Source: Meira nashicola
Lineage: Eukaryota; Basidiomycota; Exobasidiomycetes; Exobasidiales; Brachybasidiaceae
Length of the DNA stretch: 64,000 bases
Direction of reading: 5' to 3'
NCBI GenBank assembly: GCA_001600355.1
Contig: BCJU01000002.1
Location: forward strand, 3,720,001-3,784,000
The notes under the pieces were generated by a model. The model worked only from the letters and a program-made list of their open reading frames with translations. It had not been told where the DNA came from and made no database searches. Below, piece after piece: positions 1 to 64,000 of this stretch. A program made the position numbers and the translations under genes. Numbering within the stretch: the stretch's first letter is position 1; each line of letters starts with the position of its first letter.

Positions 1-2864
1 CTTGTGGCACTATATTGAGATGGATAAGGTTGACGTGATTGTTGGGGTGGCTGTGGTTGACTGTATTGATATTGGGATGGTTGTCCATACTGAGATGGAG
101 GAAGAGCTGGAGCAGGTCCGCTACCGCTCAAAGACCTAAATGCATTTCCGCCACCAAATGCTGCATCTAAGCTATCATAAGGTGAATTGGCTTGGATAGG
201 CTTTTGCGGAGGCGGTGGGGAAGCATATACCGCTTGTTGCAAAGGTGGTGGTGGTGATGCAATCCCGCTATGATACAAAGGTTGCTGTGGAGGCGGAAGT
301 GGTGCAGGACCCAATGAACTAGCACGGGAGGATGATCCAGCACGATCTGACATACCCATCTTTCCAAAAGCACCTTCAAGTGAAGATGCGCCTCCATCAT
401 ACGTCGAAGAAGATGATTTGCCAACGTCCAACTCCCTAATCAAACGATCACGTTCAATTCCACGTTCTTCCACAAATGCTCTAGAATTTCTACGAAGTTC
501 GGATGCAATCTCTTCCAATTGATTGTAGAACATTAAACCTTTAGCTAAACCTGCACGAACTTGAGCATTGGCATCTTTGGCGTTTCTCAAATTTCCAACC
601 AACTTTTCTCGTATTGCATTCTTTTTATTCCATTCTTGCGCTCTGCCACGACCTTCGGGTGCATTATTGAGTGATTCCCACAAACGTTCAATTTCTCCCA
701 CAATGCGATCTTGCTCGGATTGACTGCGTGCAATTAGTTGTGTAAGAGGTCGAAACTTTTCCAATTCTTGTTGAAATAATTGATTTTGAGCGTCAGGTGC
801 CGCACGACGATTGAGGATGAGAATATGTGAAATGTCATCGGTTTGAATTCTGCTGCGCAGTTCCGTCAACGCATCATTGCGATCCTTCTTGATTCGGTGT
901 AAAAGCGACAGATTGGACTCAATCTTTGCAACTTTAGAGCGCAATTCTTCCTTTTGTACATCAGAAGAAGTGTCGTCTTCCAGTAAATCAACCAATTGTC
1001 CTCCGCCAGCACTTGCACTCTGCCCGGACAAGGTTTCAGCGAAAGCAGTGTCCAAAGCTTCTCTTCCACCGAGGAGGGTGCGAATCGTTGATTCTGATTG
1101 CCTCCAAAGCTGCTCAATCGCTTCATCATTCTCTGTCGCTTGTCGTAATGCTTCTCTGTTGTTTTTTAGATCGGTTCGGATAGATCTAGATTCTAATCCG
1201 CTGGGTGATTGTGTCCATCGATCTCCATGTCGAACACGCAACTTTTCACATTGTGCCGCTTCTTCGTCTAACATACGAGCAGCCTCTTCAAGATCTCTTC
1301 TAGCTTGTTCTCGAGATGCGTGTACTTTTCGTAATGCATCATCGATCGCACCCGATCCAATTCCAAGACCATCTCCTCCTCGCGATCCTCCACCTTGAAT
1401 CTCTTCTTCTGCCCATTCATACACTTCACTACCCGGATTAAGCAAATCTTGTAAACCGTCTGGCTTGAATTTTTTTAATCCTTTTGGAAGTGTTAATGAT
1501 TCTAAAACAGCCTCCAATTGAGAATTTGCATCGGAAACCCGTTCCCCTTCTTGACGAACGAGTTTTGCCTTTTCTTCGCTGTACATACTTGCAGCTTCAT
1601 GTACACCCAATGGAACAAGACTGGAGAACAAATCATTTGCAGCTGAACCATTTGCATTTGCTCCTGTCACTTTTTGCACTTCTGCACTAGAATAAATATC
1701 TTGAATAGACATTGGTTGAGCGACTGCCATTGGTTCAATGGAGGGTAATGTTGATTCGGTTGGTAGAATATCGTGATAGATGAGATCATTATCTTTCACA
1801 GCCTGTGCTTTTCTGGCGCTTACGATTGCTAAATGGCCATCAACGATTGTTTTCATAGAAGAACCGGCATCAGATGGTAGTGAACTGGAGGAAGAACCTG
1901 TTGAAGCTGCAAATTGAGCAGACAACTTTTGTGCTTCTTTCGATAGTGTTTCGGCAAGAGTCAATCTGACCAAACATGATCCATGCGATGCAGCGGCATC
2001 GTCAACTAAAGCACGATGATATTGCGCTAATGAGGAGAAATGCTTTGCCTTTACTTGTACTAGCAAACCCCAAGACTTTTCAAATATACCTCTTGATATC
2101 CACTCTTTGGATTCTTCTGCCAAGCTTGTATATGTTGTAGCTGCTTGTGATGCAATCCTTGTTACCAAATTTCCACCCTTTTTTTCTTCAAACGTTCTTT
2201 CCCAAAACACTTCTGTAGCTTGAGCCAGTTCCAAATCGATAAACCATCGGACAACATCTTTTGACATATCTGTGGAAGGAGCATGAAGGAAGTTTTCATT
2301 GATGTAGCTCAACATTCCTGCAGATTGTCTGAGAGAAGTATAAGCAAGTTTCGTACCTGTAGCTGCAGCAGCACTTGGAGCTGAAGCTGATCCTGTTGGA
2401 ATTGGACTGAGAGGGCTTGTTGGAGTGGCTGTTGAAGTGGATGCAGCAGCAGCGATGGAGTTTGTTCCAATCCTATTCGTTCTTGATCCAAGTGAAGAGA
2501 GAATGCTGGCAAGATTATAGATCACGCTTGCTTTTTCATACGCTAAAGATTGTTGAGTGATTGTTTTATTTGTTAAAGCATCTTTCCATGGAAATGGAGC
2601 TCTTAATTCTGGAAATCGTAATTCTAACATTTCCAACATATGAAACCATTTATATAAAAGATCTCTTGCCGTTGCATCACTACCTGCTGTTCCACGAACT
2701 GCATCTTGTCTTGCACGATTAAGACTTGAAAGTTGTTCGGAAAATTCTTTTGGATCTTGACCGTATGAATTCAAAATTAACGATCCAACTGCACCGGCCA
2801 AATCTACATCTTCTGTAGTCTTTGCCGGTATGCGCAATAAAGGAGATTGCGATGGCGTTGACAT
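1..2864 (-). CDS. BRO1-domain protein (ALIX/Bro1/Rim20 family), C-terminus cut by window edge
   Basis: Family members are scaffolds of the ESCRT-III system. The BRO1 domain binds Snf7, and the central V domain binds YPxL-type ligands, for cargo deubiquitination at endosomes (Bro1) or for ambient-pH signalling (Rim20/PalA); I cannot decide which applies here. The frame starts at ATG 2862-2864 and reads to base 1 with no stop and no visible intron, at least 954 codons. Residues about 1-370 look like a BRO1 domain, opening with IPAKTTEDVDLAGAV and containing YEKASVIYNLASILS. The middle is charged and helical, as expected for a V domain. The tail is rich in Pro, Gln, Ser and Tyr, also typical. 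A GCGCTGCGC box lies 131 bp upstream of the start. The family is clear; the orthologue is not. Confidence 0.85.
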   Translation of the reverse strand, partial: MSTPSQSPLLRIPAKTTEDVDLAGAVGSLILNSYGQDPKEFSEQLSSLNRARQDAVRGTAGSDATARDLLYKWFHMLEMLELRFPELRAPFPWKDALTNKTITQQSLAYEKASVIYNLASILSSLGSRTNRIGTNSIAAAASTSTATPTSPLSPIPTGSASAPSAAAATGTKLAYTSLRQSAGMLSYINENFLHAPSTDMSKDVVRWFIDLELAQATEVFWERTFEEKKGGNLVTRIASQAATTYTSLAEESKEWISRGIFEKSWGLLVQVKAKHFSSLAQYHRALVDDAAASHGSCLVRLTLAETLSKEAQKLSAQFAASTGSSSSSLPSDAGSSMKTIVDGHLAIVSARKAQAVKDNDLIYHDILPTESTLPSIEPMAVAQPMSIQDIYSSAEVQKVTGANANGSAANDLFSSLVPLGVHEAASMYSEEKAKLVRQEGERVSDANSQLEAVLESLTLPKGLKKFKPDGLQDLLNPGSEVYEWAEEEIQGGGSRGGDGLGIGSGAIDDALRKVHASREQARRDLEEAARMLDEEAAQCEKLRVRHGDRWTQSPSGLESRSIRTDLKNNREALRQATENDEAIEQLWRQSESTIRTLLGGREALDTAFAETLSGQSASAGGGQLVDLLEDDTSSDVQKEELRSKVAKIESNLSLLHRIKKDRNDALTELRSRIQTDDISHILILNRRAAPDAQNQLFQQELEKFRPLTQLIARSQSEQDRIVGEIERLWESLNNAPEGRGRAQEWNKKNAIREKLVGNLRNAKDANAQVRAGLAKGLMFYNQLEEIASELRRNSRAFVEERGIERDRLIRELDVGKSSSSTYDGGASSLEGAFGKMGMSDRAGSSSRASSLGPAPLPPPQQPLYHSGIASPPPPLQQAVYASPPPPQKPIQANSPYDSLDAAFGGGNAFRSLSGSGPAPALPPSQYGQPSQYQYSQPQPPQQSRQPYPSQYSAT

Positions 2865-3280
2865 GTTGTCGTTGATGATGATGGTTGCAATGATTCAGGG
2901 ACGAAATGGAATATGTGGCGCACGTCCCATGCACGAGTGATTGAGTGGACAAAGAGAGACTCAGCAGATGTGGTGCATAAATGCGTCATACCACGCGCTG
3001 CGCTGGGTGCCTGTACCTTTATGCTTCTTTACAGGCATTCATAAGATCCAATTACCGTGATCAGCAGCATCTTTTAATTCATACAATGTTCAATCAATAA
3101 TGTAGTTGATATTACATAACGAAATGGCCACCATCAATGTCTCCCTTATTCAGCCGAATGTAAGTGGAATTAAGGGTTCTTCCTGATTATACTTCAAGTA
3201 AAAATAGGAGTTTTTTCCATTAAATTTAAATTTATGCAAACCCATTTTTTATTCATCATTTCAAAACATCATCCTGCAAG
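2865..3280. other. Intergenic, divergent promoters of BRO1 and F-box genes
   Basis: AT-rich spacer between two divergent genes. It contains GCGCTGCGC at 2995-3003. No other gene seen. Confidence 0.6.
2995..3003. promoter_or_regulatory. GCGCTGCGC box
   Basis: 131 bp upstream of the BRO1-domain gene; member of the recurring 9-mer family. Confidence 0.5.
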
Positions 3281-4063
3281 ATGTTGTTAAGCAAAGTACA
3301 ATCTCTCCCAACAGAGATTCTTTTGTGAGTCTTTTGTTTAAGATTTGGTATATTTTTGCATTTGCTTATTAATTTGTGTTTTTAGACGCATTCTTGATTT
3401 TATAAAAGGTGATCACAGTATTAATATGCAATTCCGTTTACGAGAATACGATTCTGAACCGATTGCAGATGCATGGAAAGAGTGGCAAGAAATACGTAGA
3501 AATTATGATTTACTCTACTTTGCTCAAACTTGTCATCATTTTCGTCAAATTGCACTTCCAATTTTATGGAAAGAGATTAATTTTTGTCGAATTTATTTGG
3601 TTGAGTTTCATAATGCATTTTTACAAAAACTTCAAAATTCAAATATATTTCATCCTTGCTTACATGGATTAGTACAAATTATCACATTTTCAGAATATCG
3701 TATTTCACCTTATAAATTTTGGTGGGAAAGAAGAAGAGATATTATGGTGAGCGAAATATATCGAAGAGCATATAGGATTGGATCACATGGTGAGTATTTA
3801 TAAATTGTCAAAGAAAAGGTATTTTTACTAATTAATTAATTTGTATTTCAGGTGAATATGCTAAAGAGAAAAGCAAACATCAATCTGCTCAAGTACCTTG
3901 CATTTCCAGTTTCGAACACTTACAAGCACTCATATTGCGTATTTTACACGCAACAAAAGCTAAACAATTCAATATTCATCATGACGTTCATTTGGCGGAT
4001 TTCGAACATTCAAGATTAATCAAATTTTCCAATATGGGTATTGATGTTTTGTATAAATTGTAG
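3281..4063 (+). CDS. Small F-box protein, three exons
   Basis: The N-terminus (MLLSKVQSLPTEILLRILDFI) matches the start of an F-box, the Skp1-binding motif of SCF ubiquitin ligases. The model is exon 1 3281-3324, exon 2 3386-3789, exon 3 3852-4063. Both introns have GTGAGT donors and TTTAG/TTCAG acceptors, and splicing keeps one frame of 219 residues ending in TAG. The first intron splits the F-box Leu codon, so the F-box is only visible after splicing. The rest (FAQTCHHFRQIALPILWKEI) continues the F-box style 'Cys/His...Lys-x-Trp' pattern. No clear substrate-binding repeats are visible, and the protein is short for the family, so the target is unknown. Confidence 0.75.
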
Positions 4064-4294
4064 TCGTTGCTCTCTTATAATTATCGTCCGACGGCTCCGG
4101 ACATGAGAAAATTAATTCATCTTAAAGGAAAGACGGGTGGGCGTCAAAATGGTCCGAAAGTTCATTTACCCTGCTGCTGAGACTTTTTTTTTGCTCAGCA
4201 CTTTTTTCTTCTCAAGAGAAGAGAAAATTGAGAAAAAAGTTACCTTTTTCCCAGACCATCATCCATTTCATCCTTCAATTAACACTTGTACGCC

Positions 4295-5312
4295 ATGAGT
4301 GACAATCTTCCTAAATTTCACCTCAACATCATTGACTTGAAGCATGAAGGAGTAAAACTATTCATGGCTCATTATTCTAAATATTCTTGCTCAATGAAAA
4401 GTTTATATCAGCAAGCTCATTCAATTCTTTACAATGCTCAAACAGCGGTCATTCCAGGTAAAACGTTTGCAATATTCCATCCAAAGTCTATCACGATCGA
4501 TGTACGTCCTTATGAAAGAATTGAAAGTATGTTGTGTGAATTTGAACAGGATGAAGAAAGAGTAATTCACTTCAACGCAAATTATTTCGTGATGTTATCC
4601 AAAATGATCAATGAAACCCCTGCTTCAAAAGTTGATGAAGATGGTAATTCCTCAATAATGAATTCAAAGGAGGTGCAAGAAAGAAATGAAGGTTTCTTTG
4701 AGCATTTACTTAAAGGTCTTTTGCTACACGGTATTGTTCATGCAATCCAATTCAATGGCAATCTCACTTGTCCTCGTTTAGTCACTGAGGGAATTGCAGA
4801 TTGGGTTCGTATAAAAGCTGACCTAATTCCACCCTGGTGGAAACCAGAATATAAAGAAGGAAAGGAGTAAGTTTACTTAATTTCGATCGAAGAGTGGAAT
4901 TACTGACTGTCTTTCCTTTATCTTTCATCTTAGTTGGGACGCTGGATTTGAATCTACAGGTGAGTATTACGAAAAAGATTATAAAATTAATGAAAAGCTA
5001 ACTTGAATCATTATAGGTTACTTCTTTAAATGGTTAGATGAAGTCATCGAGGGAAACTCAAACAACATTGCACCTACCCTTAATCAAGTTTTATCCTATC
5101 GTAAATGGGATGATGGAGAAGCTATGGCAGAAGCATTACAATTACAAGAAAAATTGATGCCATTTAACGGAATGGGGGTAAATACGCTTTGGAAATTATG
5201 TCAAGAAATTACAAAGACCAAAACAGGGTATGGGAAACGAGAAGGTGAAAGCTCGGAAGAATTTAGGATGCGAGAACTCTTTCGAGTTATGCTAAAGACC
5301 TTGAATGAATGA
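4295..5312 (+). CDS. BSP-family (basic secretory protein) putative peptidase with altered HExxH
   Basis: Three exons, 4295-4866, 4934-4959 and 5017-5312, join in frame to give 297 residues; the donors are GTAAGT and GTGAGT. The start is ATG 4295; an in-frame TTG lies just upstream. The hallmarks of the plant/fungal basic secretory protein family are present: a His-x-x-x-His helix (residues 145-149), then LVTEGIADWVR and, after splicing, WDAGFESTGYFFKWLD. The family is thought to be zinc metallopeptidase-like with HExxH. Here the motif reads HGIVH, so the catalytic Glu is replaced by Gly, which suggests a non-catalytic or changed protein. No convincing signal peptide is seen. The family call is firm; the activity is doubtful. 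Confidence 0.8.
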
Positions 5313-5531
5313 TGAATTTTATAGTGTAAGAAAAGAAAGAAATAATTTTTTCCCAAAGATATGTAAACAATTGATACAATTATCGTTAATTTTTATGATT
5401 TACCGAATGACTGTGATCATCAGCACATAGAATGTTTGATGGTTATTCATTTCCGCGGAGATTTCCCTTTTTTAGGGCACGCGCCGCGCCTTTAAATTTC
5501 ACCGCATTCATTCAAGTCAAAAGCGGCGGCT

Positions 5532-7439
5532 ATGAATAACCGGTTCACATTCAATTCGCACGTTTCTTCCCATCATCACAACACTTATCTTTCATTTTGT
5601 GAGAGAATGTCAACTTTTGTGCGATCGGTGTTATCACCATTAAAATTGGCTCCAAGTTCGTTTACAAAAGTTCACATTCTCTTATCTCCTTCGTTAAGCG
5701 AAACAACTACCAAAGAGGCTTCCACTTCTTCAACCTATCTGCCTGCAACATCCTTGCCAACATTAGTGGAACAATGTCCCTCTTTGTCAAAGGGATCATT
5801 TACACCTTCTCCTCAACTACCTTCCGGTCATTTACAAACAATCTATAGCACTTTGGCAGATACGGTAGATATCGATGTTGTGCATTATACACGTTCAGTA
5901 CTTTTATTACCGGAAAGTGGAATTATCAGCTTGGATGAATGCGATCATGAACCTGAATATAAAGATGAAAATCGACCAACTGTAGTCATCACACATGGTT
6001 TGACTGGAGGCAGTCAAGAAAGTTATGTTCGTCATTGTATCAAAAAGCTTGCTTTACCCAGATCAGAAGGTGGTCCAGGATACAGATGCATCGTTGTCAA
6101 TTTCAGAGGTTGTGCAAATACACCAGTCACATCTTCTCAACTATACAGTGCTGCAAAAACATCTGATTTACGTTGTGCAATTCTCTATATTCGTCACAAA
6201 TACCCTCAATCTCCTTTGGTAGGTGTTGGATATTCTTTAGGTGCAAACGTGATGGCGAAATACCTTGGAGAAGAAGGTGACAATACACCTTTATTAGGAG
6301 GAATAGTTTGTGCTGCACCATTTGATCTAAAGAAAGGAAGTGATTTAATGGAAAATAATACCATCAGACGAAACATTTATTCTCGCGCAATGAATGGTAA
6401 TCTTGGCCGATTGGGAACAAGACATGCAGCTACCTTGGATCTCAATAAAGATTTAAGACCTTATCTAGATATTCTGATCGATCCTGCATCTGGTCAACAA
6501 TATGCCAAAGAAAGAGGAGAAACAAGCGGAAACAGTAGCAAAACACTCAAATTTGTCGATGATTGTCTTACACGAATGGTGGGAGGTTATTCGAAACCAT
6601 ATGGTGAATTTCCATTTGAAACATCTGATGATTATTATAATTATGGAGGCGCATTAAATTTCCTAAAAGGACTCAAAAGACCAATGTTGGCTCTCAATGC
6701 GGATGATGATCCAATCGTTTCAGCTGCAAGTGTTGAAGGTTTACGACATTTGATGGGTTATGAAGATGAATCTAATCCGGACAAATATGGACATACTGAC
6801 TTTATCGTTTTGGCAACTACGCAAGGTGGTGGACATCTAGGATGGTGGCAAGGAATTCGTCAACCGACTAGATGGTTACATGCACCTGTAACAGATTTTG
6901 CTAAAGCTCTCTTTAACGAATCTAAGAAACAAGGCTTAAATGAAGACAAGCTTTCTAACGAGACAACAACTAGACAAGTACTTGTTGAACTTATGCCATC
7001 AGAATTGTTACCTCTTTACCTTTTACCATCTCAACGTGAAGAAAGAAAAGATGCAATTATTGAACCTGCGCTAGATAGACAAGATCAAAAATATAAACAA
7101 GGAGCAAGATTACCTTGGCTAAGAACGCATGTATTAGAAGAAGCACCTTTACTTCACCCAAGTATGGCACGTCAAGGCTGGCAAGGTGGTGAACCATTAA
7201 ATGAGAAAGATTTTTCTATTGATGCCAAAGGAAACTTTCCCGAAAAAGATCAAGAGATTGCCAAAGGATGGTGTGCATTTGAAGGTACGATGATTTTAGA
7301 TACAAAGAGACCTGAAGTAGGTTATCTTGAATTACCCAAATGGACAAGAGTAGCAGGAGCAGGAGAACATTTCCAAGGTGGAAAAGAATTGGCAGGTGAT
7401 TATGGCAGCAATGAAGACGGAACAATTGCTGGATTATAG
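5532..7439 (+). CDS. YheT/EHT1-like alpha/beta hydrolase (AB-hydrolase family 4)
   Basis: A 635-residue single-exon gene. Family members include yeast Eht1/Eeb1 and YMR210W, medium-chain acyltransferases/esterases that make or cleave fatty-acid ethyl esters or act on monoglycerides. Seen in the sequence: the family entry motif LPSGHLQTIY (residues 97-106), oxyanion region THGLTGGSQESYVRH, nucleophile elbow GYSLGAN with Ser235, a candidate acid in NADDDP (390-394) and a base His435 in GGGHLGWW. The C-terminal 180 residues are an extension beyond the core fold. ATG 5532 is the first in frame; a second ATG at 5607 would remove a Ser/His-rich leader. Ends in TAG. Substrate unknown. Confidence 0.88.
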   Translation: MNNRFTFNSHVSSHHHNTYLSFCERMSTFVRSVLSPLKLAPSSFTKVHILLSPSLSETTTKEASTSSTYLPATSLPTLVEQCPSLSKGSFTPSPQLPSGHLQTIYSTLADTVDIDVVHYTRSVLLLPESGIISLDECDHEPEYKDENRPTVVITHGLTGGSQESYVRHCIKKLALPRSEGGPGYRCIVVNFRGCANTPVTSSQLYSAAKTSDLRCAILYIRHKYPQSPLVGVGYSLGANVMAKYLGEEGDNTPLLGGIVCAAPFDLKKGSDLMENNTIRRNIYSRAMNGNLGRLGTRHAATLDLNKDLRPYLDILIDPASGQQYAKERGETSGNSSKTLKFVDDCLTRMVGGYSKPYGEFPFETSDDYYNYGGALNFLKGLKRPMLALNADDDPIVSAASVEGLRHLMGYEDESNPDKYGHTDFIVLATTQGGGHLGWWQGIRQPTRWLHAPVTDFAKALFNESKKQGLNEDKLSNETTTRQVLVELMPSELLPLYLLPSQREERKDAIIEPALDRQDQKYKQGARLPWLRTHVLEEAPLLHPSMARQGWQGGEPLNEKDFSIDAKGNFPEKDQEIAKGWCAFEGTMILDTKRPEVGYLELPKWTRVAGAGEHFQGGKELAGDYGSNEDGTIAGL

Positions 7440-7985
7440 ATTAGATAAGATTATAGAATTTGTATCATATAGAAATAGACGCTTTCGGTTTCATACAAAA
7501 ATGTGTGTACGTAAGCATGACAGGAAAGTTTGCAAAACAAGAATACGGAGAAGTACGGGAACGCGCCAAAAGCAAGGCGAAGGGCGCGGGCAAAAACAGC
7601 CATTCGTACGCCTCACTTACCCGTTTAAAAAAGTTTGCGTAATGAGGAATATTTGATTGGCTCTTTTGGCGCAAGTGCATATGCAACAATTACCCGCGCC
7701 CTACGTAATGGTTGAATGGATGTATGTACATGCCCTGTCGAATTGTAGGGTACTCAGCCTTACAGTACGCCCACGCGTGTTTTTTTTTCTTTCTTCTAAA
7801 AGCAAAAAAGGGAAAAAACCGCCGAGCCAATAAGTGATGCATTTACACCTGCATTTTCCTTCTGACTAAAAAAGTTTGAAATCGGGAATCATTCAGCCGT
7901 GTGCTGTTTATCAACATCTTTGACTTCGTTTACCGATACCACTCTTTACTCCTCACCATCACATACATACATTCATATTATCAAA
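7440..7985. other. Intergenic, cytochrome c promoter region
   Basis: Spacer of 546 bp between the hydrolase and cytochrome c. It holds a CCAAT box and an ACGCGT hexamer near 7774. The short frames here do not look coding. Confidence 0.6.
7827..7831 (+). promoter_or_regulatory. CCAAT box upstream of cytochrome c
   Basis: CCAAT lies about 155 bp upstream of the cytochrome c start. In fungi the Hap2/3/5 complex binds CCAAT and controls respiratory genes including cytochrome c, so the site is plausible; this rests on position alone. Confidence 0.4.
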
Positions 7986-8386
7986 ATGGGTTTCGAAAAG
8001 GGTGACGCAAAGAAAGGTGCAGGGTAAGTAATGCAACAATGCACAATATTCACTCCTCCTCCACGCCACTTACACACGATGCTTTTATTCATTTTTACAG
8101 TCTCTTCAAGACCCGTTGTGCTCAATGCCACTCTTGCGAAGAAGGAAAGAACATGGTTGGCCCTTCCCTTCATGGATTGTTCGGCCGTCATTCCGGTCAA
8201 GTTGAAGGATACAGTTACTCTTCTGCAAACAAACAAAAGGGTGTAGAATGGAACAATGAAACTTTGTTCGAATACCTCGAAAACCCAAAGAAGTACATTC
8301 CAGGTACAAAGATGGCTTTCGCTGGTTTGAAGAAGCCCAAGGACAGAAATGATCTCATCACTTTCCTTCAAGAGGAAACAAAGTAA
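7986..8386 (+). CDS. CYC1: Cytochrome c
   Basis: Soluble electron carrier between complexes III and IV in the mitochondrial intermembrane space. Two exons, 7986-8023 and 8101-8386 (GTAAGT donor, TTACAG acceptor), join to [20 protein letters not shown] and onward. Seen: the haem-binding CAQCH, the downstream [10 protein letters not shown], and the C-terminal [16 protein letters not shown], which supplies the Met ligand. The stretch just after the haem motif is unusual: [13 protein letters not shown] instead of the usual CHTVE..GG..K.GP, with an extra Cys two residues after the haem His and one residue fewer than in horse cytochrome c. Ends in TAA, which shows that TAA is a normal stop in this genome. 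Confidence 0.97.
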
Positions 8387-8869
8387 GAATGTTGTGATAC
8401 ATTCTTACTACGAATAGAAGCATTTATTTGGTATTTGCTTTCGAAAGCTTCCATAGACGATGATTCTTCTTGTCTGCATTCTTTCAAATGTGCTTCATTT
8501 GATCATGAATCTGTAATCAATTTATACATATACTCATTGTGTTCATATCTTTTGAATCATTATATTCACTGCTCTTCGATCGTTAAGCTGATATGTGTGT
8601 GCGTGTGCTTGTACAGAATCCGTACATGATCCGGGAAGATGCGCTTACATAATTTTACTGTGCATTTTTGAGTTTTGAAATCCATCACGTGAACAGCGGC
8701 ATGCGGTATTCTTCTGCGTTTGCGCGCTGCGCGCGTTGCTTGTAATGAACCACAGCCTGCGTGCGTACCTTTTTGCAGAATAATTCCAATAATACGACTT
8801 GAATTCGTAGTGATCATTCTTGTCTTGTACCACGTCCATCCATCAACCGATTCACATACATATTCGAAG
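8387..8869. other. Intergenic, eL43 promoter
   Basis: Spacer of 483 bp with GCGCTGCGC at 8724-8732, 138 bp upstream of the eL43 start. Short frames are not convincing. Confidence 0.6.
8724..8732. promoter_or_regulatory. GCGCTGCGC box
   Basis: 138 bp upstream of the eL43 gene. Confidence 0.5.
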
Positions 8870-9246
8870 ATGGCAAAGCGCACAGTCAAGGCCGGCATTA
8901 CCGGTATGTATCCAGCAAAATCGAAAACAATAATTCTGTTCGCCTTTCAATCAATCAAGAATGCTCATCTTTCTCTTTCTTTCTTTCTTCTCATTTTTTA
9001 GGTAAATACGGTGTCCGTTACGGTTCTTCCCTTCGTCGTCAAATCAAAAAGATCGAAGTTTCCCAACACAGCCGTTACACTTGCACTTTCTGCGGAAAAG
9101 ACACTGTCAAACGTCAAGCTGTCGGTATTTGGGAATGCAAATCATGCAAAAAAGTTATTGCCGGAGGAGCTTGGACTGTTAGCACAACTGCTGCCGCCAC
9201 TGTTCGCAGCACAATCCGTCGTTTGCGTGAAATGACTGAAGCATAA
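8870..9246 (+). CDS. RPL43: 60S ribosomal protein eL43 (L37a/L43)
   Basis: Structural protein of the large ribosomal subunit. Exon 1 (8870-8903) encodes [12 protein letters not shown]. The intron 8904-9001 has a GTATGT donor and a long pyrimidine tract before TTTTAG. Exon 2 (9002-9246) continues [18 protein letters not shown]. The zinc ribbon is seen as CTFC and CKSC. The ending [14 protein letters not shown] matches the family. The product is 92 residues, the normal size. An intron just after the start is usual for fungal ribosomal protein genes. Ends in TAA. Confidence 0.97.
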
Positions 9247-9468
9247 ATTCGGTTTTAACTCGACAATTCTCATACACCTCACATTCGCACATTTTGTTAC
9301 ACTAGCAATGTTTCATTCGATTTCAATCGCTCTTTGAACATATCACACACATGACATCAAAAAAATCAGACGATTACTCTGTTCTCAATACTGGAGCGTG
9401 AATTCGTGTGAGGGCATGCAAGATGATATCTATTTAAGATTGAGCAGGAATACAAAATGAAATTTAGA

Positions 9469-9807
9469 TTAACGTGGTAGTGCTGAATAGGCTCCGCTGC
9501 GATCGACAACTGAACCAGGTAAACGTCTTCCTGTCATGCGTAAGATGAATCGGTCCACTGCTAATTCAATCGCACCTGGACCGCCAGCTTTGTGAATGAG
9601 ATAAGAAATGATGAACAAAACGGCAAAGAATCCAAACAGAAAAGAGATTGTAGAAATTTGACTTCCTTTGCTAGATGGTTTCGATGCTTTTGCTGCTTGT
9701 AATGCTTCTTCGATTGTTGTAGTTTTGCCTTCTGCTACGATTGGAGTTGGAACGTCAACTTTTTGAGGAGGGAGATTGGGAAGTGAGGGTTGTTGTATAG
9801 CATTCAT
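9469..9807 (-). CDS. Small single-pass membrane protein, function unknown
   Basis: A 112-residue frame from ATG 9805-9807 to TAA. The N-terminal half is Pro/Gln/Lys-rich and polar. Residues about 52-72 (ISFLFGFFAVLFIISYLIHK) form one clear membrane span. The tail GGPGAIELAVDRFILRMTGR is amphipathic and basic. The ATG follows directly on an ACAG in the sense direction, so an upstream non-coding or coding exon cannot be excluded. I do not recognise the family. The short length and single span resemble small ER or mitochondrial membrane proteins of fungi, but that is only an impression. Confidence 0.55.
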   Translation of the reverse strand: MNAIQQPSLPNLPPQKVDVPTPIVAEGKTTTIEEALQAAKASKPSSKGSQISTISFLFGFFAVLFIISYLIHKAGGPGAIELAVDRFILRMTGRRLPGSVVDRSGAYSALPR

Positions 9808-10176
9808 CTGTTGTGTGGGAGGGAGAATGTGGATTAGAATCAGTACATATCTCAAAATATGCGTGGAAGGAAAGGGAGTTGGGAATAAACTTAAAACAAA
9901 CATCAAGCACTTTCACACAGGGAAAAGGAGCAGAGCTACCCAAGGCCCACCAAAAATAAAATAAATTCATTCTTGTTTCGATTTCTCGTTCGTTCTTTTA
10001 TCGAATACATGTCAAATTGTAGCAAAATTTCTTGTGCTCATGCATTTTTAACAGCCTGGTGGCCTTGGGCACGATGGAAAAGCTCTGCTTCTATCCTATG
10101 AAAAGTGCCGATCTGTGTAAAAAAGTCAATCGGAATGTGCATCATCCCAGCTCCCTTTTTTCCACAATCAAAAAAC
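9808..10176. other. Intergenic spacer
   Basis: Spacer of 369 bp between two minus-strand genes; no feature recognised. Confidence 0.5.
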
Positions 10177-10871
10177 TCAAAGTTCATCCTTTACCTCATG
10201 AGCAGCCAAAGGTAGTTCACCGCTATCTTTGATCTTGACAGGCGAAACAGGTTTGTCGCCGTATCCTTTTGGAACTTTTTCGATGTATGTGACAATGTCC
10301 ATTCCTTCAATCACTCTACCGAAAACGACGTGTCGTCCATCTAACCAACTTGTCTTGACTGTGCAGATGAAGAATTGACTTCCGTTTGTATCCTTTCCTG
10401 CGTTAGCCATAGACAAGGTACCTGGTCCAGCATGTTTGAGTTGGAAGTTTTCGTCGGCAAATCTATCACCATAAATGCTCTTTCCACCACGTCCATCTCC
10501 GCTAGTAAAGTCACCGCCTTGGATCCTGTTTTGAGAGAGAAAGAGTATTAGAAAAATGCTATCAAATCGGATTTCTTTACTTTTCTGGTCACTCACATAA
10601 AACTTTCGATCACACGATGGAAAGCGCTATTCTTGTAACCGTAACCCTTTTCTCCTGTAGCTAAAGCTCTGAAATTTTCCACAGTCTTTGGGACTACTCC
10701 ACCATATAATCCCATTACAATTCTCCCAATATCTTTGCCTTCATGTTCGATATCAAAGTATACCTTTACAGTCACAGGTGTATCATCACTTGCACTTGTT
10801 ACTGATGCAAATGATGCAAAAGTTGCCAATGCAAGCACAAATAGTGTCGTTAAAGCTGCCACTGTTTTCAT
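10177..10871 (-). CDS. ER-type cyclophilin (peptidyl-prolyl cis-trans isomerase B) with KDEL tail
   Basis: Catalyses cis-trans isomerisation of prolyl bonds in secretory proteins. Exon 1 is 10597-10871 and exon 2 is 10177-10525 on the minus strand (GTGAGT donor, AACAG acceptor), giving 207 residues. The N-terminal ~27 residues form a signal peptide ([20 protein letters not shown]). The cyclophilin core shows [40 protein letters not shown] and [10 protein letters not shown], the active-site Arg/Phe/Gln/Trp signature. The protein ends VKDEL, an ER retrieval signal, so it should reside in the ER lumen. A GCGCAGCGC box lies 141 bp upstream. Confidence 0.95.
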
Positions 10872-11296
10872 TTTGAGAAAAGACAAAAAGGGATGTGGTG
10901 TGTGGTAAGAAACATGGATAATGCCAACCAAAAGTGTAAACGCCCCGCACCTCAATCTCAACAGAATTGACAGCGCTTCGGCAATTCTGTACTATTTTTA
11001 TCACTGTAGCCGCGCAGCGCACACCCTGTGCGTAGTGGGCGGCGCTCTATATGCAAGCCAGGCGTGCAATTGAGCGTGTTCAATCTGCAATTCTGCTTAA
11101 GTAATCTTTCGTTCCAGTAATTGTACACAAGTGGCTTTCAGCAAAAAGCTTGAAATTCTCATCAGAGAGACAAAATCTTCTGTAAAATCGATGTGGTGGT
11201 CTGTAATGATTTTCAATTTTTCAAACATCTGATATCTTTATCATTAAAAGTATAGTATCTATAATTGAAAGATAAATCTAGAGTTGAATCACGTTG
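10872..11296. other. Intergenic, cyclophilin promoter
   Basis: Spacer of 425 bp with GCGCAGCGC at 11012-11020 and further GC-rich sequence to about 11046. Confidence 0.6.
11012..11020. promoter_or_regulatory. GCGCAGCGC box
   Basis: 141 bp upstream of the cyclophilin gene. Confidence 0.5.
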
Positions 11297-13246
11297 TTAC
11301 TCCGAATAAATATGGTATTCTTCATCAAAGCTATTATTTCTCCTATCTGCTAATTCCTCTTCTAATTCCTTGTTGATGGTCTTTCTGACTTTCCGAACGA
11401 GGTAAATAGAAAGCCCTAAACAAAATGAGATACCGAAAATTATATAAATGGCTTTAAATGATCCAATAATATCTATTTCGTTGCCTTTATCCAGACCTTT
11501 TGTTTGCGAAAGACCTATTCCGCCATACGCAGCAAAGTCCTTGGTTGACGATCCTAATGCACAGTGAATCATAAGTTTAGGCAAAGATAGAGCTGTGCAA
11601 AATGCAAATGTTTTCAAAGTCAATTTTTGAGAGCTTGCCAAACTTGCATTTAATAAATTGTATGGATAGGGAGCTAATCGAATAAGAAAGAGTAGTCTTG
11701 GCCTTCTTTCAACCACTTGAATTAGTTTCGCAAACTGTTCATTTTGTTTGATTGTGCGATCTAGATGTATTCTAAAGTAGCTTCTACTGATCATGAAGAC
11801 CAATATTGCTCCAGAAAGAGCGGCAATGTATGCTATAGCGAATCCTTTTAACATACCAAACGTATAACCACACAAAACGATTGAAGTCGAATACAAAGGC
11901 AATGGAGGGATGGTTGTGATCAGAATGAACAAGCCAAACGCTAAAACCCCAATCGGACCTAGCTCTCGCAAGTAGAGAGAAATTTGCTCTAATTCTTGAA
12001 ATATTTCTTTGTGGAATAGAATCAAGATAAATGTGCTGCAAAGAGTAACAAATACCCACAACAAGAATGGTTTGTATTTCTCAAACCACAAAGGTTTCCA
12101 AATGCGTCTTCGTGTTTCTTCGTCCCGGAATGTCATATCGATCCAATGCATCTTTCTCCAGAAAATTGATGTTGTACGCCTGAATGCATCAGCAAAAGAA
12201 GTTTTATGGTAAAAAACTTGTTCTCTAAGAAATCTACCTAGATTCCGAAAGTTCTGTTCACTTTGACTACTTCCATCAATATTCGATAGACCAATATATC
12301 CTCTTTGCTTTAATTGCCTGTCAATCATCAAAAGACTACGCCTGAAATTCGATATAAAGACATAGAGGCTCAATGCCATTAATACGAAGGCCAGTAAGAT
12401 GCGGCCGTAATCTCGAAGGAAAATAAAAGAGGTAGCATCACTTGCATGCCAACTGCTGCCGTAAAAGTGACGGAAGAAGGAACCTTCTGATTCTGATGGA
12501 TCAATATTTTTGCCGTATAGATGTTTTGGTAATATCCGAATTTCATTAATGTCGCTTATTAGTCTTTCTTTGAATGACATGTACGATAAAGTGACGAACA
12601 TCGGCCCTGTACTGAACATGACAGTAGGATAGTGGGCAAGATAATTGAAATTTAAGTTATTCAAATTATGAATAAGATAATCCATAAAAGGATGTTTTTC
12701 GGTTGAAGCCATTATATCATTACTTACACCGACGGGGACTGTCTCGGGTAAGATTAGCTCATATTGAAGTAGGGAGTCAAGTTTGCGTAGACACCCTACA
12801 TCTAAATCCATATATATACCCCCATATTTATGTAAAACGAAATACCGGATAGCATCGGCTCGTTGAATGTTGAATGAATATGAATCAAAGGTAGGCAAAA
12901 ACCATTTATAGTTGTCCATGATAAATTGTCTGGAATCTACATCCGTCCAAAGCATATATTTGTAGTCTTGATGCATTTGTATGCAATTATTCCGTGATTG
13001 CTGCCATTGAGTTGGTATGTTGGCATCTTTCCAGGTCTGATGAATGATCCGGGGAATCTTTTCGAGTGCTGTTTTATTTGTTGATATGTTTAGATTCTCT
13101 TGTAGCTCTGTTTGTCGAATGTATGCTCGATCATCAATATGAAAATATGTTTGAGTAGCTCTCAGTAGTATAAAGATGAGTGGTATTATACTGAAAGAGA
13201 GAAAGACGTAAATGCGGACTCTAGAACGATCAATATTGTTATCCAT
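11297..13246 (-). CDS. Fusion of GT32 IPC-mannosyltransferase-like domain to TVP38/DedA-like membrane domain
   Basis: One uninterrupted 649-codon frame. Residues 1-30 contain a signal-anchor span. Residues about 60-280 are a glycosyltransferase family 32 domain like yeast Sur1/Csh1, the catalytic subunit that adds mannose to inositol phosphorylceramide in the Golgi: IPRIIHQTWKDANIP, RADAIRYFVLHKYGGIYMDL and a DxD motif at 147-149. A span follows at 282-300. Residues about 390-570 look like a SNARE-associated Golgi/TVP38 (DedA, VTT) domain: GPIGVLAFGLFILITTIPPL, YTFGMLKGFAIAY and FLIRLAPYPYNLLNASLA. A last span lies at 595-617. Both halves point to the Golgi, so a single protein could link sphingolipid mannosylation to a lipid-scramblase-like fold; that link is inference. 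Ends in TAA. Confidence 0.85.
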   Translation of the reverse strand: MDNNIDRSRVRIYVFLSFSIIPLIFILLRATQTYFHIDDRAYIRQTELQENLNISTNKTALEKIPRIIHQTWKDANIPTQWQQSRNNCIQMHQDYKYMLWTDVDSRQFIMDNYKWFLPTFDSYSFNIQRADAIRYFVLHKYGGIYMDLDVGCLRKLDSLLQYELILPETVPVGVSNDIMASTEKHPFMDYLIHNLNNLNFNYLAHYPTVMFSTGPMFVTLSYMSFKERLISDINEIRILPKHLYGKNIDPSESEGSFFRHFYGSSWHASDATSFIFLRDYGRILLAFVLMALSLYVFISNFRRSLLMIDRQLKQRGYIGLSNIDGSSQSEQNFRNLGRFLREQVFYHKTSFADAFRRTTSIFWRKMHWIDMTFRDEETRRRIWKPLWFEKYKPFLLWVFVTLCSTFILILFHKEIFQELEQISLYLRELGPIGVLAFGLFILITTIPPLPLYSTSIVLCGYTFGMLKGFAIAYIAALSGAILVFMISRSYFRIHLDRTIKQNEQFAKLIQVVERRPRLLFLIRLAPYPYNLLNASLASSQKLTLKTFAFCTALSLPKLMIHCALGSSTKDFAAYGGIGLSQTKGLDKGNEIDIIGSFKAIYIIFGISFCLGLSIYLVRKVRKTINKELEEELADRRNNSFDEEYHIYSE

Positions 13247-14236
13247 CGTGACATGAAAGTACTCGGCAAAGGTATATTTATCTTATTATAGTCGTTATAT
13301 AATATAGAATTCTTCCGTTTCTTAGCCCTTATAATAGGAAACATTGGCTTACGATCATCTCCCCGAAAGTTATATTCTTTTTGGTTTCGTGAGGTCATCT
13401 TTGAGCACCGATTAGTGTAAAACAAATGGAAACTTTTGATCTCAGGAATAAATAGGATGAAATTCTGTTACATTTTTCGTCAGGAGTCGAGTGCCAAGAT
13501 TAGAAAAGAATAAAAGTACATTCCTTAAATTCATATACCTCATGCTTTAAACCTCGGCTATATGAAGAGGTGCCTTCGTTACTTTTCGGGCAATTCTGCT
13601 CCTACTCGTAAATAGTGGGCGTAGTGCAGCGCAAGTAAGTCCCCGCGGAACATAATTCGGGTTTTGAAAGTATTAGCGCTGCGCTAAAAATACCCTATCA
13701 AAGGTTGTTCTGTTCTATAGTGAGGTGTGTGTTATCTTGTTCCTTCGTTTTTTTTATAAGCAGTATCACTTTAGCTTTAAATTAAACCCGCGGGGAGTTA
13801 ATAAAGCGTGGTGCTGTATCGAGTTCACTAGAATCGAGCAACGGTGTGTATTATATTTTTTCGGAAACTTCTGAAGCGAAATTCGAATAGTAAGGATCGA
13901 AAAGGCATCTTTTTTTAATAAATCTGTTTAAGAGGTCTAATGTCGAATTAAATTGTGTAAACTTCAATTATCCTTAAATTTTACGTATCAATGATGATGA
14001 TAATCTACTTATAGAGTATAACAATCGAGATCAAATATTTAATTGGCGTGTGATTAATAAAACGATTAATTACGTTTGTAGGACTGCCTTTGCTATATCA
14101 TGAATGACTCGTTGTTTAAATACATTCATTATTCTAGTATACAAATTTAGTTGTACATAATAAAGCGCTTTTTGTATAGGCCCAACGAGCGCCTGGCTTT
14201 TATGTGGGATCAGAATATCGAGCTCAAGCCATTCTT
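13247..14236. other. Intergenic, about 1 kb
   Basis: AT-rich spacer upstream of the GT32-TVP38 gene and downstream of the next factor. It contains GCGCTGCGC at 13676-13684. No coding sequence recognised. Confidence 0.6.
13676..13684. promoter_or_regulatory. GCGCTGCGC box
   Basis: 430 bp upstream of the GT32-TVP38 gene. Confidence 0.4.
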
Positions 14237-16846
14237 CTACAAATGTGTAGGGCCTTTTACCATTTCTTGTTCCAGCACAGCCATCATATCAAAGCAGAAA
14301 TCGCCGTGATTAGGAAAAAGAGTGTCTAAAGACCATATGGTTGGATCATTTGTTTGCCAAAGTGATTGATCAATGTTACTTTGAAAGCTTTGAGACTTTA
14401 TAGTATCATCGGCTGACAGATAATCATACCTCACTGCTTCTGGGAAATCGTTGGAAGCAGGAGTATCACTGCCAAAAATGTTTTCTTCTATTTGTCGGCT
14501 TTTTCCTTTCTTCTTTTCAGGTTGCGGTATCATTGTTGTCAAATCAGAGCTGGTATACATGATTGGATCCTTGAAAGCTGCCGATTCCGCTCTCGTACTT
14601 GCTTCTTCCAACGAGATTTGATTGTAATTACGCTTTTTCCCCAATCTTTGATCATCGCTTTGCTTCGAGTCATGCAATTGTACTGCTCTCCTCCTTCTTG
14701 CACTGTTGAGAAAGGCCTCTAGACCAGGCAAAAGATCACTCAACTTTTTCAAGTTACCACCACGAGCATGCATATACCGTACACATTGATCCATCTTTAC
14801 CAGTAGATCATCTATATCCGCTAAATCATACGTATAAATAAATGAAGAATCCGTCTCTTGATCATGTGATTGTTTTTTATGATTCCATCGATTCAATTCG
14901 TGAATAATGACTAATTGAAAAGTAAGAGCGGCATGTACGAGATGATGAAAAAGAAATGCAAAAGATTTGAGTAATGCATTCACTTTTTCCAACGAAATAC
15001 GTGCTTCTAAAATTCCAAAAGCTGCTTCCAAACAAGATTTCGTAGATCTTCGATAAGCACTGTTTTGTAATCCTCGACCAAAATGTAGTCTATGCGCATG
15101 TAATAAACACCAATAAGCCTGATCTTTTAGCATTGAACGTTGAATGCAATAATAACGATCTTCAGAATCAATCGTATTGCTTGCAGAGCCTATACAGATG
15201 TATTTAGGCAGCCTATTCTTTAGCTCGTGAAATCGATCGTCTAAATTCAAAAGATCTGGATATTCTAATGGGATTCCCGTTTGATTTTCTAAGCAAAATT
15301 TTTCCTTGAAAAGACGAGCGAAAGCTAAACGAAAAGACAAAAGGGTATTTTGTTTTGGGATTGATGATATAGGATTTGATTGTAGCAATAAATGAGCTGC
15401 ATGAGGCGAGAGAAGATCTTCATCGTTTATTGCAGCAGGAGGCGCTGTAAAATTGGAATCTTCATGAACGATATTATATTGATTTAAATGGTTCCCCAGA
15501 AAGCTATCGACCGTAACAAGATTCGTCCAAAGTTTTCTGCCTAATTCCTTTTGCGCTAAACCATCAACAAAATTCGTCATCCACAAACCAAAATGCGTTG
15601 TTATATTTGATACCTCTTTATCAGTGTCTGTGCCATTTGTTTCGCCTTTCTTATCTTGTGAGATTATCTCTCTAGCGTCATCATATCCATTTCCCATTCG
15701 ATTTAGACCAAGATTTATAGCTAGGAAAATAGCTTGATTAGTATGCTGATGAAACCGAATATAGCCACTGGTAAAATAAGAGGTAATTTCCCTTTGAGGG
15801 TCATTTATTCTAGAAGAAACAAAGTCGTGTAAGATCAAATACTGTATTGTCCATAATGTAGGTAAAGACGAAAATTGCGAAAGTTGAAAATGAAATTCTG
15901 CTGCTTTCGTCAATAATTCGCAAGCTTCTACAACTTTGCTATTCGTAGTTCCTTCGGGAAAGCAACCTATAGACACTAATTTCTCCAAAGGACTCATTCG
16001 AATACTTTGTTCTACAATAGAGAACAAGAGAGCAATCATGCTTTGATTTGCAATCGTGCGTATTGCAAAGTGTTTCGAATCAAATTTTTCTTTCGTAAAA
16101 AATGCTGGCTTTGGCAAAACATCTTCAAACATCTCCATCTTGTGTGTAAACTTTGTTCCTGTTATGATTCCTAGCTTGTCAACATTTTCCCAAAATTCTT
16201 GCATTTGCTTATCCCATAAAGTTGCATTGAATATACTTAAAACTGGTTCAACCTCTTCCATATATAAATTTGTAAGTCGTTTTATGACTGTTCGATTTGG
16301 TAAGCGTTTTAAAGAAATGTCTAAGACCAATAAATCGACACTCAATTCTTCTTGAGATTGGACTGGATAATACGGATTCCATTCTTTTGGGCGACCACTA
16401 AAAGCATTTACCTGTATCTTGCTAGCGACAGGATTTTGAACAAGACTTATATCGTAATGTAAAAGTCTTTTTACGTCTCTTAGTTCTCTTGCAGGTGGGC
16501 TTTCGGATATTCGCGAGCGTGATGAGTCTTCGTGTGCTTCTTTGGCTTTTGTATTATGATTTTGATCAGTTTGAAAGGTTCGATTACTTTCTGATTTGGT
16601 TTCAGATATTGTCCGATTACTTCTCATTCCATTTTGATGACCACGATTTGCATCTTCTAGAAATGAATCTTTTGTAATTGTAGATGATGTGGAATTCACA
16701 AAGTCACGTTCATCACCCCAACGACATTGATGTTGGATTCCACGTAAGATACAGCTATTACAGCGCGGCACTTTACGATCACATTTGATTTTGCGAAGTC
16801 GACATTCAGTACAAGATGGCGGTTGTCGTTCTCTCTTTTCCCTCAT
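14237..16846 (-). CDS. Zn2Cys6 transcription factor with fungal middle-homology region
   Basis: A single-exon protein of 869 residues from ATG 16844-16846; an in-frame GTG lies further upstream and is not taken as start. The N-terminus carries a canonical zinc cluster (CTECRLRKIKCDRKVPRCNS then C at +6), followed by a Ser/Thr/Asn-rich linker. A long helical middle region, about residues 180-690, is of the fungal-specific transcription factor type (AVEPVLSIFNATLWDKQ and HLLLQSNPISSIPKQ-like segments). The acidic C-terminus could activate. Target genes are unknown; it may act on the divergent secreted-protein gene at 17326. Ends in TAG. Confidence 0.88.
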   Translation of the reverse strand: MREKRERQPPSCTECRLRKIKCDRKVPRCNSCILRGIQHQCRWGDERDFVNSTSSTITKDSFLEDANRGHQNGMRSNRTISETKSESNRTFQTDQNHNTKAKEAHEDSSRSRISESPPARELRDVKRLLHYDISLVQNPVASKIQVNAFSGRPKEWNPYYPVQSQEELSVDLLVLDISLKRLPNRTVIKRLTNLYMEEVEPVLSIFNATLWDKQMQEFWENVDKLGIITGTKFTHKMEMFEDVLPKPAFFTKEKFDSKHFAIRTIANQSMIALLFSIVEQSIRMSPLEKLVSIGCFPEGTTNSKVVEACELLTKAAEFHFQLSQFSSLPTLWTIQYLILHDFVSSRINDPQREITSYFTSGYIRFHQHTNQAIFLAINLGLNRMGNGYDDAREIISQDKKGETNGTDTDKEVSNITTHFGLWMTNFVDGLAQKELGRKLWTNLVTVDSFLGNHLNQYNIVHEDSNFTAPPAAINDEDLLSPHAAHLLLQSNPISSIPKQNTLLSFRLAFARLFKEKFCLENQTGIPLEYPDLLNLDDRFHELKNRLPKYICIGSASNTIDSEDRYYCIQRSMLKDQAYWCLLHAHRLHFGRGLQNSAYRRSTKSCLEAAFGILEARISLEKVNALLKSFAFLFHHLVHAALTFQLVIIHELNRWNHKKQSHDQETDSSFIYTYDLADIDDLLVKMDQCVRYMHARGGNLKKLSDLLPGLEAFLNSARRRRAVQLHDSKQSDDQRLGKKRNYNQISLEEASTRAESAAFKDPIMYTSSDLTTMIPQPEKKKGKSRQIEENIFGSDTPASNDFPEAVRYDYLSADDTIKSQSFQSNIDQSLWQTNDPTIWSLDTLFPNHGDFCFDMMAVLEQEMVKGPTHL

Positions 16847-17325
16847 CGTATAGCCTGAACTATATTCCACGATAAATCATAGATAGAGAAGATTAACTTT
16901 TTAAATTTATAGATGTGCTGAGCGATTATGTGACAGGTCTAAATGTAAGATTTTAGCTTTCTGACTATTACAGCCTTTTTCGTTCGTAGCCCGTGGAGTA
17001 CGGATTTATAGGTATCCCTTAAGTCCGCTAGTGCCCTGCGTAGCCTGGCTCAGTACACTCTGCGCCCCTACGTAATACCTTCCCGCCTTTTTTTTTGTGG
17101 CTTCTACTCCGCATACCTTCTCGATCGGTATTTAGTCAAATGAAGCCTACCATTCTTTTTCAGATGAATCGAAATGTTGAAATTAGGAAGGGTACGACGC
17201 AGAACCAAAAGACGGGATCATCTATGAAATTCCTGTAAAGTTCTAAAAATCTATACTTATATATAAAAAGCTTCTCAGTTTATTCTTAAATCCCCATTCT
17301 CCTAATAAAGATATACTTTTTGAAG
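16847..17325. other. Divergent promoter region
   Basis: Spacer of 479 bp between the Zn2Cys6 gene and the secreted-protein gene. A TATA box is at 17258-17267. No GCGCAGCGC box here. Confidence 0.6.
17258..17267 (+). promoter_or_regulatory. TATA box
   Basis: TATATATAAA about 60 bp upstream of ATG 17326, a position consistent with a core promoter for the secreted-protein gene. Confidence 0.5.
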
Positions 17326-18414
17326 ATGCAATTTACACTCGTCCTCCTCTTTTTTGCTGTTTTTCAAATCACAAAAGCATCTCAATGTAGTCAACCGCTA
17401 AACGAGAATTGTTATTATGGTTCTTTTTGTCAAGCCAAAGCGTGCGCAAATTCTTCTTCACTAAAGTCAAGAAATATTCCTGCCCCAGTTTGTGCAATTT
17501 TTAATGACATTACAAAAGCCGTAGCAAAAGCAAATTCAGAAGAAGGCAATTATGTTTCACAGTATTGCAGCTCTTTTAATCGGGTAACAACTACATCTAC
17601 CCCGGTTCAATTAGTAACTGCTACAATACCAACAACAACAATAATTCCAATCACAAACGTTAACACCCATACTTTATCAACTACTGTGACAACAACAAAG
17701 ACTGACTTTACTACAAATACACTTACATCTACAGTATATACAGAAGCAACAGAAACAATTACAGAAACCGAACCTGCAACAACAATTACCACATTTACAA
17801 TCATTTCTCCGTCAAACTCAAAAAGAGGTTTAGTAGTACCTCTTGCTAAGCCAGATAGTTTGAAAAAGGTAGCGTCAGGATTGATTGGTCAAGTTTGCTC
17901 TTGTTTGGTTTCACAACCTTCTACTTTAGTCGTCATTGCACCAACAAGAACTACAACAGTTGCAACCACAACCTCAGTATTGAAGTCAACAATGCAATTC
18001 AGTACAGACGCGACGATAACAGAGATAAGTTCAACAACTACCACCGAATTTGAAACGATTCTTACCACTACTCCTTCTACGACTACTCAAATTGCGACCG
18101 GGACTACAACTGTTGCAAATCCTGATAATGGCATCCAATATTGTCCAGGTATTGTAGGCTGTAGTGGCAGTACTGTTTCTTTATCTGGATCTCAAGGCCT
18201 CACTTTTAGCCAATGTCGCGATTTTTGTGCAAACACAAACGGATGCGTTAGTTTCCAATATGAATACAATCACGCAGTAGTACATGATGATCCCGAAGGT
18301 ATTTGTATCACATTCAACGTTCCTTCTTCTCAAGTTTATAGCGCAGAAAGAAGAGGTTATTCGTACTGCAGTGCATATGCTTTATTCGATTTGCAAGATT
18401 GTCCGACATCATGA
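17326..18414 (+). CDS. Secreted Thr-rich, Cys-containing surface protein
   Basis: 362 residues from ATG 17326 (an in-frame TTG lies 6 bp upstream). A signal peptide is evident (MQFTLVLLFFAVFQITKAS). Residues about 20-90 form a first Cys-containing module. A long Thr/Ser/Ile/Val-rich stretch follows, typical of O-mannosylated wall proteins. A KR dipeptide in the centre (NSKRGLVV) could be a Kex2-type site. The C-terminal ~90 residues form a second Cys-rich module (IQYCPGIVGC, FSQCRDFCANTNGCVSFQYE) that resembles PAN/apple-like folds in Cys spacing; this is a tentative reading. No GPI signal is seen. Likely role at the cell surface or in the secretome. Confidence 0.75.
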   Translation: MQFTLVLLFFAVFQITKASQCSQPLNENCYYGSFCQAKACANSSSLKSRNIPAPVCAIFNDITKAVAKANSEEGNYVSQYCSSFNRVTTTSTPVQLVTATIPTTTIIPITNVNTHTLSTTVTTTKTDFTTNTLTSTVYTEATETITETEPATTITTFTIISPSNSKRGLVVPLAKPDSLKKVASGLIGQVCSCLVSQPSTLVVIAPTRTTTVATTTSVLKSTMQFSTDATITEISSTTTTEFETILTTTPSTTTQIATGTTTVANPDNGIQYCPGIVGCSGSTVSLSGSQGLTFSQCRDFCANTNGCVSFQYEYNHAVVHDDPEGICITFNVPSSQVYSAERRGYSYCSAYALFDLQDCPTS

Positions 18415-18458
18415 GGCTATGTCATATAAATGATATTCTAATCATTGATTTTATACAA

Positions 18459-18803
18459 TTACATCTCGTAGACACAACAAGGTCCACGACACCAACTTTT
18501 GCGTCTAGGAGTCCAAACAGGGACTTTGCAAATCATTCGTAGATTACTTTCAAAAGGAGTTTCCTTTGAAAATGTTTGGGATAAAATATTTGCGTTATAG
18601 ATATGGAGTATATTGATGAGAATCAAACCTACAGCAATAGCGAGTAATAATGCAATCGTTATATGTTTAAGATTATCTCTCCATCTTGGTCGTCGTATCA
18701 AAGTCGTAAATACGATTAAAGATAGAGTTGATGATATCCCCAATCCGTTCCAAAGCTTTTCTTTTGCTAGAAGTCGCAAGATATTTTCTTGTTCTTCTGT
18801 CAT
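18459..18803 (-). CDS. Small two-span membrane protein, function unknown
   Basis: 114 residues from ATG 18801-18803, ending in TAA, convergent with the secreted-protein gene 44 bp away. There are two hydrophobic spans (GISSTLSLIVFTTLI and ITIALLLAIAVGLILINIL) separated by a basic loop (RRPRWRDN). The C-terminus contains three Cys (WCRGPCCVYEM after a preceding ICK). I do not recognise a family. The frame is well formed, the codon use is like that of neighbours, and an ATG is present; function cannot be inferred. Confidence 0.5.
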   Translation of the reverse strand: MTEEQENILRLLAKEKLWNGLGISSTLSLIVFTTLIRRPRWRDNLKHITIALLLAIAVGLILINILHIYNANILSQTFSKETPFESNLRMICKVPVWTPRRKSWCRGPCCVYEM

Positions 18804-19231
18804 TTCGAAATACAAGGTCAACTATTCTCCTTGTTAATTATGGTAGGATCGTATCAGCCTTGCTTTGAACTTGTGTGCATTTTCTACCCTTCATGCTTCG
18901 TTGTCTGCATGCTTGGAACAATAGAACCACGCGTTTAGACGGTCGTGTTTTATTTAGCATTCTAGGCTAATCAAGTGCATGAAAATCTCTCGGCTACTCG
19001 GCTAATAGCTCGTATAGCCTTTGCCTATTAAAATTTTTGGAATCGGGAAAAATGACATTTTTTACATTCTGACAATATGCACAATCACAAAAAGCATCAT
19101 AGTGCTCAAACTACATTTAGACTTCACCCATTTTTCCGCTCAATCTTAAAGGCCTTCACATACCTAGTAATATATTTGGAGAAAGAATTAAATTTCGAGA
19201 AAAGGGACAGATGTGAATAAAATGAAAATAT
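18804..19231. other. Intergenic spacer
   Basis: Spacer of 428 bp; nothing recognised. Confidence 0.5.
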
Positions 19232-21157
19232 TTAGAAATCAGCCAGACAGCCACCATCTGATCCTGCAGTTTCACAAGCAATTGCTGAAAATCCACCGTT
19301 ACTCTTTACGTGTACGTTGACTTTTGAAGCATTAGTGACACCAGTAACAATTGTACGAATAATACCTGTTCGATCACTATCATCATCATTTGAATCGCTA
19401 ACGATATCTAAAATAAATTGTTTATCGTTTAGTAAGATTGTAGGTTATAATTCAAAAGTTTATGCGTCACCATTAAATAATGCACCGAAATAATAACGTT
19501 CAGAAGGTTGATAATAACGACCAACAGCAAAAGCTTTACCAGGATAAGAATTAGGTAAAACTATACTTGCTTGCCAAACGGAAGGAAGTCCTTTATAAAA
19601 TCGAGCAGCAAGATTATAACTTTTAATCACTTCAGGCGTTTCACCAATATATTGCCAAGCTGATTCAAATGCGATCGATTTTCCAAGTCCACAACCAACA
19701 GAACATTGAGCAGATTATTGTTGTTATTACTGAAAACCAGTATCACCTCCTGATACGGTATAAAGAGAAGGAGTGAAATCCATGCTACCTACCAAATTTC
19801 TGGTAAATAGAATAACTGTTTAACGGAATACATTACCTCCATTCTCATCACCACGAATAGCTTCTTGTGAAAGTAAATGAGGCCAAGTACGTTGATTACC
19901 ACGAGGAGGAGGTATACCATGAAAGTTAACCATTAATTTAGCTTGAGCGGTTTGTGATAAAATATAAGTTTATTGATCATAAATCGCTTGAACGTCTGAT
20001 AGAAAGAAATCAATCTTTACACCTTTAACGCCCCATTTGATTAAATTAGCAATATTGTTTGCAACGGCATCTGTTGAATTCCATTGGTTTGCAGGATACA
20101 ATAAAAGGATATCTACACCTTTATTATTTACATATTATACCAGATCAGGAACCCATTCTTCATTCCAACCTTCATCAACCAAAGTATAAGGCCATTGAAG
20201 TTCAGAAGCAAGATCAACGTATTCTTTTTATCTAGTTTCATTTGATAGAGAATTATATTCAGGAAGCCATGACCAAGAAACTGTTCCAGGTTTGATCCAG
20301 CTTACATCGCTTATATTTGTTGAAGGCAAATTATCTGCATCAAATGTAGTACGATATAAATCTGACAAATCAGCCACAACGGCGATTCTCCAAGGTGAAT
20401 AAATGCTACCATCCACTTTTACACTTCCTCCTTCGGCAAAGATGAATTTATAATCCAAAGAGCCAGAATTATGAGCAAGTTAAGAACCTTAAAATGAACC
20501 ATTCATATCTGATTCTTCAAGTAAAATCCATTGATTTGCAGCCGCAGAATTTACATCAACAAGATAAGGCATCATTACATTTTTTAAATCTTGCAAACCT
20601 GTTTGAGCATCGCTTTGTTCCCATTCTCCTTCATAAGAAGTATTTTCAGGATCATCCATTAAAAAAGAAGCACCATTTTGAGCAAAAGTCCATTGTGAAG
20701 TTTCACTGTTGATAGTATATTGACCATCAGGGAAACCAACCCGAAAAGCACAACCATCATTTCCTACTCGAATATCTATAGAGCTAGATTGACCGTTGGA
20801 TGTTTTACAGTTAAATGTTTGTGTTTGATATCCTGCATAATGTGATTGACTTCTACCTCCAGGGGTATTATACGATTCAACTGTATACGTTTGATCTTGA
20901 GCCGTACAAGAATTAAAATCGGGTCCAATATCACCATTGGAAGTAGAAAATCCTATATTAGAAGCACTAATGACTGTAGCTTCATTTGCTTGACAATCAA
21001 AGCTAAACACACCATTCGAATCTTGTTTGACTAATGCTCTAATCGGTCTATCATTCAAGCCAACAGTCCAAGAACGATCTTGACGAGAGATAAGAGCAGC
21101 AGAAGTGTTTGAAGCCAAGATGGCCAATACGATAAAGCAAGTAAGATTTAACAGCAT
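19232..21157 (-). pseudogene. GH97-like glycoside hydrolase, one frame with 11 internal TAA codons
   Basis: Read from ATG 21157 (a second in-frame ATG is at 21205) to TAA 19232-19234, the frame is 642 codons and encodes a full-length secreted GH97-like alpha-glycosidase. Seen: a signal peptide (MLLNLTCFIVLAILASNTSA), an N-terminal beta-sandwich, then barrel motifs SWIKPGTVSWSWLPEYNS, WPYTLVDEGWNEEW, GVKGVKIDFF and NFHGIPPPRGNQRTWPHLL. I translated the whole region codon by codon. The only defects are eleven TAA, with lowest bases at 20489, 20480, 20228, 20135, 19970, 19820, 19727, 19724, 19715, 19460 and 19445. There is no TAG, no TGA and no frameshift. About a dozen Trp (TGG) codons in the affected part are untouched. 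The first ~220 codons have none of these stops. Most TAAs sit where Gln fits, for example within a Gln run near 19715-19732. Confidence 0.8.
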
Positions 21158-21755
21158 CTTTTGGTAACACAATTGAATGGAGGATGATGGTAACAAGTTT
21201 ATCATTTGTGCTTTAGTATATTTTATATCCTTTTGGTTTTTTGAATTATTACCGGAAATCTCTTAACCTGACAAAAAGTGCTTCTTCTTCCATTTCCAAA
21301 GTGCCAGACATTTAGCGTGAATTCAACAAAAGAATATGTCCATAAAAGCAAAAGGATATGCAGTCGTTTAGAATTCTGAGTATTACCCCACAGAATTATT
21401 TAGCCTTTGCATAAATTAGCGCAAAAACAATCGGAAATCTCAAAATTTGCGGAAGCGTGTGCGTGCGGGACCAACGTGTACAAGGAACAAACAAAGACAA
21501 GAAGCAAATAATACCACATGTACAAGCGAGAAAGGAGTGTGTTTATGTGTTGTACTTGGCAGCGAACTATATGTTTCATGCATCGCCTTCCACGGATCGA
21601 TACTATAATTATTCCACGGATGGCCAAAGAAGAAAATAATAAAGGCTACTTTTACAAGAATGGACGTAAAAATTAAAATAGTGCAATTTATCAAATCAAT
21701 TTTGTATTATAGCCTACAATGAAGAGTGCTCACATTATGATTTGTACTTTGAATA
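21158..21755. other. Intergenic spacer
   Basis: Spacer of 598 bp between the GH97-like relic and the GFA gene; short frames on both strands are not convincing. Confidence 0.5.
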
Positions 21756-22199
21756 TCAATATTGTGCTTGGTCTTCAGGATGTGCGCAATTTTCAGACTT
21801 GAGTGGAGCTCTTGTAACGTCAAAACTGATTCTACGACTAATGTATTTGATTTGTTCAGGATGCATTAAATTCGTATTAACGGCCATTTTATCACTCTCT
21901 TGGATCGTTTTCCATTGTGTTATGCATCCGCAGTTTGTACAAAAATGAAATTCTAATTCTTTATCACCCCAAACGTACGCTTTTGTACTTGCATTTGGTT
22001 TAAGAGTTAATTTAACTTGATTTGGATTATAATACGCCCATGCAACACCATATCTTCGACAAAGCGTACATTTACATTCACAGATCTCTTTTGGCTTATA
22101 TGGAACTTCAAAAGAGATATCACCACAATGACACGATCCTTTGATTGGTGAGCTTGTTGTCATTTTGGAAGTGAAGTCGTGGTCAATCGGTGTAAGCAT
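21756..22199 (-). CDS. GFA/CENP-V domain protein (glutathione-dependent formaldehyde-activating family)
   Basis: Small zinc-binding protein. The family includes bacterial Gfa, which was proposed to promote S-hydroxymethyl-glutathione formation, and many fungal proteins of unknown substrate. Zinc ligands are seen in GSCHCGDISFEV, CECKCTLCRRYG and FHFCTNCGC, the classic spacing. Two in-frame starts exist, ATG 22199 and ATG 22163. The second is favoured, since it gives the usual short N-terminus and because a GCGCAGCGC box at 22207 would otherwise sit only 8 bp upstream. The length is 147 or 135 residues, normal for the family. Ends in TGA and appears intact. Confidence 0.88.
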   Translation of the reverse strand: MLTPIDHDFTSKMTTSSPIKGSCHCGDISFEVPYKPKEICECKCTLCRRYGVAWAYYNPNQVKLTLKPNASTKAYVWGDKELEFHFCTNCGCITQWKTIQESDKMAVNTNLMHPEQIKYISRRISFDVTRAPLKSENCAHPEDQAQY

Positions 22200-22206
22200 T
22201 CAATGT

Positions 22207-22215
22207 GCGCAGCGC
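22207..22215. promoter_or_regulatory. GCGCAGCGC box
   Basis: 44 bp upstream of the preferred GFA start (ATG 22163). Confidence 0.4.
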
Positions 22216-22319
22216 AGGGCAGCACCTTTATTTGATGCTGAGTCGATTCTTTCTCAAGCATGTCGTACGACACCAAAAAAGACACGCGTAAGCCTGTTGC
22301 ACCCCCGGCCCGCACACGG

Positions 22320-22502
22320 CATTCGAGCGCTAGTGCTCTGTCAAGCTTGTGAACAACTGATAAGCTGAGTCAGACTGCTCTATTAAGATATACAAGTGAA
22401 TATTGAAATGGAAAGGATCTTTCTTTATATTGAAATTACTGAATTCAACACTTGATCTTAAGTAGAAGAGATAGGCTTATGGGTCATATGGGTGATATTA
22501 TG
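22320..22502 (-). repeat. Copy 1 of a duplicated phosphatase 3' end
   Basis: Matches 24826-25010 in the same orientation. Shared blocks include CATTCGAGCG, GAGCTGAGTCAGACT, CAACACTTGA and TTATGGGTCATAT. Read in the phosphatase frame, copy 1 has two TAA codons and many C-to-T or G-to-A differences from copy 2, so it is the more decayed partner. Confidence 0.8.
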
Positions 22503-22745
22503 CTATCGGATGCTGTTTTACGTCAGTTAGGCGCAATTCATGGTATTCATCCTGATTAATTGCTCACAACCGCAAAGGAATACGATTAGGCGATGTTTTA
22601 ATGCACCCTCACATGTTATTTTGATCACCTGAAGATCAACTTTTGTAAGCGGTCACAATTATTTGCACGAATGGTGGTAATAAACATCTTTAAATCAATT
22701 CTTTGACTCAAATGGTCTGCATCGTAATGGTAAAGACTAATATGA
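22503..22745 (+). other. Possible decayed coding fragment, unidentified
   Basis: The plus strand reads LRQLGAIHGIHPD, stop, LLTTAKEYD, stop, AMF, and then in another frame HMLF, stop, SPEDQLL and AVTIICTNGGNKHL with further stops. Residue composition looks like coding remnants with TAA/TAG at plausible Gln positions plus at least one frame change. I cannot name the family. Confidence 0.3.
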
Positions 22746-23356
22746 AGCTATAAGTTTCATTTCTTAGAATGTAATTATGCACACGTATTATCAGCAATAT
22801 TAGACTTATTCTACTTCACCTCGAATACAGATTGTTTCTAAGCCACAGACGAACTTTCAAAAATACAAGGTAATATGCATATACGCCTATTTCAGCGCAT
22901 TGACAGTCTATTGTTAATACATTAAATGTATGGCAAGCGAAAAAATGAAATAGGCGTACTTGATTTTTATTATTCCTAGTGTCAATGACATCACCGCGGT
23001 TACCGGCGGGTCCAATACTAACCTACGGTTTAGGTACGCATGCAGTAATGTACCTAAGTTTTATTTTTAGATTTTAAAATCTCGCGTCAATTTCAAAATG
23101 CTACCTGTCAATTTAGAATTCCGTACAGATCGTAATACGTCAAGCGTACATAGACAAAAAGATCGATTTTTAGCTTTTTTTGAACCCTTGCAGTGTTGAA
23201 GAAAGTATTTTGAAATTGTTTTCGTTTGCTTACAAAATATTTACGATTCAATGACACATCCTTTCTTTAACATTCATTTAAATAAAGATTCGATGTGAAA
23301 ACGTGTTGGTGTATCGGTTCACTCCCCTTTATTCTCCCTAATCCATCATAATCATA

Positions 23357-24583
23357 ATGTATTTTCGTTTTTTGATTATAACGATTGCTTTGCTCGCTCT
23401 TTCAGGGCTGAGCAATGCACAAATGACTGTCCAATCAGGAATGACGGCTGATGCTCATTGTGGAGATGGTTATTGCGTCACAGGTGTATATTCACCAAAT
23501 CAAAAGATGATCAATTATACGATGGTTGTGCCTCAAGGTGGATCACAGTTGGGTTGGTATGCATTTTCACAAGGCAATCGAATGGCAGGCGCAAATATGG
23601 TGATCAATTGGGTGAATGCAGATCAGTCAATCACTATTTCCCATAGAAGTGCAACGGGTGATCATCAACCTTTGGTAAATTTGGTCACCGTTCAACAATT
23701 CAGTACAAATTCCAATATTTCCAAAACAAAAACGGGACAAACGATTTGGTCATGGAATATGCCTATACCCTCTACAGATCCACAAAATGCCGTTCAACAT
23801 AGTTTTGCAATGTCTCCTAATTCTCCAACTTCTTCTGCCGTTGATGCAGATATACGTAAACATAGTAGATATGAACAAAATATTCTGTTTGATCTGACAA
23901 GAGCATATACTGGTTCAGCTCCTGCAGGTATGCTAGGCTCTACACAATTTGTCAATTCAAACGCACAAAAAAGTTCAAATGAAAACGGTCAAACAGAAAG
24001 GAATTTGAATAAAAATACAACGAGAATATATTTAGTTCATATGCTATTTTTGATAATTGGTTGGCAAATATGCGTCCCTTTTGCTATTCTGATTGCTCGT
24101 TACGGTCGAAGTTTCTTTGTTTGGTTTCCTTATCATCGTGCAATTATGATCTTTGGCTTTTTATTCGTTTTTATTGCTTTCTTTTTATCGGTATCGGCTG
24201 TTGCATTAAAAGGTGACAGTCATTTTGATAATCTACATGAAAAGCTTGGATTGGCAATATTCATTTTAATGTTTGTTCAAATTGGTTTAGGTGCCGCTTC
24301 ACATGGAATCAAGAAGCTTAAAGGTAAACGATTTATCGGTTTTATTCATATTCCGTTCGGTTTGATTTTATATGGTTTAAGCGTTTGGAATATACATGAA
24401 GGATTCAACGTATGGGACTGGCAAGCACCAGACTATGCGAGTTATATTATTTATGCTTGGGCAGGTTTGATGGGCCTACTGTACATAATCGGATTTGCAT
24501 TATTACCAAGAGAATACAGAAAGAAGAAATCAGAAGTACAATCTGAACGTTCATCGGAAGAAGAAGAAGTCAGACAAATCTAA
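23357..24583 (+). CDS. DOMON-cytochrome b561 membrane protein
   Basis: 408 residues, single exon, ATG 23357, ends in TAA. A signal peptide (MYFRFLIITIALLALSGLSN) is followed by a DOMON domain (residues about 22-185), the haem- or sugar-binding fold also found in the cytochrome domain of cellobiose dehydrogenase; here YFS-like strands and QLGWYAFSQGNRM are seen. A polar linker leads to a five- or six-span b561-type domain (about 220-385) with candidate haem His residues in LVHMLFLI, YHRAIMIFG, FDNLHEKLG and GFIHIPFG. The cytosolic tail is Lys/Glu-rich. The architecture suggests transmembrane electron transfer at the plasma membrane or endomembranes. It looks intact, although its neighbours on both sides are broken. 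Confidence 0.87.
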   Translation: MYFRFLIITIALLALSGLSNAQMTVQSGMTADAHCGDGYCVTGVYSPNQKMINYTMVVPQGGSQLGWYAFSQGNRMAGANMVINWVNADQSITISHRSATGDHQPLVNLVTVQQFSTNSNISKTKTGQTIWSWNMPIPSTDPQNAVQHSFAMSPNSPTSSAVDADIRKHSRYEQNILFDLTRAYTGSAPAGMLGSTQFVNSNAQKSSNENGQTERNLNKNTTRIYLVHMLFLIIGWQICVPFAILIARYGRSFFVWFPYHRAIMIFGFLFVFIAFFLSVSAVALKGDSHFDNLHEKLGLAIFILMFVQIGLGAASHGIKKLKGKRFIGFIHIPFGLILYGLSVWNIHEGFNVWDWQAPDYASYIIYAWAGLMGLLYIIGFALLPREYRKKKSEVQSERSSEEEEVRQI

Positions 24584-24911
24584 TCCCTTTACACAAGAAC
24601 AATTCAGTCACAGTCAGCTTCATTTAACGAAAACATTACTCAACAGCCGCCGATGATTACGCTCCGAAAGGATTAATTTATATGATATGCGAGATAAACT
24701 ACATGTAAATAGGTTATATTAATACTATCATCATTTCCTAGATCTACTGACGGCACTATAACCTATGAATCACAACACTCTAGACTCTCACCGCTCTCCG
24801 CCTTGCATAAAAGGCACTACTCATCCATTCGAGCGTGCGCTGATATTCTGTCAAACCGTGTGAGCTGAGTCAGACTCTTTTATGAGTAATAAAAAATGAT
24901 ATTAATCTGGT
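24584..24911. other. Intergenic, contains the start of repeat copy 2
   Basis: Spacer of 328 bp between convergent genes. From 24826 it is part of repeat copy 2. Confidence 0.5.
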
Positions 24912-25010
24912 TTAAAATGGAATCGATCTTTCCTTGTACAAAGTTGCGGAATCCAACACTTGACCTGAGGCAGAGGAGATAAAATTATGGGTCATATAAG
25001 TGATGTTATG
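24826..25010 (-). repeat. Copy 2 of a duplicated phosphatase 3' end
   Basis: Covers the last ~33 codons and 3' flank of the phosphatase gene. Homologous to 22320-22502, same orientation, about 2.5 kb away. Confidence 0.8.
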
Positions 25011-26345
25011 GAAAGTGAGTAATGAATAACCGAATTTTGTATTATTTGCGTAAGTGACATAACTTGGTAGAGGATTATTAAGAGTGTCTAAACCTGCAAA
25101 ATGACCTGCAGCACCATTTGTTAAATAGAGTGGAGCTTTTGGATTGTTTAGGCCATTCGGATCGGTAACGTTCTTGGCAATAGGCGCATTTCTTTCCATT
25201 GCATGAACATGACCCGATAAAACAACGTCGACGTTAAATTAGTTAAATAAAGGTTCAAATGCTGCTTGACATATATAACATAAACTACTTACAACATACC
25301 AAGGTCTATAACCTAAAGCAACAACCCAAGGTATAATTGCTCGATCAACAGATTTTAAATCATTTTCCATCCATGCCAATTAAGCACCAGTAGGAGCAAA
25401 TGGTCCTCCATTATCACCTTAACCTCCTCCAAATGCATCAGGAGCGCCAGGGAAATCTGTTTCTATGGTATAATAAATATAATAAACCATTCCATAATTA
25501 TAGCTATACCAAAAGTTTCCTACACCTTTTGAAATATCTGAAGGCATACGGAAACGATTTATATAACCTGTAAAGTTTGTTTGACCGACGGGACAAATGC
25601 TTTCGGTATATCCTTTTATACCACCATTATCGCAATTTGCTTCATGATTTCTAACAGAAACCATATAAGGTTTAAATACAGTAATATTTTCTAATTAAGT
25701 ATAAAATTCTTCATTAATCTGTTCATATACTTGAGGTCCTGTTGATAAATCAAAAGTTAAATAACCTAATAATTCTTCCTTTAACCAATAATCTGAGTAA
25801 GCAAAATCGCCTAGATGTAATAAAAAGTCAAATTGATCTAAAGTTATTGATAATCTTTGAATCGTTATAGTTTCTCCTGGCGCTAAAGCAGGTAGATATT
25901 TTTCATTAAAAGATAAACCTAAAGAACCAAATGTTCCCATATCGGCTACCATAGCAACCGTATGAGGCGAACGATCACCTTCGATACGAGCAGTTTTAAA
26001 TTGATAGGTTTGATTGGCAAATGAATTGCTTACGCTATAATAATAAGTTGTAAACGGTAAAAGATCTTTCAAAATAACGTGATTGAGATAAGTTATGGAA
26101 GTTGGATAAGTGACAGATTCAGAACTAGAAGCTTGTTACCAAAGTGTAAAAGGTGTTAAACCATACTTCACTGTTGGCTTATCTAATTTAGCATGCGTTG
26201 ACCATGAAACCGTCATACCATTTGTACCATGAAATGCTGTATGATGTTGACTTGGACGAACATTATCGTTGATGGTTTGTACAGAAAGAGCTGGCATAAT
26301 TGCAGCAAAGGCGATAAATATCACCACAACAGCACGTCCAATCAT
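24912..26345 (-). pseudogene. Purple acid phosphatase, one frame with 5 internal TAA codons and lost metal ligands
   Basis: From ATG 26343-26345 to TAA 24912-24914, one frame of 478 codons encodes a full secreted purple acid phosphatase (phosphomonoesterase with a two-metal centre). Seen: a signal peptide, an N-terminal Fn3-like domain (MTVSWSTHAKLDKPTVKYG), then VADMGTFG, LLHLGDFAYSDYW, MVSVRNHEANCDNGG, NFWYSYNYGM and VVLSGHVHAMERNAP. Internal TAAs lie at 26136, 25695, 25419, 25380 and 25239. Those in FYT-stop-LENIT and TGA-stop-LAWMENDL are where the family normally has Gln. Key residues are changed: GNHE reads RNHE, and GHRPWY reads GYRPWY (TAT at 25308-25310). No frameshift. Most likely a recently inactivated gene. 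Confidence 0.85.
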
Positions 26346-26797
26346 CTTTTTCTACTTTATAGATGTGAATGTTGGAAAGGACTTGTTCAATCAGTTAGAG
26401 AGATCATATTTTATATGTATTGAAACCAAACCCAATTTCAAATAAATGGAATCTTCCGACATGATTCTCTTTGATCTGCATTACAGGGAACGTGGACAAG
26501 CGGAGAATGAAATTTAAACTACTTTCAGGAACTGTACTTCCCTTCTTATGCGTAAATTGTATGCAGGTTGAAAACGCTAAGAAAACAAGCTAGCTGTGCC
26601 GAATGTGCCTGCGGGCTTTTACACGAGCCGGCGGTTAAAGTGTGTAAAAAGCTCAATTTCAAATTAAAATTCTGACTGCAGGGCATTTTCAGTAGTTTAT
26701 ATAGCAAATAGATTAATTTACAGCTGTTAGTATACAACATATTCAACTTTTACAGAATAGAGCCACACATCCCGATTCCTCATACAGTTAAAGAAGC
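26346..26797. other. Intergenic spacer
   Basis: Spacer of 452 bp between two minus-strand genes; nothing recognised. Confidence 0.5.
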
Positions 26798-28651
26798 TCA
26801 TTTGTTAGAGATGCTTTGACTGATCAAGAGCCTACATTGATGTAATTCTTGTCGATAATATTCCGCTACTGGCCAAACTTTACTTAGAATGCCCAAAGAA
26901 GCTTCTGCCATTCCGATACTGCTAACGCTTTGTTGAGCACGTAGTTCATCTTCTGTTCCTTTACTTGCCATATGTACCGCCAAACCAAAAGATGCTACCA
27001 TTTGACAACATCCGATTGGTGGCCAATGGGAAGAAGTGATGGGTAATGTCTCTCTTGTTAGATCAATTTGTGATTGCATTAGTGAAAGACATTGTTTGAA
27101 AAAGGCATCTGTATCCATTTGCATAAGATGTAAAATCGCATCGGATGATTGTGCAATCTTTTCTACGCTAGATGTGATCGATCCAGTTGAAATCTTGAGA
27201 GGTTCTCGACTTTCTTGTGAGATATCATTAATTTTTTCTCGTTTAAAACTGCATGAATCAAGACTTAAAGTTAGATCTTCAAACCAAAACAATCGGTGTA
27301 AATGTATACGACCGGCGTATAACATCATTAAACAATCAAATAAGATCGTTTGCTTTCCATTGAGCGTCCAATCCGTATTTCCTGCCAAACGAGCTTGCAT
27401 GGCAGATAAAAGCATTCCCTGCGCTTCAGCAATGATATTGGCTTGAATCTTATCAGCTGTCCAAAGCTTTTCTTCATCTTTAAATTTGACAAAATGGGTA
27501 AATGTGCCTGCTAATAATGATACACTGCGAACTCGAAGATCCCAAACGGATTGCATGTCGTTGTCTTTTCCTGGAAATTCAACATTGATTCGAATGCCAT
27601 CAAATTGACGTTTAATCTTTCCATTTGTCATCACATCCATTATGCAATCAATCACATAAAGTTCCCACCATACTTTCTTTGCAAATTCACCTTCTTGCAA
27701 ATCCTTACCATCATTCTCTTGCAAATTCAATGCCAATGCTGACGTGCGGGCCTGTTCGATATACATTTGCAAGGCCAACGTATCGTTCATAGCATGAGCG
27801 ATATAAATCATCAAAATCAGAGCTGACAAATACACGATGCTTGCATGCCGATCAAGTGTATGCATGAATATATTTCCCCCTATTTTCTCAATCGCTTCTT
27901 TTCGCATAGTCGTGCATGAAAGACTTTCATGACCTTCGTACAATGCATGTCCAAGTGCAGCAGCTGCATAAAGTAGCGCATCACAATACTCTGATTCTTT
28001 TATTATCTCCTCTTTGCTCTCGAAAAGCGGTATTGCAATTCCAACGCCAGTAAAGAAACGCGAAATGCCTTGGTGTAAGGTATTATTCGTGGTTATCGTA
28101 GAATTTGTTAACGGTATGAGATGATTGGGATGATCCAAAGAAGGTTGTTTTGAGGATGATGCATCGTGTATACGTTTGTGTATTTCTACCATTTGGTTAC
28201 TGGGTGATTGTGATTGAAATGACTCATTCGAAAGCGGAACAGTCTGATCATGTAGAATGAAGTCATCTTCAAGAAGATCAGAAATCATTCTAATCGAATC
28301 GTCAGAAAAGAGCATATTATCCAAAATGATATCATCTTGGTTAGGATTGATATGGTTTTGATCATTACTTTGGCTCCATTGTTGTGCTTCCAAAGATAAT
28401 TTACGCTTCTTAATCGGACGTCCGGTACGTTGACATGGTCTCCATTTACACTCTATTCCTTATCTTGCACAACGCGAACAATCCACTTCAGCATGGACAT
28501 CAGAAGAAGAAGGCTGTGTCTCAGACCTAGTTGTGATGATCACACTCGATATCATTCCATCGCATTTACTCTTCGCATTACGACATGCTAGACAAGCAAG
28601 AGAAGATCTTGGAAGGCCGTGTCGAGAAACAGACTCTGTTGTATTAGACAT
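26798..28651 (-). pseudogene. Zn2Cys6 transcription factor with a single TAA inside the zinc cluster
   Basis: One frame of 618 codons from ATG 28649-28651 to TGA 26798-26800, broken only by TAA at 28460-28462. The zinc cluster reads CLACRNAKSKCDG, a long Ser/Thr-rich insert, CSRCAR, stop, GIECKW. The spacing of the last two Cys is correct if the stop is counted as a residue. It is followed by a CxR/GRP basic linker (RPCQRTGRPIKKRKL) and a fungal-TF middle-homology region with FTGVGIAIPLFESKEEI, YCDALLYAAAALGHALYEG and AKKVWWELYVIDCIMD. The rest of the protein is undamaged. The next in-frame ATG after the stop would make a protein lacking the DNA-binding cluster. It could be a fresh pseudogene, a read-through gene or a truncated product. 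Confidence 0.7.
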
Positions 28652-29214
28652 TGATATCACACATGTTATCGTTGTAGGATCAATGTGAGAGTTATGATCA
28701 ATGTTTAATCCGCGATATTACCAACATCGTAAACTCATCTCTGCAAAAAGAGAAGTGGATTCGTGCCTTTTATAGATGGAAGGTGAGGGAATACTGAAAA
28801 CAATGAAGGATGAAGAAAGTAAAATTTACTTGTGCTACGCCACAATTAGCCTCCCGCATTTGGAGTGCATTTACGTGTAGCAAAAGTCAACCTAGAGCGA
28901 GCGTGTTCGACAGCGCAGCGCTGCAGTGCAGATATTCTTTATTTAACAAAGATATATACCCGACGGGCATTTAGAAGGCTCTTTTCGGGTACTTTGTTTA
29001 ACGCCGCTACCCAAAAACAGGTGAAGAAATTGACAGGTTTACGTTTTATGCTTACCCGACGGCTATTAAAAATTGAAAGACAATCTCTTTATTATTCTTT
29101 TGGAAGTGTACTATAGATTCCTTTTAGTATTATCAAATGATATAAATAGTGTATGATGTTACAAAAAAGGACGGTTTCAACCCATTAAAACTACAACAAT
29201 CAAGATAAACAACA
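28652..29214. other. Divergent promoter region
   Basis: Spacer of 563 bp with GCGCAGCGC at 28913-28921, part of a longer GC-rich palindrome-like block. It lies between the Zn2Cys6 relic and the ABC transporter gene. Confidence 0.6.
28913..28921. promoter_or_regulatory. GCGCAGCGC box
   Basis: In the divergent region between the Zn2Cys6 relic and the ABCG gene. Confidence 0.4.
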
Positions 29215-31071
29215 ATGTCGGAGGAAAATGTTTTAAGTTGGCAAGATGTGTCAATAGAAATAAAAAATAAAAAATGGAATGATTTCAAAAGAAACTCTGC
29301 AAAAGATACCAAAATCTTGGTAGATAAAAACTCTGGTCAATTAAAGAGCGGAGAAATGTTAGCTATTATGGGACCAAGCGGAGCAGGAAAGAGTACGCTA
29401 TTAGATTTGATCTCAGGTAGAGTAAAATCTACTTCAGGCACAATTTCATGGTCAAATCAGGATCTGGGACAAGAAAGAACAAGATCAAGTTATGTCGAAC
29501 AGCATGATTCTCTGTTGGGGGTTTTAACCGTTCGTGAAACTATTTATTTCTCTGCTAAGCTTAGTTTGCCTCATGAAACTCCAGAAGAAGAAGTAAGAGA
29601 AAGAACAGAAATGGTATTAAGAGGATTAGGATTATTGGAAGTAGCAAATAATAAAATTGGAACACCGATAAAAAGAGGCATTAGTGGAGGTCAAAAAAGA
29701 AGAGTAACAATCGGTTGTAGTTTAGTGTCTATGCCAAAAGTACTCTTTTTAGATGAGCCAACATCTGGTTTAGATATCCATACAGCTTTTGAAGTGATGT
29801 CAAGTATTTCTTCTTTTGCAAAACGGTATAATATCGCAGTTTGTGCAACTATTCATAGTCCAAATTGGGATATCTTTCAATTATTCAATAAAGTTATGCT
29901 TCTAGCAAAGGCAAAGACGATCTATTTTGGAAACGTTAACGGTGTGGTTGAGTATATGGAAGAAATAGGTGTTCCCTGTCCTCATCGTACAAATCCAGCT
30001 GATCACTTGTTAAGAATTGTAGCTGATGATAGCTTCTCAAACCATACAACGAGTAATGCAAATCAACTTTCTGTTATGGAATTGAGTAAAATTTGGCAAG
30101 AAAAGAAAGAAAGCATGGAACAATCTGATTCAATGGAAAAAGGCATCATTTCTTCTACAAGCGGAAGCGAACCAGCAAATGTTTCCATCACATCCTCTAA
30201 ACGTGAATATGGCATATCTCGTTTAATTTTTGATACTCGCATTCTGATAATCAGAAACATTCTCAATTATCGACGCAATTTACTGGCATATGGTGTTCGA
30301 TTTGCAATGTATGTAGGAATGGGTATCTTAATGGCTACAGTTTGGGTCAATCTTGCAAAAACTGATAGTAGAATAAATGACAGGCTTTCGATTCACTTTT
30401 TCTCAGTTGCATTTCTCGGTTTTATGAGCGTGGCAGGAATTCCAAGCTTTTTAGAGGATAGAACGGTGATGAAACGTGAAAGATTTAATGGTTTATATGG
30501 ACCAGCCTCTTTTACCATCTCAAATACGCTCGTTACCATGCCTTTTCTATTTGTTTGTTCGTTGGCATTTGCATTAATTTCTTATTGGTCAATTGGTTTG
30601 CATCCAGGAGCAACATATTTTTTTCGTTGGCTAGCATTTCTATATATTGGCGTCTTTGCAGCTGAAATGCAGTCTTTGCTGGTTGCAGCAATTTTGCCAA
30701 TCTTTGTAGCAGCTTTAGCAATTGCAGCTTTTATAAATGGGTTTTGGATGGTTACCCAAGGCTATTTCATTCGTACTGTTAATTTGCCTAGATTTTGGTA
30801 TTATTGGGCTCATTTTATCAGTTACGAAACATATGCTTTTGCTTTATTGGTTCGAACTGATTTCAAGAATCTACAATTCAAATGCATTATTCCAGGACAA
30901 TGCGCATTTCCTGCATCAGCCTCAAACCCAAATGTAGTTGATGGTAATGACGTTATTAAATACCTTAATCTTAACGAAGTTCCATCATACGCCCAAATAA
31001 TCATCCTGCTTGCTATTGTTCTTATCTATAGAATTTCTTTCTACATTGTCCTTAAACTTCAAAAGCCTTGA
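29215..31071 (+). CDS. ABCG-type half transporter
   Basis: 618 residues, single exon, ATG 29215, ends in TGA. It has the reverse ABCG order, with the nucleotide-binding domain first: Walker A GPSGAGKST (53-61), signature ISGGQ (156-160), Walker B VLFLDEP (175-181), then an H-loop (ATIHSP). A membrane domain of about six spans follows from residue ~340, with the ABCG2-like RER/K motif (MKRERFNGLYGP) between spans 2 and 3 and a Cys-containing external loop (FKCIIPGQCAFP) before the last span. Half transporters work as dimers and export lipids, sterols, pigments or drugs. The divergent zinc-cluster gene next door might once have regulated it. Intact. Confidence 0.92.
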   Translation: MSEENVLSWQDVSIEIKNKKWNDFKRNSAKDTKILVDKNSGQLKSGEMLAIMGPSGAGKSTLLDLISGRVKSTSGTISWSNQDLGQERTRSSYVEQHDSLLGVLTVRETIYFSAKLSLPHETPEEEVRERTEMVLRGLGLLEVANNKIGTPIKRGISGGQKRRVTIGCSLVSMPKVLFLDEPTSGLDIHTAFEVMSSISSFAKRYNIAVCATIHSPNWDIFQLFNKVMLLAKAKTIYFGNVNGVVEYMEEIGVPCPHRTNPADHLLRIVADDSFSNHTTSNANQLSVMELSKIWQEKKESMEQSDSMEKGIISSTSGSEPANVSITSSKREYGISRLIFDTRILIIRNILNYRRNLLAYGVRFAMYVGMGILMATVWVNLAKTDSRINDRLSIHFFSVAFLGFMSVAGIPSFLEDRTVMKRERFNGLYGPASFTISNTLVTMPFLFVCSLAFALISYWSIGLHPGATYFFRWLAFLYIGVFAAEMQSLLVAAILPIFVAALAIAAFINGFWMVTQGYFIRTVNLPRFWYYWAHFISYETYAFALLVRTDFKNLQFKCIIPGQCAFPASASNPNVVDGNDVIKYLNLNEVPSYAQIIILLAIVLIYRISFYIVLKLQKP

Positions 31072-31168
31072 AGATGATTTTTATTTCAATGACATTTTTG
31101 TTGCTACTTTATAGGTCACTCAGAAGATTATGTTAGACAAGGTTCGAAGTGGCTACAAACATTGGTGG

Positions 31169-32233
31169 CTAAAAGTCGAAAGAGATTTCAGGAAATTCTT
31201 GTGTTGGTGCATCGAGTAAATTGCCATTCTTATCACCTTTTAAAAATTTGGAAAAGAAAGCATCTGTATAAGTAGACAAAATTTCCATAACTCGATCTCC
31301 TTTTAACGTTCCACTAAATTGCGCAATTGCACCTGTATCAACGCCTAATTTGGTTGCAATTAAAGGAAAGTCTGAAAACGTATAATGTATACTACCTCCT
31401 ACGATTTCTAATTGTTTTTTCCAGCCAGAAAATTTTGGCCATGAAGATTACCAAGTTGGATCTGAAGTGATATTCTTTCCTATATGACTGAAAAAGAGGA
31501 CGGGTTTATGCGAACCAACTTGAGAAAGGTCACCAAAGAAAGAACCGTCAAAGCTTATTGCACCAACGAATTTCGACCAGATCAAATCGTTCAATGCTCC
31601 AGCACCTCCAAGTAAATGACCTAACACGCCCACGTTATTTTGCTTTCCATTGGTGAATAAATTTACAACAAAGTTCAAATCTAAGCTTCTTGTATTTGCA
31701 GCAAGATAGATCTGATCATCACTCAGATTTAAACCTTTGACAACCTTACCGTTTGGAAATTGAACGATATCTGTATCATAAGGATGATCGACCGTTACTA
31801 CTGTATAACCTTTTTAAGCAATATTGGCTGCTAAGAGACTATAAAAGAATCGTGTTGTTCCTAAAGCACCCGAGAAGATAAAAATTGGATCAGAATTTCC
31901 TTTCTTTTTGCCATTAGAACAAATGGAAAAAATTAAATTCGAAAAAGTTGATTCAGGTAATCCATATGCACTAAGTTTCTTACCTTCAAATGAAGCCATT
32001 TCTGAGGGCATATATGCTTGCTTGGTTGGATGGCATCCGTGCTGTACACGTTTGAATGTTGACATCATCAATGCACGTGGTGTCTCGTTTGGTGCAAAAG
32101 GATCTAAGCGGGATTGATCAATAACTTGTTTGGTAGTGATTGCAACATTGTAAGAACCAATGTTTTGGCTTTTTACAAGTGGAAGTACACTGAAGAAAAA
32201 GGTAAAGATCGTAAAATAAAAGAATCCCAACAT
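31169..32233 (-). pseudogene. PAF-acetylhydrolase-like secreted lipase, two internal TAA and lost nucleophile
   Basis: One frame of 355 codons from ATG 32231-32233 to TAG 31169-31171. A signal peptide (MLGFFYFTIFTFFFSVLPLV) precedes an alpha/beta-hydrolase of the PAF-acetylhydrolase type, with PIFIFSGALGTTRFFYSLLA, GYTVVTVDHPYDTDIVQFPN and the late His segment GSIHYTFSDFPL. Internal TAAs lie at 31814 (after AANIA) and 31448 (after DPTW). The nucleophile elbow reads GHLLGG instead of GHSLGG; the TTA at 31613-31615 would be TCA (Ser) after one C-to-T reversal. No frameshift is seen. Because the catalytic Ser is gone, loss of function is likely even if the stops were read through. Confidence 0.8.
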
Positions 32234-32561
32234 TGTTGTTGTAGAAAGTAATGAAAAGGGGGGTTTGTATTATGCTAAAACGTGAATAGCTGTCTCTATA
32301 AATTTCTTTTCACGTCAAGTAAACCATTGCCAAAGTAGAGGTAAGATTATGTGCTACAGCATATGCAGCCTGTGCATGGCGTGCAGGGCAGCGCATGGCA
32401 CAAAAGAAACGCCCATTGCGCAGCGCGTTTGAGACGCTTCTTCGAGTACGCTACATGAATTGCCTCTCGCTCTTTTTGATGTTCTTTTCAGTCTATATTA
32501 TGTACACTCTGATTTGTCGCTCTCCCTTCTCACCTTCATAACTAAAATTTATATAAAGAGC
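32234..32561. other. Divergent promoter region
   Basis: Spacer of 328 bp with GCGCAGCGC at 32418-32426, 136 bp upstream of the next factor's start, and a TATATAAAG-like element only ~10 bp before that ATG. Confidence 0.6.
32418..32426. promoter_or_regulatory. GCGCAGCGC box
   Basis: 136 bp upstream of the Zn2Cys6 gene at 32562 and 185 bp upstream of the lipase relic. Confidence 0.45.
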
Positions 32562-34357
32562 ATGGATCTATTGCAAAAATCAACACGACATACTAGGCGA
32601 AGTAGGACTGAAAATGCTTGCGTGAGCTGCCGGCAGTCAAAAACGAGATGTGAACCTTTCATTGAGCACACTTCAGGAAAAAGCACATGTCACAGGTGTT
32701 CTGTGCTGTCATTGCATTGTGTGTCGAGGACAAGGAAGACTCATCGGCGTAAAAGGCGAAGAAAAGGTCAAATGTACACAGTACTAGATCAAGATGGAAA
32801 ATCCAAATTGGAAGAAGGCACGCTGGCGGAAATGAGTAGCTCTGGTCTACAAGGGTCCTTGCAGGAAGAGGATACCGCTGCAATACAGTCATTCAATATG
32901 ACACCGAACGATGAGGGCTATGAAATTAATCTAAACGCAATTGCGGAAGGTGCACCGAGAAATCATAGCGTCATACCGATTCAATTTCAGACTCCCGCAC
33001 AGCATATTTCTTTTCCACAGGATGCGCATCCGGTCGTGTTGAATGAAAGCCACACCCAGGATATCTCAGATTTGCCTCTCGATCGATTGCTAGCATCTAG
33101 TATTCATGAGGGTTCGAGAACACAGTTTCCTAGCTTACTGACAGCCGTATCGTTGCCGTCAACGATCTCATCGTTCACACCCACGGATAACACGTGGTAT
33201 GACCCGAACAGCCAGATGTGCAGTACTCCGCGTTGGGACGATTTCTGCCATGGGCTGAGCTCTGACGAGAAAGACGTTGACTGGCTGAATCTTACGAATG
33301 GCTTAAAGGTCTCTAACCGACTAATGGATTTCGACGTCAGGCAGCTCTGCGGGATAATCGCAAGCAATTTGGATGTAGAATGGGAAATAGAACTTCAGGA
33401 TATTTTTCGAGAGCACTACTTTGAACATGTGCCATGCTTGACAGACATCTTGCCCTTAAGTAAAGAGAATCGAAACCTCTTCACTACTATATGCGATCAG
33501 CAAGAGGTATTTATCCTCTCAACGGTATATCTGCTTGCTCTGCCACACACCAGGCATAAATCATTACGGCAAAAGCTTGTTAGCCCACTTCGAATGATAG
33601 TAGACCGTAGGCTGCGCGAAGAGCTTTCGATGGTACAAATTGACGAGAGGTACCGTATCGACTATCTATCAACTGTTGCAATTTACTTGATCGTGCACTC
33701 TGTCCTACGGCCCCGTGAATACTATGCCAATGAAGCAATCGCTTCAACACGTAGTAGAGGTAATTGGGCAACCGCTCGGGAAGACAATCTTTTAGAATAC
33801 GCAAGTGATCTACAGGCTATCGAAGTACTACGCGCTGCTCTTCAATCTTCCAGTCGAGCAAATGAGTATAGTGTTATAGAAAGATTGCAAGCACTACTTG
33901 ATTCTGAACAAGAAAGTTATACGGATCAAAGTTTTGAGCGAGGTGAAATTCGGATGGTCGAAAAAACTCTTGCTTCTCGTGTAGTTCTGGTAAGTACGTA
34001 TTTTCTTTTTTCTGGGAATTCTTATTGATTGACAAATGGTCCTTTCAAAATTGCTATCCTGAGTGGTCAAATTTAAGCGAATTTTACATGAAGCTAGATA
34101 GGGATTTTATCAATTCGCCTACTGTTCCGTATTCGTATGGATTGGGAATAGACTTTGACATACTTCAACGGCTACGCAAGGCAAAGTCGGCACTGCAGAA
34201 GTTCTTAGAAGCTGCAAAAAACTCTATTGAAACAAATTCAGCTAGCAAATTAGCAAGCATCATTCTCCGTATCCAAAGATGCGAAGAAGCTTGTTCGATC
34301 TACGATTTGTCTAAGCCTAAAAGTCCGGGCTTGCTTTCGCCCTCGCTCTCGTCTTAA
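32562..34357 (+). CDS. Zn2Cys6 transcription factor, two exons
   Basis: Exon 1 is 32562-33989 and exon 2 is 34064-34357 (GTAAGT donor; acceptor CCTGAG), giving 573 residues. The start is ATG 32562; the frame is open upstream but has no earlier ATG. The zinc cluster is CVSCRQSKTRCEP, then a 10-residue loop, CHRCSVLSLHC, followed by a strong basic tract (KTHRRKRRRKGQ) that can serve as nuclear signal. The middle contains an acidic or Gln-rich linker and a helical region (VEWEIELQDIFREHYFEHVPC, QQEVFILSTVYLLALPHT) of the kind found in fungal zinc-cluster proteins. The GC content of exon 1 seems higher than that of nearby genes. Target unknown. Confidence 0.8.
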
Positions 34358-34813
34358 GCTTTATAGAGCGCGCAAAGACTGATCAACACACCACGGAGTC
34401 AATCCAATCCATCTACTGGCTTCATTCATTCACTCTTAGTCTTGCAAGGACGCCAAGAGGCTATGTAGGTTGATCAAATAATCAGTGATTATGCCACCAA
34501 AAGATCCACGTGTTCTAATATCTTCCCGTGCAGCTCCCGTGATAACGATAGTCTTGGTAATGGTATAGCCCATATACGGCACTGACCTTGAGTGTGAATA
34601 GATATAACTTCAAATGCGATCGATGAATTCAAGACGCCTTTGCGACGCTTCTATAAGACTTTTTGGCGCCTGGCAACCTTAACGAGGTCAAACAATACAT
34701 CCAATAGTCGTCTCAGTTGTGGTTGCTAATGTTGGTAATATTTTAAGTCTGCACGTAACTGAGTCTATATATATCCATTTGAGTAATTGCGCCACTGGTC
34801 GCTGTTGGCTCTT
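34358..34813. other. Intergenic between convergent genes
   Basis: Spacer of 456 bp; no gene recognised. Confidence 0.5.
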
Positions 34814-35676
34814 CTACTGTACGACCAACGAATGTCTACATTCCGCAATAATGGGGAAAAATAGCATCTTATAAGTTATTGTTCACAGGTTGAGAATCAC
34901 TTCGATCAAGATACTCACAGCTCCGTTCACCCAATCGAATGCCTTACAATTGGTTTCAATGCTTACGGAACACTGTCAAGCATACGAGAGAAATTTCAAA
35001 GATTCAGTTTTCGGTACACTATAATTTAACTCTGACTGAAGAATACAAAATCCCTGACTTTACTCACCGTATACTCTGAAGAACTCCAGGTATTACGCAT
35101 TACTCCGCCCTTGCCACGGAAAAATTCTTGGTCGGAAAAGAAAGAAGAACAGATAAGGTCACCAAGTCAATAAAGTTCGAAATTACTCTACTTACGTCTC
35201 ACGGCAGCAGAAGGTTTTAGATTCCTTATCGCTTTGTATCGAACAACAAAGAAATCTTGCATATATCCATTATCGTTAATAAAGGCTTGGTCATGATCTT
35301 GATTTCTGGTACGAATCGAATTGGATTGCCCGAGATATGATTCGTGAGTTAAAAGGACCCGGACATTTTGCTCTTTTGAGCCATCTGAAGCTAAACGAAA
35401 TTCTTCCGTCGACCCACCTTGTACCTGACAAAGATTTAAACCTGAACCTTTCAGTGTAGCACCAGTAATGGTTGACCATCCGTACGTGTTTGACTTATAC
35501 GTTGTTGGTGAAGCCATCGTATCTGATTTTTCATTAGATTTACTTTCGTTCGCCATTTCATCCAACATAGGCAGCCTTGCCACTCCGAGAGAGACTGGAT
35601 CTTGAAGTTCTAGCGACATCACAAAGCACCGATCAAGACCTAATGGTCGCTCTCTCCTCGCTGTCGACAGGAGCAT
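34814..35676 (-). CDS. Hypothetical protein, probable four-exon gene
   Basis: Proposed exons on the minus strand are 35196-35676, 35068-35126, 34919-34972 and 34814-34867, with GTAAGT/GTGAGT donors and phase-compatible AG acceptors, ending in TAG. The product is about 215 residues. Exon 1 contains SNTYGWSTITGATLKGSGLN and FINDNGYMQDFFVVRYKAIR. Exon 2 adds QFFRGKGGVMRNTWSSSEYT, and exon 3 CSVSIETNCKAFDWVNGA. The start could be ATG 35676 or one of several later Met codons. If the second intron is retained, translation stops 14 codons later. I do not recognise a family; there is no signal peptide or membrane span. The splice pattern is the main support. Confidence 0.45.
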
Positions 35677-36115
35677 TTCGGTGAATATTCTTCTTTTGTC
35701 TCTTTCTTACTATTCTCTCAAGTAAATTCGCTATATAAATAAAGAAAAGTTTATTCATTTCTCGTATCTGACTAAAGGTTTTATAGAGAAAAGATAAAAT
35801 ATCATTTTTAACTTATAGCTATGTTTTGTTCAATGCTGAGCGGTCTTCCATAGTCTCAATGAACGTGAAAAGATATTTCAAGTTTCGGCCGTATGGTGTT
35901 TTCGCTTCTTTCATATGTATTGTGATACCGTAGGAAGAAAAATATTTATATGCCTACCTGCATACGTATACACACACACATTACAATTTATCAATCTATC
36001 ACTCCGAGCCTAACTGCCTTAAAACCTAATTCCGAAGAATTTAAATAAATCCGGTTCACAGCGAAGCCAATGCGCGTTTCTTCTGCCTATCTTTCGTATC
36101 CCCGCTTTCCCTTAT

Positions 36116-36124
36116 GCGCAGCGC
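36116..36124. promoter_or_regulatory. GCGCAGCGC box
   Basis: About 440 bp from both divergent genes (35676 and 36563). Confidence 0.4.
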
Positions 36125-36451
36125 TTACAGTTAGTCACTTTGGCCATAAATAGTGTAGCAAGGCTGCATCAAATGTCGTTAGAAAGATTGACAGTATTTA
36201 TTAGGCCATCACGGCAGTGTGGTGTTGAAGCATGAAACGACACGACACGGGATATGTTCGGACGAAAGCTTTAAAAACCCTAATTATATGTAGCGCAATC
36301 TATCTCCGGCTTTACCACCGTGAGTCGAAGGAGTAATTCCGGAGCTAGACTTTTAAAGTTAGGATACGCCATAGAGCTAAACACGTACGCAACGATGCGC
36401 TGACAGAGTAGCGTAGGTAAAGAGGATCCTTTTCCCCGTTGAACTTTAATA

Positions 36452-36458
36452 TATAAAA
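36452..36458 (+). promoter_or_regulatory. TATA box
   Basis: TATAAAA about 105 bp upstream of ATG 36563, in a usual core-promoter position for the hydrolase gene. Confidence 0.5.
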
Positions 36459-36562
36459 GACGTTCCTAATCCGAAATCTAGCAATCTAGCAAGTTTCCTC
36501 TATACGCCATTGACCGCATCCTAATCGAAACATAATCATTTCGCGTCTGACAAAAGATTGAG

Positions 36563-37444
36563 ATGGTAAACGCAACAGATCAGATTGAGGTAGCCCAGAG
36601 CCGAATTCTGCTCGAAGACGGTACAGAGATCTTCTATCGCTATGCAGGTCGTAAGGATTATCCACCATTTCTTTTACTGCACGGAATGCCTGCTAGTTCG
36701 TATCAATATCGAAACCTTTTACGTACTTTAGCAAGCAAATACTTTGTTATTGCACCTGATCTGCCCGGGTTCGGTTTCACTCATGTACCTGCAAATTACA
36801 AGTACACATTTGACAATCTCTCGCAAACAATTGAAAGATTTATCAATAAGCTTGAGTTGAAAGGTATAGCAGTGTATATCTTTGATTACGGTGCTCCAGT
36901 GGCTATGCGAATCTTTTTACGTAAACCTAGTCTTTTTCGTGCTATTGTGACCCAAAATGGCAACGCATACACGATCGGTTTAGGACCGGCTTGGCAAATT
37001 TCAGGCATTCAAAAATATTGGGAGGAGCCTACAAAAGCAAATAGAGACGCTTTACGATCTATTTTCGAATACGAGATGATCAAATCTCAGTATACCGAAG
37101 GTCATCCGAACCCTTCCAGTATTCCGCCAGAAACGTATACATTAGATTATTACCATGTGAATGCAAGAACAGAAGCAATGCTGGATTTGTTTGGAGATTA
37201 TAAAGAAAACGTAAAATTGTATCCGCAATTCTCACAAGCACTACGAGATGCTGCACAACGTGGAAGTTTAGAGCAGATCTTGGCTATTTGGGGAAAACAT
37301 GATCCTTTCTTCGTACCCGCTGGAGCTGAAGCATTTAAGAACGACGTCCCAAATACCAAAGTAATTCTCTTAGATGCTGGTCACTTTGCCTTGGAAAGTC
37401 ATATTGACCAAATCAGCAACGAGATTTTGAGTACGCTGAAGTAA
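36563..37444 (+). CDS. Epoxide-hydrolase / haloalkane-dehalogenase-like alpha/beta hydrolase
   Basis: 293 residues, single exon, ATG 36563, ends in TAA. Seen: the oxyanion motif LLLHGMPASSYQYRNLL, APDLPGFGFT, and a nucleophile elbow IFDYGAPVAMR in which Asp rather than Ser is the nucleophile, as in epoxide hydrolases and dehalogenases. There is a cap domain with Tyr-rich segments (FEYEMIKSQY, DYYHVNARTEAMLDLFGDY), a likely acid in WGKHDPFFVPAG and the base His in DAGHFALES. Related fungal proteins are common in detoxification and secondary-metabolism settings. It is intracellular, with no signal peptide. Substrate unknown. Confidence 0.88.
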   Translation: MVNATDQIEVAQSRILLEDGTEIFYRYAGRKDYPPFLLLHGMPASSYQYRNLLRTLASKYFVIAPDLPGFGFTHVPANYKYTFDNLSQTIERFINKLELKGIAVYIFDYGAPVAMRIFLRKPSLFRAIVTQNGNAYTIGLGPAWQISGIQKYWEEPTKANRDALRSIFEYEMIKSQYTEGHPNPSSIPPETYTLDYYHVNARTEAMLDLFGDYKENVKLYPQFSQALRDAAQRGSLEQILAIWGKHDPFFVPAGAEAFKNDVPNTKVILLDAGHFALESHIDQISNEILSTLK

Positions 37445-37690
37445 ATTATATAAATAGAAAGTATGCATTTTAAATATCTTGAAAACTGGTCCAGCTGTGG
37501 GGAAGAAGAAAATATGATTTGTTGCGTGAAATGTGGTGGAATTAGGGCTCCATAAGCCTAGTAAGATAGCAGAATAGACCGATGTTTTTTCCTTTAAGGA
37601 AAATTATTAATAAACCTGCTAAACAGATTACTCTGCAGAAGGCTGTTGCACAAGTATTGCACTCTCATAACGATCTTACAGAGCTTATAT

Positions 37691-38344
37691 CTAAAAAGTT
37701 GCATTAATCACGTTTGGTGTATAAAAATGATCGGCCTGGTCTGTACTGACAGGTGCGAATAAGGAAGATGCAGGTGTTGAAGATGAAGACAAAGAAGGTT
37801 TTATGAGTATTGCATTTGAGAGTGGTGTTCCCCACTCAGATGTGTTTAAAAATGAGGCAGTGCTGTAACCATCTTCCGTGCTCTCGCTGCTATGGGACTC
37901 GTCAAATCCTTTGGTTCTGTTTGGAACGATGCATGACGGTCCTTGTATGTCACCCAAAGAAAACGAAAGCGAATTCATTGAGCTTGGATCGACCCATGGG
38001 AACACTTCAGTAGGATTACCATCTAGTTCCATATTCGTTAAAAACGGCTGATATTGCACTCTTGCTTGCATGCTTGCTTTAGAAAAAACATCAGAAGCGA
38101 ACGCATTAGTAGCTTCAGAACATGAGTCGTTAGTTGTACTGTTCCTGCTGAGCCGAGCACGTTTTTTCGGGTTTTCATTCATCTCTGTTGTGCTAACAGG
38201 AAGAGAATTTGTTACCTCCTTCTCATTTTCATGAAGTTTTCTCTTTTTTTCAGCCGCTGTGAACCTTCTTTCAAGCACTTCTAGTCTGTGTATAGCTGCG
38301 TTAATCTTCTCGTAAAAGTCACTCCTCTCCTGATCTGTCAGCAT
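37691..38344 (-). CDS. Hypothetical protein with N-terminal coiled coil and basic patch
   Basis: 217 residues from ATG 38342-38344. The first ~40 residues are a charged heptad-like helix (FYEKINAAIHRLEVLERRFT). A basic KKRKL and a NPKKRARLSR patch could be nuclear signals. The remainder is Ser/Thr/Asn-rich and low in complexity, with an aromatic/Pro motif (VFPWVDPSSMNSLSFSLGD). The layout resembles the tail of a fungal regulator, but no DNA-binding domain is present. A lost upstream exon with a zinc cluster is possible, though I see none. Family unknown. Confidence 0.45.
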   Translation of the reverse strand: MLTDQERSDFYEKINAAIHRLEVLERRFTAAEKKRKLHENEKEVTNSLPVSTTEMNENPKKRARLSRNSTTNDSCSEATNAFASDVFSKASMQARVQYQPFLTNMELDGNPTEVFPWVDPSSMNSLSFSLGDIQGPSCIVPNRTKGFDESHSSESTEDGYSTASFLNTSEWGTPLSNAILIKPSLSSSSTPASSLFAPVSTDQADHFYTPNVINATF

Positions 38345-39093
38345 GTTGAGGAAATAAATGTCGTGAATAAGACATGAAATGTATCGGATTGCTTAATAAA
38401 ATCCTTCTTGTAAATATATGTAGCTTATTAGATGTTTGTCTAAAGGAAAAAAGTCAAGAAGGACAAGGTCAAGGAGGGAAAGATTATGATTTCTTCGCTT
38501 TTGAAGTAAATACTTTTGTCATACAACGAGTGAGCATTCTCAATTACTTTACATTGATTCTAGCAGAGTCAGTCGAGGCGGTATGCCTAGACAGTTTATT
38601 CTCTGACACCTTTCGCTCTTTGTACTCCTGCGTTGTACGAAAGTTCAAAGTACGTGTCCGTCAAAGACCTTGCATAACATCCGACGGATCTTAAAATTCA
38701 TGGTATAAGTAAAGCTTACGCTATGCATTGCGCCTACGCGGCTATAGACAATTTTTCCCTCTACCTTGAAACAGTTAATGTGCCTTTCATCCCTTTCACA
38801 GTATAGTATAAACAGTAGTAGCCGAAAAAACTAGATGAAAATGTTCCCAGGAGAGAAAAATGCTTCTATGATACGAAGCGGTGCGCTAAAGTAAGATCCG
38901 CTTCATATGTTGCAAATGAACGGATATATAACAGTAGTGAAGACTGGGTCTTTCCTGCTTTTGATAGCAGTATGATTTACTTCTTGGTATCCTTCCAATT
39001 TGTTATATTAGCTTTTCAAATTCTTTACGTCAGTTGCACGACTCATGGATCGTTTTAAAATAGCTATCTTCCTATATTTAAGCTCAAATCGAT
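38345..39093. other. Intergenic, 749 bp
   Basis: AT-rich; a 106-codon open frame starting at 38374 is not convincing as coding. Nothing else recognised. Confidence 0.45.
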
Positions 39094-39258
39094 ATGACCG
39101 TACTCAACGAATATGCGAAAAACGCTGCTACCGAAGGAAGATCACAAGCTCTATTACTGGCAGTCTTGGCTGGCACCTTACCCTTCGATGCGATCGTAGC
39201 TATCCCGCTTGATTGGCAAAGCATTGCGTTGCACATATTCTTAGATGCCTTAGAGTAG
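39094..39258 (+). CDS. Short ORF, 54 residues, uncertain
   Basis: ATG 39094 to TAG 39258. The predicted peptide (MTVLNEYAKNAATEGRSQAL and on) is amphipathic and mostly helical with balanced composition. Downstream, in another frame, 39290-39520 also has coding-like residues (PIVHEGYGNNFLSEVGIEIT), so the two could be pieces of one decayed or spliced gene, but no good splice pair joins them. Function unknown. Confidence 0.25.
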   Translation: MTVLNEYAKNAATEGRSQALLLAVLAGTLPFDAIVAIPLDWQSIALHIFLDALE

Positions 39259-40125
39259 CATTTCTTTGTATTCGCTGATAATTTACAAATGCAATAATCC
39301 GGAAGTAGGAAGTTCTCTTCTGCCAATCGTACATGAAGGCTATGGCAATAATTTTCTTTCCGAAGTTGGTATTGAAATCACAGCCAGGCATGCGTATTTG
39401 CAAGATCCTGATCCTATAGTTTACTATGTTCTACGGAGCAGTCAAAAATGTAAAATTTTATTGCCAGCTTATAAAAAAAAAGGTGTTTTGTTACATACAG
39501 CAACTAAATGTGTGGAATGAAAGTAATGGGCAAATAGATTAATCATCAACCAGAGAAAAGTTGATAAAGACACATTGTCAGTGCTTTAATTGTTGTTCAT
39601 AAAACGTTGCTAGGTTGCATTCACGAAAAATACGTCTGTGAGCAATTCGGCTATAGATAATACGATATATGATCAATAATTATATCTTATCTCAGGAGCT
39701 TCAAGTTCCACTATGTTGTCAATATATATAAATATCTTGTGCAAGACGAAATCAGCTATATGAAAGCCGACATGACCAATGATACCAACGTAGACCATTT
39801 TTTATGTCCCAACAGCTTGCCCTTTTCCGTTTCAGGTTTACAAGCTACTTCATTTTTTTTTCAGCAAATGATCGACATGAATAATTTGAGTATTATAAGG
39901 TAGAAGGGAGCAACTTGCAAAATTATCGAATGGAGTGCTGATCTGGCGAATTACTTGCCGGAAGTTTACGCCTGTGTGGTAGTTAATGAAGGTCTCGAGT
40001 CAATGAAGTATCTTCTTTGTTTGTTCTCCACTTGTTATCTGGAGGCCTTTTATATGATTTTCATCCTATGAAACAATATTAGAATTGTACGATGCTTTCG
40101 AATAAAGTCAGGCTAAGACTACTAA
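39259..40125. other. Intergenic, possible gene remnant at 39290-39520
   Basis: Apart from the coding-like stretch noted for the short ORF upstream, nothing is recognised. Confidence 0.4.
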
Positions 40126-41484
40126 TCATGAAGATTTAGAAACTGAAGAAGCAGGCGAAAAGCGAGACAAGATTGGACTCATATCACTGTCTCTGTTTAA
40201 ATTCTTGATTCTCAGCATCTCAGATTCCATTGTTTTGCGTAAGTTGTCGATACTGCTAAAACCTTGTTCATTGTCACACTCTTTTTCCCATGAAAGGAGC
40301 TTCTCCAAGGGTAACCCACACGTACAAAGATTGCTTATCTCGAGATAGCTCCTGTATTTACTGTGTTGAAGCGCTTCGTACCTCAGTTCTGGTACTGGAC
40401 TTGGATCAATGACGCTATAAGTTGGAAGCCTAACAGACTTCCATAAATTACAGCACCCTGGCATGACGACAACAGTCCGCAAATTATACGTGAGACTTCT
40501 AGCCTCACGGAAAAAATCCACCTTTAGTTCTAATTGATGCGTGTGCCGTATCGCGGCCTCAGTCGATCCCGCTAGAGTTGTTGGGCAAATGCTACGATCA
40601 TCAGGCAATCGAGCTATCCATTCTCCATTTAAATATAATTTGCCATTTCCTGAATCGCAAAGGGAAAGTTGTTCTGTTGAAATTGTTGAGAAAGTTGATC
40701 GAGTGGAATAACATCGTCCAAGCAAAGTAGGGAAAATTCTACTCTGCATTGTTGTGACCTGAATGATGGCAATGTAGATTGCGACCAGTGTAGTTCTTTG
40801 TGGTAGTCGAGGAAATGAAGCTGCAACTCGCACAAAGCCACCCACGCAAAAATGTTGCGAATAGAGACAAAACAGCACTGGCCCAAGATCTTCGATTTCA
40901 CCTGTTAAGTCAGAGGCGTATTGCAGTGCACGGTCACCATCTGAATTTGTAAAAATAATTACAGGCTGTTGTCTTTCAATCCTTTTGAATATGCCACGCC
41001 ATCCACTCCAGCTAAGTTTTACGGAGATCTTTTGAAGCATGCGTCCGTGCGAGCCATAGTCTGAGGGTGCAATCTCATGACTTATACGAAGTGGCACATC
41101 CCACGTGTATGTTTCGCCCCCGCCTATCAGTATACTCTTTGCAGAGCTCACTTCCGCTCGTACTTGACGTCTTTTGTTTCTTTCAACGTAACCATCTGGA
41201 AAAATTAAAAGTTCATCTGCTTGTAGCTCGACAAGCATACATTTAATTCTCTTTGGCTTCTTCACGGATGCTGGAACCTTGAGAGTGATGTGAACAACTA
41301 TAATCTTCCTCTTTTCGTCTTCCAAAGGCGTCAATATGTCTCCCTCAATTTGGGAAGGTTGGATCATAATCTTTACGTCGGGAACACTAACTATAAGCTC
41401 TACTTTTTTGTCCTGATGGTATCTGACTTTCTCTTTTTGACGTCCATGGGAGAGATGAGATAGAATGGCATTTATGTGAAGCAT
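40126..41484 (-). CDS. Arrestin-like protein
   Basis: 452 residues from ATG 41482-41484 (the preceding in-frame GTG is not used), ending in TGA. The N-terminal ~175 residues have an arrestin-N-like beta-sandwich pattern: IMIQPSQIEGDILTPLEDEK, KVPASVKKPKRIKCMLVELQ, and GGGETYTWDVPLRISHEIAP. The second half, from about LGPVLFCLYSQHFCVGGFVR, looks like the arrestin-C fold. Fungal arrestin-related proteins recruit ubiquitin ligases to plasma-membrane transporters or act in pH sensing. I see no clear PPxY motif, so the adaptor role is inferred from the fold only. Divergent member; moderate confidence. Confidence 0.6.
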   Translation of the reverse strand: MLHINAILSHLSHGRQKEKVRYHQDKKVELIVSVPDVKIMIQPSQIEGDILTPLEDEKRKIIVVHITLKVPASVKKPKRIKCMLVELQADELLIFPDGYVERNKRRQVRAEVSSAKSILIGGGETYTWDVPLRISHEIAPSDYGSHGRMLQKISVKLSWSGWRGIFKRIERQQPVIIFTNSDGDRALQYASDLTGEIEDLGPVLFCLYSQHFCVGGFVRVAASFPRLPQRTTLVAIYIAIIQVTTMQSRIFPTLLGRCYSTRSTFSTISTEQLSLCDSGNGKLYLNGEWIARLPDDRSICPTTLAGSTEAAIRHTHQLELKVDFFREARSLTYNLRTVVVMPGCCNLWKSVRLPTYSVIDPSPVPELRYEALQHSKYRSYLEISNLCTCGLPLEKLLSWEKECDNEQGFSSIDNLRKTMESEMLRIKNLNRDSDMSPILSRFSPASSVSKSS

Positions 41485-42814
41485 CACGGAGAATGCAAAT
41501 TAGTTGTATGTGCGCGACGTGCTTTATGCTTTTTCGGTGAAGATGGCCTTTCGAGAAGCGCGCAAAAAACGGTCAGTGATTCGCTGTTCCGTGCCTTGTA
41601 ATGAATCTTATAACTTGAAGTAAAGCTGACGTTCTGTCTCTCTTCACTCACCTGGCTTTATAGATTGAATAAAAACTCTGGTTTTTCAGACGACTACTTG
41701 CTTTATAGTAATATGATGAGCGATTCAACTAAGTCTGCCAGCTATTTACGCTGCTTAAATCTTACACAGGGTAACACTTTAATAACATCGGTATCATTTA
41801 AGCATGATATCTGATTTCATTTCATTGCTCCAAAAAGGGCATGAAGAATGTGTACAAAGGAGAATACGTTTTCTGCTGAAACAATCAAACTACCAATTCA
41901 CACGTCAATATTATACGATTGGTTACAGTCACGACACTTATAATTTTTTTTGTGGGTAGGAAGGAACAGTAATGCTTGAGTGGCATGGTGGCATTGCACA
42001 ACTTTTACGCTATACGCTTAGACAGTGCGCGTGAAGAAAACATAGAAGCGGAATTATGCAGGTAAGAAATTGCGCAGCGCTGCGCTGCGCAGCGCAGCGC
42101 TCTAAAATCGCTAAACATGTAACGCGGCTTTACGAAACAAGAAGCTTGTTTACGGAGCAGCTAAGCCGTTCGGATTTCACACATTATAGTCGTTATGCAG
42201 CACATGCATAAAGTCATTCCTCCGGCTTATTCTTTCATAGAAAGCTTGTGTATAAATCCGGATGTATCCTGAGCAGCTAAATCCGAAGCAAGGTTGCTAG
42301 TATAGATTTCCAACATTATAAAGCTCAAAGTCGTAAGGTTGAGATTAAAGTAAAGCTAACTTAAGAGTGCCTTTTCTTTATATTATTCCCTCATTGAATT
42401 TCATTCTATCAATACTATTCGCACCTAAAGCAATAAGTGTTTAATTAAAGCGGAAGAAAGATCGAGTCGCGCTTATTAAACATATACTTTTCTATTGCTC
42501 CTTATCATCGGTAATGGCTATTATGAAAATAATAAATTTCTATCGCTGAACTGTATTCTACTGTCATGACGGAAAGAATGTACAGGCACCCTCCTTTCTT
42601 CTTGTGTACAATCTCATTGTCACGGTAATATACCTTTCGATTAACGGTATTCTCGATATATATCTTCGATTACAAGACTACATAGCAAGACGAAACAGAA
42701 TTCAGATTGTCTACAGTATGTTATTTCAAAATAATCCTCATAGGTCTGTTGATAATTCCATATAACAAATTAGATAGAGTGGAGTGAAACGAGACCACGC
42801 CCAGATTAATTCCT
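41485..42814. other. Intergenic, 1.33 kb, with the densest GCGCAGCGC cluster
   Basis: Contains the overlapping GC-rich cluster at 42072-42101. No coding sequence recognised. Confidence 0.6.
42072..42101. repeat. Cluster of overlapping GCGCAGCGC / GCGCTGCGC units
   Basis: Thirty bases made almost wholly of alternating copies of the 9-mer and its complement in an AT-rich surrounding. It can fold on itself on either strand. Confidence 0.85.
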
Positions 42815-43477
42815 TTACTGTTGCTTCTTGAAAGCCTGGCTTGCCTCGATAGATGGTATGAGTTTCAACTTTTCATGCCATGCCAAAAAGTAAGGATAAC
42901 TTTTTTTGTAATCGATGTGCGGAGCAATTGTTGTGATCGCAAATTCATCCCACCAAAACCAAACGAGATCTACAAATGTAATCCTGTTACCAATTAGGCC
43001 TTGAGAATTATTTTGTTTTAAGCATCTGTCTAATACCGCAACAATCCTCTCAAGCTCTTTTAGGCTCCTTTCAAGGGCGAAAGGGGAAACATTGTTCGAC
43101 TGGAATTTCCAAAAAGCAGCATCTTGAAATGCTACGCCTTGGCCGCTATTTTGGAATGATAACCATTCCCGAGCCAATTGACGCTCGGTAAGACTTTGTG
43201 TATCGATATTGATGGAATTCTTACTTCTGTCTCCATATCTTTCTAAGAGATATTCAATAATTGCATTTGATTCCCAAGTTTTGAAATCCCCATTGTCGTG
43301 ATCGATGATAGCCGGAAAACGACCATTAGGAAAGTCTTTAAGGAATTCGGCCGGCTTATCGGCAGCAGAAATTACAAAGCGAGTTTCATAGCTCAGATTC
43401 AATTCGCGTAGAATAATATCTACTTTCCATGGATTAAGTCCATGAGACCATAATGTGATATGAGGTGATACAGGCAT
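42815..43477 (-). CDS. Glutathione S-transferase, Ure2-like
   Basis: 220 residues from ATG 43475-43477. The N-terminal thioredoxin-like domain shows ITLWSHGLNPWKVDIILREL, FLKDFPNGRFPAIIDHD with the cis-Pro, and TWESNAIIEYLLERYG with the glutathione-binding Glu-Ser pair. The C-terminal helical domain contains LAREWLSFQNSGQGVAFQDA and NRITFVDLVWFWWDE, the N-capping box region of GSTs. The usual catalytic Ser/Tyr position near the N-terminus is occupied by SHGLNPWK, as in the Ure2/GTT fungal group. Likely role: glutathione conjugation or peroxide defence in the cytosol. Its neighbour on the same strand, 870 bp away, is glutathione reductase. Confidence 0.9.
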   Translation of the reverse strand: MPVSPHITLWSHGLNPWKVDIILRELNLSYETRFVISAADKPAEFLKDFPNGRFPAIIDHDNGDFKTWESNAIIEYLLERYGDRSKNSINIDTQSLTERQLAREWLSFQNSGQGVAFQDAAFWKFQSNNVSPFALERSLKELERIVAVLDRCLKQNNSQGLIGNRITFVDLVWFWWDEFAITTIAPHIDYKKSYPYFLAWHEKLKLIPSIEASQAFKKQQ

Positions 43478-44350
43478 TTTATCGAGAATTGAGAAATTTG
43501 CGTAAAGAGGGCGATCAAGGGTATGTACCTCCGTATCGTTTGGTATATTGAAGGTTATTTATACACATATCATACGGCTTTCTAACATAACGGGCCTATT
43601 GATTTTATTCATATGCATGTTCTAGCCATAATCCGGAATTACGAATTGTTTGCCCTCGGATTTAGCTCTTCCCTATCATCTATTCCGCTTTTTCTACTAA
43701 TACGTCATTATGCTCACCGTTTTACTGTGTGGTCTACTCGAAGTAACATTGATTTCATCATATGTACATCTTCAGGGTTTTTATATTATTCCTTCTGTTG
43801 TTCCAAACACATTGTATGGCGTAAAGTAATACCTGTTAAGATGTTTAGTATTATTATCTATTGTTGCTAGAATGGATATTTTATTTTATAGATTAGCTAG
43901 AACCCTCGGACGAGGATGAGAAATAAGTATAGATCAGCATATTCCAGATACAGCATCAAACACATAAAAATACTTATAGAATTTTCTTGGTCATATTTCT
44001 GTGCTCCGTGCGGTAACAGATAATTTTAGTACTTTCCATCTCGGAAACGTATTAGTCCCGAGACTCTAAATATTTAGCGTATTCAGAGTAGCGAGGTTGA
44101 CCTACACTCAAGACAGCTATAATAGCTTACGGATAGTACGAGAAGAAGAAGAAGAAGGCATTAATGAATCAGATATTGAGGTTCATACGGGTTCGAATAG
44201 ATACAAGATGGAGCAAGCTACTTATTTAGAATATTCGAGGTATGGCACATAGTCAAGAAGGAAAATTTGAAGTAATCTTGCTCGATACGCACCACGTACC
44301 GCGGTCATAATAGTTTGACGATTATGACACGCTTGATACACTATTCATTT
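43478..44350. other. Intergenic, 873 bp
   Basis: Upstream region of the GST gene. A short GAA-repeat lies near 44141-44157. No gene recognised. Confidence 0.5.
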
Positions 44351-45775
44351 TCACTTCATCGTGACCAGCTCTTCTGCCGCCGTAGGGTGAATGGCAACAG
44401 TATCGTCAAGATGCTTTTTAGTAGCGCCCATTTTGATGGCAACTGCGAAGCCCTGTAAGATTTCGTCACTTCCAGAGCCAACAATATGAACACCAACAAC
44501 TTTTTCATCATGTCCAGCACAAACGAGTTTAAAAGCATGTGGTTGCTTATGCGTTAGCATGCCATAGTATAAATCTCCAAAGTCATTCCTATAGACTTTT
44601 ACTAACTCATTACCGTACTTCTTTCTAGCCTCTGCTTCCGTTAGGCCAACAGCACCTGAAGCGGGATGTGAGAAGATGACGGTTGGAATATTACTATAAT
44701 CTAATCGGTCTTTTCCACGCAAATGTTCTGGACCATATAATCGATTTGATAGTCTCCGTCCGGCCGCGATAGCAACTGGTGTCAAGAGAGCTTTCCCGGT
44801 AACATCACCAATCGCAGTGATGCCTCTGACGTTGGTTTCTTGATATTCATTAACAATAATATTGCCTTTCTTGTCTGTTTTTACGCCAGCTTTGTCCAAG
44901 CCTAAAAATGCGGTATTGGGACTACGCCCTACTGCCCACAATAATATATTTGTCTGTAGATTTGAACCATTCTGAAGCTCCACACGTAAGATGTCATCAG
45001 ATTCTTTCACCACTTGCTTCACACCTGTATTTCTGTGAATTTCTACACCAGTCTCCTCCATATGATTTTGCAATGTAGAAGATATAATGGGATCAAAATT
45101 TCTCAAAAAAGTCTCGTTTCGAATCACTAAATGCGTTTTGATACCTAATCCGTTCATAACTCCTGCTAATTCAACTGCAATATAACCAGCGCCGACAACG
45201 ATAGCAGTTTTTGGAGGCTTGCGTAATTGGAACCATCCATCAGAACTTATTCCTAGAGATGCTCCAGGTATATCCTCAACCGTGGGAATCAACGGACTAC
45301 TTCCGGTAGCAATACAGATTTGTTCAGCGCTCATATCTTGACCATCTTCCTCAAATGTACCGTCGAGATTACGGAGCATGACTTTTACTTTTCCATCCCC
45401 GGCAAGTTGTGCGTGTCCTGAGATATACTCAACTTTATCTTTCGCAACGTTACGCTCGTAAATGTCATTTAAACCTCGGATATATCTGTCTCGTTTCTCA
45501 CAAAAGTAATTCCACTGAAATTTCGGAATAGGACCAAATGAATCTCCATTTTCAGAGCCGAAGCCGTATTCGGGAGAATCGATCAGAGCTTCGCGAATTG
45601 CAGATGCGTGCCACATAAGCTTTTTCGGAACACAGCCTACATTTACACACGTACCACCAAGCCTTCCCGACTCTTCGATGACTGCGACACGTTTACCGTA
45701 TTGGGCTGCCCTACGGCTGACGCCCATCGCGCCCGACCCACCGCCAATGACGATTAAATCCCAATGGTTATGCAT
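44351..45775 (-). CDS. GLR1: Glutathione reductase
   Basis: 474 residues, ATG 45773-45775, ends in TGA. Reduces glutathione disulphide with NADPH. Seen: the FAD-binding GGGSGAMG, the redox-active disulphide GGTCVNVGCVPKK (Cys43, Cys48), the second Rossmann GAGYIAVELAG, an Arg-containing NADPH segment (HLVIRNETFLRNFD), the FAD motif GITAIGDVTGKALLTPVAIA and the C-terminal dimer-interface HPTAAEE. Length is normal for the cytosolic form, and no clear mitochondrial presequence is seen. Intact. Together with the neighbouring GST it forms a glutathione-linked pair. Confidence 0.96.
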   Translation of the reverse strand: MHNHWDLIVIGGGSGAMGVSRRAAQYGKRVAVIEESGRLGGTCVNVGCVPKKLMWHASAIREALIDSPEYGFGSENGDSFGPIPKFQWNYFCEKRDRYIRGLNDIYERNVAKDKVEYISGHAQLAGDGKVKVMLRNLDGTFEEDGQDMSAEQICIATGSSPLIPTVEDIPGASLGISSDGWFQLRKPPKTAIVVGAGYIAVELAGVMNGLGIKTHLVIRNETFLRNFDPIISSTLQNHMEETGVEIHRNTGVKQVVKESDDILRVELQNGSNLQTNILLWAVGRSPNTAFLGLDKAGVKTDKKGNIIVNEYQETNVRGITAIGDVTGKALLTPVAIAAGRRLSNRLYGPEHLRGKDRLDYSNIPTVIFSHPASGAVGLTEAEARKKYGNELVKVYRNDFGDLYYGMLTHKQPHAFKLVCAGHDEKVVGVHIVGSGSDEILQGFAVAIKMGATKKHLDDTVAIHPTAAEELVTMK

Positions 45776-46531
45776 TGTTGGAGCTATGGCTTGAAGTGTA
45801 TGTTGAAGAAATATAAAATCACAAATGTTTAGAGTGGAAAAATAGGGTGGGGTACGTTCGAGGTTGCCGGATTCCTTAAAGCAGTATATTTATTGTAAAA
45901 TCGATGTGCCTCTGCGCTGGCGTATATTTAAGGTCCAACACAAACATTATCACTCGCATCGTGGAATACTCGTCAATAGAATTCAATTTTTTTATCAAAT
46001 TGTTACAGATCTTCAGCAGGTATTTTACTTCTAATCTAGAGCGAGCCCGATGCGAAAAAACAGTGACAGATAATAAAGAAAAAATTTGATATCTAAATGT
46101 ACTTTAGCGCTTTCAGTTGATTGAAAAGTTGAAAGACCTAACCATCATAAATAAATTCTGTCGGAGGTAATACGCCCTAAATCAGTAAATCTCGGAGATG
46201 GATTTAAGCTCGGCTTTAGTCTTTGTATAAAATGACGTGTTTACAATTTCCCATGCTAGTATGGGGATTTCCTAATTCCGGTCCTACAGGCTCTAAGTCT
46301 CATTAGCATTTCCGCCGGCTTAAGCTTATCTTGACACACGCACTGTCATTTATTTCTTTTCGAGGTAGCGCCGCTTATAGAAGTCCTGGCCATAGTGAAC
46401 TTCAACAAAACCTAGATTGCACATTGGATATACCCATCAGGGTGCTTTCGAAACAATATATTTTATACGATTTTTCAAATATATGTACACGCAATTATAT
46501 TTGATATAAACTTTAATCAAGTGCTTCTTCG
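45776..46531. other. Intergenic, 756 bp
   Basis: Upstream of glutathione reductase and downstream of the next factor; nothing recognised. Confidence 0.5.
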
Positions 46532-49321
46532 TTATAACTGGCCTTGACTATAAAGCCAGTCCCATGCGGAGTTTATTAGATTATCATTTGACAATGTCTC
46601 ATAATTGTCTATTGTTGATCCTACAGCGTTCCTTTCGGATGTATCTGAAGAATTACAGGAGTTCCGCCCAAAGACGCCTGAGTGGGCCGCTCTGGCTGTT
46701 GTAGTCAATGAGTTCATCTTTGTAATATCTCCATTTCCTGGCACCTGCGGTTTGCGAGAGAAAGGGGAAAATTGGTTCATTTTGTTTGGGTACTTTAAGG
46801 TGATATCAACACCGTTTGCCGTATAGGCTGGTCTTTTTCGATTAGTTGGCATGTCATTTTTCACAGTATATCTGCTGGTAACTGGTGCACTTCTTTCAAT
46901 TCGCCTTATCAGATTAATGACAGAGTTCCGCTGATTGGTCGACGAGAAGCCAGATGATTGTTGCCCTTCACGGTGACGAACATTTTGGAGGAGCATCTGT
47001 AAAATATGAGCGCAACGCGAGGCGGTGGGATCCTCGGAAGAAATTTGCATCAGAGCCAAAATAGCCTCGTTGATCATTTTGAGATCAGATGCCGATATCG
47101 AGTGCTGTTTTCCCAAGGAAATTGATACAAGGAAATCTTCGCAGAGAACTACTGCTGCCGAATAACTTTGAGCAAGATTTGTCCACTGGCTGTCTACAAC
47201 GGCAGATTTGCCCCGAATATCTTGTTGAAGTGTTAATATGCTTCTTGCAGCTTCCGCACACATCTCTCTACCTATATCATCGCTCCATAAAGTATGACGA
47301 TATATCTGCATCAATCTACTGAAGATTGCGCTCTGAAGGAACCATTTTTGAACATCCAAAGCAGTACACGCATAATCTAATACGGACGTAGGAGTGGAAG
47401 CGTAGAAAAAGAAAGGCAGGGTTTCAGCGAAGGATTTATAACGAGTAATCATTTTCGCTGTCGCTTGTGCTTCTTCGCTTGTGTTACTACCTTGTCCGTT
47501 ATCGAGTGAAAATCGGATTATGTTTTCGTTTTGCTCTTGAACCAAGCACCCGTAGCGTAACATTGTTCGTACAAAAGTCATCTCCGTATAACGGGTGTCT
47601 TGTGACGGCGTCAACGAGATGTCAAGATCGCCGTATCTCTCATTATACCCTCCAAAATCGGCGTTTCCGATGAGAGCAATTTCTTCGTCAGATTTATTCA
47701 GTGGAAAACTTGTAGTAAATTCTCCTAGTCTTATCATTGGCATTCGAGAGAGAATATCACCGCTACAATATGTCCATTCGCGGAAACATAGAGCCCACCA
47801 AATCCTACGACTGATTTCATCTTTGATCGTACAAGCTGTAGAAGGGATTAGATGCATCTTCAACATCTGTGCATGTCCAATGGAAGTACGGAGTAGAGAC
47901 ACAGACGATAATAAAAGTCCATCTTTTTGCTCTTTCGGTGCCTCATCTTCGTATAAAAATCCTAAAGATTCAAGATCTCTTTCGCCTTCTCGCCTTGCAA
48001 CCACCGAAGCTACGAAATCACCGCGAAGTGACGAAGACGAAACGCTCTTTCCAGTTGTTGAAAATACTACAAGTAACAAACAAGCCTGAATTGTCTCTAT
48101 AGACGCTACACGTGTGTAATCGGCAAGATGTACACAATTAATGGCAGAGTATTCCCAACTCTGAGAAAGAACATTAACTTCTTCCTCAAGAATATGGTCT
48201 TGCAGGTTTTTTTGTGGGAAAAGGTCGGATTTAAGCTCTCCAATCGCAGCAACAAAGCCAATATCGTCAAAAGGAGATGCTAAGTATTGTAAACCAAAGC
48301 ACAGGATAATTAATAATCCGGCTAGCCATGCGATTCCTTCGTGGCCTTTAGAAAAGATATGATGTGCCATCTCCTGATCCTTTAGGTATGCGTCTGCACT
48401 CCTGACGGAGTAGAACTCTTCGATCGCGTCCAAAAGGGAGGGCAAATGAACAAAGTGACCGGCCATACACTTCGCATTAGACTTGTACACTTCGACAAGA
48501 ATTCTTGTAGTGTGCAAAGAAGGCAAAGTTGCGCAAATTTCCGTCAGAATTTCCAGCTTTTCGTTCTGCGAGCCTTGCCCCTGAGAACTCCTTCCTGCTT
48601 CGTTTTGTTGCAAACCGTTATTGGGCAAAGACAATGATTCTGAGCGTGCTGCACTGCCTTCATAAGCACTTGGAAAGGCAGAATTGTGACTCGAGATATC
48701 GAATGGGTAATCTAGAATTTCTTTCACAGCGTCCCTTTCCAAAGCTTGAATCCGGTTTATGCGTGGACTTTTCGGTAAAGTTGTATCGAAAACAGGATTG
48801 AAGATATTCGGCGCTTGTGCAGAGGTTGATGGAATCTCGTCAGAAAGACTCAATTCTGATTCCTGCCGGGAAAGGAGACGTTCCATACGTTCTAATCTCG
48901 CTTCTAAAATCTTGAGCAGTGCTGCCGGATCTGCAGTGTTTCCTCCTATTGCTGTGTCTCTTCTGGACTCTAACGGGACAAACGGTTGCTGAACTTGATC
49001 TGATTGACGTTTGTCGATATCTGGAAACGTATTCGCCGTTAATAGCATCTGGCCATCCGAAGTCGATAAATTCTTCGTTGAATTAACATTCAGCTTTGGG
49101 TCTGGGTCTGAAAGCGTTCGCATTCTGTTCGTTTTTTCGGTTCTTTCGAATACACACACTTGATTCTTGGCGGTACATGCTGCGCAAGGCTGTTTACGAT
49201 CACACTTCATCTTTTTTTGCCGGCAAGGCAAACATGCATACTTTACCCTAGCTCTCTTTCGATACGTATTTTCTGCATCTGCGAGCGAAGTGACATCTGC
49301 TTGTGCAGCAGAATTGGCCAT
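46532..49321 (-). CDS. Zn2Cys6 transcription factor with fungal middle-homology region
   Basis: 929 residues from ATG 49319-49321, single exon, ends in TAA. The zinc cluster CLPCRQKKMKCDRKQPCAAC then C at +7 lies at residues 30-56, preceded by a basic patch (RKRARVKYA). A short coiled coil follows (LEARLERMERLLSRQESELS). The fungal-TF domain from about 270 to 700 contains the typical helices VHLADYTRVASIETIQACLL, HLIPSTACTIKDEISRRIWW and REWTYCSGDILSRMP. The C-terminus is polar. Factors of this layout often control dehydrogenase, transport or redox genes, so the adjacent glutathione genes are possible but unproven targets. Confidence 0.92.
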   Translation of the reverse strand: MANSAAQADVTSLADAENTYRKRARVKYACLPCRQKKMKCDRKQPCAACTAKNQVCVFERTEKTNRMRTLSDPDPKLNVNSTKNLSTSDGQMLLTANTFPDIDKRQSDQVQQPFVPLESRRDTAIGGNTADPAALLKILEARLERMERLLSRQESELSLSDEIPSTSAQAPNIFNPVFDTTLPKSPRINRIQALERDAVKEILDYPFDISSHNSAFPSAYEGSAARSESLSLPNNGLQQNEAGRSSQGQGSQNEKLEILTEICATLPSLHTTRILVEVYKSNAKCMAGHFVHLPSLLDAIEEFYSVRSADAYLKDQEMAHHIFSKGHEGIAWLAGLLIILCFGLQYLASPFDDIGFVAAIGELKSDLFPQKNLQDHILEEEVNVLSQSWEYSAINCVHLADYTRVASIETIQACLLLVVFSTTGKSVSSSSLRGDFVASVVARREGERDLESLGFLYEDEAPKEQKDGLLLSSVSLLRTSIGHAQMLKMHLIPSTACTIKDEISRRIWWALCFREWTYCSGDILSRMPMIRLGEFTTSFPLNKSDEEIALIGNADFGGYNERYGDLDISLTPSQDTRYTEMTFVRTMLRYGCLVQEQNENIIRFSLDNGQGSNTSEEAQATAKMITRYKSFAETLPFFFYASTPTSVLDYACTALDVQKWFLQSAIFSRLMQIYRHTLWSDDIGREMCAEAARSILTLQQDIRGKSAVVDSQWTNLAQSYSAAVVLCEDFLVSISLGKQHSISASDLKMINEAILALMQISSEDPTASRCAHILQMLLQNVRHREGQQSSGFSSTNQRNSVINLIRRIERSAPVTSRYTVKNDMPTNRKRPAYTANGVDITLKYPNKMNQFSPFSRKPQVPGNGDITKMNSLTTTARAAHSGVFGRNSCNSSDTSERNAVGSTIDNYETLSNDNLINSAWDWLYSQGQL

Positions 49322-49724
49322 GAAAGCTGATTAGGACGACGCAGCTGGACTGTCTCGGTCATTACTTATCATCCAGGATGGTAGTAGTAGAAAATGATCG
49401 ATACGCTAACAGAGGAGCGGAAGCGGTATGCCGTGCGGGGCTATTCGTTAATCAATCACGTTTGAGCTAATAGATCAATTACTTACAGTTGCAAAGGATT
49501 CGTTCATATTTAGCTACGTTTTAGATACGCGTATATAATAACCTTTCATCAGTAAGATTACAGTTAATGTTAATACTAATATACACCGTGGATAAAAAGG
49601 ATGCTAGGCTGGATGTGTATAGTAGGCATTTTTGGTCCTTCTTATTTGTTGAAGATTGTCTTCATGAATTAAGCTACATTATAGCCCCTTTAAATAGGAA
49701 TATTATAAAATCTCTCTTTCATAG

Positions 49725-49760
49725 CGAGCTCTATTTCTGAATCGAGCTCTATTTCTGAAT
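49725..49760. repeat. 18-bp perfect tandem duplication
   Basis: The unit CGAGCTCTATTTCTGAAT occurs twice, back to back. Confidence 0.9.
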
Positions 49761-49809
49761 TGCAATACTAAAAAACGGCGGGTCACTATTAGCGTATCAA
49801 GAGGAGTGA

Positions 49810-49823
49810 GCGCTGCGCAGCGC
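49810..49823. repeat. Overlapping GCGCTGCGC and GCGCAGCGC
   Basis: A near-palindromic GC-rich block, one of the recurring intergenic 9-mer sites, about 490 bp upstream of the zinc-cluster gene at 49321. Confidence 0.8.
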
Positions 49824-49987
49824 TGCAATTAAGAGCCCGCTAATAGAAGCCGGACTTTTTTCCCGCTCTTGCATATGCTAATGACTAAAAAACGCCAACG
49901 GACAAAAAGTCCGCACTTGCATCTATCTCTAAGAAGTTTTTGTGGGATGTCTTAGAATGATAGACTTGTGTAATAGTTAAGAGAACA

Positions 49988-49995
49988 TATAAAAG
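49988..49995 (+). promoter_or_regulatory. TATA box
   Basis: TATAAAAG about 50 bp upstream of ATG 50045. Confidence 0.45.
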
Positions 49996-50044
49996 TATCG
50001 CCAGTGTAAAAGAATTCGAGATAACAGACCTAACAGTATAATCA

Positions 50045-50215
50045 ATGAGCACACCAATTGACATTATGGAACTTCAACGTGATAACGAACGCTTAAGCTT
50101 ACAAGAACATATAGATATTGAAAGTGTTGGCGGCAATCAAACTTCAGTAGATGCTTACAGCAGTAAAAGCGTCAGTGTACTTGCTTTTGCCTTTTTTTTT
50201 TGGTACTACCGCTAG
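50045..50215 (+). CDS. Short ORF behind a TATA box, possibly a truncated gene
   Basis: 56 residues (MSTPIDIMELQRDNERLSLQ and on), ending in TAG just after a run of ten T. The peptide is polar, like the cytosolic N-terminus of a membrane transporter, then turns hydrophobic (VLAFAFFF) where it ends. A one-base slip in the T run would continue the frame for about a dozen residues. I read it as a possible stub of a membrane protein; family unknown. Confidence 0.3.
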   Translation: MSTPIDIMELQRDNERLSLQEHIDIESVGGNQTSVDAYSSKSVSVLAFAFFFWYYR

Positions 50216-50399
50216 CGGACCAAAAGTTACTCAAGAATCATGTGAAATGTAACATTATACGCTATTTTTAACTTTACGACGTGCATCATCTTTGCTCCCT
50301 CATCTTAAAAAGTAGACATGTAGGATCGACTTTTCGCCAAGCAATCAAACAATTCCCCTTCTCATCGTCATTATCACCTTCAATGGTAAAGTAAAAGAT

Positions 50400-52067
50400 A
50401 TGAAGGTGAAAGCGTGTAAACGTTAATGAGTAATTCTATCAGCATAAAGCGCTACTGGTGTATTAACATTTCTCATTTTTAGCACTCAACGTAAGATCAA
50501 ATGTGATAGACAGATACCTTGTAGTAATTGTATACGATTTGGCGTATCACGAACATGTATTGCCAATCAAGCATCATTATCATCGCTTCTTACTCTCGCT
50601 ATAAACTCTCCAAAAACTTCTCAATTGCAAAAAAAGACAAATTCAAGAAGGACTGCATGCGATCGTTGCGCTGAACGAAAAGTATTTTGTGATAAAAAAT
50701 CACCTTGCGCAACATGCGAACGGCTACATGTTCGTTGCCATTTTAGCGGAAAAAACCCTGATCAACGGCAAGAAAATTTTGATAGAGTTGAAGGTCTATT
50801 GCCTCCCTTATACGTGATTGAGGAAATTTTTCATGTCATTCACCAAGGCGATGTGAGTAATTTGCTTTTTTATTTATCTGTTGACTATAATGGCTTATTC
50901 TACCACTTCAAATTAATTAGTTTATCTGGCATTGGCCATTCATCGACTCAAATCGGATACTGTCAATATTGAAAGGATTGAAAGACGAAGAACGGGAAAA
51001 GGTTACTATAACAGAAGTGGCCTTTTTGTTCTGCTTTTTAGCTGCTACTTCTTCTTTATTGCCTGCCGCACATTCTTGCCGAAAAAGAAACAAGCTGTAC
51101 ATGTCAAAAGAATCAAATATTTTATATCAAAAAGCAGCTTTGGATTTACTCGAGCAAGATAATCGTTATGCATTTGCAACGGATGATTCTACTCCTTTAC
51201 TCGAATGTTGGGCTTATCATCTTTTATGGTGGAATAGTATGATAAAAGTAGATTATAAAGAATCTGTTCGATTTTGCGAACAATCTTTAATTTCTGCTGG
51301 AATAATGGATCTTTTTGGAAAAGCATTCGATGAAGCACGTCAAATAAGTACAAATCCAGCATTGCAATCTAGCCTCGATTCAAGCAAAATATCTTTTGTG
51401 ATTTTAGCATTAGATTTATTATTCTCAAATTCACGTACCAGATTTCTTTTACCTGGTTGTATTGCTGGTACCCAATTAGAATCTTTTGTTCATATTGCAA
51501 TGAACTCTCTTCGCCTTTGCACTTTTTTCTCTACAGCTGAAAAGGCGCTCTTTATCATTCGTGGCGAATTGACAATCTGGCTAAATCGAACCGATGATGT
51601 GATGGAAAAATTGTTTAATGGTGGAAATGGCTCAATTTCAGAAGAAATTATTTCGGTTTCCCTTAATCATATTCAATGGATTCAATGGAGATCCGCTTGT
51701 ATCATTACAGAATTTTCCAACTTAAAAGATTGAGATCAATAAAACATTTTTAGAAGAAAATTCAACAGCACTCTCTCCGCAAAAACAAGAAAAATTTCAA
51801 TGTTCACTTTGGATAAAAGATAATTTTCACATCATTCACGATTTTTTAACAGACGTAGGTATAAGCTGTCCTAGTTCAATGAATTTGACAGTTGCTTTGA
51901 GCCCTATACAACTTTCATCAAGCTCAATAATTCGTTTGGATCCGTCATTGTTGGAATTATACCTGAAGATGTTATGCAGCAGAAATAATGTAGAAGATCA
52001 AGAGAAGCTATTAGAACGAGAACAAGCTCATTCTTTTCACAATCATACTCAGATTACAGAGATGTAG
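50400..52067 (+). pseudogene. Transcription factor with two tandem Zn2Cys6 clusters, broken splice donor and frameshift
   Basis: Exon 1 would start at ATG 50400 (MKVKACKR) and splice to 50483, completing the cluster ACKRC-TQRKIKCDRQIPCSNC. At 50424-50431 the bases TAATGAGT stand where TG plus a GTGAGT donor is needed; two G-to-A changes (50425 and 50426) explain this exactly and create an in-frame TAA. A second cluster follows at once in exon 2 (ACDRCAERKVFCDKKSPCAT). Intron 2 (50853-50920) has a good GTGAGT donor and TTAG acceptor, and exon 3 carries a helical middle-homology region. At about 51723 one extra A shifts the frame; the downstream frame runs to TAG 52065-52067. Two zinc clusters in one protein are rare. 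Confidence 0.7.
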
Positions 52068-52592
52068 AGGGTGAAAGGCAACAATTCATTTCTTTCATAG
52101 ATAGACTTATGACAATGCAACTTATTATCAAATCAACGCATACATAGGTGGTATGCGAGATAGCCGAAAGCTTAAAATGTTCGACAGATCTCTGTATATT
52201 TTCTCATACGAAATATTGTCTTTTACCCTATCCGCGCTATCCTGCACTTTCTAGGAACGCGTGGGGTTACCTCGGTAATTGCAAAATAACCGAATAGGAT
52301 TTACAGATTGTGAGCTTACACTTCTAAAAAAGCGTCAGGGATGAATGTACTCTTATCAACTTAGATCAAGAGCCAATGCACAGATTGGGATAGATACTTT
52401 CATATAAGGTTTTTATGGAAAAGACAGCTTGCATTTAGCCATGTGACATAAATGAAAAGGTAGCTTAATTTAGGTCATTCGGACAAAGATTCGGATCCGC
52501 GTAAGAACTAATTTGAGAATTACAAAAGATAGCAAGCACATTGAGTGAATTCAGTCCTTTTCTCTCTTACTATCACCAAAATCATACCTAAC
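52068..52592. other. Intergenic, 525 bp
   Basis: Nothing recognised. Confidence 0.45.
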
Positions 52593-52886
52593 ATGCATCT
52601 TTTCACTCATTCAGAAAGACTTTCAGAGCGACCGCTTCACATTTATCCTTTTGATATTGCTGTGGAAACACATAGGCCAGTAATATGCAGCTTGACAAAA
52701 GAACAGAAAGAATTAGCAAGTGATTCAAACGATTCAAAAATTAAACAATCAATCCCTAAAAATGCAGTCTTTGTGTCAAAGAGACTTTATTCTGGCTTTT
52801 TGGAGCATGTTGGTAGGTGTATTTATGGCGGAATTGTAAACGATCCAGAACAAGCACGCAAAACGTTTATAAAAAAAAGTAACTAA
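52593..52886 (+). pseudogene. N-terminal stub of a GH51-like alpha-L-arabinofuranosidase
   Basis: 97 residues from ATG 52593 to TAA. The last third (FVSKRLYSGFLEHVGRCIYG then GIVNDPEQ) matches the very characteristic N-terminal 'GxFxEHxGRCIYGG' segment of GH51 arabinofuranosidases. The remaining ~400-500 residues of the enzyme, including its catalytic Glu residues, are absent. The frame breaks off 48 bp before the catalase frame. This is a truncated gene, not a working enzyme. The upstream half (SERPLHIYPFDIAVETHRPV) is not recognised. Confidence 0.55.
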
Positions 52887-52933
52887 TGTTGTTCTAATTT
52901 CTTTTTCTCTTTATTCGATTGTTTTGTTTCGTT

Positions 52934-54640
52934 ATGATACAGCCCTCTTCTATGCGTGATCGTGCTGCAGCGCTTTATAGGATAGAAAGAGATAGACTAA
53001 ATGGCGATACTTTTGATTCATATAAGTACTATACGTCGGCAGATGGCCGTCCGATTCCGACTCTAATAACGAGTCTAAAAATTGGTGCTTATCCTGTCTA
53101 AAGTAATATATTATTACTCGAGAAACAACAAGCATTTGATCGTATAAAAATATAAGAGCGTATTGTTTATCCTGCAGGAAGTTCTGCTTTTGATAAATTT
53201 TCGGTAACCTATGACGTTTCTAAATTGATAAAAGCGAAACTTTTTCAACCTGGTATAGTGACGCCATGTTATACTCGTTTTAGCACTGTAACTCTTGGCC
53301 GTAAGTATCCTGATTCTACGAGAAATCCAAGAGGTTTTGCGACAAAATTTTATACACCTAACGGCAATTATGATATGGGAGGACTGAATTGGCTAATATT
53401 TTTTGTTCGCGATCCCTGGCTAGGTCCTGACAACATCTGTTCTCAACAACGTAACCCGGCAAATTTTTTACTTGATTTCTAAGCATGGTTTGATTTCTTG
53501 GCCAACGTTCCTAAATCTATATATGCAGGTATAATGCTATTGTCCGATCACGGTACTCCGAAAGGTTGGCGTTTTATAAATAGATTTGGTTGCCATACTT
53601 TCTCATAGGTGAATAAACAAGATGAACGTACGTTTATTAAATATCACTGGCTGAGTAAGCAAGGCACCAAAAATCTCAACATAGAAGAAGCAACTATGCT
53701 GTGCGGTCAAGATCCAGATTATACCAAACGTGATTTATGGCAACATATCGAGAAAGGTGGCAAGTATGAATAGCAATTAAATATTCAAACGATGACTGAA
53801 GAACAAGCAAACACTACTGATTTTGATCCTTTTGACGTTACAAAGGTTTGGCCAAGAGGTAAATTCCCTATGCAACCGGTAGGCACTTTAAGTTTAGATA
53901 AAAATCCAGAAAACTATTTTCGTGACGTAGAATAAGCGGCTTTCAGTCCCGGAAGTTTAGTTCCCGGTATTGAAGCTTCGCCAGACAGTTTATTATTATG
54001 GCGTATGTTCTTTTATAGAGATGCCTAATATCATAGACTAGGCGTCAATTTACATCAAATCCCGGTCAATTGCCCATTCATGGCAGACAATATAAATTCC
54101 GATAATGTGGATGGAGCAATGCGAGTTGATGCAAATAACAAAGGTAAACAACAATATATGCCATCTCTGATCAATGCTAAACAAGGTATAGCGATTGAGA
54201 GTAAATCGCAAGAACAGCCATTATCAATTACCTCAAACAAGAACGAAGAGTCATCTTTGCAACTTGCACGTAATACAAACAATTTTCGTCATCGTGGTCA
54301 AGAATCGGAATATGATCAAGTACGTGAATTGTGGAAAAGAGTGATGTCCGATCAAGAAAAGCAAAATACTGCAAATAATGCATCTTTCTTACTTAACACA
54401 GTAGGTGATTTTGACGTGATCACATTATTCTTATCGCAATGTTATGCAATTTCACCAGATTATGCTGAAAAGATTCATGAACGATTAACAATGAAAGAAC
54501 AAATTCATATGGAAAACGTAAAAGAAAAAGCAAAAATTGCGCATCTTGTCAATGTTGATCAAAATCATTTGGTCGGAATTGCTAAAGAAACTTCTTTTAT
54601 GGGCATGAAAAAAATCGAATGTCCGTATAAGTTCAAGTGA
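52934..54640 (+). pseudogene. Catalase, one frame with five TAA and two TAG codons
   Basis: From ATG 52934 (or 52952) to TGA 54638-54640 a single frame of 569 codons encodes a haem catalase (2 H2O2 to water and O2): [75 protein letters not shown] and YHRLGVNLHQIPVNCPF. Internal TAAs are at 53099, 53153, 53480, 53933 and 54026; the last two fall at invariant Gln sites (DVE-stop-AAFSP, YRDA-stop-YHRLG). TAGs at 53606 and 53771 fall where Trp is usual. The distal catalytic His segment VVH reads IVY, and a conserved SIH reads SIY. No frameshift. Inactivated by transitions. Confidence 0.88.
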
Positions 54641-56558
54641 AGAATCCACAGCCCTCCCGCTGTATCTACAAAAATATAATGAATTTTATCGAACGAAAGA
54701 AAAGAACATTGTTGTCGTAGGATGATAACATAATGTTCTCTAGAATGATGGATTCCCTGCGAATACACTGAACAGTACACTTAATGTATGCACCTCTCAG
54801 AAATTTGCTTCATTTGAGAATACCCCAGCGGGACGATAGCCAAACAAAACTTAGAACTAAAGTTCGGTATTGATCTGATCGAATTGCACTTACGTGTCTC
54901 ATTCTTATCATCGAGAAGACGGTAAACATTTAGATGAGATAAGAGAGCTTGGCTAGTTAAGCCTAAATGGGAGGAAAGCGCGAATTTAAAATAATAATTG
55001 TTAACCCATGCTTCTTATAAACTCAAATCACGGTAACTGGATCATGGATATAAAAAGATAGCCATGATCGAATAAGAGCCAAAACAACGAAAAATTCAAC
55101 CGGCCTCTCCTCTGTAAGATTAAATGCTCAGACCCAAGCTTTTTTGAGAGCTTTATATACACTTGCCGTTCGAGCCGGTATAACGGAGAAGTCGAGTTCC
55201 TTAAAAAATTATACAGTCAATATTTCTAACTTGAATTGTTACACAAGCAATATTTGAATGATGATGAAAAGTACCTCTGCTTTTTAGACTAGCAGTAACA
55301 CATTCAGGTCCGACCGTAATACTAGATCCGGCGAGGTGTCTGTCGCAAAGACAGGCCAGCTCTTAAACATTTCAAATGGTGCTGCTTTGCAATTCAACTT
55401 TCCTACAAAGGCCCGCGTATTCTATGTTGCGAAGTCACCTGTGGTCGCCTCCAGTGATTTGATCAGTAGAAGTCAAAAAGTGCTCTGTTCAATAGTGAAA
55501 TCGAATGTTGTTAATACTGGTTGGATGACATAAGCAATTATGCGCCCTGTGCATGCAAGGGCATGGTAATAATCTGCTATCTCCTATCTTATCCTATCCT
55601 ATCCCTACAAAGTTTGGCGAACTAGCTTTAATTTTAGCTTACATAGCGATCACGCAAAATCAGCTCCGAGGTAATTCTTGCGGCTTCTTAGCCCATTACT
55701 TAGCAACTGCTTCTTTAGCCAAGTTACGTACCTTTAGAAATGGAAGCGACACGTGATATGTACTTTTAGGGGGGCTTCCTCATCGACACTCCAGAATCCC
55801 AGTCTCGTAAAATTTTTCATGCATAACAGGAAAGTTTCCTCGTAAGACCAGTCCAGCGTAAAGAATAAAATTTACCGTTGCAGCATACTAGAGGCTATGC
55901 TGACTTGAGTATAAATAGTATTTACAGACTGCATCTCGGAATACAGGAAACAATCTTTTATATTCTATAAACATTGTCCTCTTTTCGATGACCTAGCTTG
56001 ATAAGCTACATTCCTGACAGTCGAAGTTGATTAAAGTCTACTAGAATCTAGGGCAGCAGCCGAGGATTATCGGCATGGTCTGTGCAAAGGCGCAATACAA
56101 CAAATGGAAAATACAAACGCGAATTGTGCTGTAATTATTTCTCTCTTTCATCCATCATCTTTCTTTATTCTAGGGGGGTCTTTTTCTGTCACAAACAGTT
56201 TTTTCAGACCCACCCGCCTCCCCTGTCATCGCGTCGCGCTCATCCAGCTGTTGTTCCGGCAACGAGCGGGAGCAGGCCAGACAGAAACGTCCAATGACGT
56301 TGTTGCAATTAATCTGTTTTCAATCATCTTTCAACCTGACTGAGCCGTGTGATAAGACTTTTCAGAGAATCCGGCCGGAAACGCATTCTCATCGAACGCA
56401 ATGTTTAAGCAGGGGGCGCTTAAGATTTTAGTTTCATCCATTCATTCGGATAAAGCGAAAAGGATTTTTGATCACGCTACCAGAGCGACCCACAAAGCTT
56501 GATCTCGATCATGCAGCAATTTAAAATTAAAAAAGAAAAAAAAAGGCTCAAATGGCAT
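54641..56558. other. Intergenic, 1.9 kb
   Basis: No gene recognised. A short TATCC-type pentamer repeat lies at about 55584-55605. Open frames at 55336-55756 look like chance. Confidence 0.5.
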
Positions 56559-58075
56559 TCATGAAATAGCGTGATGAGCTTGAATATCATCACCTGCCTT
56601 GAAAATTGTGAGCGATTCGTGTTGAGCCATAGGAGGAGTCAGTGTAGGTATCAACGATGAAGACGATAGGAGGGACACTGGAAAGCCGTATTTTGGTGGT
56701 ACAGTCGTGGGAAGTTGATTGCATTGTTCTGGAAAAGTAGAAGAAAAAGGTGATTTAAGGCCTCGATAAAATGTAATAGGGGAGGAAATCTGCTCATCTT
56801 TTGACCGGTCGTTGGGATCAGTCAGATGTGCCAAGAAAATATCTGCTTTATAAATAGAGAATATAGCAAATTTGATCTCTCCATGTGGAATAACAATTGC
56901 TTCCAAATCGATATCTAGACCATCTATAAGTACGTTGAATGATAAAGATTGACTTCGTTTACATGTTGTCAATTCTTCAGGGCTTGCTAATAAACTTTCT
57001 TGGAACGTTGACTGGTATGTTAAACGAGCAAATTCGTTTGCAGAATAATTGTTGCCGCTTATATAAATGTCTGAATTGGATTTGTTTCGGTCATAGTGCT
57101 GTTGTTGTTGCTGTATTGAATCAAATGTTCTTGGCGGTGGCCAGGAAAAAAGAATATTCGGTTGTGAAATATTTGATAAAATTTGAAAAATCTTTTTCGG
57201 AAAACCGTTCTAATGTCTTTCGAATATATTTGATGAAGAAGTCTCGATCATCTTTTCTGAAAAGATGTGTTCCTAAAGCTTTTGACAATTTTGATCGTTA
57301 AGCGTATTTAACATTGTCTTATAACAACCTGAACGCTGAGAATGATTATTTTTATCATCATCATTCTGCTTAGCTATACCCTCGACAGCATGAAAGAAGC
57401 ATAACATCATTCTATTTCCTGTAAGCTCTAAGCGAATGTCAGTGAATTGATAATAATCGTCTTTTACTTGTGCTGAAGAATAACCAGTAAAAAAAGATTG
57501 AGCATATCCAACTATGGACGGAACGCTTTTTATCATACATCGTAGCACCTTGCTCTTTGCTCTTCTTTCAGATGTAAATTGTGCTATTTCCATTTCTATC
57601 CGTCTTGCTTCGTTAGGATGAATGAAATTTAGTACACTTATTCCGTTGAGTAATTGAACACTAGAATCTGATAATTGCTCCAAGGTTTGATCAAGATGAA
57701 GAATTGCTAGATTTGACTTGCTCAACTGAACACTAGGATCAGAAGATCGAATGGAAAAGATTGCCCAATCTGAAAGGGAAAAGAAATGCGTGAGATCTTG
57801 ATCTTATCATGAGAAAAAAATTCCATAAACTTACAGCATACAACGTTTTCAAGAGGATTTATTCCTCTATCATTCTGTTTTCTGAATCTCAGTCTCCTTT
57901 CTTGCTCAAACATTCTTCTTTCTAAGCCAAAAAGAAATGATTTTGTAGTATTGTGAAAAGGTGTCGAACTTATTGGCCGTTGAATCTCTAATTCCTCTTT
58001 TGGTTGTTGTATAAACGGACCACAGTCCATCGGTGATGTAGTTGGAATCATTTGAAAGCTTGTTGCATGTATCAT
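56559..58075 (-). pseudogene. PAS-like regulator related to the neighbouring GATA gene, two in-frame TAG codons
   Basis: Exon 1 is 57835-58075 (ATG 58073-58075). The intron 57770-57834 has a GTAAGT donor and a pyrimidine-rich TTTCAG acceptor. Exon 2 runs in one frame to TGA at 56559. Exon 2 begins with a PAS-like segment (HLDQTLEQLSDSSVQLLNGI, VLNFIHPNEARRIEMEIAQF, LTGNRMMLCFFHAVE), then a Gln-rich linker and a block (IPHGEIKFAIFSIYKADIFL) shared with the GATA relic at 59847-60488 (ILHGEIKFALFFVEKAEY). Two TAGs at 57273 and 57210 interrupt an otherwise continuous frame; no phase-compatible intron removes them, and both would be CAG (Gln) before C-to-T change. No GATA finger is found. PAS plus GATA would be white-collar-2-like; tentative. 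Confidence 0.5.
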
Positions 58076-59215
58076 TTGCGTATTAAGATTCAATCAGAAT
58101 TGAACGAGAAGAGATTGAGGTCGAATTAGTTACGTGAACTTTTCAATTTGTCGAGAAAAGTGACGATGACTTTTTATTCTTTGAGCCGCCTTTCTCATAT
58201 AATCGTATATATGTTTTAATAATGGGTGGCGGACTACAGAAAAATAGATGGAATTTGATGAATGGTGAAATGGAAAAGATGATGAAAAAGCTCTTTTATC
58301 TGTTTTCCACATATGTCTAAATCTTCTTTGCTTTTTCCGATATCTCCAAATCATTTATTGATTGTTTGAATTACCTACGAAGCTGGTATGATTCCTGCGA
58401 AAGGAGAAAGAGAAAGGGAAACTTTTTGAAAGAAAGGAAAAGGAGAAATAAATTTTGAATGTCAAAGTAACCTGTCTGAGCTTGAAGATCGCGTTTTGAC
58501 AACTTTTCGCGTTTTCACAAAGGGGAACGCAAGAAACAAAGTTTAATTGTCAGCGTCAACGGTAACTTTCTTCCATATCTTGCACAGGAATAGAAAGTGT
58601 CAAAAGGGACAAGGGTAGAGAAAATAATTGGAAAAAAGGATGATCGGACATTGACTTTATATGAAATTGAAGAATGTGTTAGCCTACGATCGCGGATCTA
58701 AAAGATTGTATTGTTCTTCTTTTTCCGATATAGTTCGTTCACATTCAAGCGTTTCGGCTCTTGTTTTACCATTTTCGTCAACGAAATCTATTGTATAGAG
58801 CATAAATTCAATTAAACAAAAGATATGCCATCATGCACTCTTATAGTTTAACTATTAAATTTGATTGGTGATCGAGATCAAAAAAAAAAAAAAAAAACTC
58901 GGGCTTTTAATATAATAGGCTCATTTGATCCTAATCTATAAAGGCACCAAACCTGTAAGACAGAAATAAGACTCGCAGAAAGTATATATGCAGGCGCACA
59001 CCTAACGGGCGTTAGACCGGCGTCCAAGAAATCACTTTTAAATATTTGAGTCCTTTCCATACTTTTTTCCATCTTCTCCGCATAGACTTCTCTCACTTGA
59101 TGTCATTATAGGGCTCCATAATTGAACAATTGTATAAAGTCTTTCGAACGATACGTGCTTGATAGGTTTTGAAAAAGAAATAGAAATTCTAGTCTAGATG
59201 TAGCAAGACCGAACA
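58076..59215. other. Intergenic, 1.14 kb
   Basis: No gene recognised with confidence; 58130-58354 (minus) and 58878-59096 (minus) are open but look like chance. An A18 run lies at 58880-58897. Confidence 0.45.
58880..58897 (+). repeat. A18 homopolymer
   Basis: Run of 18 A residues in an intergenic region. Confidence 0.9.
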
Positions 59216-59491
59216 ATGCGTTCAGACGAACAGCAAAGCATTTCTCCATCTTATCTTAACACTTCTTCAACACCTTTAAGAATTAAAACAGATTCAAGTG
59301 ATAAAACAACATAAGCAGCCAAAGTTCGACATTATCATCATTCCTCCATTCAACACCATCCTATTTCAAAATCTTCTCCGGCCATATTTCCGAATTTATC
59401 CAAAGGAGGAACATCAACATAAAATCTTGAAATCATAACACCCTTGCATACCTTTCTATCCACTTTTGACGAGCTCACTCAGACTGGATAA
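59216..59491 (+). pseudogene. Coding-like frame with two internal TAA codons, family unknown
   Basis: From ATG 59216 (MRSDEQQSISPSYLNTSSTP) one frame runs through TAA at 59312 and TAA at 59420 to a third TAA at 59489. Segments between the stops are Ser/His/Thr-rich and end in the structured-looking NLEIITPLHTFLSTFDELTQ. Composition and the absence of other stops suggest a former gene 5' end. Reading each TAA as Gln gives a plausible protein, matching the pattern in neighbouring relics. No family recognised. Confidence 0.35.
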
Positions 59492-59846
59492 GTTTTTGTA
59501 CTCCGAAGATTAGACTCGATCTTTGCTCGATATATAACAAGCCTGCAAAAGCGCTAAAATACTGGTTTGGCACCAGTATTTTTTTTTAAATTTTAGAACA
59601 AAAAGACGTGATTGCTATCCAAAGCATGTGGTGAATAGAATATAGATTTCTCGTCAAACAATCGATCGTTAAGCTTTGCTTGCTCATCTCCCACTTTCAA
59701 ATCAAAGGGAAAAGAACAATGACAAGAACGCAGGTACACGCTGAAAACCATCCTTTTTTTGCGATTGCATTCCGCTTCGTGCTCTATACATCAGTGAGCA
59801 GAAATTGTGATTTGATTTATAACTTTTTTTTTCATTTCTATTAGCC
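59492..59846. other. Intergenic, 355 bp
   Basis: Nothing recognised; 3' flank of the GATA relic. Confidence 0.4.
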
Positions 59847-60488
59847 CTATTTCTGTGTCTTCGTTGTCTCTCTCGAATATCGTAATCCGCATGCGTTGCA
59901 TAAACTTTATTTTCCAGCCGGACCTCTTCGCCATTCTGGACTTTTTGTAGTTCCACACATCGAGCACTTCATTATAGGTGAAATCATCTGACTTCTTTCT
60001 TCACTACCCTGTCTGGTGCCGTTTATTCCTGCCAATATAGCATCGGTCATTGGGGAAAAGGTCGCAGCTTCATCTGTACGTGCGGACGAATTGGCTTGTA
60101 CATTATCGTTCTGTGATGAATTAAAATCGGCAACTCGTTCTGAGTTTCGATTAGAGAATGAGCTTGCTGATGAGGTTTGTGAAAATGACTGGATTGGACC
60201 GAGTTCAGAGGTCCAATCTTCTGGTTGTTGTTGCTGTCCAGAGCTCGATGCCCAGGTGAAAGGAGATCCTTGGCCCTCATGCACTACGAGAGGATACATT
60301 TGCTTATATCGAACATCTTCCTTTTCTAATCGATTAGGTTGATGTTCGGCAGAGTATTCTGCTTTTTCAACGAAGAAAAGTGCAAATTTAATTTCCCCAT
60401 GCAGAATGATTTTTACAAACAAGTCGAGGGCACGGGCGCAAATGTGCGAAATCCAGTTGGGGTTTCGCTTACTAGGTGTAATTCTGTG
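59847..60488 (-). pseudogene. GATA zinc-finger relic with TAA inside the finger, 5' end missing
   Basis: The open frame from 60488 to TAG 59847-59849 contains HGEIKFALFFVEKAEYSAEH, a Ser/Gln-rich linker and a GATA finger: CSMCGTTKSPEWRRGPAGK, stop (TAA 59907-59909), SLCNACGLRYSR. Counting the stop as one residue gives CX2CX18CX2C, the correct fungal GATA spacing, so TAA replaces a residue and does not end a domain. There is no ATG-led N-terminus: upstream in frame is a TGA at 60489-60491, and then the C2H2 gene begins. The linker is homologous to that of the PAS-like gene at 56559-58075, so this is the tail of a second family member that has lost its PAS part. Confidence 0.6.
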
Positions 60489-60517
60489 TCATTCATCATC
60501 TCCCATACGGTGAGAGG

Positions 60518-61066
60518 TCATAGGAAACTGTGGCGTACCTTTTGATGTTGTGTGCAGTTGTCACGACGAGTGAAAGTAGCGTGACAGCCTTCATGGGGAC
60601 ATTGGAATGGTCTCAGACAGTCATGAATACGAGTGTGCCTTCTTGCGTGACCACTGGTGCTGAAATGTTTATTGCAGCTGGCATTAGGGCACATATAACG
60701 CGGTTCTCCCGTACATGCTTTCGCTACGTCTGAGCGGTTAGCGGATGCAGGAGAAATGTTCGTTCTATTTATCATTTTCTTCTTCTGAGTATGATCCGCT
60801 TTGTACATTCTGACAGATGAAGTTGATCTGGAAGATGGTGTCACGCTTTCATTCGCCGAGAATGCTGCTAAATTTTGTACAGTCTTTTTGATTGAGCCAC
60901 TGGATGACTCTGTGGTTCGTCCAATTTTTGTCCCGTTGGTCGAGTCGAAATGATTGCACTCGTCTGATGAACGGGATTTTTGACTGCGAGGTGCGGGTAG
61001 ATCGCCCAAAAAAGATGGCATGCAATTCCGTGTGTCTGTATCCTGCGATCGCATCTGTGATATCAT
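60518..61066 (-). CDS. C2H2 zinc-finger transcription factor, two fingers
   Basis: 182 residues from ATG 61064-61066, ending in TGA. The frame is open further upstream without an ATG and runs into the SDR relic, so an upstream exon is possible. Two classical fingers stand at the C-terminus: YMCPNASCNKHFSTSGHARR with HTRIH, and FQCPHEGCHATFTRRDNCTQ with HQKVRH, both C-x4-C-x12-H. The pair resembles the Nrg1/Mig-type repressors of carbon and morphology genes in fungi, but the finger pair alone cannot fix orthology. The N-terminal half is Ser/Thr-rich with basic patches. It appears intact, in contrast to its neighbours. Confidence 0.7.
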   Translation of the reverse strand: MISQMRSQDTDTRNCMPSFLGDLPAPRSQKSRSSDECNHFDSTNGTKIGRTTESSSGSIKKTVQNLAAFSANESVTPSSRSTSSVRMYKADHTQKKKMINRTNISPASANRSDVAKACTGEPRYMCPNASCNKHFSTSGHARRHTRIHDCLRPFQCPHEGCHATFTRRDNCTQHQKVRHSFL

Positions 61067-61247
61067 TTTGTTATGTTCGAACGGATCGTTGTGAGCTGTA
61101 CTCGATTCACGTTGATGACCGCAACAGGCAATTGGTGAGCCTTGTCGTAGGACCCGTCTTACATTGTTATCAATTGAAACATGACATGCACATCCGTTTG
61201 AGTTGAATGAAGAGCCTTTACCAATCGCCCTTAGGTACTTTTGATGG

Positions 61248-62037
61248 TCAACAGCTTCCAGAAGTGTCGTCTTGGGATTCTGCCGGCTGATTGCCAGTGC
61301 TGGGTTGTAGTGGCGTATAAATGATACCAGGTGCAACACAATTCACTCGAATGCAACGAGGGCCAAACTGCTTGGCTAAGGCACGTGTCATGGTGTGAAA
61401 ACCGCCTTTCGTTGCGCTATAATCTACAAGGTTTGGATTGCCTTGATATGAAGCAACAGAGGTGGTGAGAATGATACAGGCACCACGTTGCAGATGAGGG
61501 CTAGCATATTTATCAAGGCCAACATGGCAATGTTGTTCAGCTTGAATGTTTTTTTCGCGTTTTCGAGCTCCTCAATACTTTCATAGATATGCTGCCGAGC
61601 AGCATTATTCACGAGGATGTCAAGCTGGCCAAATTCAAACATATGCCGTTCAATAACTTGCTTCCATGACGATTCACACAAAAGATCAGCTTCGATGGGG
61701 AAAAAACGCCGACCAATAGACTCGAATTGCTCTTTCAAAGTCTCAACATCTTCTTTTTCACTAGGCAGATGGACAATTGACACATCTGCCCCTTCTCTAT
61801 GGCATATAGCAAAGCAGTTGAACGACCGATACCCGAATCACCTCCAGTGATGAGCGCAACTTTATTTTCGAGCTTACTTGCACCACGATAAGCTTCCAAG
61901 AACGGCTTCCCGGACTTGTCAAAGTCTTCAACGTTTGTCGACACTGCTAATGGACGCATACGTTCTTCTAGCCCTGTCTTTTCTTGTTTCTGCGGCTGGA
62001 TTGACTCCACTGGAAATGTGGTCTTTGTACCCTCCAT
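61248..62037 (-). pseudogene. Short-chain dehydrogenase/reductase with two frameshifts
   Basis: From ATG 62035-62037: LENKVALITGGDSGIGRSTA (NADP-binding TGxxxGIG), then in a second frame DVSIVHLPSEKEDVETL, FGQLDILVNNAARQHIYESI (NNAA motif), then in a third frame YASPHLQRGACIILTTS, LVDYSATKGGFHTMTRALAK (YxxxK active site) and RVNCVAPGIIYTPLQPSTGN, ending TGA 61248-61250. Each shift is explained by one missing base, the first in a run of G near 61790. The order and motifs match the 'glucose/ribitol dehydrogenase' SDR type (YhdF-like). Two indels within 800 bp suggest a pseudogene; assembly error is the alternative. Confidence 0.7.
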
Positions 62038-62248
62038 GATGAGGTGAGCTGATAAAGCGACCGAAACAGTCAATTGTAGCTATATAGCCTAAATTGCAGT
62101 TATAGTTGTGAGAAGTACACGAGAGAGACCTTTCTATGTCTTACCGGGGCTTTTGTCATGTTTATACACTCCTTGTCGGAAAAGAAGGAGGGTCTGCGCG
62201 TAGACCCTAGACCCTGATTGGCTAGCTTTGTAGGGTCAACATAGTCAG

Positions 62249-62280
62249 CGTCATTGTTCTCTATCAACGTCATTGTTCTC
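62249..62280. repeat. 13-bp direct repeats flanking a 6-bp spacer, next to the PMI fragment
   Basis: CGTCATTGTTCTC occurs at 62249-62261 and 62268-62280, directly before the start of the PMI fragment, possibly marking a rearrangement junction. Confidence 0.6.
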
Positions 62281-62281
62281 A

Positions 62282-62779
62282 ATGGAAACTTTTGATCGGA
62301 TTGAAGGCTCCATTATTGAGTGCATGGCCAGCAGCAGCAATGTGATCAATACCGGCCTTGGACCAAAACCATAGACAAAAGCTGTAGACATCTTTACAGA
62401 GATGCTTTCTTACAAAGCACGACCTTTAAAGGATTTTCGGGTAGAACCACAACCTTATTTTCACAGCAAAAGGGAAGGAAACGGTTTGATTTATTCCGTA
62501 CCAGAGGAAGAGTTCAGTGTTCTTGCTGTCACTCTAAAGTCTGGACAGTCGATGGAACTCGATCCTATAGAGGGTCCATCGGTAATTCTAGGTTTTGAAG
62601 GCGATGCCAAGATCGAAGCTAGATCATCGAAAGAATTCGACAGCAACATTCAAGCTCTGGATATGTCACCAGGAACAGTGATACTTATAGCTTCTGAAGC
62701 AACTGTATGTATTTCCACGGGAGACAAATTATCCGCCATAGGGTTTAAAGCCTATCTGACATACTGCAATCTACGTTGA
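62282..62779 (+). pseudogene. C-terminal fragment of type I mannose-6-phosphate isomerase
   Basis: The frame from ATG 62282 (METFDRIEGSIIECMASSSN) to TGA 62779 matches the C-terminal third of type I phosphomannose isomerase, the zinc enzyme linking fructose-6-P and mannose-6-P for GDP-mannose. Seen: IIECMASSSNVINTGLGPK, FTEMLSYKARPLKDF and YSVPEEEFSVLAVTLKSGQS. A TAG at 62372-62374 interrupts it at a position that can be Gln. The N-terminal two thirds with the zinc ligands are missing; upstream lies the SDR relic on the other strand. An ATG at 62402 would allow translation of 125 residues, but without the catalytic centre. Confidence 0.6.
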
Positions 62780-64000
62780 ATTTCATTTGACTGTCCATAA
62801 AGTACTGCCGTCTTTTTTCCTCTATAGATCCAATAATATTAGCAATCTACAAGTTATAGGCAAAGAAAGGTAGTTTCTGCCTTTCTTCTGAAGACATACC
62901 ATCCTATCAAGCTACTATGCAAAAGGTCAGGCCGGTGGCAAATCAGAACGCAATGACCATCTACATATAAAAGTTGACCCTTCGGTGGCGACCCTCCCTT
63001 TTACCCTGGATGTCAACGCGTAAACTGTATATGATTCTGACGAATTATAGTACGCTGGTGCATACTCTGTTCTTTCTGTTGATGGTCGGTCGATGTGACT
63101 GGTGCAGCTTTTACTTGCATTTACTCAAGGTGGTTTAGCGTCTATAGAAGCTCACGCCTTAGTTTGATTACAAAAGTAGCATTCCCTCGTGAATTCTAGG
63201 TTGGGATAGGACGGACACATTCAATTGGATGCGCATGAAAGCTGACTTTCATCACAAAAGTAGCGTTTTGCGCACCTTGAATTTACATAGAGTGTGTCAA
63301 TCTACTTGCTTTGCTATACCAGAAGGTGGTCATGACAGTAAAATGGATTATAAGTCTTGGAAAGAATATGTGTTCTTGATGTTGTAGGTTGAAGTCAAGT
63401 TGACTTATGCGAGCATATGCCAACAAACAGTGATGGCTCCCCGTGTATCTAGAAATTTTGACGCTGCTGTGTCAAAGTGATATTGCAGTGACAATGGCTA
63501 AATTTCCTTGGCTTAAGAAGGACAAACATGTTCAATGCACGTTTAAACGTTTTACATCTTTAAGCTATGACGAAAGTTATACAGGGACGAATAAGTGTAT
63601 ATGTAATCTGCTGATCGGTATTAAATGTGGAGCGAACAAATCGGCATCCAAGCCAAGTGTTCCAGACTTCATGAGCGTCTTATGTTTGAAGTGGTTCTCT
63701 ATCCACTTTGACGTAAATTCAGCCCAATCGTTGATTTTCAAAGAAGTAAAAGTGAAAGGCAGGGTGCAATGCTACTCTTCCTATGAGCCTTTTAAGTGGA
63801 TTTCTGGGCACAGCGCTTTGCGCGCTCGAAACCAGAAGTTTATTGATCTGAAGGGACTCAGAAGTCCTTGCGAGACGAAATTTCTGACATCCTTTTTGCG
63901 CCGCGCCCTCCTCTATCTACCCTCCACGTAATGCTCCGTCCACAACTGAGAAAGTTTTTCCTCTTTTCCTCTGCTTAAGGTGCTCAAATTTCCAAGTAAC
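62780..64000. other. Right-edge region without a convincing gene
   Basis: A 162-codon open frame at 63443-63931 lacks an ATG at its 5' end and has no recognisable family; its internal ATG (63495) gives a Cys/Lys/Ser-rich product. I see no reliable gene up to the edge. Confidence 0.4.

Follow-up and report, generated by a model that had tools for sequence, protein, structure and literature searches.

Evidence for CpA-directed C-to-T mutation, possibly by a mild RIP-like process, in five subtelomeric gene copies of the basidiomycete Meira nashicola

Five broken gene copies lie in a subtelomeric position near a chromosome end of M. nashicola, a basidiomycete close to Exobasidium and Acaromyces, within the 64-kb window (the whole stretch of DNA analyzed here). 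For every one of them the same genome also contains an open paralogue. They are listed below with a sixth interrupted gene and three open duplicates that served for comparison.

19232..21160, minus strand: glycoside hydrolase 97 (GH97)-like copy; 11 internal TAA, none of them in the 5' third
24893..26344, minus strand: purple acid phosphatase-like copy; 5 internal TAA, 4 of them opposite Gln in the nearest paralogue
31170..32248, minus strand: lipase/PAF-acetylhydrolase-like copy; 2 internal TAA, opposite Gln in two paralogues
52940..54640, plus strand: catalase copy; 5 TAA and 2 TAG at Gln and Trp sites
56594..57806, minus strand: PAS-like copy; 2 TAG opposite Trp and a 1-base deletion near 57772
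26790..28659, minus strand: zinc-finger gene; one TAA at 28460-28462, opposite Leu in the paralogue
29198..31072, plus strand: open ABC transporter (control); 81% paralogue on contig C6
23411..24564, plus strand: open cytochrome b561-like gene (control), named from reading the sequence rather than from a family search; 72% paralogue on C3
44351..45775, minus strand: open glutathione reductase (ambiguous control); 69% paralogue at C2:419590

In their aligned coding spans, the five broken copies carry 27 in-frame stops, 23 TAA and 4 TAG, with no internal TGA. The count for each gene agrees with that of an earlier sequence-only reading, and the wider claim made there, that nine frames are broken almost only by TAA or TAG and never by TGA, stands for these five. 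It is not supported for the zinc-finger gene, which was left out of the effect (CpA differences 35 vs 27, not significant), or for a GATA gene in which the stop at 59907-59909 is opposite Arg. Nor is it supported for the frame at 59216, which is not a conserved reading frame; indels against an 85% homologue are unphased there, and the first three TAA lie opposite a gap, TTC, and CAA. A DNA search in which only the best candidates were scored returned no match for the remaining PMI fragment. The accompanying claim that frames are otherwise kept is only roughly right. Indels in GH97, catalase, and lipase are small, compensating, or in-frame, and those in the coding spans of GH97, phosphatase, and catalase are absent or compensating except for one in-frame loss, but near 57772 the PAS gene is one base shorter than its paralogue. 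Among other PAS-family relics, judged by eye, L027 and L058 combine frameshifts with mixed stops, one of them opposite Lys, while L056 has a single stop opposite a conserved Trp that is compatible with CpA mutation.

The paralogue codons opposite the 27 stops are CAA (19), TGG (4), CAG (2), CGT (1), and GAA (1). Stops had been described as often falling at Gln positions, which is true of TAA (21 of 23, including 10 of the 11 in GH97 when set against two paralogues) and untrue of TAG, since all four tested sites are Trp in the paralogue. By-eye comparison with a catalase from another source (P0241) likewise places Gln or Trp at all seven stop positions of that gene. The nearest paralogues of the five genes contain 117 CAA, 13 CAG, 15 CGA, and 43 TGG codons, yet none of the 15 CGA codons became TGA, and a complete lack of TGA among 25 transition stops would be rare under context-free C-to-T change (p = 7e-4). 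A process confined to CpA would leave TGA absent, because CGA is not a CpA site.

These codons bear directly on whether UAA and UAG might be read as Gln, through stop recoding or RNA editing, as the earlier reading had proposed as one of two options while leaning to mutation. The predominance of Gln opposite TAA is what such a process would produce, but we reject it as the general explanation. Besides the Trp identity of the TAG sites, the stops are accompanied by 55 synonymous and 80 missense CpA changes, and a His in a conserved stretch is lost in two enzymes, as His to Tyr within GHRPWY in the phosphatase (which also has Gly to Arg beside NHE) and His to Tyr within ERIVHPAG in the catalase. 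In addition, the GH97, phosphatase, and lipase paralogues terminate with ordinary TAA. An alternative nuclear code with UAR as Gln was rejected on the strength of TAG at Trp, these ordinary terminators, and the long frames adjoining the affected copies, which are open under the standard code. ARAGORN found no tRNA genes in the 64-kb window, to which that search was confined. The same open frames argue against a modified-base or assembly artifact, in which a long-read assembly would show T where CpA cytosines are modified. The open catalase exactly matches a protein from the annotation of a fern genome, a hint of by-catch sequencing and perhaps weak polishing. Even so, some stops are more than a single C-to-T step from the paralogue (TAA opposite CAG or CGT), and an artifact is very improbable.

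We counted C-to-T differences by dinucleotide context between window copy and paralogue, pooling the five genes; the approach is limited to genes that have a paralogue. Differences at CpA numbered 162 in the window copies and 68 in the paralogues (p = 5e-10), while the remaining contexts were balanced (CpC 27/29, CpG 69/69, CpT 104/92), such that asymmetry was restricted to CpA. The contrast between CpA and other contexts was significant across the five genes (Mantel-Haenszel odds ratio 2.21, p = 8e-6), and the CpA excess persisted when stop-making sites were removed (137 vs 68, p = 1.6e-6). This signal is borne by phosphatase (40/11), catalase (47/16), and GH97 (35/16; sign test p = 0.011). 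Tested against other contexts, phosphatase and catalase were each significant, the distal half of GH97 gave p = 0.12 or 0.05, and lipase (p = 0.85) and PAS (p = 0.33) were not. Taken alone, neither lipase (about 22-23 vs 16-17) nor PAS (about 17 vs 8-9) has a significant CpA excess, and joining them yields 40 vs 25 (p = 0.08). Within the catalase, the excess is confined to 52940-53900 (39 vs 10) and is lacking in 53901-54658 (7 vs 7).

The distribution of the hits points to mutation of DNA. CpA hits are spread evenly over codon positions 1, 2, and 3 (54/40/58), as against 184/125/525 for other differences. Window-side hits comprise 55 synonymous, 80 missense, and 27 nonsense changes; those on the paralogue side comprise 47, 21, and 0. 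Neighboring window-side hits also tend to share a strand, with 54 strand switches where 77.6 were expected (none of 5,000 shuffles was as low), compared with 36 against 33.0 on the paralogue side. These strand-coordinated patches belong mostly to GH97, in which the minus (coding) strand bears 31 of about 35-36 hits (31/134 sense vs 4/147 antisense; p = 1e-7). Without GH97 there were 49 switches against 60.7 expected, and 96 of 5,000 shuffles gave so low a count; the paralogue side had 25 against 26.4. The tabulation by dinucleotide and strand that the earlier reading had called for, run here on paralogues, thus returned a pooled excess at CpA alone together with strand coordination. Because of the paralogue codons, the CpA-only lean, the even codon positions, and the strand patches, we place the change at the level of DNA, and the view that the window copies underwent CpA-directed C-to-T mutation is well supported by these sequence comparisons.

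Strand-coordinated clusters with strand switches, in a subtelomeric position, could also arise from a single-strand DNA deaminase of the APOBEC or AID type, or from a cluster of damage at breaks near the chromosome end. APOBEC3 prefers TC. The base 5' of CpA (hits/sites: A 54/245, C 32/225, G 27/235, T 49/340) shows no such preference, and the tested flanks have no excess, which makes this origin very unlikely. Specifically, no noncoding CpA excess was found beside GH97 (11 vs 12 against C10, 10 vs 10 against C6), upstream of the phosphatase (0 vs 4), or in noncoding 58094-59200 (11 vs 10) and 59216-60432 (11 vs 9).

Ordinary neutral pseudogene decay with a local mutation spectrum is also disfavored, and we regard it as improbable. 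Subtelomeric copies are plausible candidates for decay, and the PAS-family relics L027 and L058 appear to have decayed by mixed means. Furthermore, the glutathione reductase has a CpA lean without inactivation (33 vs 17, p = 0.03), although with opposite leans at CpG (20 vs 37) and CpT (34 vs 51), and therefore base composition can yield a lean of this sort. (A comparison of this gene with a phage collection returned nothing.) Against neutral decay are the restriction of the window-copy excess to CpA, the lack of TGA, the near absence of disruptive indels in GH97, phosphatase, and catalase, and the strand coordination. The open ABC transporter (22 vs 24) and cytochrome b561-like (22 vs 25) duplicates, moreover, have no CpA excess.

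Repeats in and around the window limit how strong any such process could be. A subtelomeric repeat pair, 97% identical over 2,455 columns, has CpA differences of only 8 vs 3, and this near sparing rules out vigorous RIP (repeat-induced point mutation) across repeats. For a 10.7 kb dispersed repeat, compared with one copy, the count was 1 vs 1. An outside region that was not picked for stops had an excess at CpA (85 vs 55, p = 0.014; other contexts 53/55, 55/44, 73/78), in part common to related copies. When the C2 end of the outside repeat was compared with C7, CpG was also lopsided (46 vs 13), so that excess is not specific to CpA. The duplicated stretch at 50.2-52.1 kb gave nonsignificant totals of 25 vs 18 (C2:3820351) and 31 vs 22 (C6:78079), with plus-strand CpA at 20 vs 7 and 22 vs 10, respectively. 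Thresholds for RIP indices given in a passage of PMC7884421 (TpA/ApT >= 0.89 with a substrate index <= 1.03) were reached in 3 of 64 one-kb bins, of which 53001 falls in the catalase, and 13001 and 36001 in none of the affected genes. An Rfam scan of the 64-kb window returned nothing.

One C5-cytosine methyltransferase gene (PF00145) was detected in the genome. Its spliced product has 528 residues and PF00145 alone, with neither BAH nor RFD domains, though more upstream exons may lie beyond the DNA examined. Its catalytic domain finds its best structure matches in DNMT1, and its nearest relative among the matches listed is from Exobasidium rhododendri (41% identity over 83%). Motif VI deviates from ENV in the RID/Masc1 family. 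The present enzyme, which resembles that family in being free of BAH and RFD, retains ENV, and its catalytic stretch spans 420 residues; for class I methyltransferases a passage of PMC4352252 gives about 240. Compared with basidiomycete DNMT1/Masc2, it shares the catalytic match but differs in its length, its single domain, and its lack of BAH or RFD. The tie between this enzyme and CpA mutation is correlative only.

The best explanation, and one we hold to be somewhat probable, is a mild or episodic RIP-like mutation of CpA in the five copies. The context and strand behavior fit the RIP-like option of the earlier reading, with five affected frames in place of nine. The subtelomeric copies may long have evolved as working duplicates before a process acting on C before A struck them in strand-coordinated patches; phosphatase, catalase, and GH97 would be its clear targets, with lipase and the PAS gene included by their stops. 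CpA mutation would convert CAA to TAA, His to Tyr, and TGG to TAG, the last because the CpA sits on the other strand. We infer a genome-defense process that duplication would set off, most probably in a sexual stage, in which the only detected methyltransferase (BAH-free and DNMT1-like) would act and deamination would follow. Duplication is a putative trigger, since all the genes compared had paralogues; the ABC and cytochrome b561-like duplicates and the 97% repeat pair were spared. With close repeats persisting at few CpA differences, such a process would have to be weak or infrequent. Against this explanation stand the unmutated paralogues, the lack of a CpA excess in noncoding stretches, the CpA lean of the open glutathione reductase, and the concentration of strand coordination in GH97.

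Alternatively, silenced subtelomeric copies with methylated CpA could slowly deaminate in mitosis, with no repeat-sensing sexual process involved. Dim2-dependent CpA mutation in Zymoseptoria tritici, as described in part of PMC8063080, offers a precedent, and the single methyltransferase gene, the restriction to one copy per pair, and the patchiness of hits are compatible with it. Still, the strand-coordinated runs resemble processive events more than scattered deaminations, CpG is even in the five genes, and the noncoding flanks of affected copies escaped. We consider this alternative unlikely, if the most serious of those weighed, and retain the RIP-like reading.

A broader reading would place CpA-specific RIP outside Ascomycota, in an Exobasidiomycete with no recognized RID, where a stand-alone DNMT1-like enzyme without BAH or replication-focus domains would carry it out with strand coordination on diverged gene duplicates. 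This broader claim is tentative, and we think it rather doubtful. It would imply an independent or much older origin of RIP. A signature restricted to CpA, in a basidiomycete whose one methyltransferase is short, would undo the association of CpA with RID and offer a small candidate enzyme for CpA mutation. Comparison with diverged paralogues also revealed this CpA pattern where the usual RIP indices fail to single out the affected genes.

In Neurospora, RIP takes place before meiosis and normally mutates both copies of a duplication, in strand-coordinated runs. The pattern described here is like RIP of Neurospora and other Pezizomycotina in its C:G to T:A change at CpA with other contexts balanced, in the inactivation of duplicated genes by TAA and TAG, and in its strand-coordinated runs. 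It differs in that the host is a basidiomycete, no RID/Masc1-type methyltransferase was recognized, the 97% repeat pair was spared, and one copy per pair was hit, the paralogues being open with fewer and mostly synonymous CpA hits. Relevant passages of PMC4352252, PMC5073141, and PMC12210899 either tie CpA mutation to RID, describe basidiomycetes as lacking RID, or report CpG there, and the open-licence literature, as far as these and similar passages go, assigns CpA RIP to Ascomycota with RID and CpG to basidiomycetes. A 2025 kingdom-wide survey (PMC12543289) states in part that repeat-directed signatures occur almost only in ascomycetes, although in one of its figure legends the classes that have k-mers enriched in noncoding sequence include exobasidiomycetes. 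Published excerpts describe CpG RIP-like hypermutation in Microbotryum, rusts, Rhizoctonia solani AG8, and Ganoderma sinense, in the last of which CpA is a second choice behind CpG, and CpG depletion in repeats of Ustilago bromivora and U. hordei. Our case has in common with these a basidiomycete host and a bias toward C-to-T, for which a link to methylation is proposed, but not the preference for CpG or TpCpG. Also similar is the Dim2 mutation of Z. tritici, which passages of PMC8063080 present as CpA-directed, methyltransferase-linked, and not necessarily sexual; that fungus, however, is an ascomycete with Dim2, whereas M. nashicola has a short DNMT1-like protein without BAH.

We consider it very probable that a directed process, changing C to T at CpA, struck the broken gene copies of the window (C2:3720001-3784000, ending 51 kb before the end of contig C2, which has 3,834,998 bases). 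Read through their internal stops, the frames match the Pfam families GH97, purple acid phosphatase, PAF-acetylhydrolase-like lipase, catalase, and GATA. At E 0.001, Pfam matched none of the PAS-like, zinc-finger, and PMI frames, whose names are therefore those of the sequence-only reading. Our comparisons draw on the following copies in the genome (17,882,171 bases in 20 contigs), the paralogues having been found by genome search.

C10 and C6: paralogues of the GH97 gene
C10: paralogue of the phosphatase gene
C2:2394538: paralogue of the catalase gene
C9 and C11: paralogues of the lipase gene
C10, C7 and others: paralogues of the PAS-like gene
C6: paralogue of the zinc-finger gene
C2:3786373-3793236 and C7:213825-220705: 7-kb duplication near the contig end, 84% identity

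No stop interrupts the coding spans of the paralogues compared (480, 644 and 644, 584, 358 and 361 residues) or the regions matching the PAS-like gene (400 and 384; the C10 copy has 7 N). The PAS-like search listed 14 matches, over C2, C3, C7, and C10. Coding and noncoding sequence is duplicated together in a 4-kb segment (window 56594-60432 and C10:10060-14023, 82-85% identity), and the zinc-finger and ABC transporter genes are adjacent both in window 26790-31072 and in C6:132573-136803 (77-81% identity). Among named fungi, the open catalase at C2:2394538 has Acaromyces ingoldii as its top relative. The assembly of the fern Adiantum nelumboides has an annotated protein that is 100% identical to it over 374 residues and bears an aquaporin-type Pfam domain as well; most simply, that assembly would be contaminated by this fungus or a near-identical one.

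Nine stop-broken frames had been claimed from the sequence alone. The claim holds for five genes (GH97, phosphatase, lipase, catalase, and PAS-like), where the window copies, in codon alignment, contain 27 internal stops in all (23 TAA, 4 TAG, and no TGA), and falls for the zinc-finger, GATA, and 59216 frames. Opposite these stops, the nearest paralogue reads CAA 19 times, CAG twice, TGG four times, and CGT and GAA once each; the last two could reflect an earlier CAA on the window lineage. None of 15 CGA codons became TGA, which is absent because CGA codons are CpG sites and thus outside CpA.

Each C-to-T difference was scored on both strands by the side bearing T and by the 3' base of the C, with one site adjoining an N kept apart from the pooled count. 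Across the five genes, T lay on the window copy at 162 CpA sites and on the paralogue at 68, compared with 27/29 at CpC, 69/69 at CpG, and 104/92 at CpT. Because stops had drawn attention to these genes, we repeated the count without stop-making sites, and the asymmetry persisted (137 vs 68, p = 1.6e-6). Phosphatase, catalase, and GH97 carry the effect.

CpA differences by gene (T on window copy/T on paralogue, with p), followed by p for CpA against other contexts in nucleotide alignments
Phosphatase: 40/11, p = 6e-5; p = 8e-4
Catalase: 47/16, p = 1e-4; p = 9e-4 (first part, 9e-5)
GH97: 35/16, p = 0.011; distal half, p = 0.12 (C10) and 0.052 (C6)
PAS-like: 17/8, p = 0.11; p = 0.33
Lipase: 23/17, p = 0.43; p = 0.85

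The gene copies were functional first and took the CpA hits later. Summed over the five genes, differences other than CpA hits fall mainly on third codon positions (184/125/525), which implies long purifying selection, while CpA hits are spread 54/40/58. Furthermore, window-side hits comprise 55 synonymous, 80 missense, and 27 nonsense changes, against 47, 21, and 0 on the paralogue side. His became Tyr in the ERIVHPAG stretch of catalase and the GHRPWY stretch of phosphatase, residues that we take to be catalytic or metal-binding.

Hits were also coordinated by strand. Pooled window-side hits switched strand 54 times against 77.6 expected (0/5000 shuffles as low), compared with 36 against 33.0 on the paralogue side. 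GH97 is the source of most of this coordination: without it, the counts are 49 against 60.7 (96/5000 as low) and 25 against 26.4. Specifically, the coding strand took the GH97 hits, with 31/134 for sense and 4/147 for antisense (p = 1e-7); phosphatase shares this lean (30/118 vs 10/95, p = 0.008), and the PAS-like gene has the reverse one (6/97 vs 11/62, p = 0.03). Neither lipase nor catalase is biased overall, though the catalase hits, at first mainly on the plus strand, are mainly on the minus strand further along the gene. Switches are few on the catalase paralogue side too (4 vs 8.0, p = 0.04).

Open duplicated controls were even at CpA (ABC transporter, 22/24; cytochrome b561-like, 22/25), and the zinc-finger gene with one stop gave 35/27. 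No CpA excess was found in noncoding sequence beside GH97 (11/12 and 10/10), upstream of phosphatase (0/4), or in window 58094-59200 and 59216-60432 (11/10 and 11/9). Glutathione reductase, whose top named relatives are Exobasidium rhododendri, A. ingoldii, and Sympodiomycopsis, is open, yet against its 69% paralogue it gave 33/17 at CpA, 20/37 at CpG, 34/51 at CpT, and 11/15 at CpC, so that a CpA lean alone is weaker as proof. The leans in the other contexts, opposite to that at CpA, hint that these two old copies (window 44351-45775 and C2:419590-421002) differ in base composition, whereas non-CpA contexts are flat in the five genes.

The 7-kb duplication, which was not picked by stops and includes a PAS-GATA gene open in the C2 copy, gave 85/55 at CpA (p = 0.014; against other contexts, p = 0.046) and 53/55, 55/44, and 73/78 elsewhere. 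The excess lies in the first half of the duplication, which belongs to a subtelomeric repeat that has many copies and runs to the end of C2. Among six copies of this repeat the lean is partly common to related copies, one comparison leans just as much at CpG (46/13), and the two most similar copies (97% identity) have CpA differences of only 8 vs 3. The outside replicate is therefore weak, and present-day mutation of repeats is not vigorous. The stretch 50208-52068 of the window, duplicated at 76-80% on C2 and C6, has a plus-strand lean of CpA hits on the window copy (20 vs 7), the total not being significant. Positions 10702-11108 of the window form a short dispersed repeat with copies at most 90% identical on C2, C6, C7, C8, and C10.

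On our best reading, the process would be RIP-like, triggered by duplication, and executed by a short methyltransferase. Among the best candidates of a six-frame PF00145 search, one C5-cytosine methyltransferase gene was found, in two pieces (C1:2955858-2957310). Spliced by eye, with three short introns removed, C1:2955600-2957310 gives 528 residues with PF00145 as the sole domain found and no BAH; motif VI reads ENV. Its nearest listed relative is from E. rhododendri (41% identity), its top solved structures are DNMT1 (E about 1e-42), and a 1,456-residue DNA methyltransferase chain matches more weakly (2e-27). That it acts in the CpA mutation is a guess, made because it was the sole candidate found. 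Judged by the relatives of three genes (glutathione reductase, the open catalase, and this methyltransferase), the host is probably a basidiomycete of Exobasidiomycete-like affinity.

In the open-licence literature searched, we saw no paper describing mutation mainly at CpA for Ustilaginomycotina. Mutation at CpA is linked there to RID of ascomycetes, whereas in basidiomycetes the context is CpG (PMC4352252, PMC5073141, PMC4014442, PMC4457147), with CpA ranking second in PMC4457147; Ustilago bromivora repeats are CpG-poor, as reported for U. hordei (PMC5106213), and a 2025 survey describes repeat-directed signatures as nearly confined to ascomycetes (PMC12543289). Set against the classes as outlined in PMC4352252, the Meira enzyme resembles class I in having no BAH or RFD and class II in its longer catalytic stretch.
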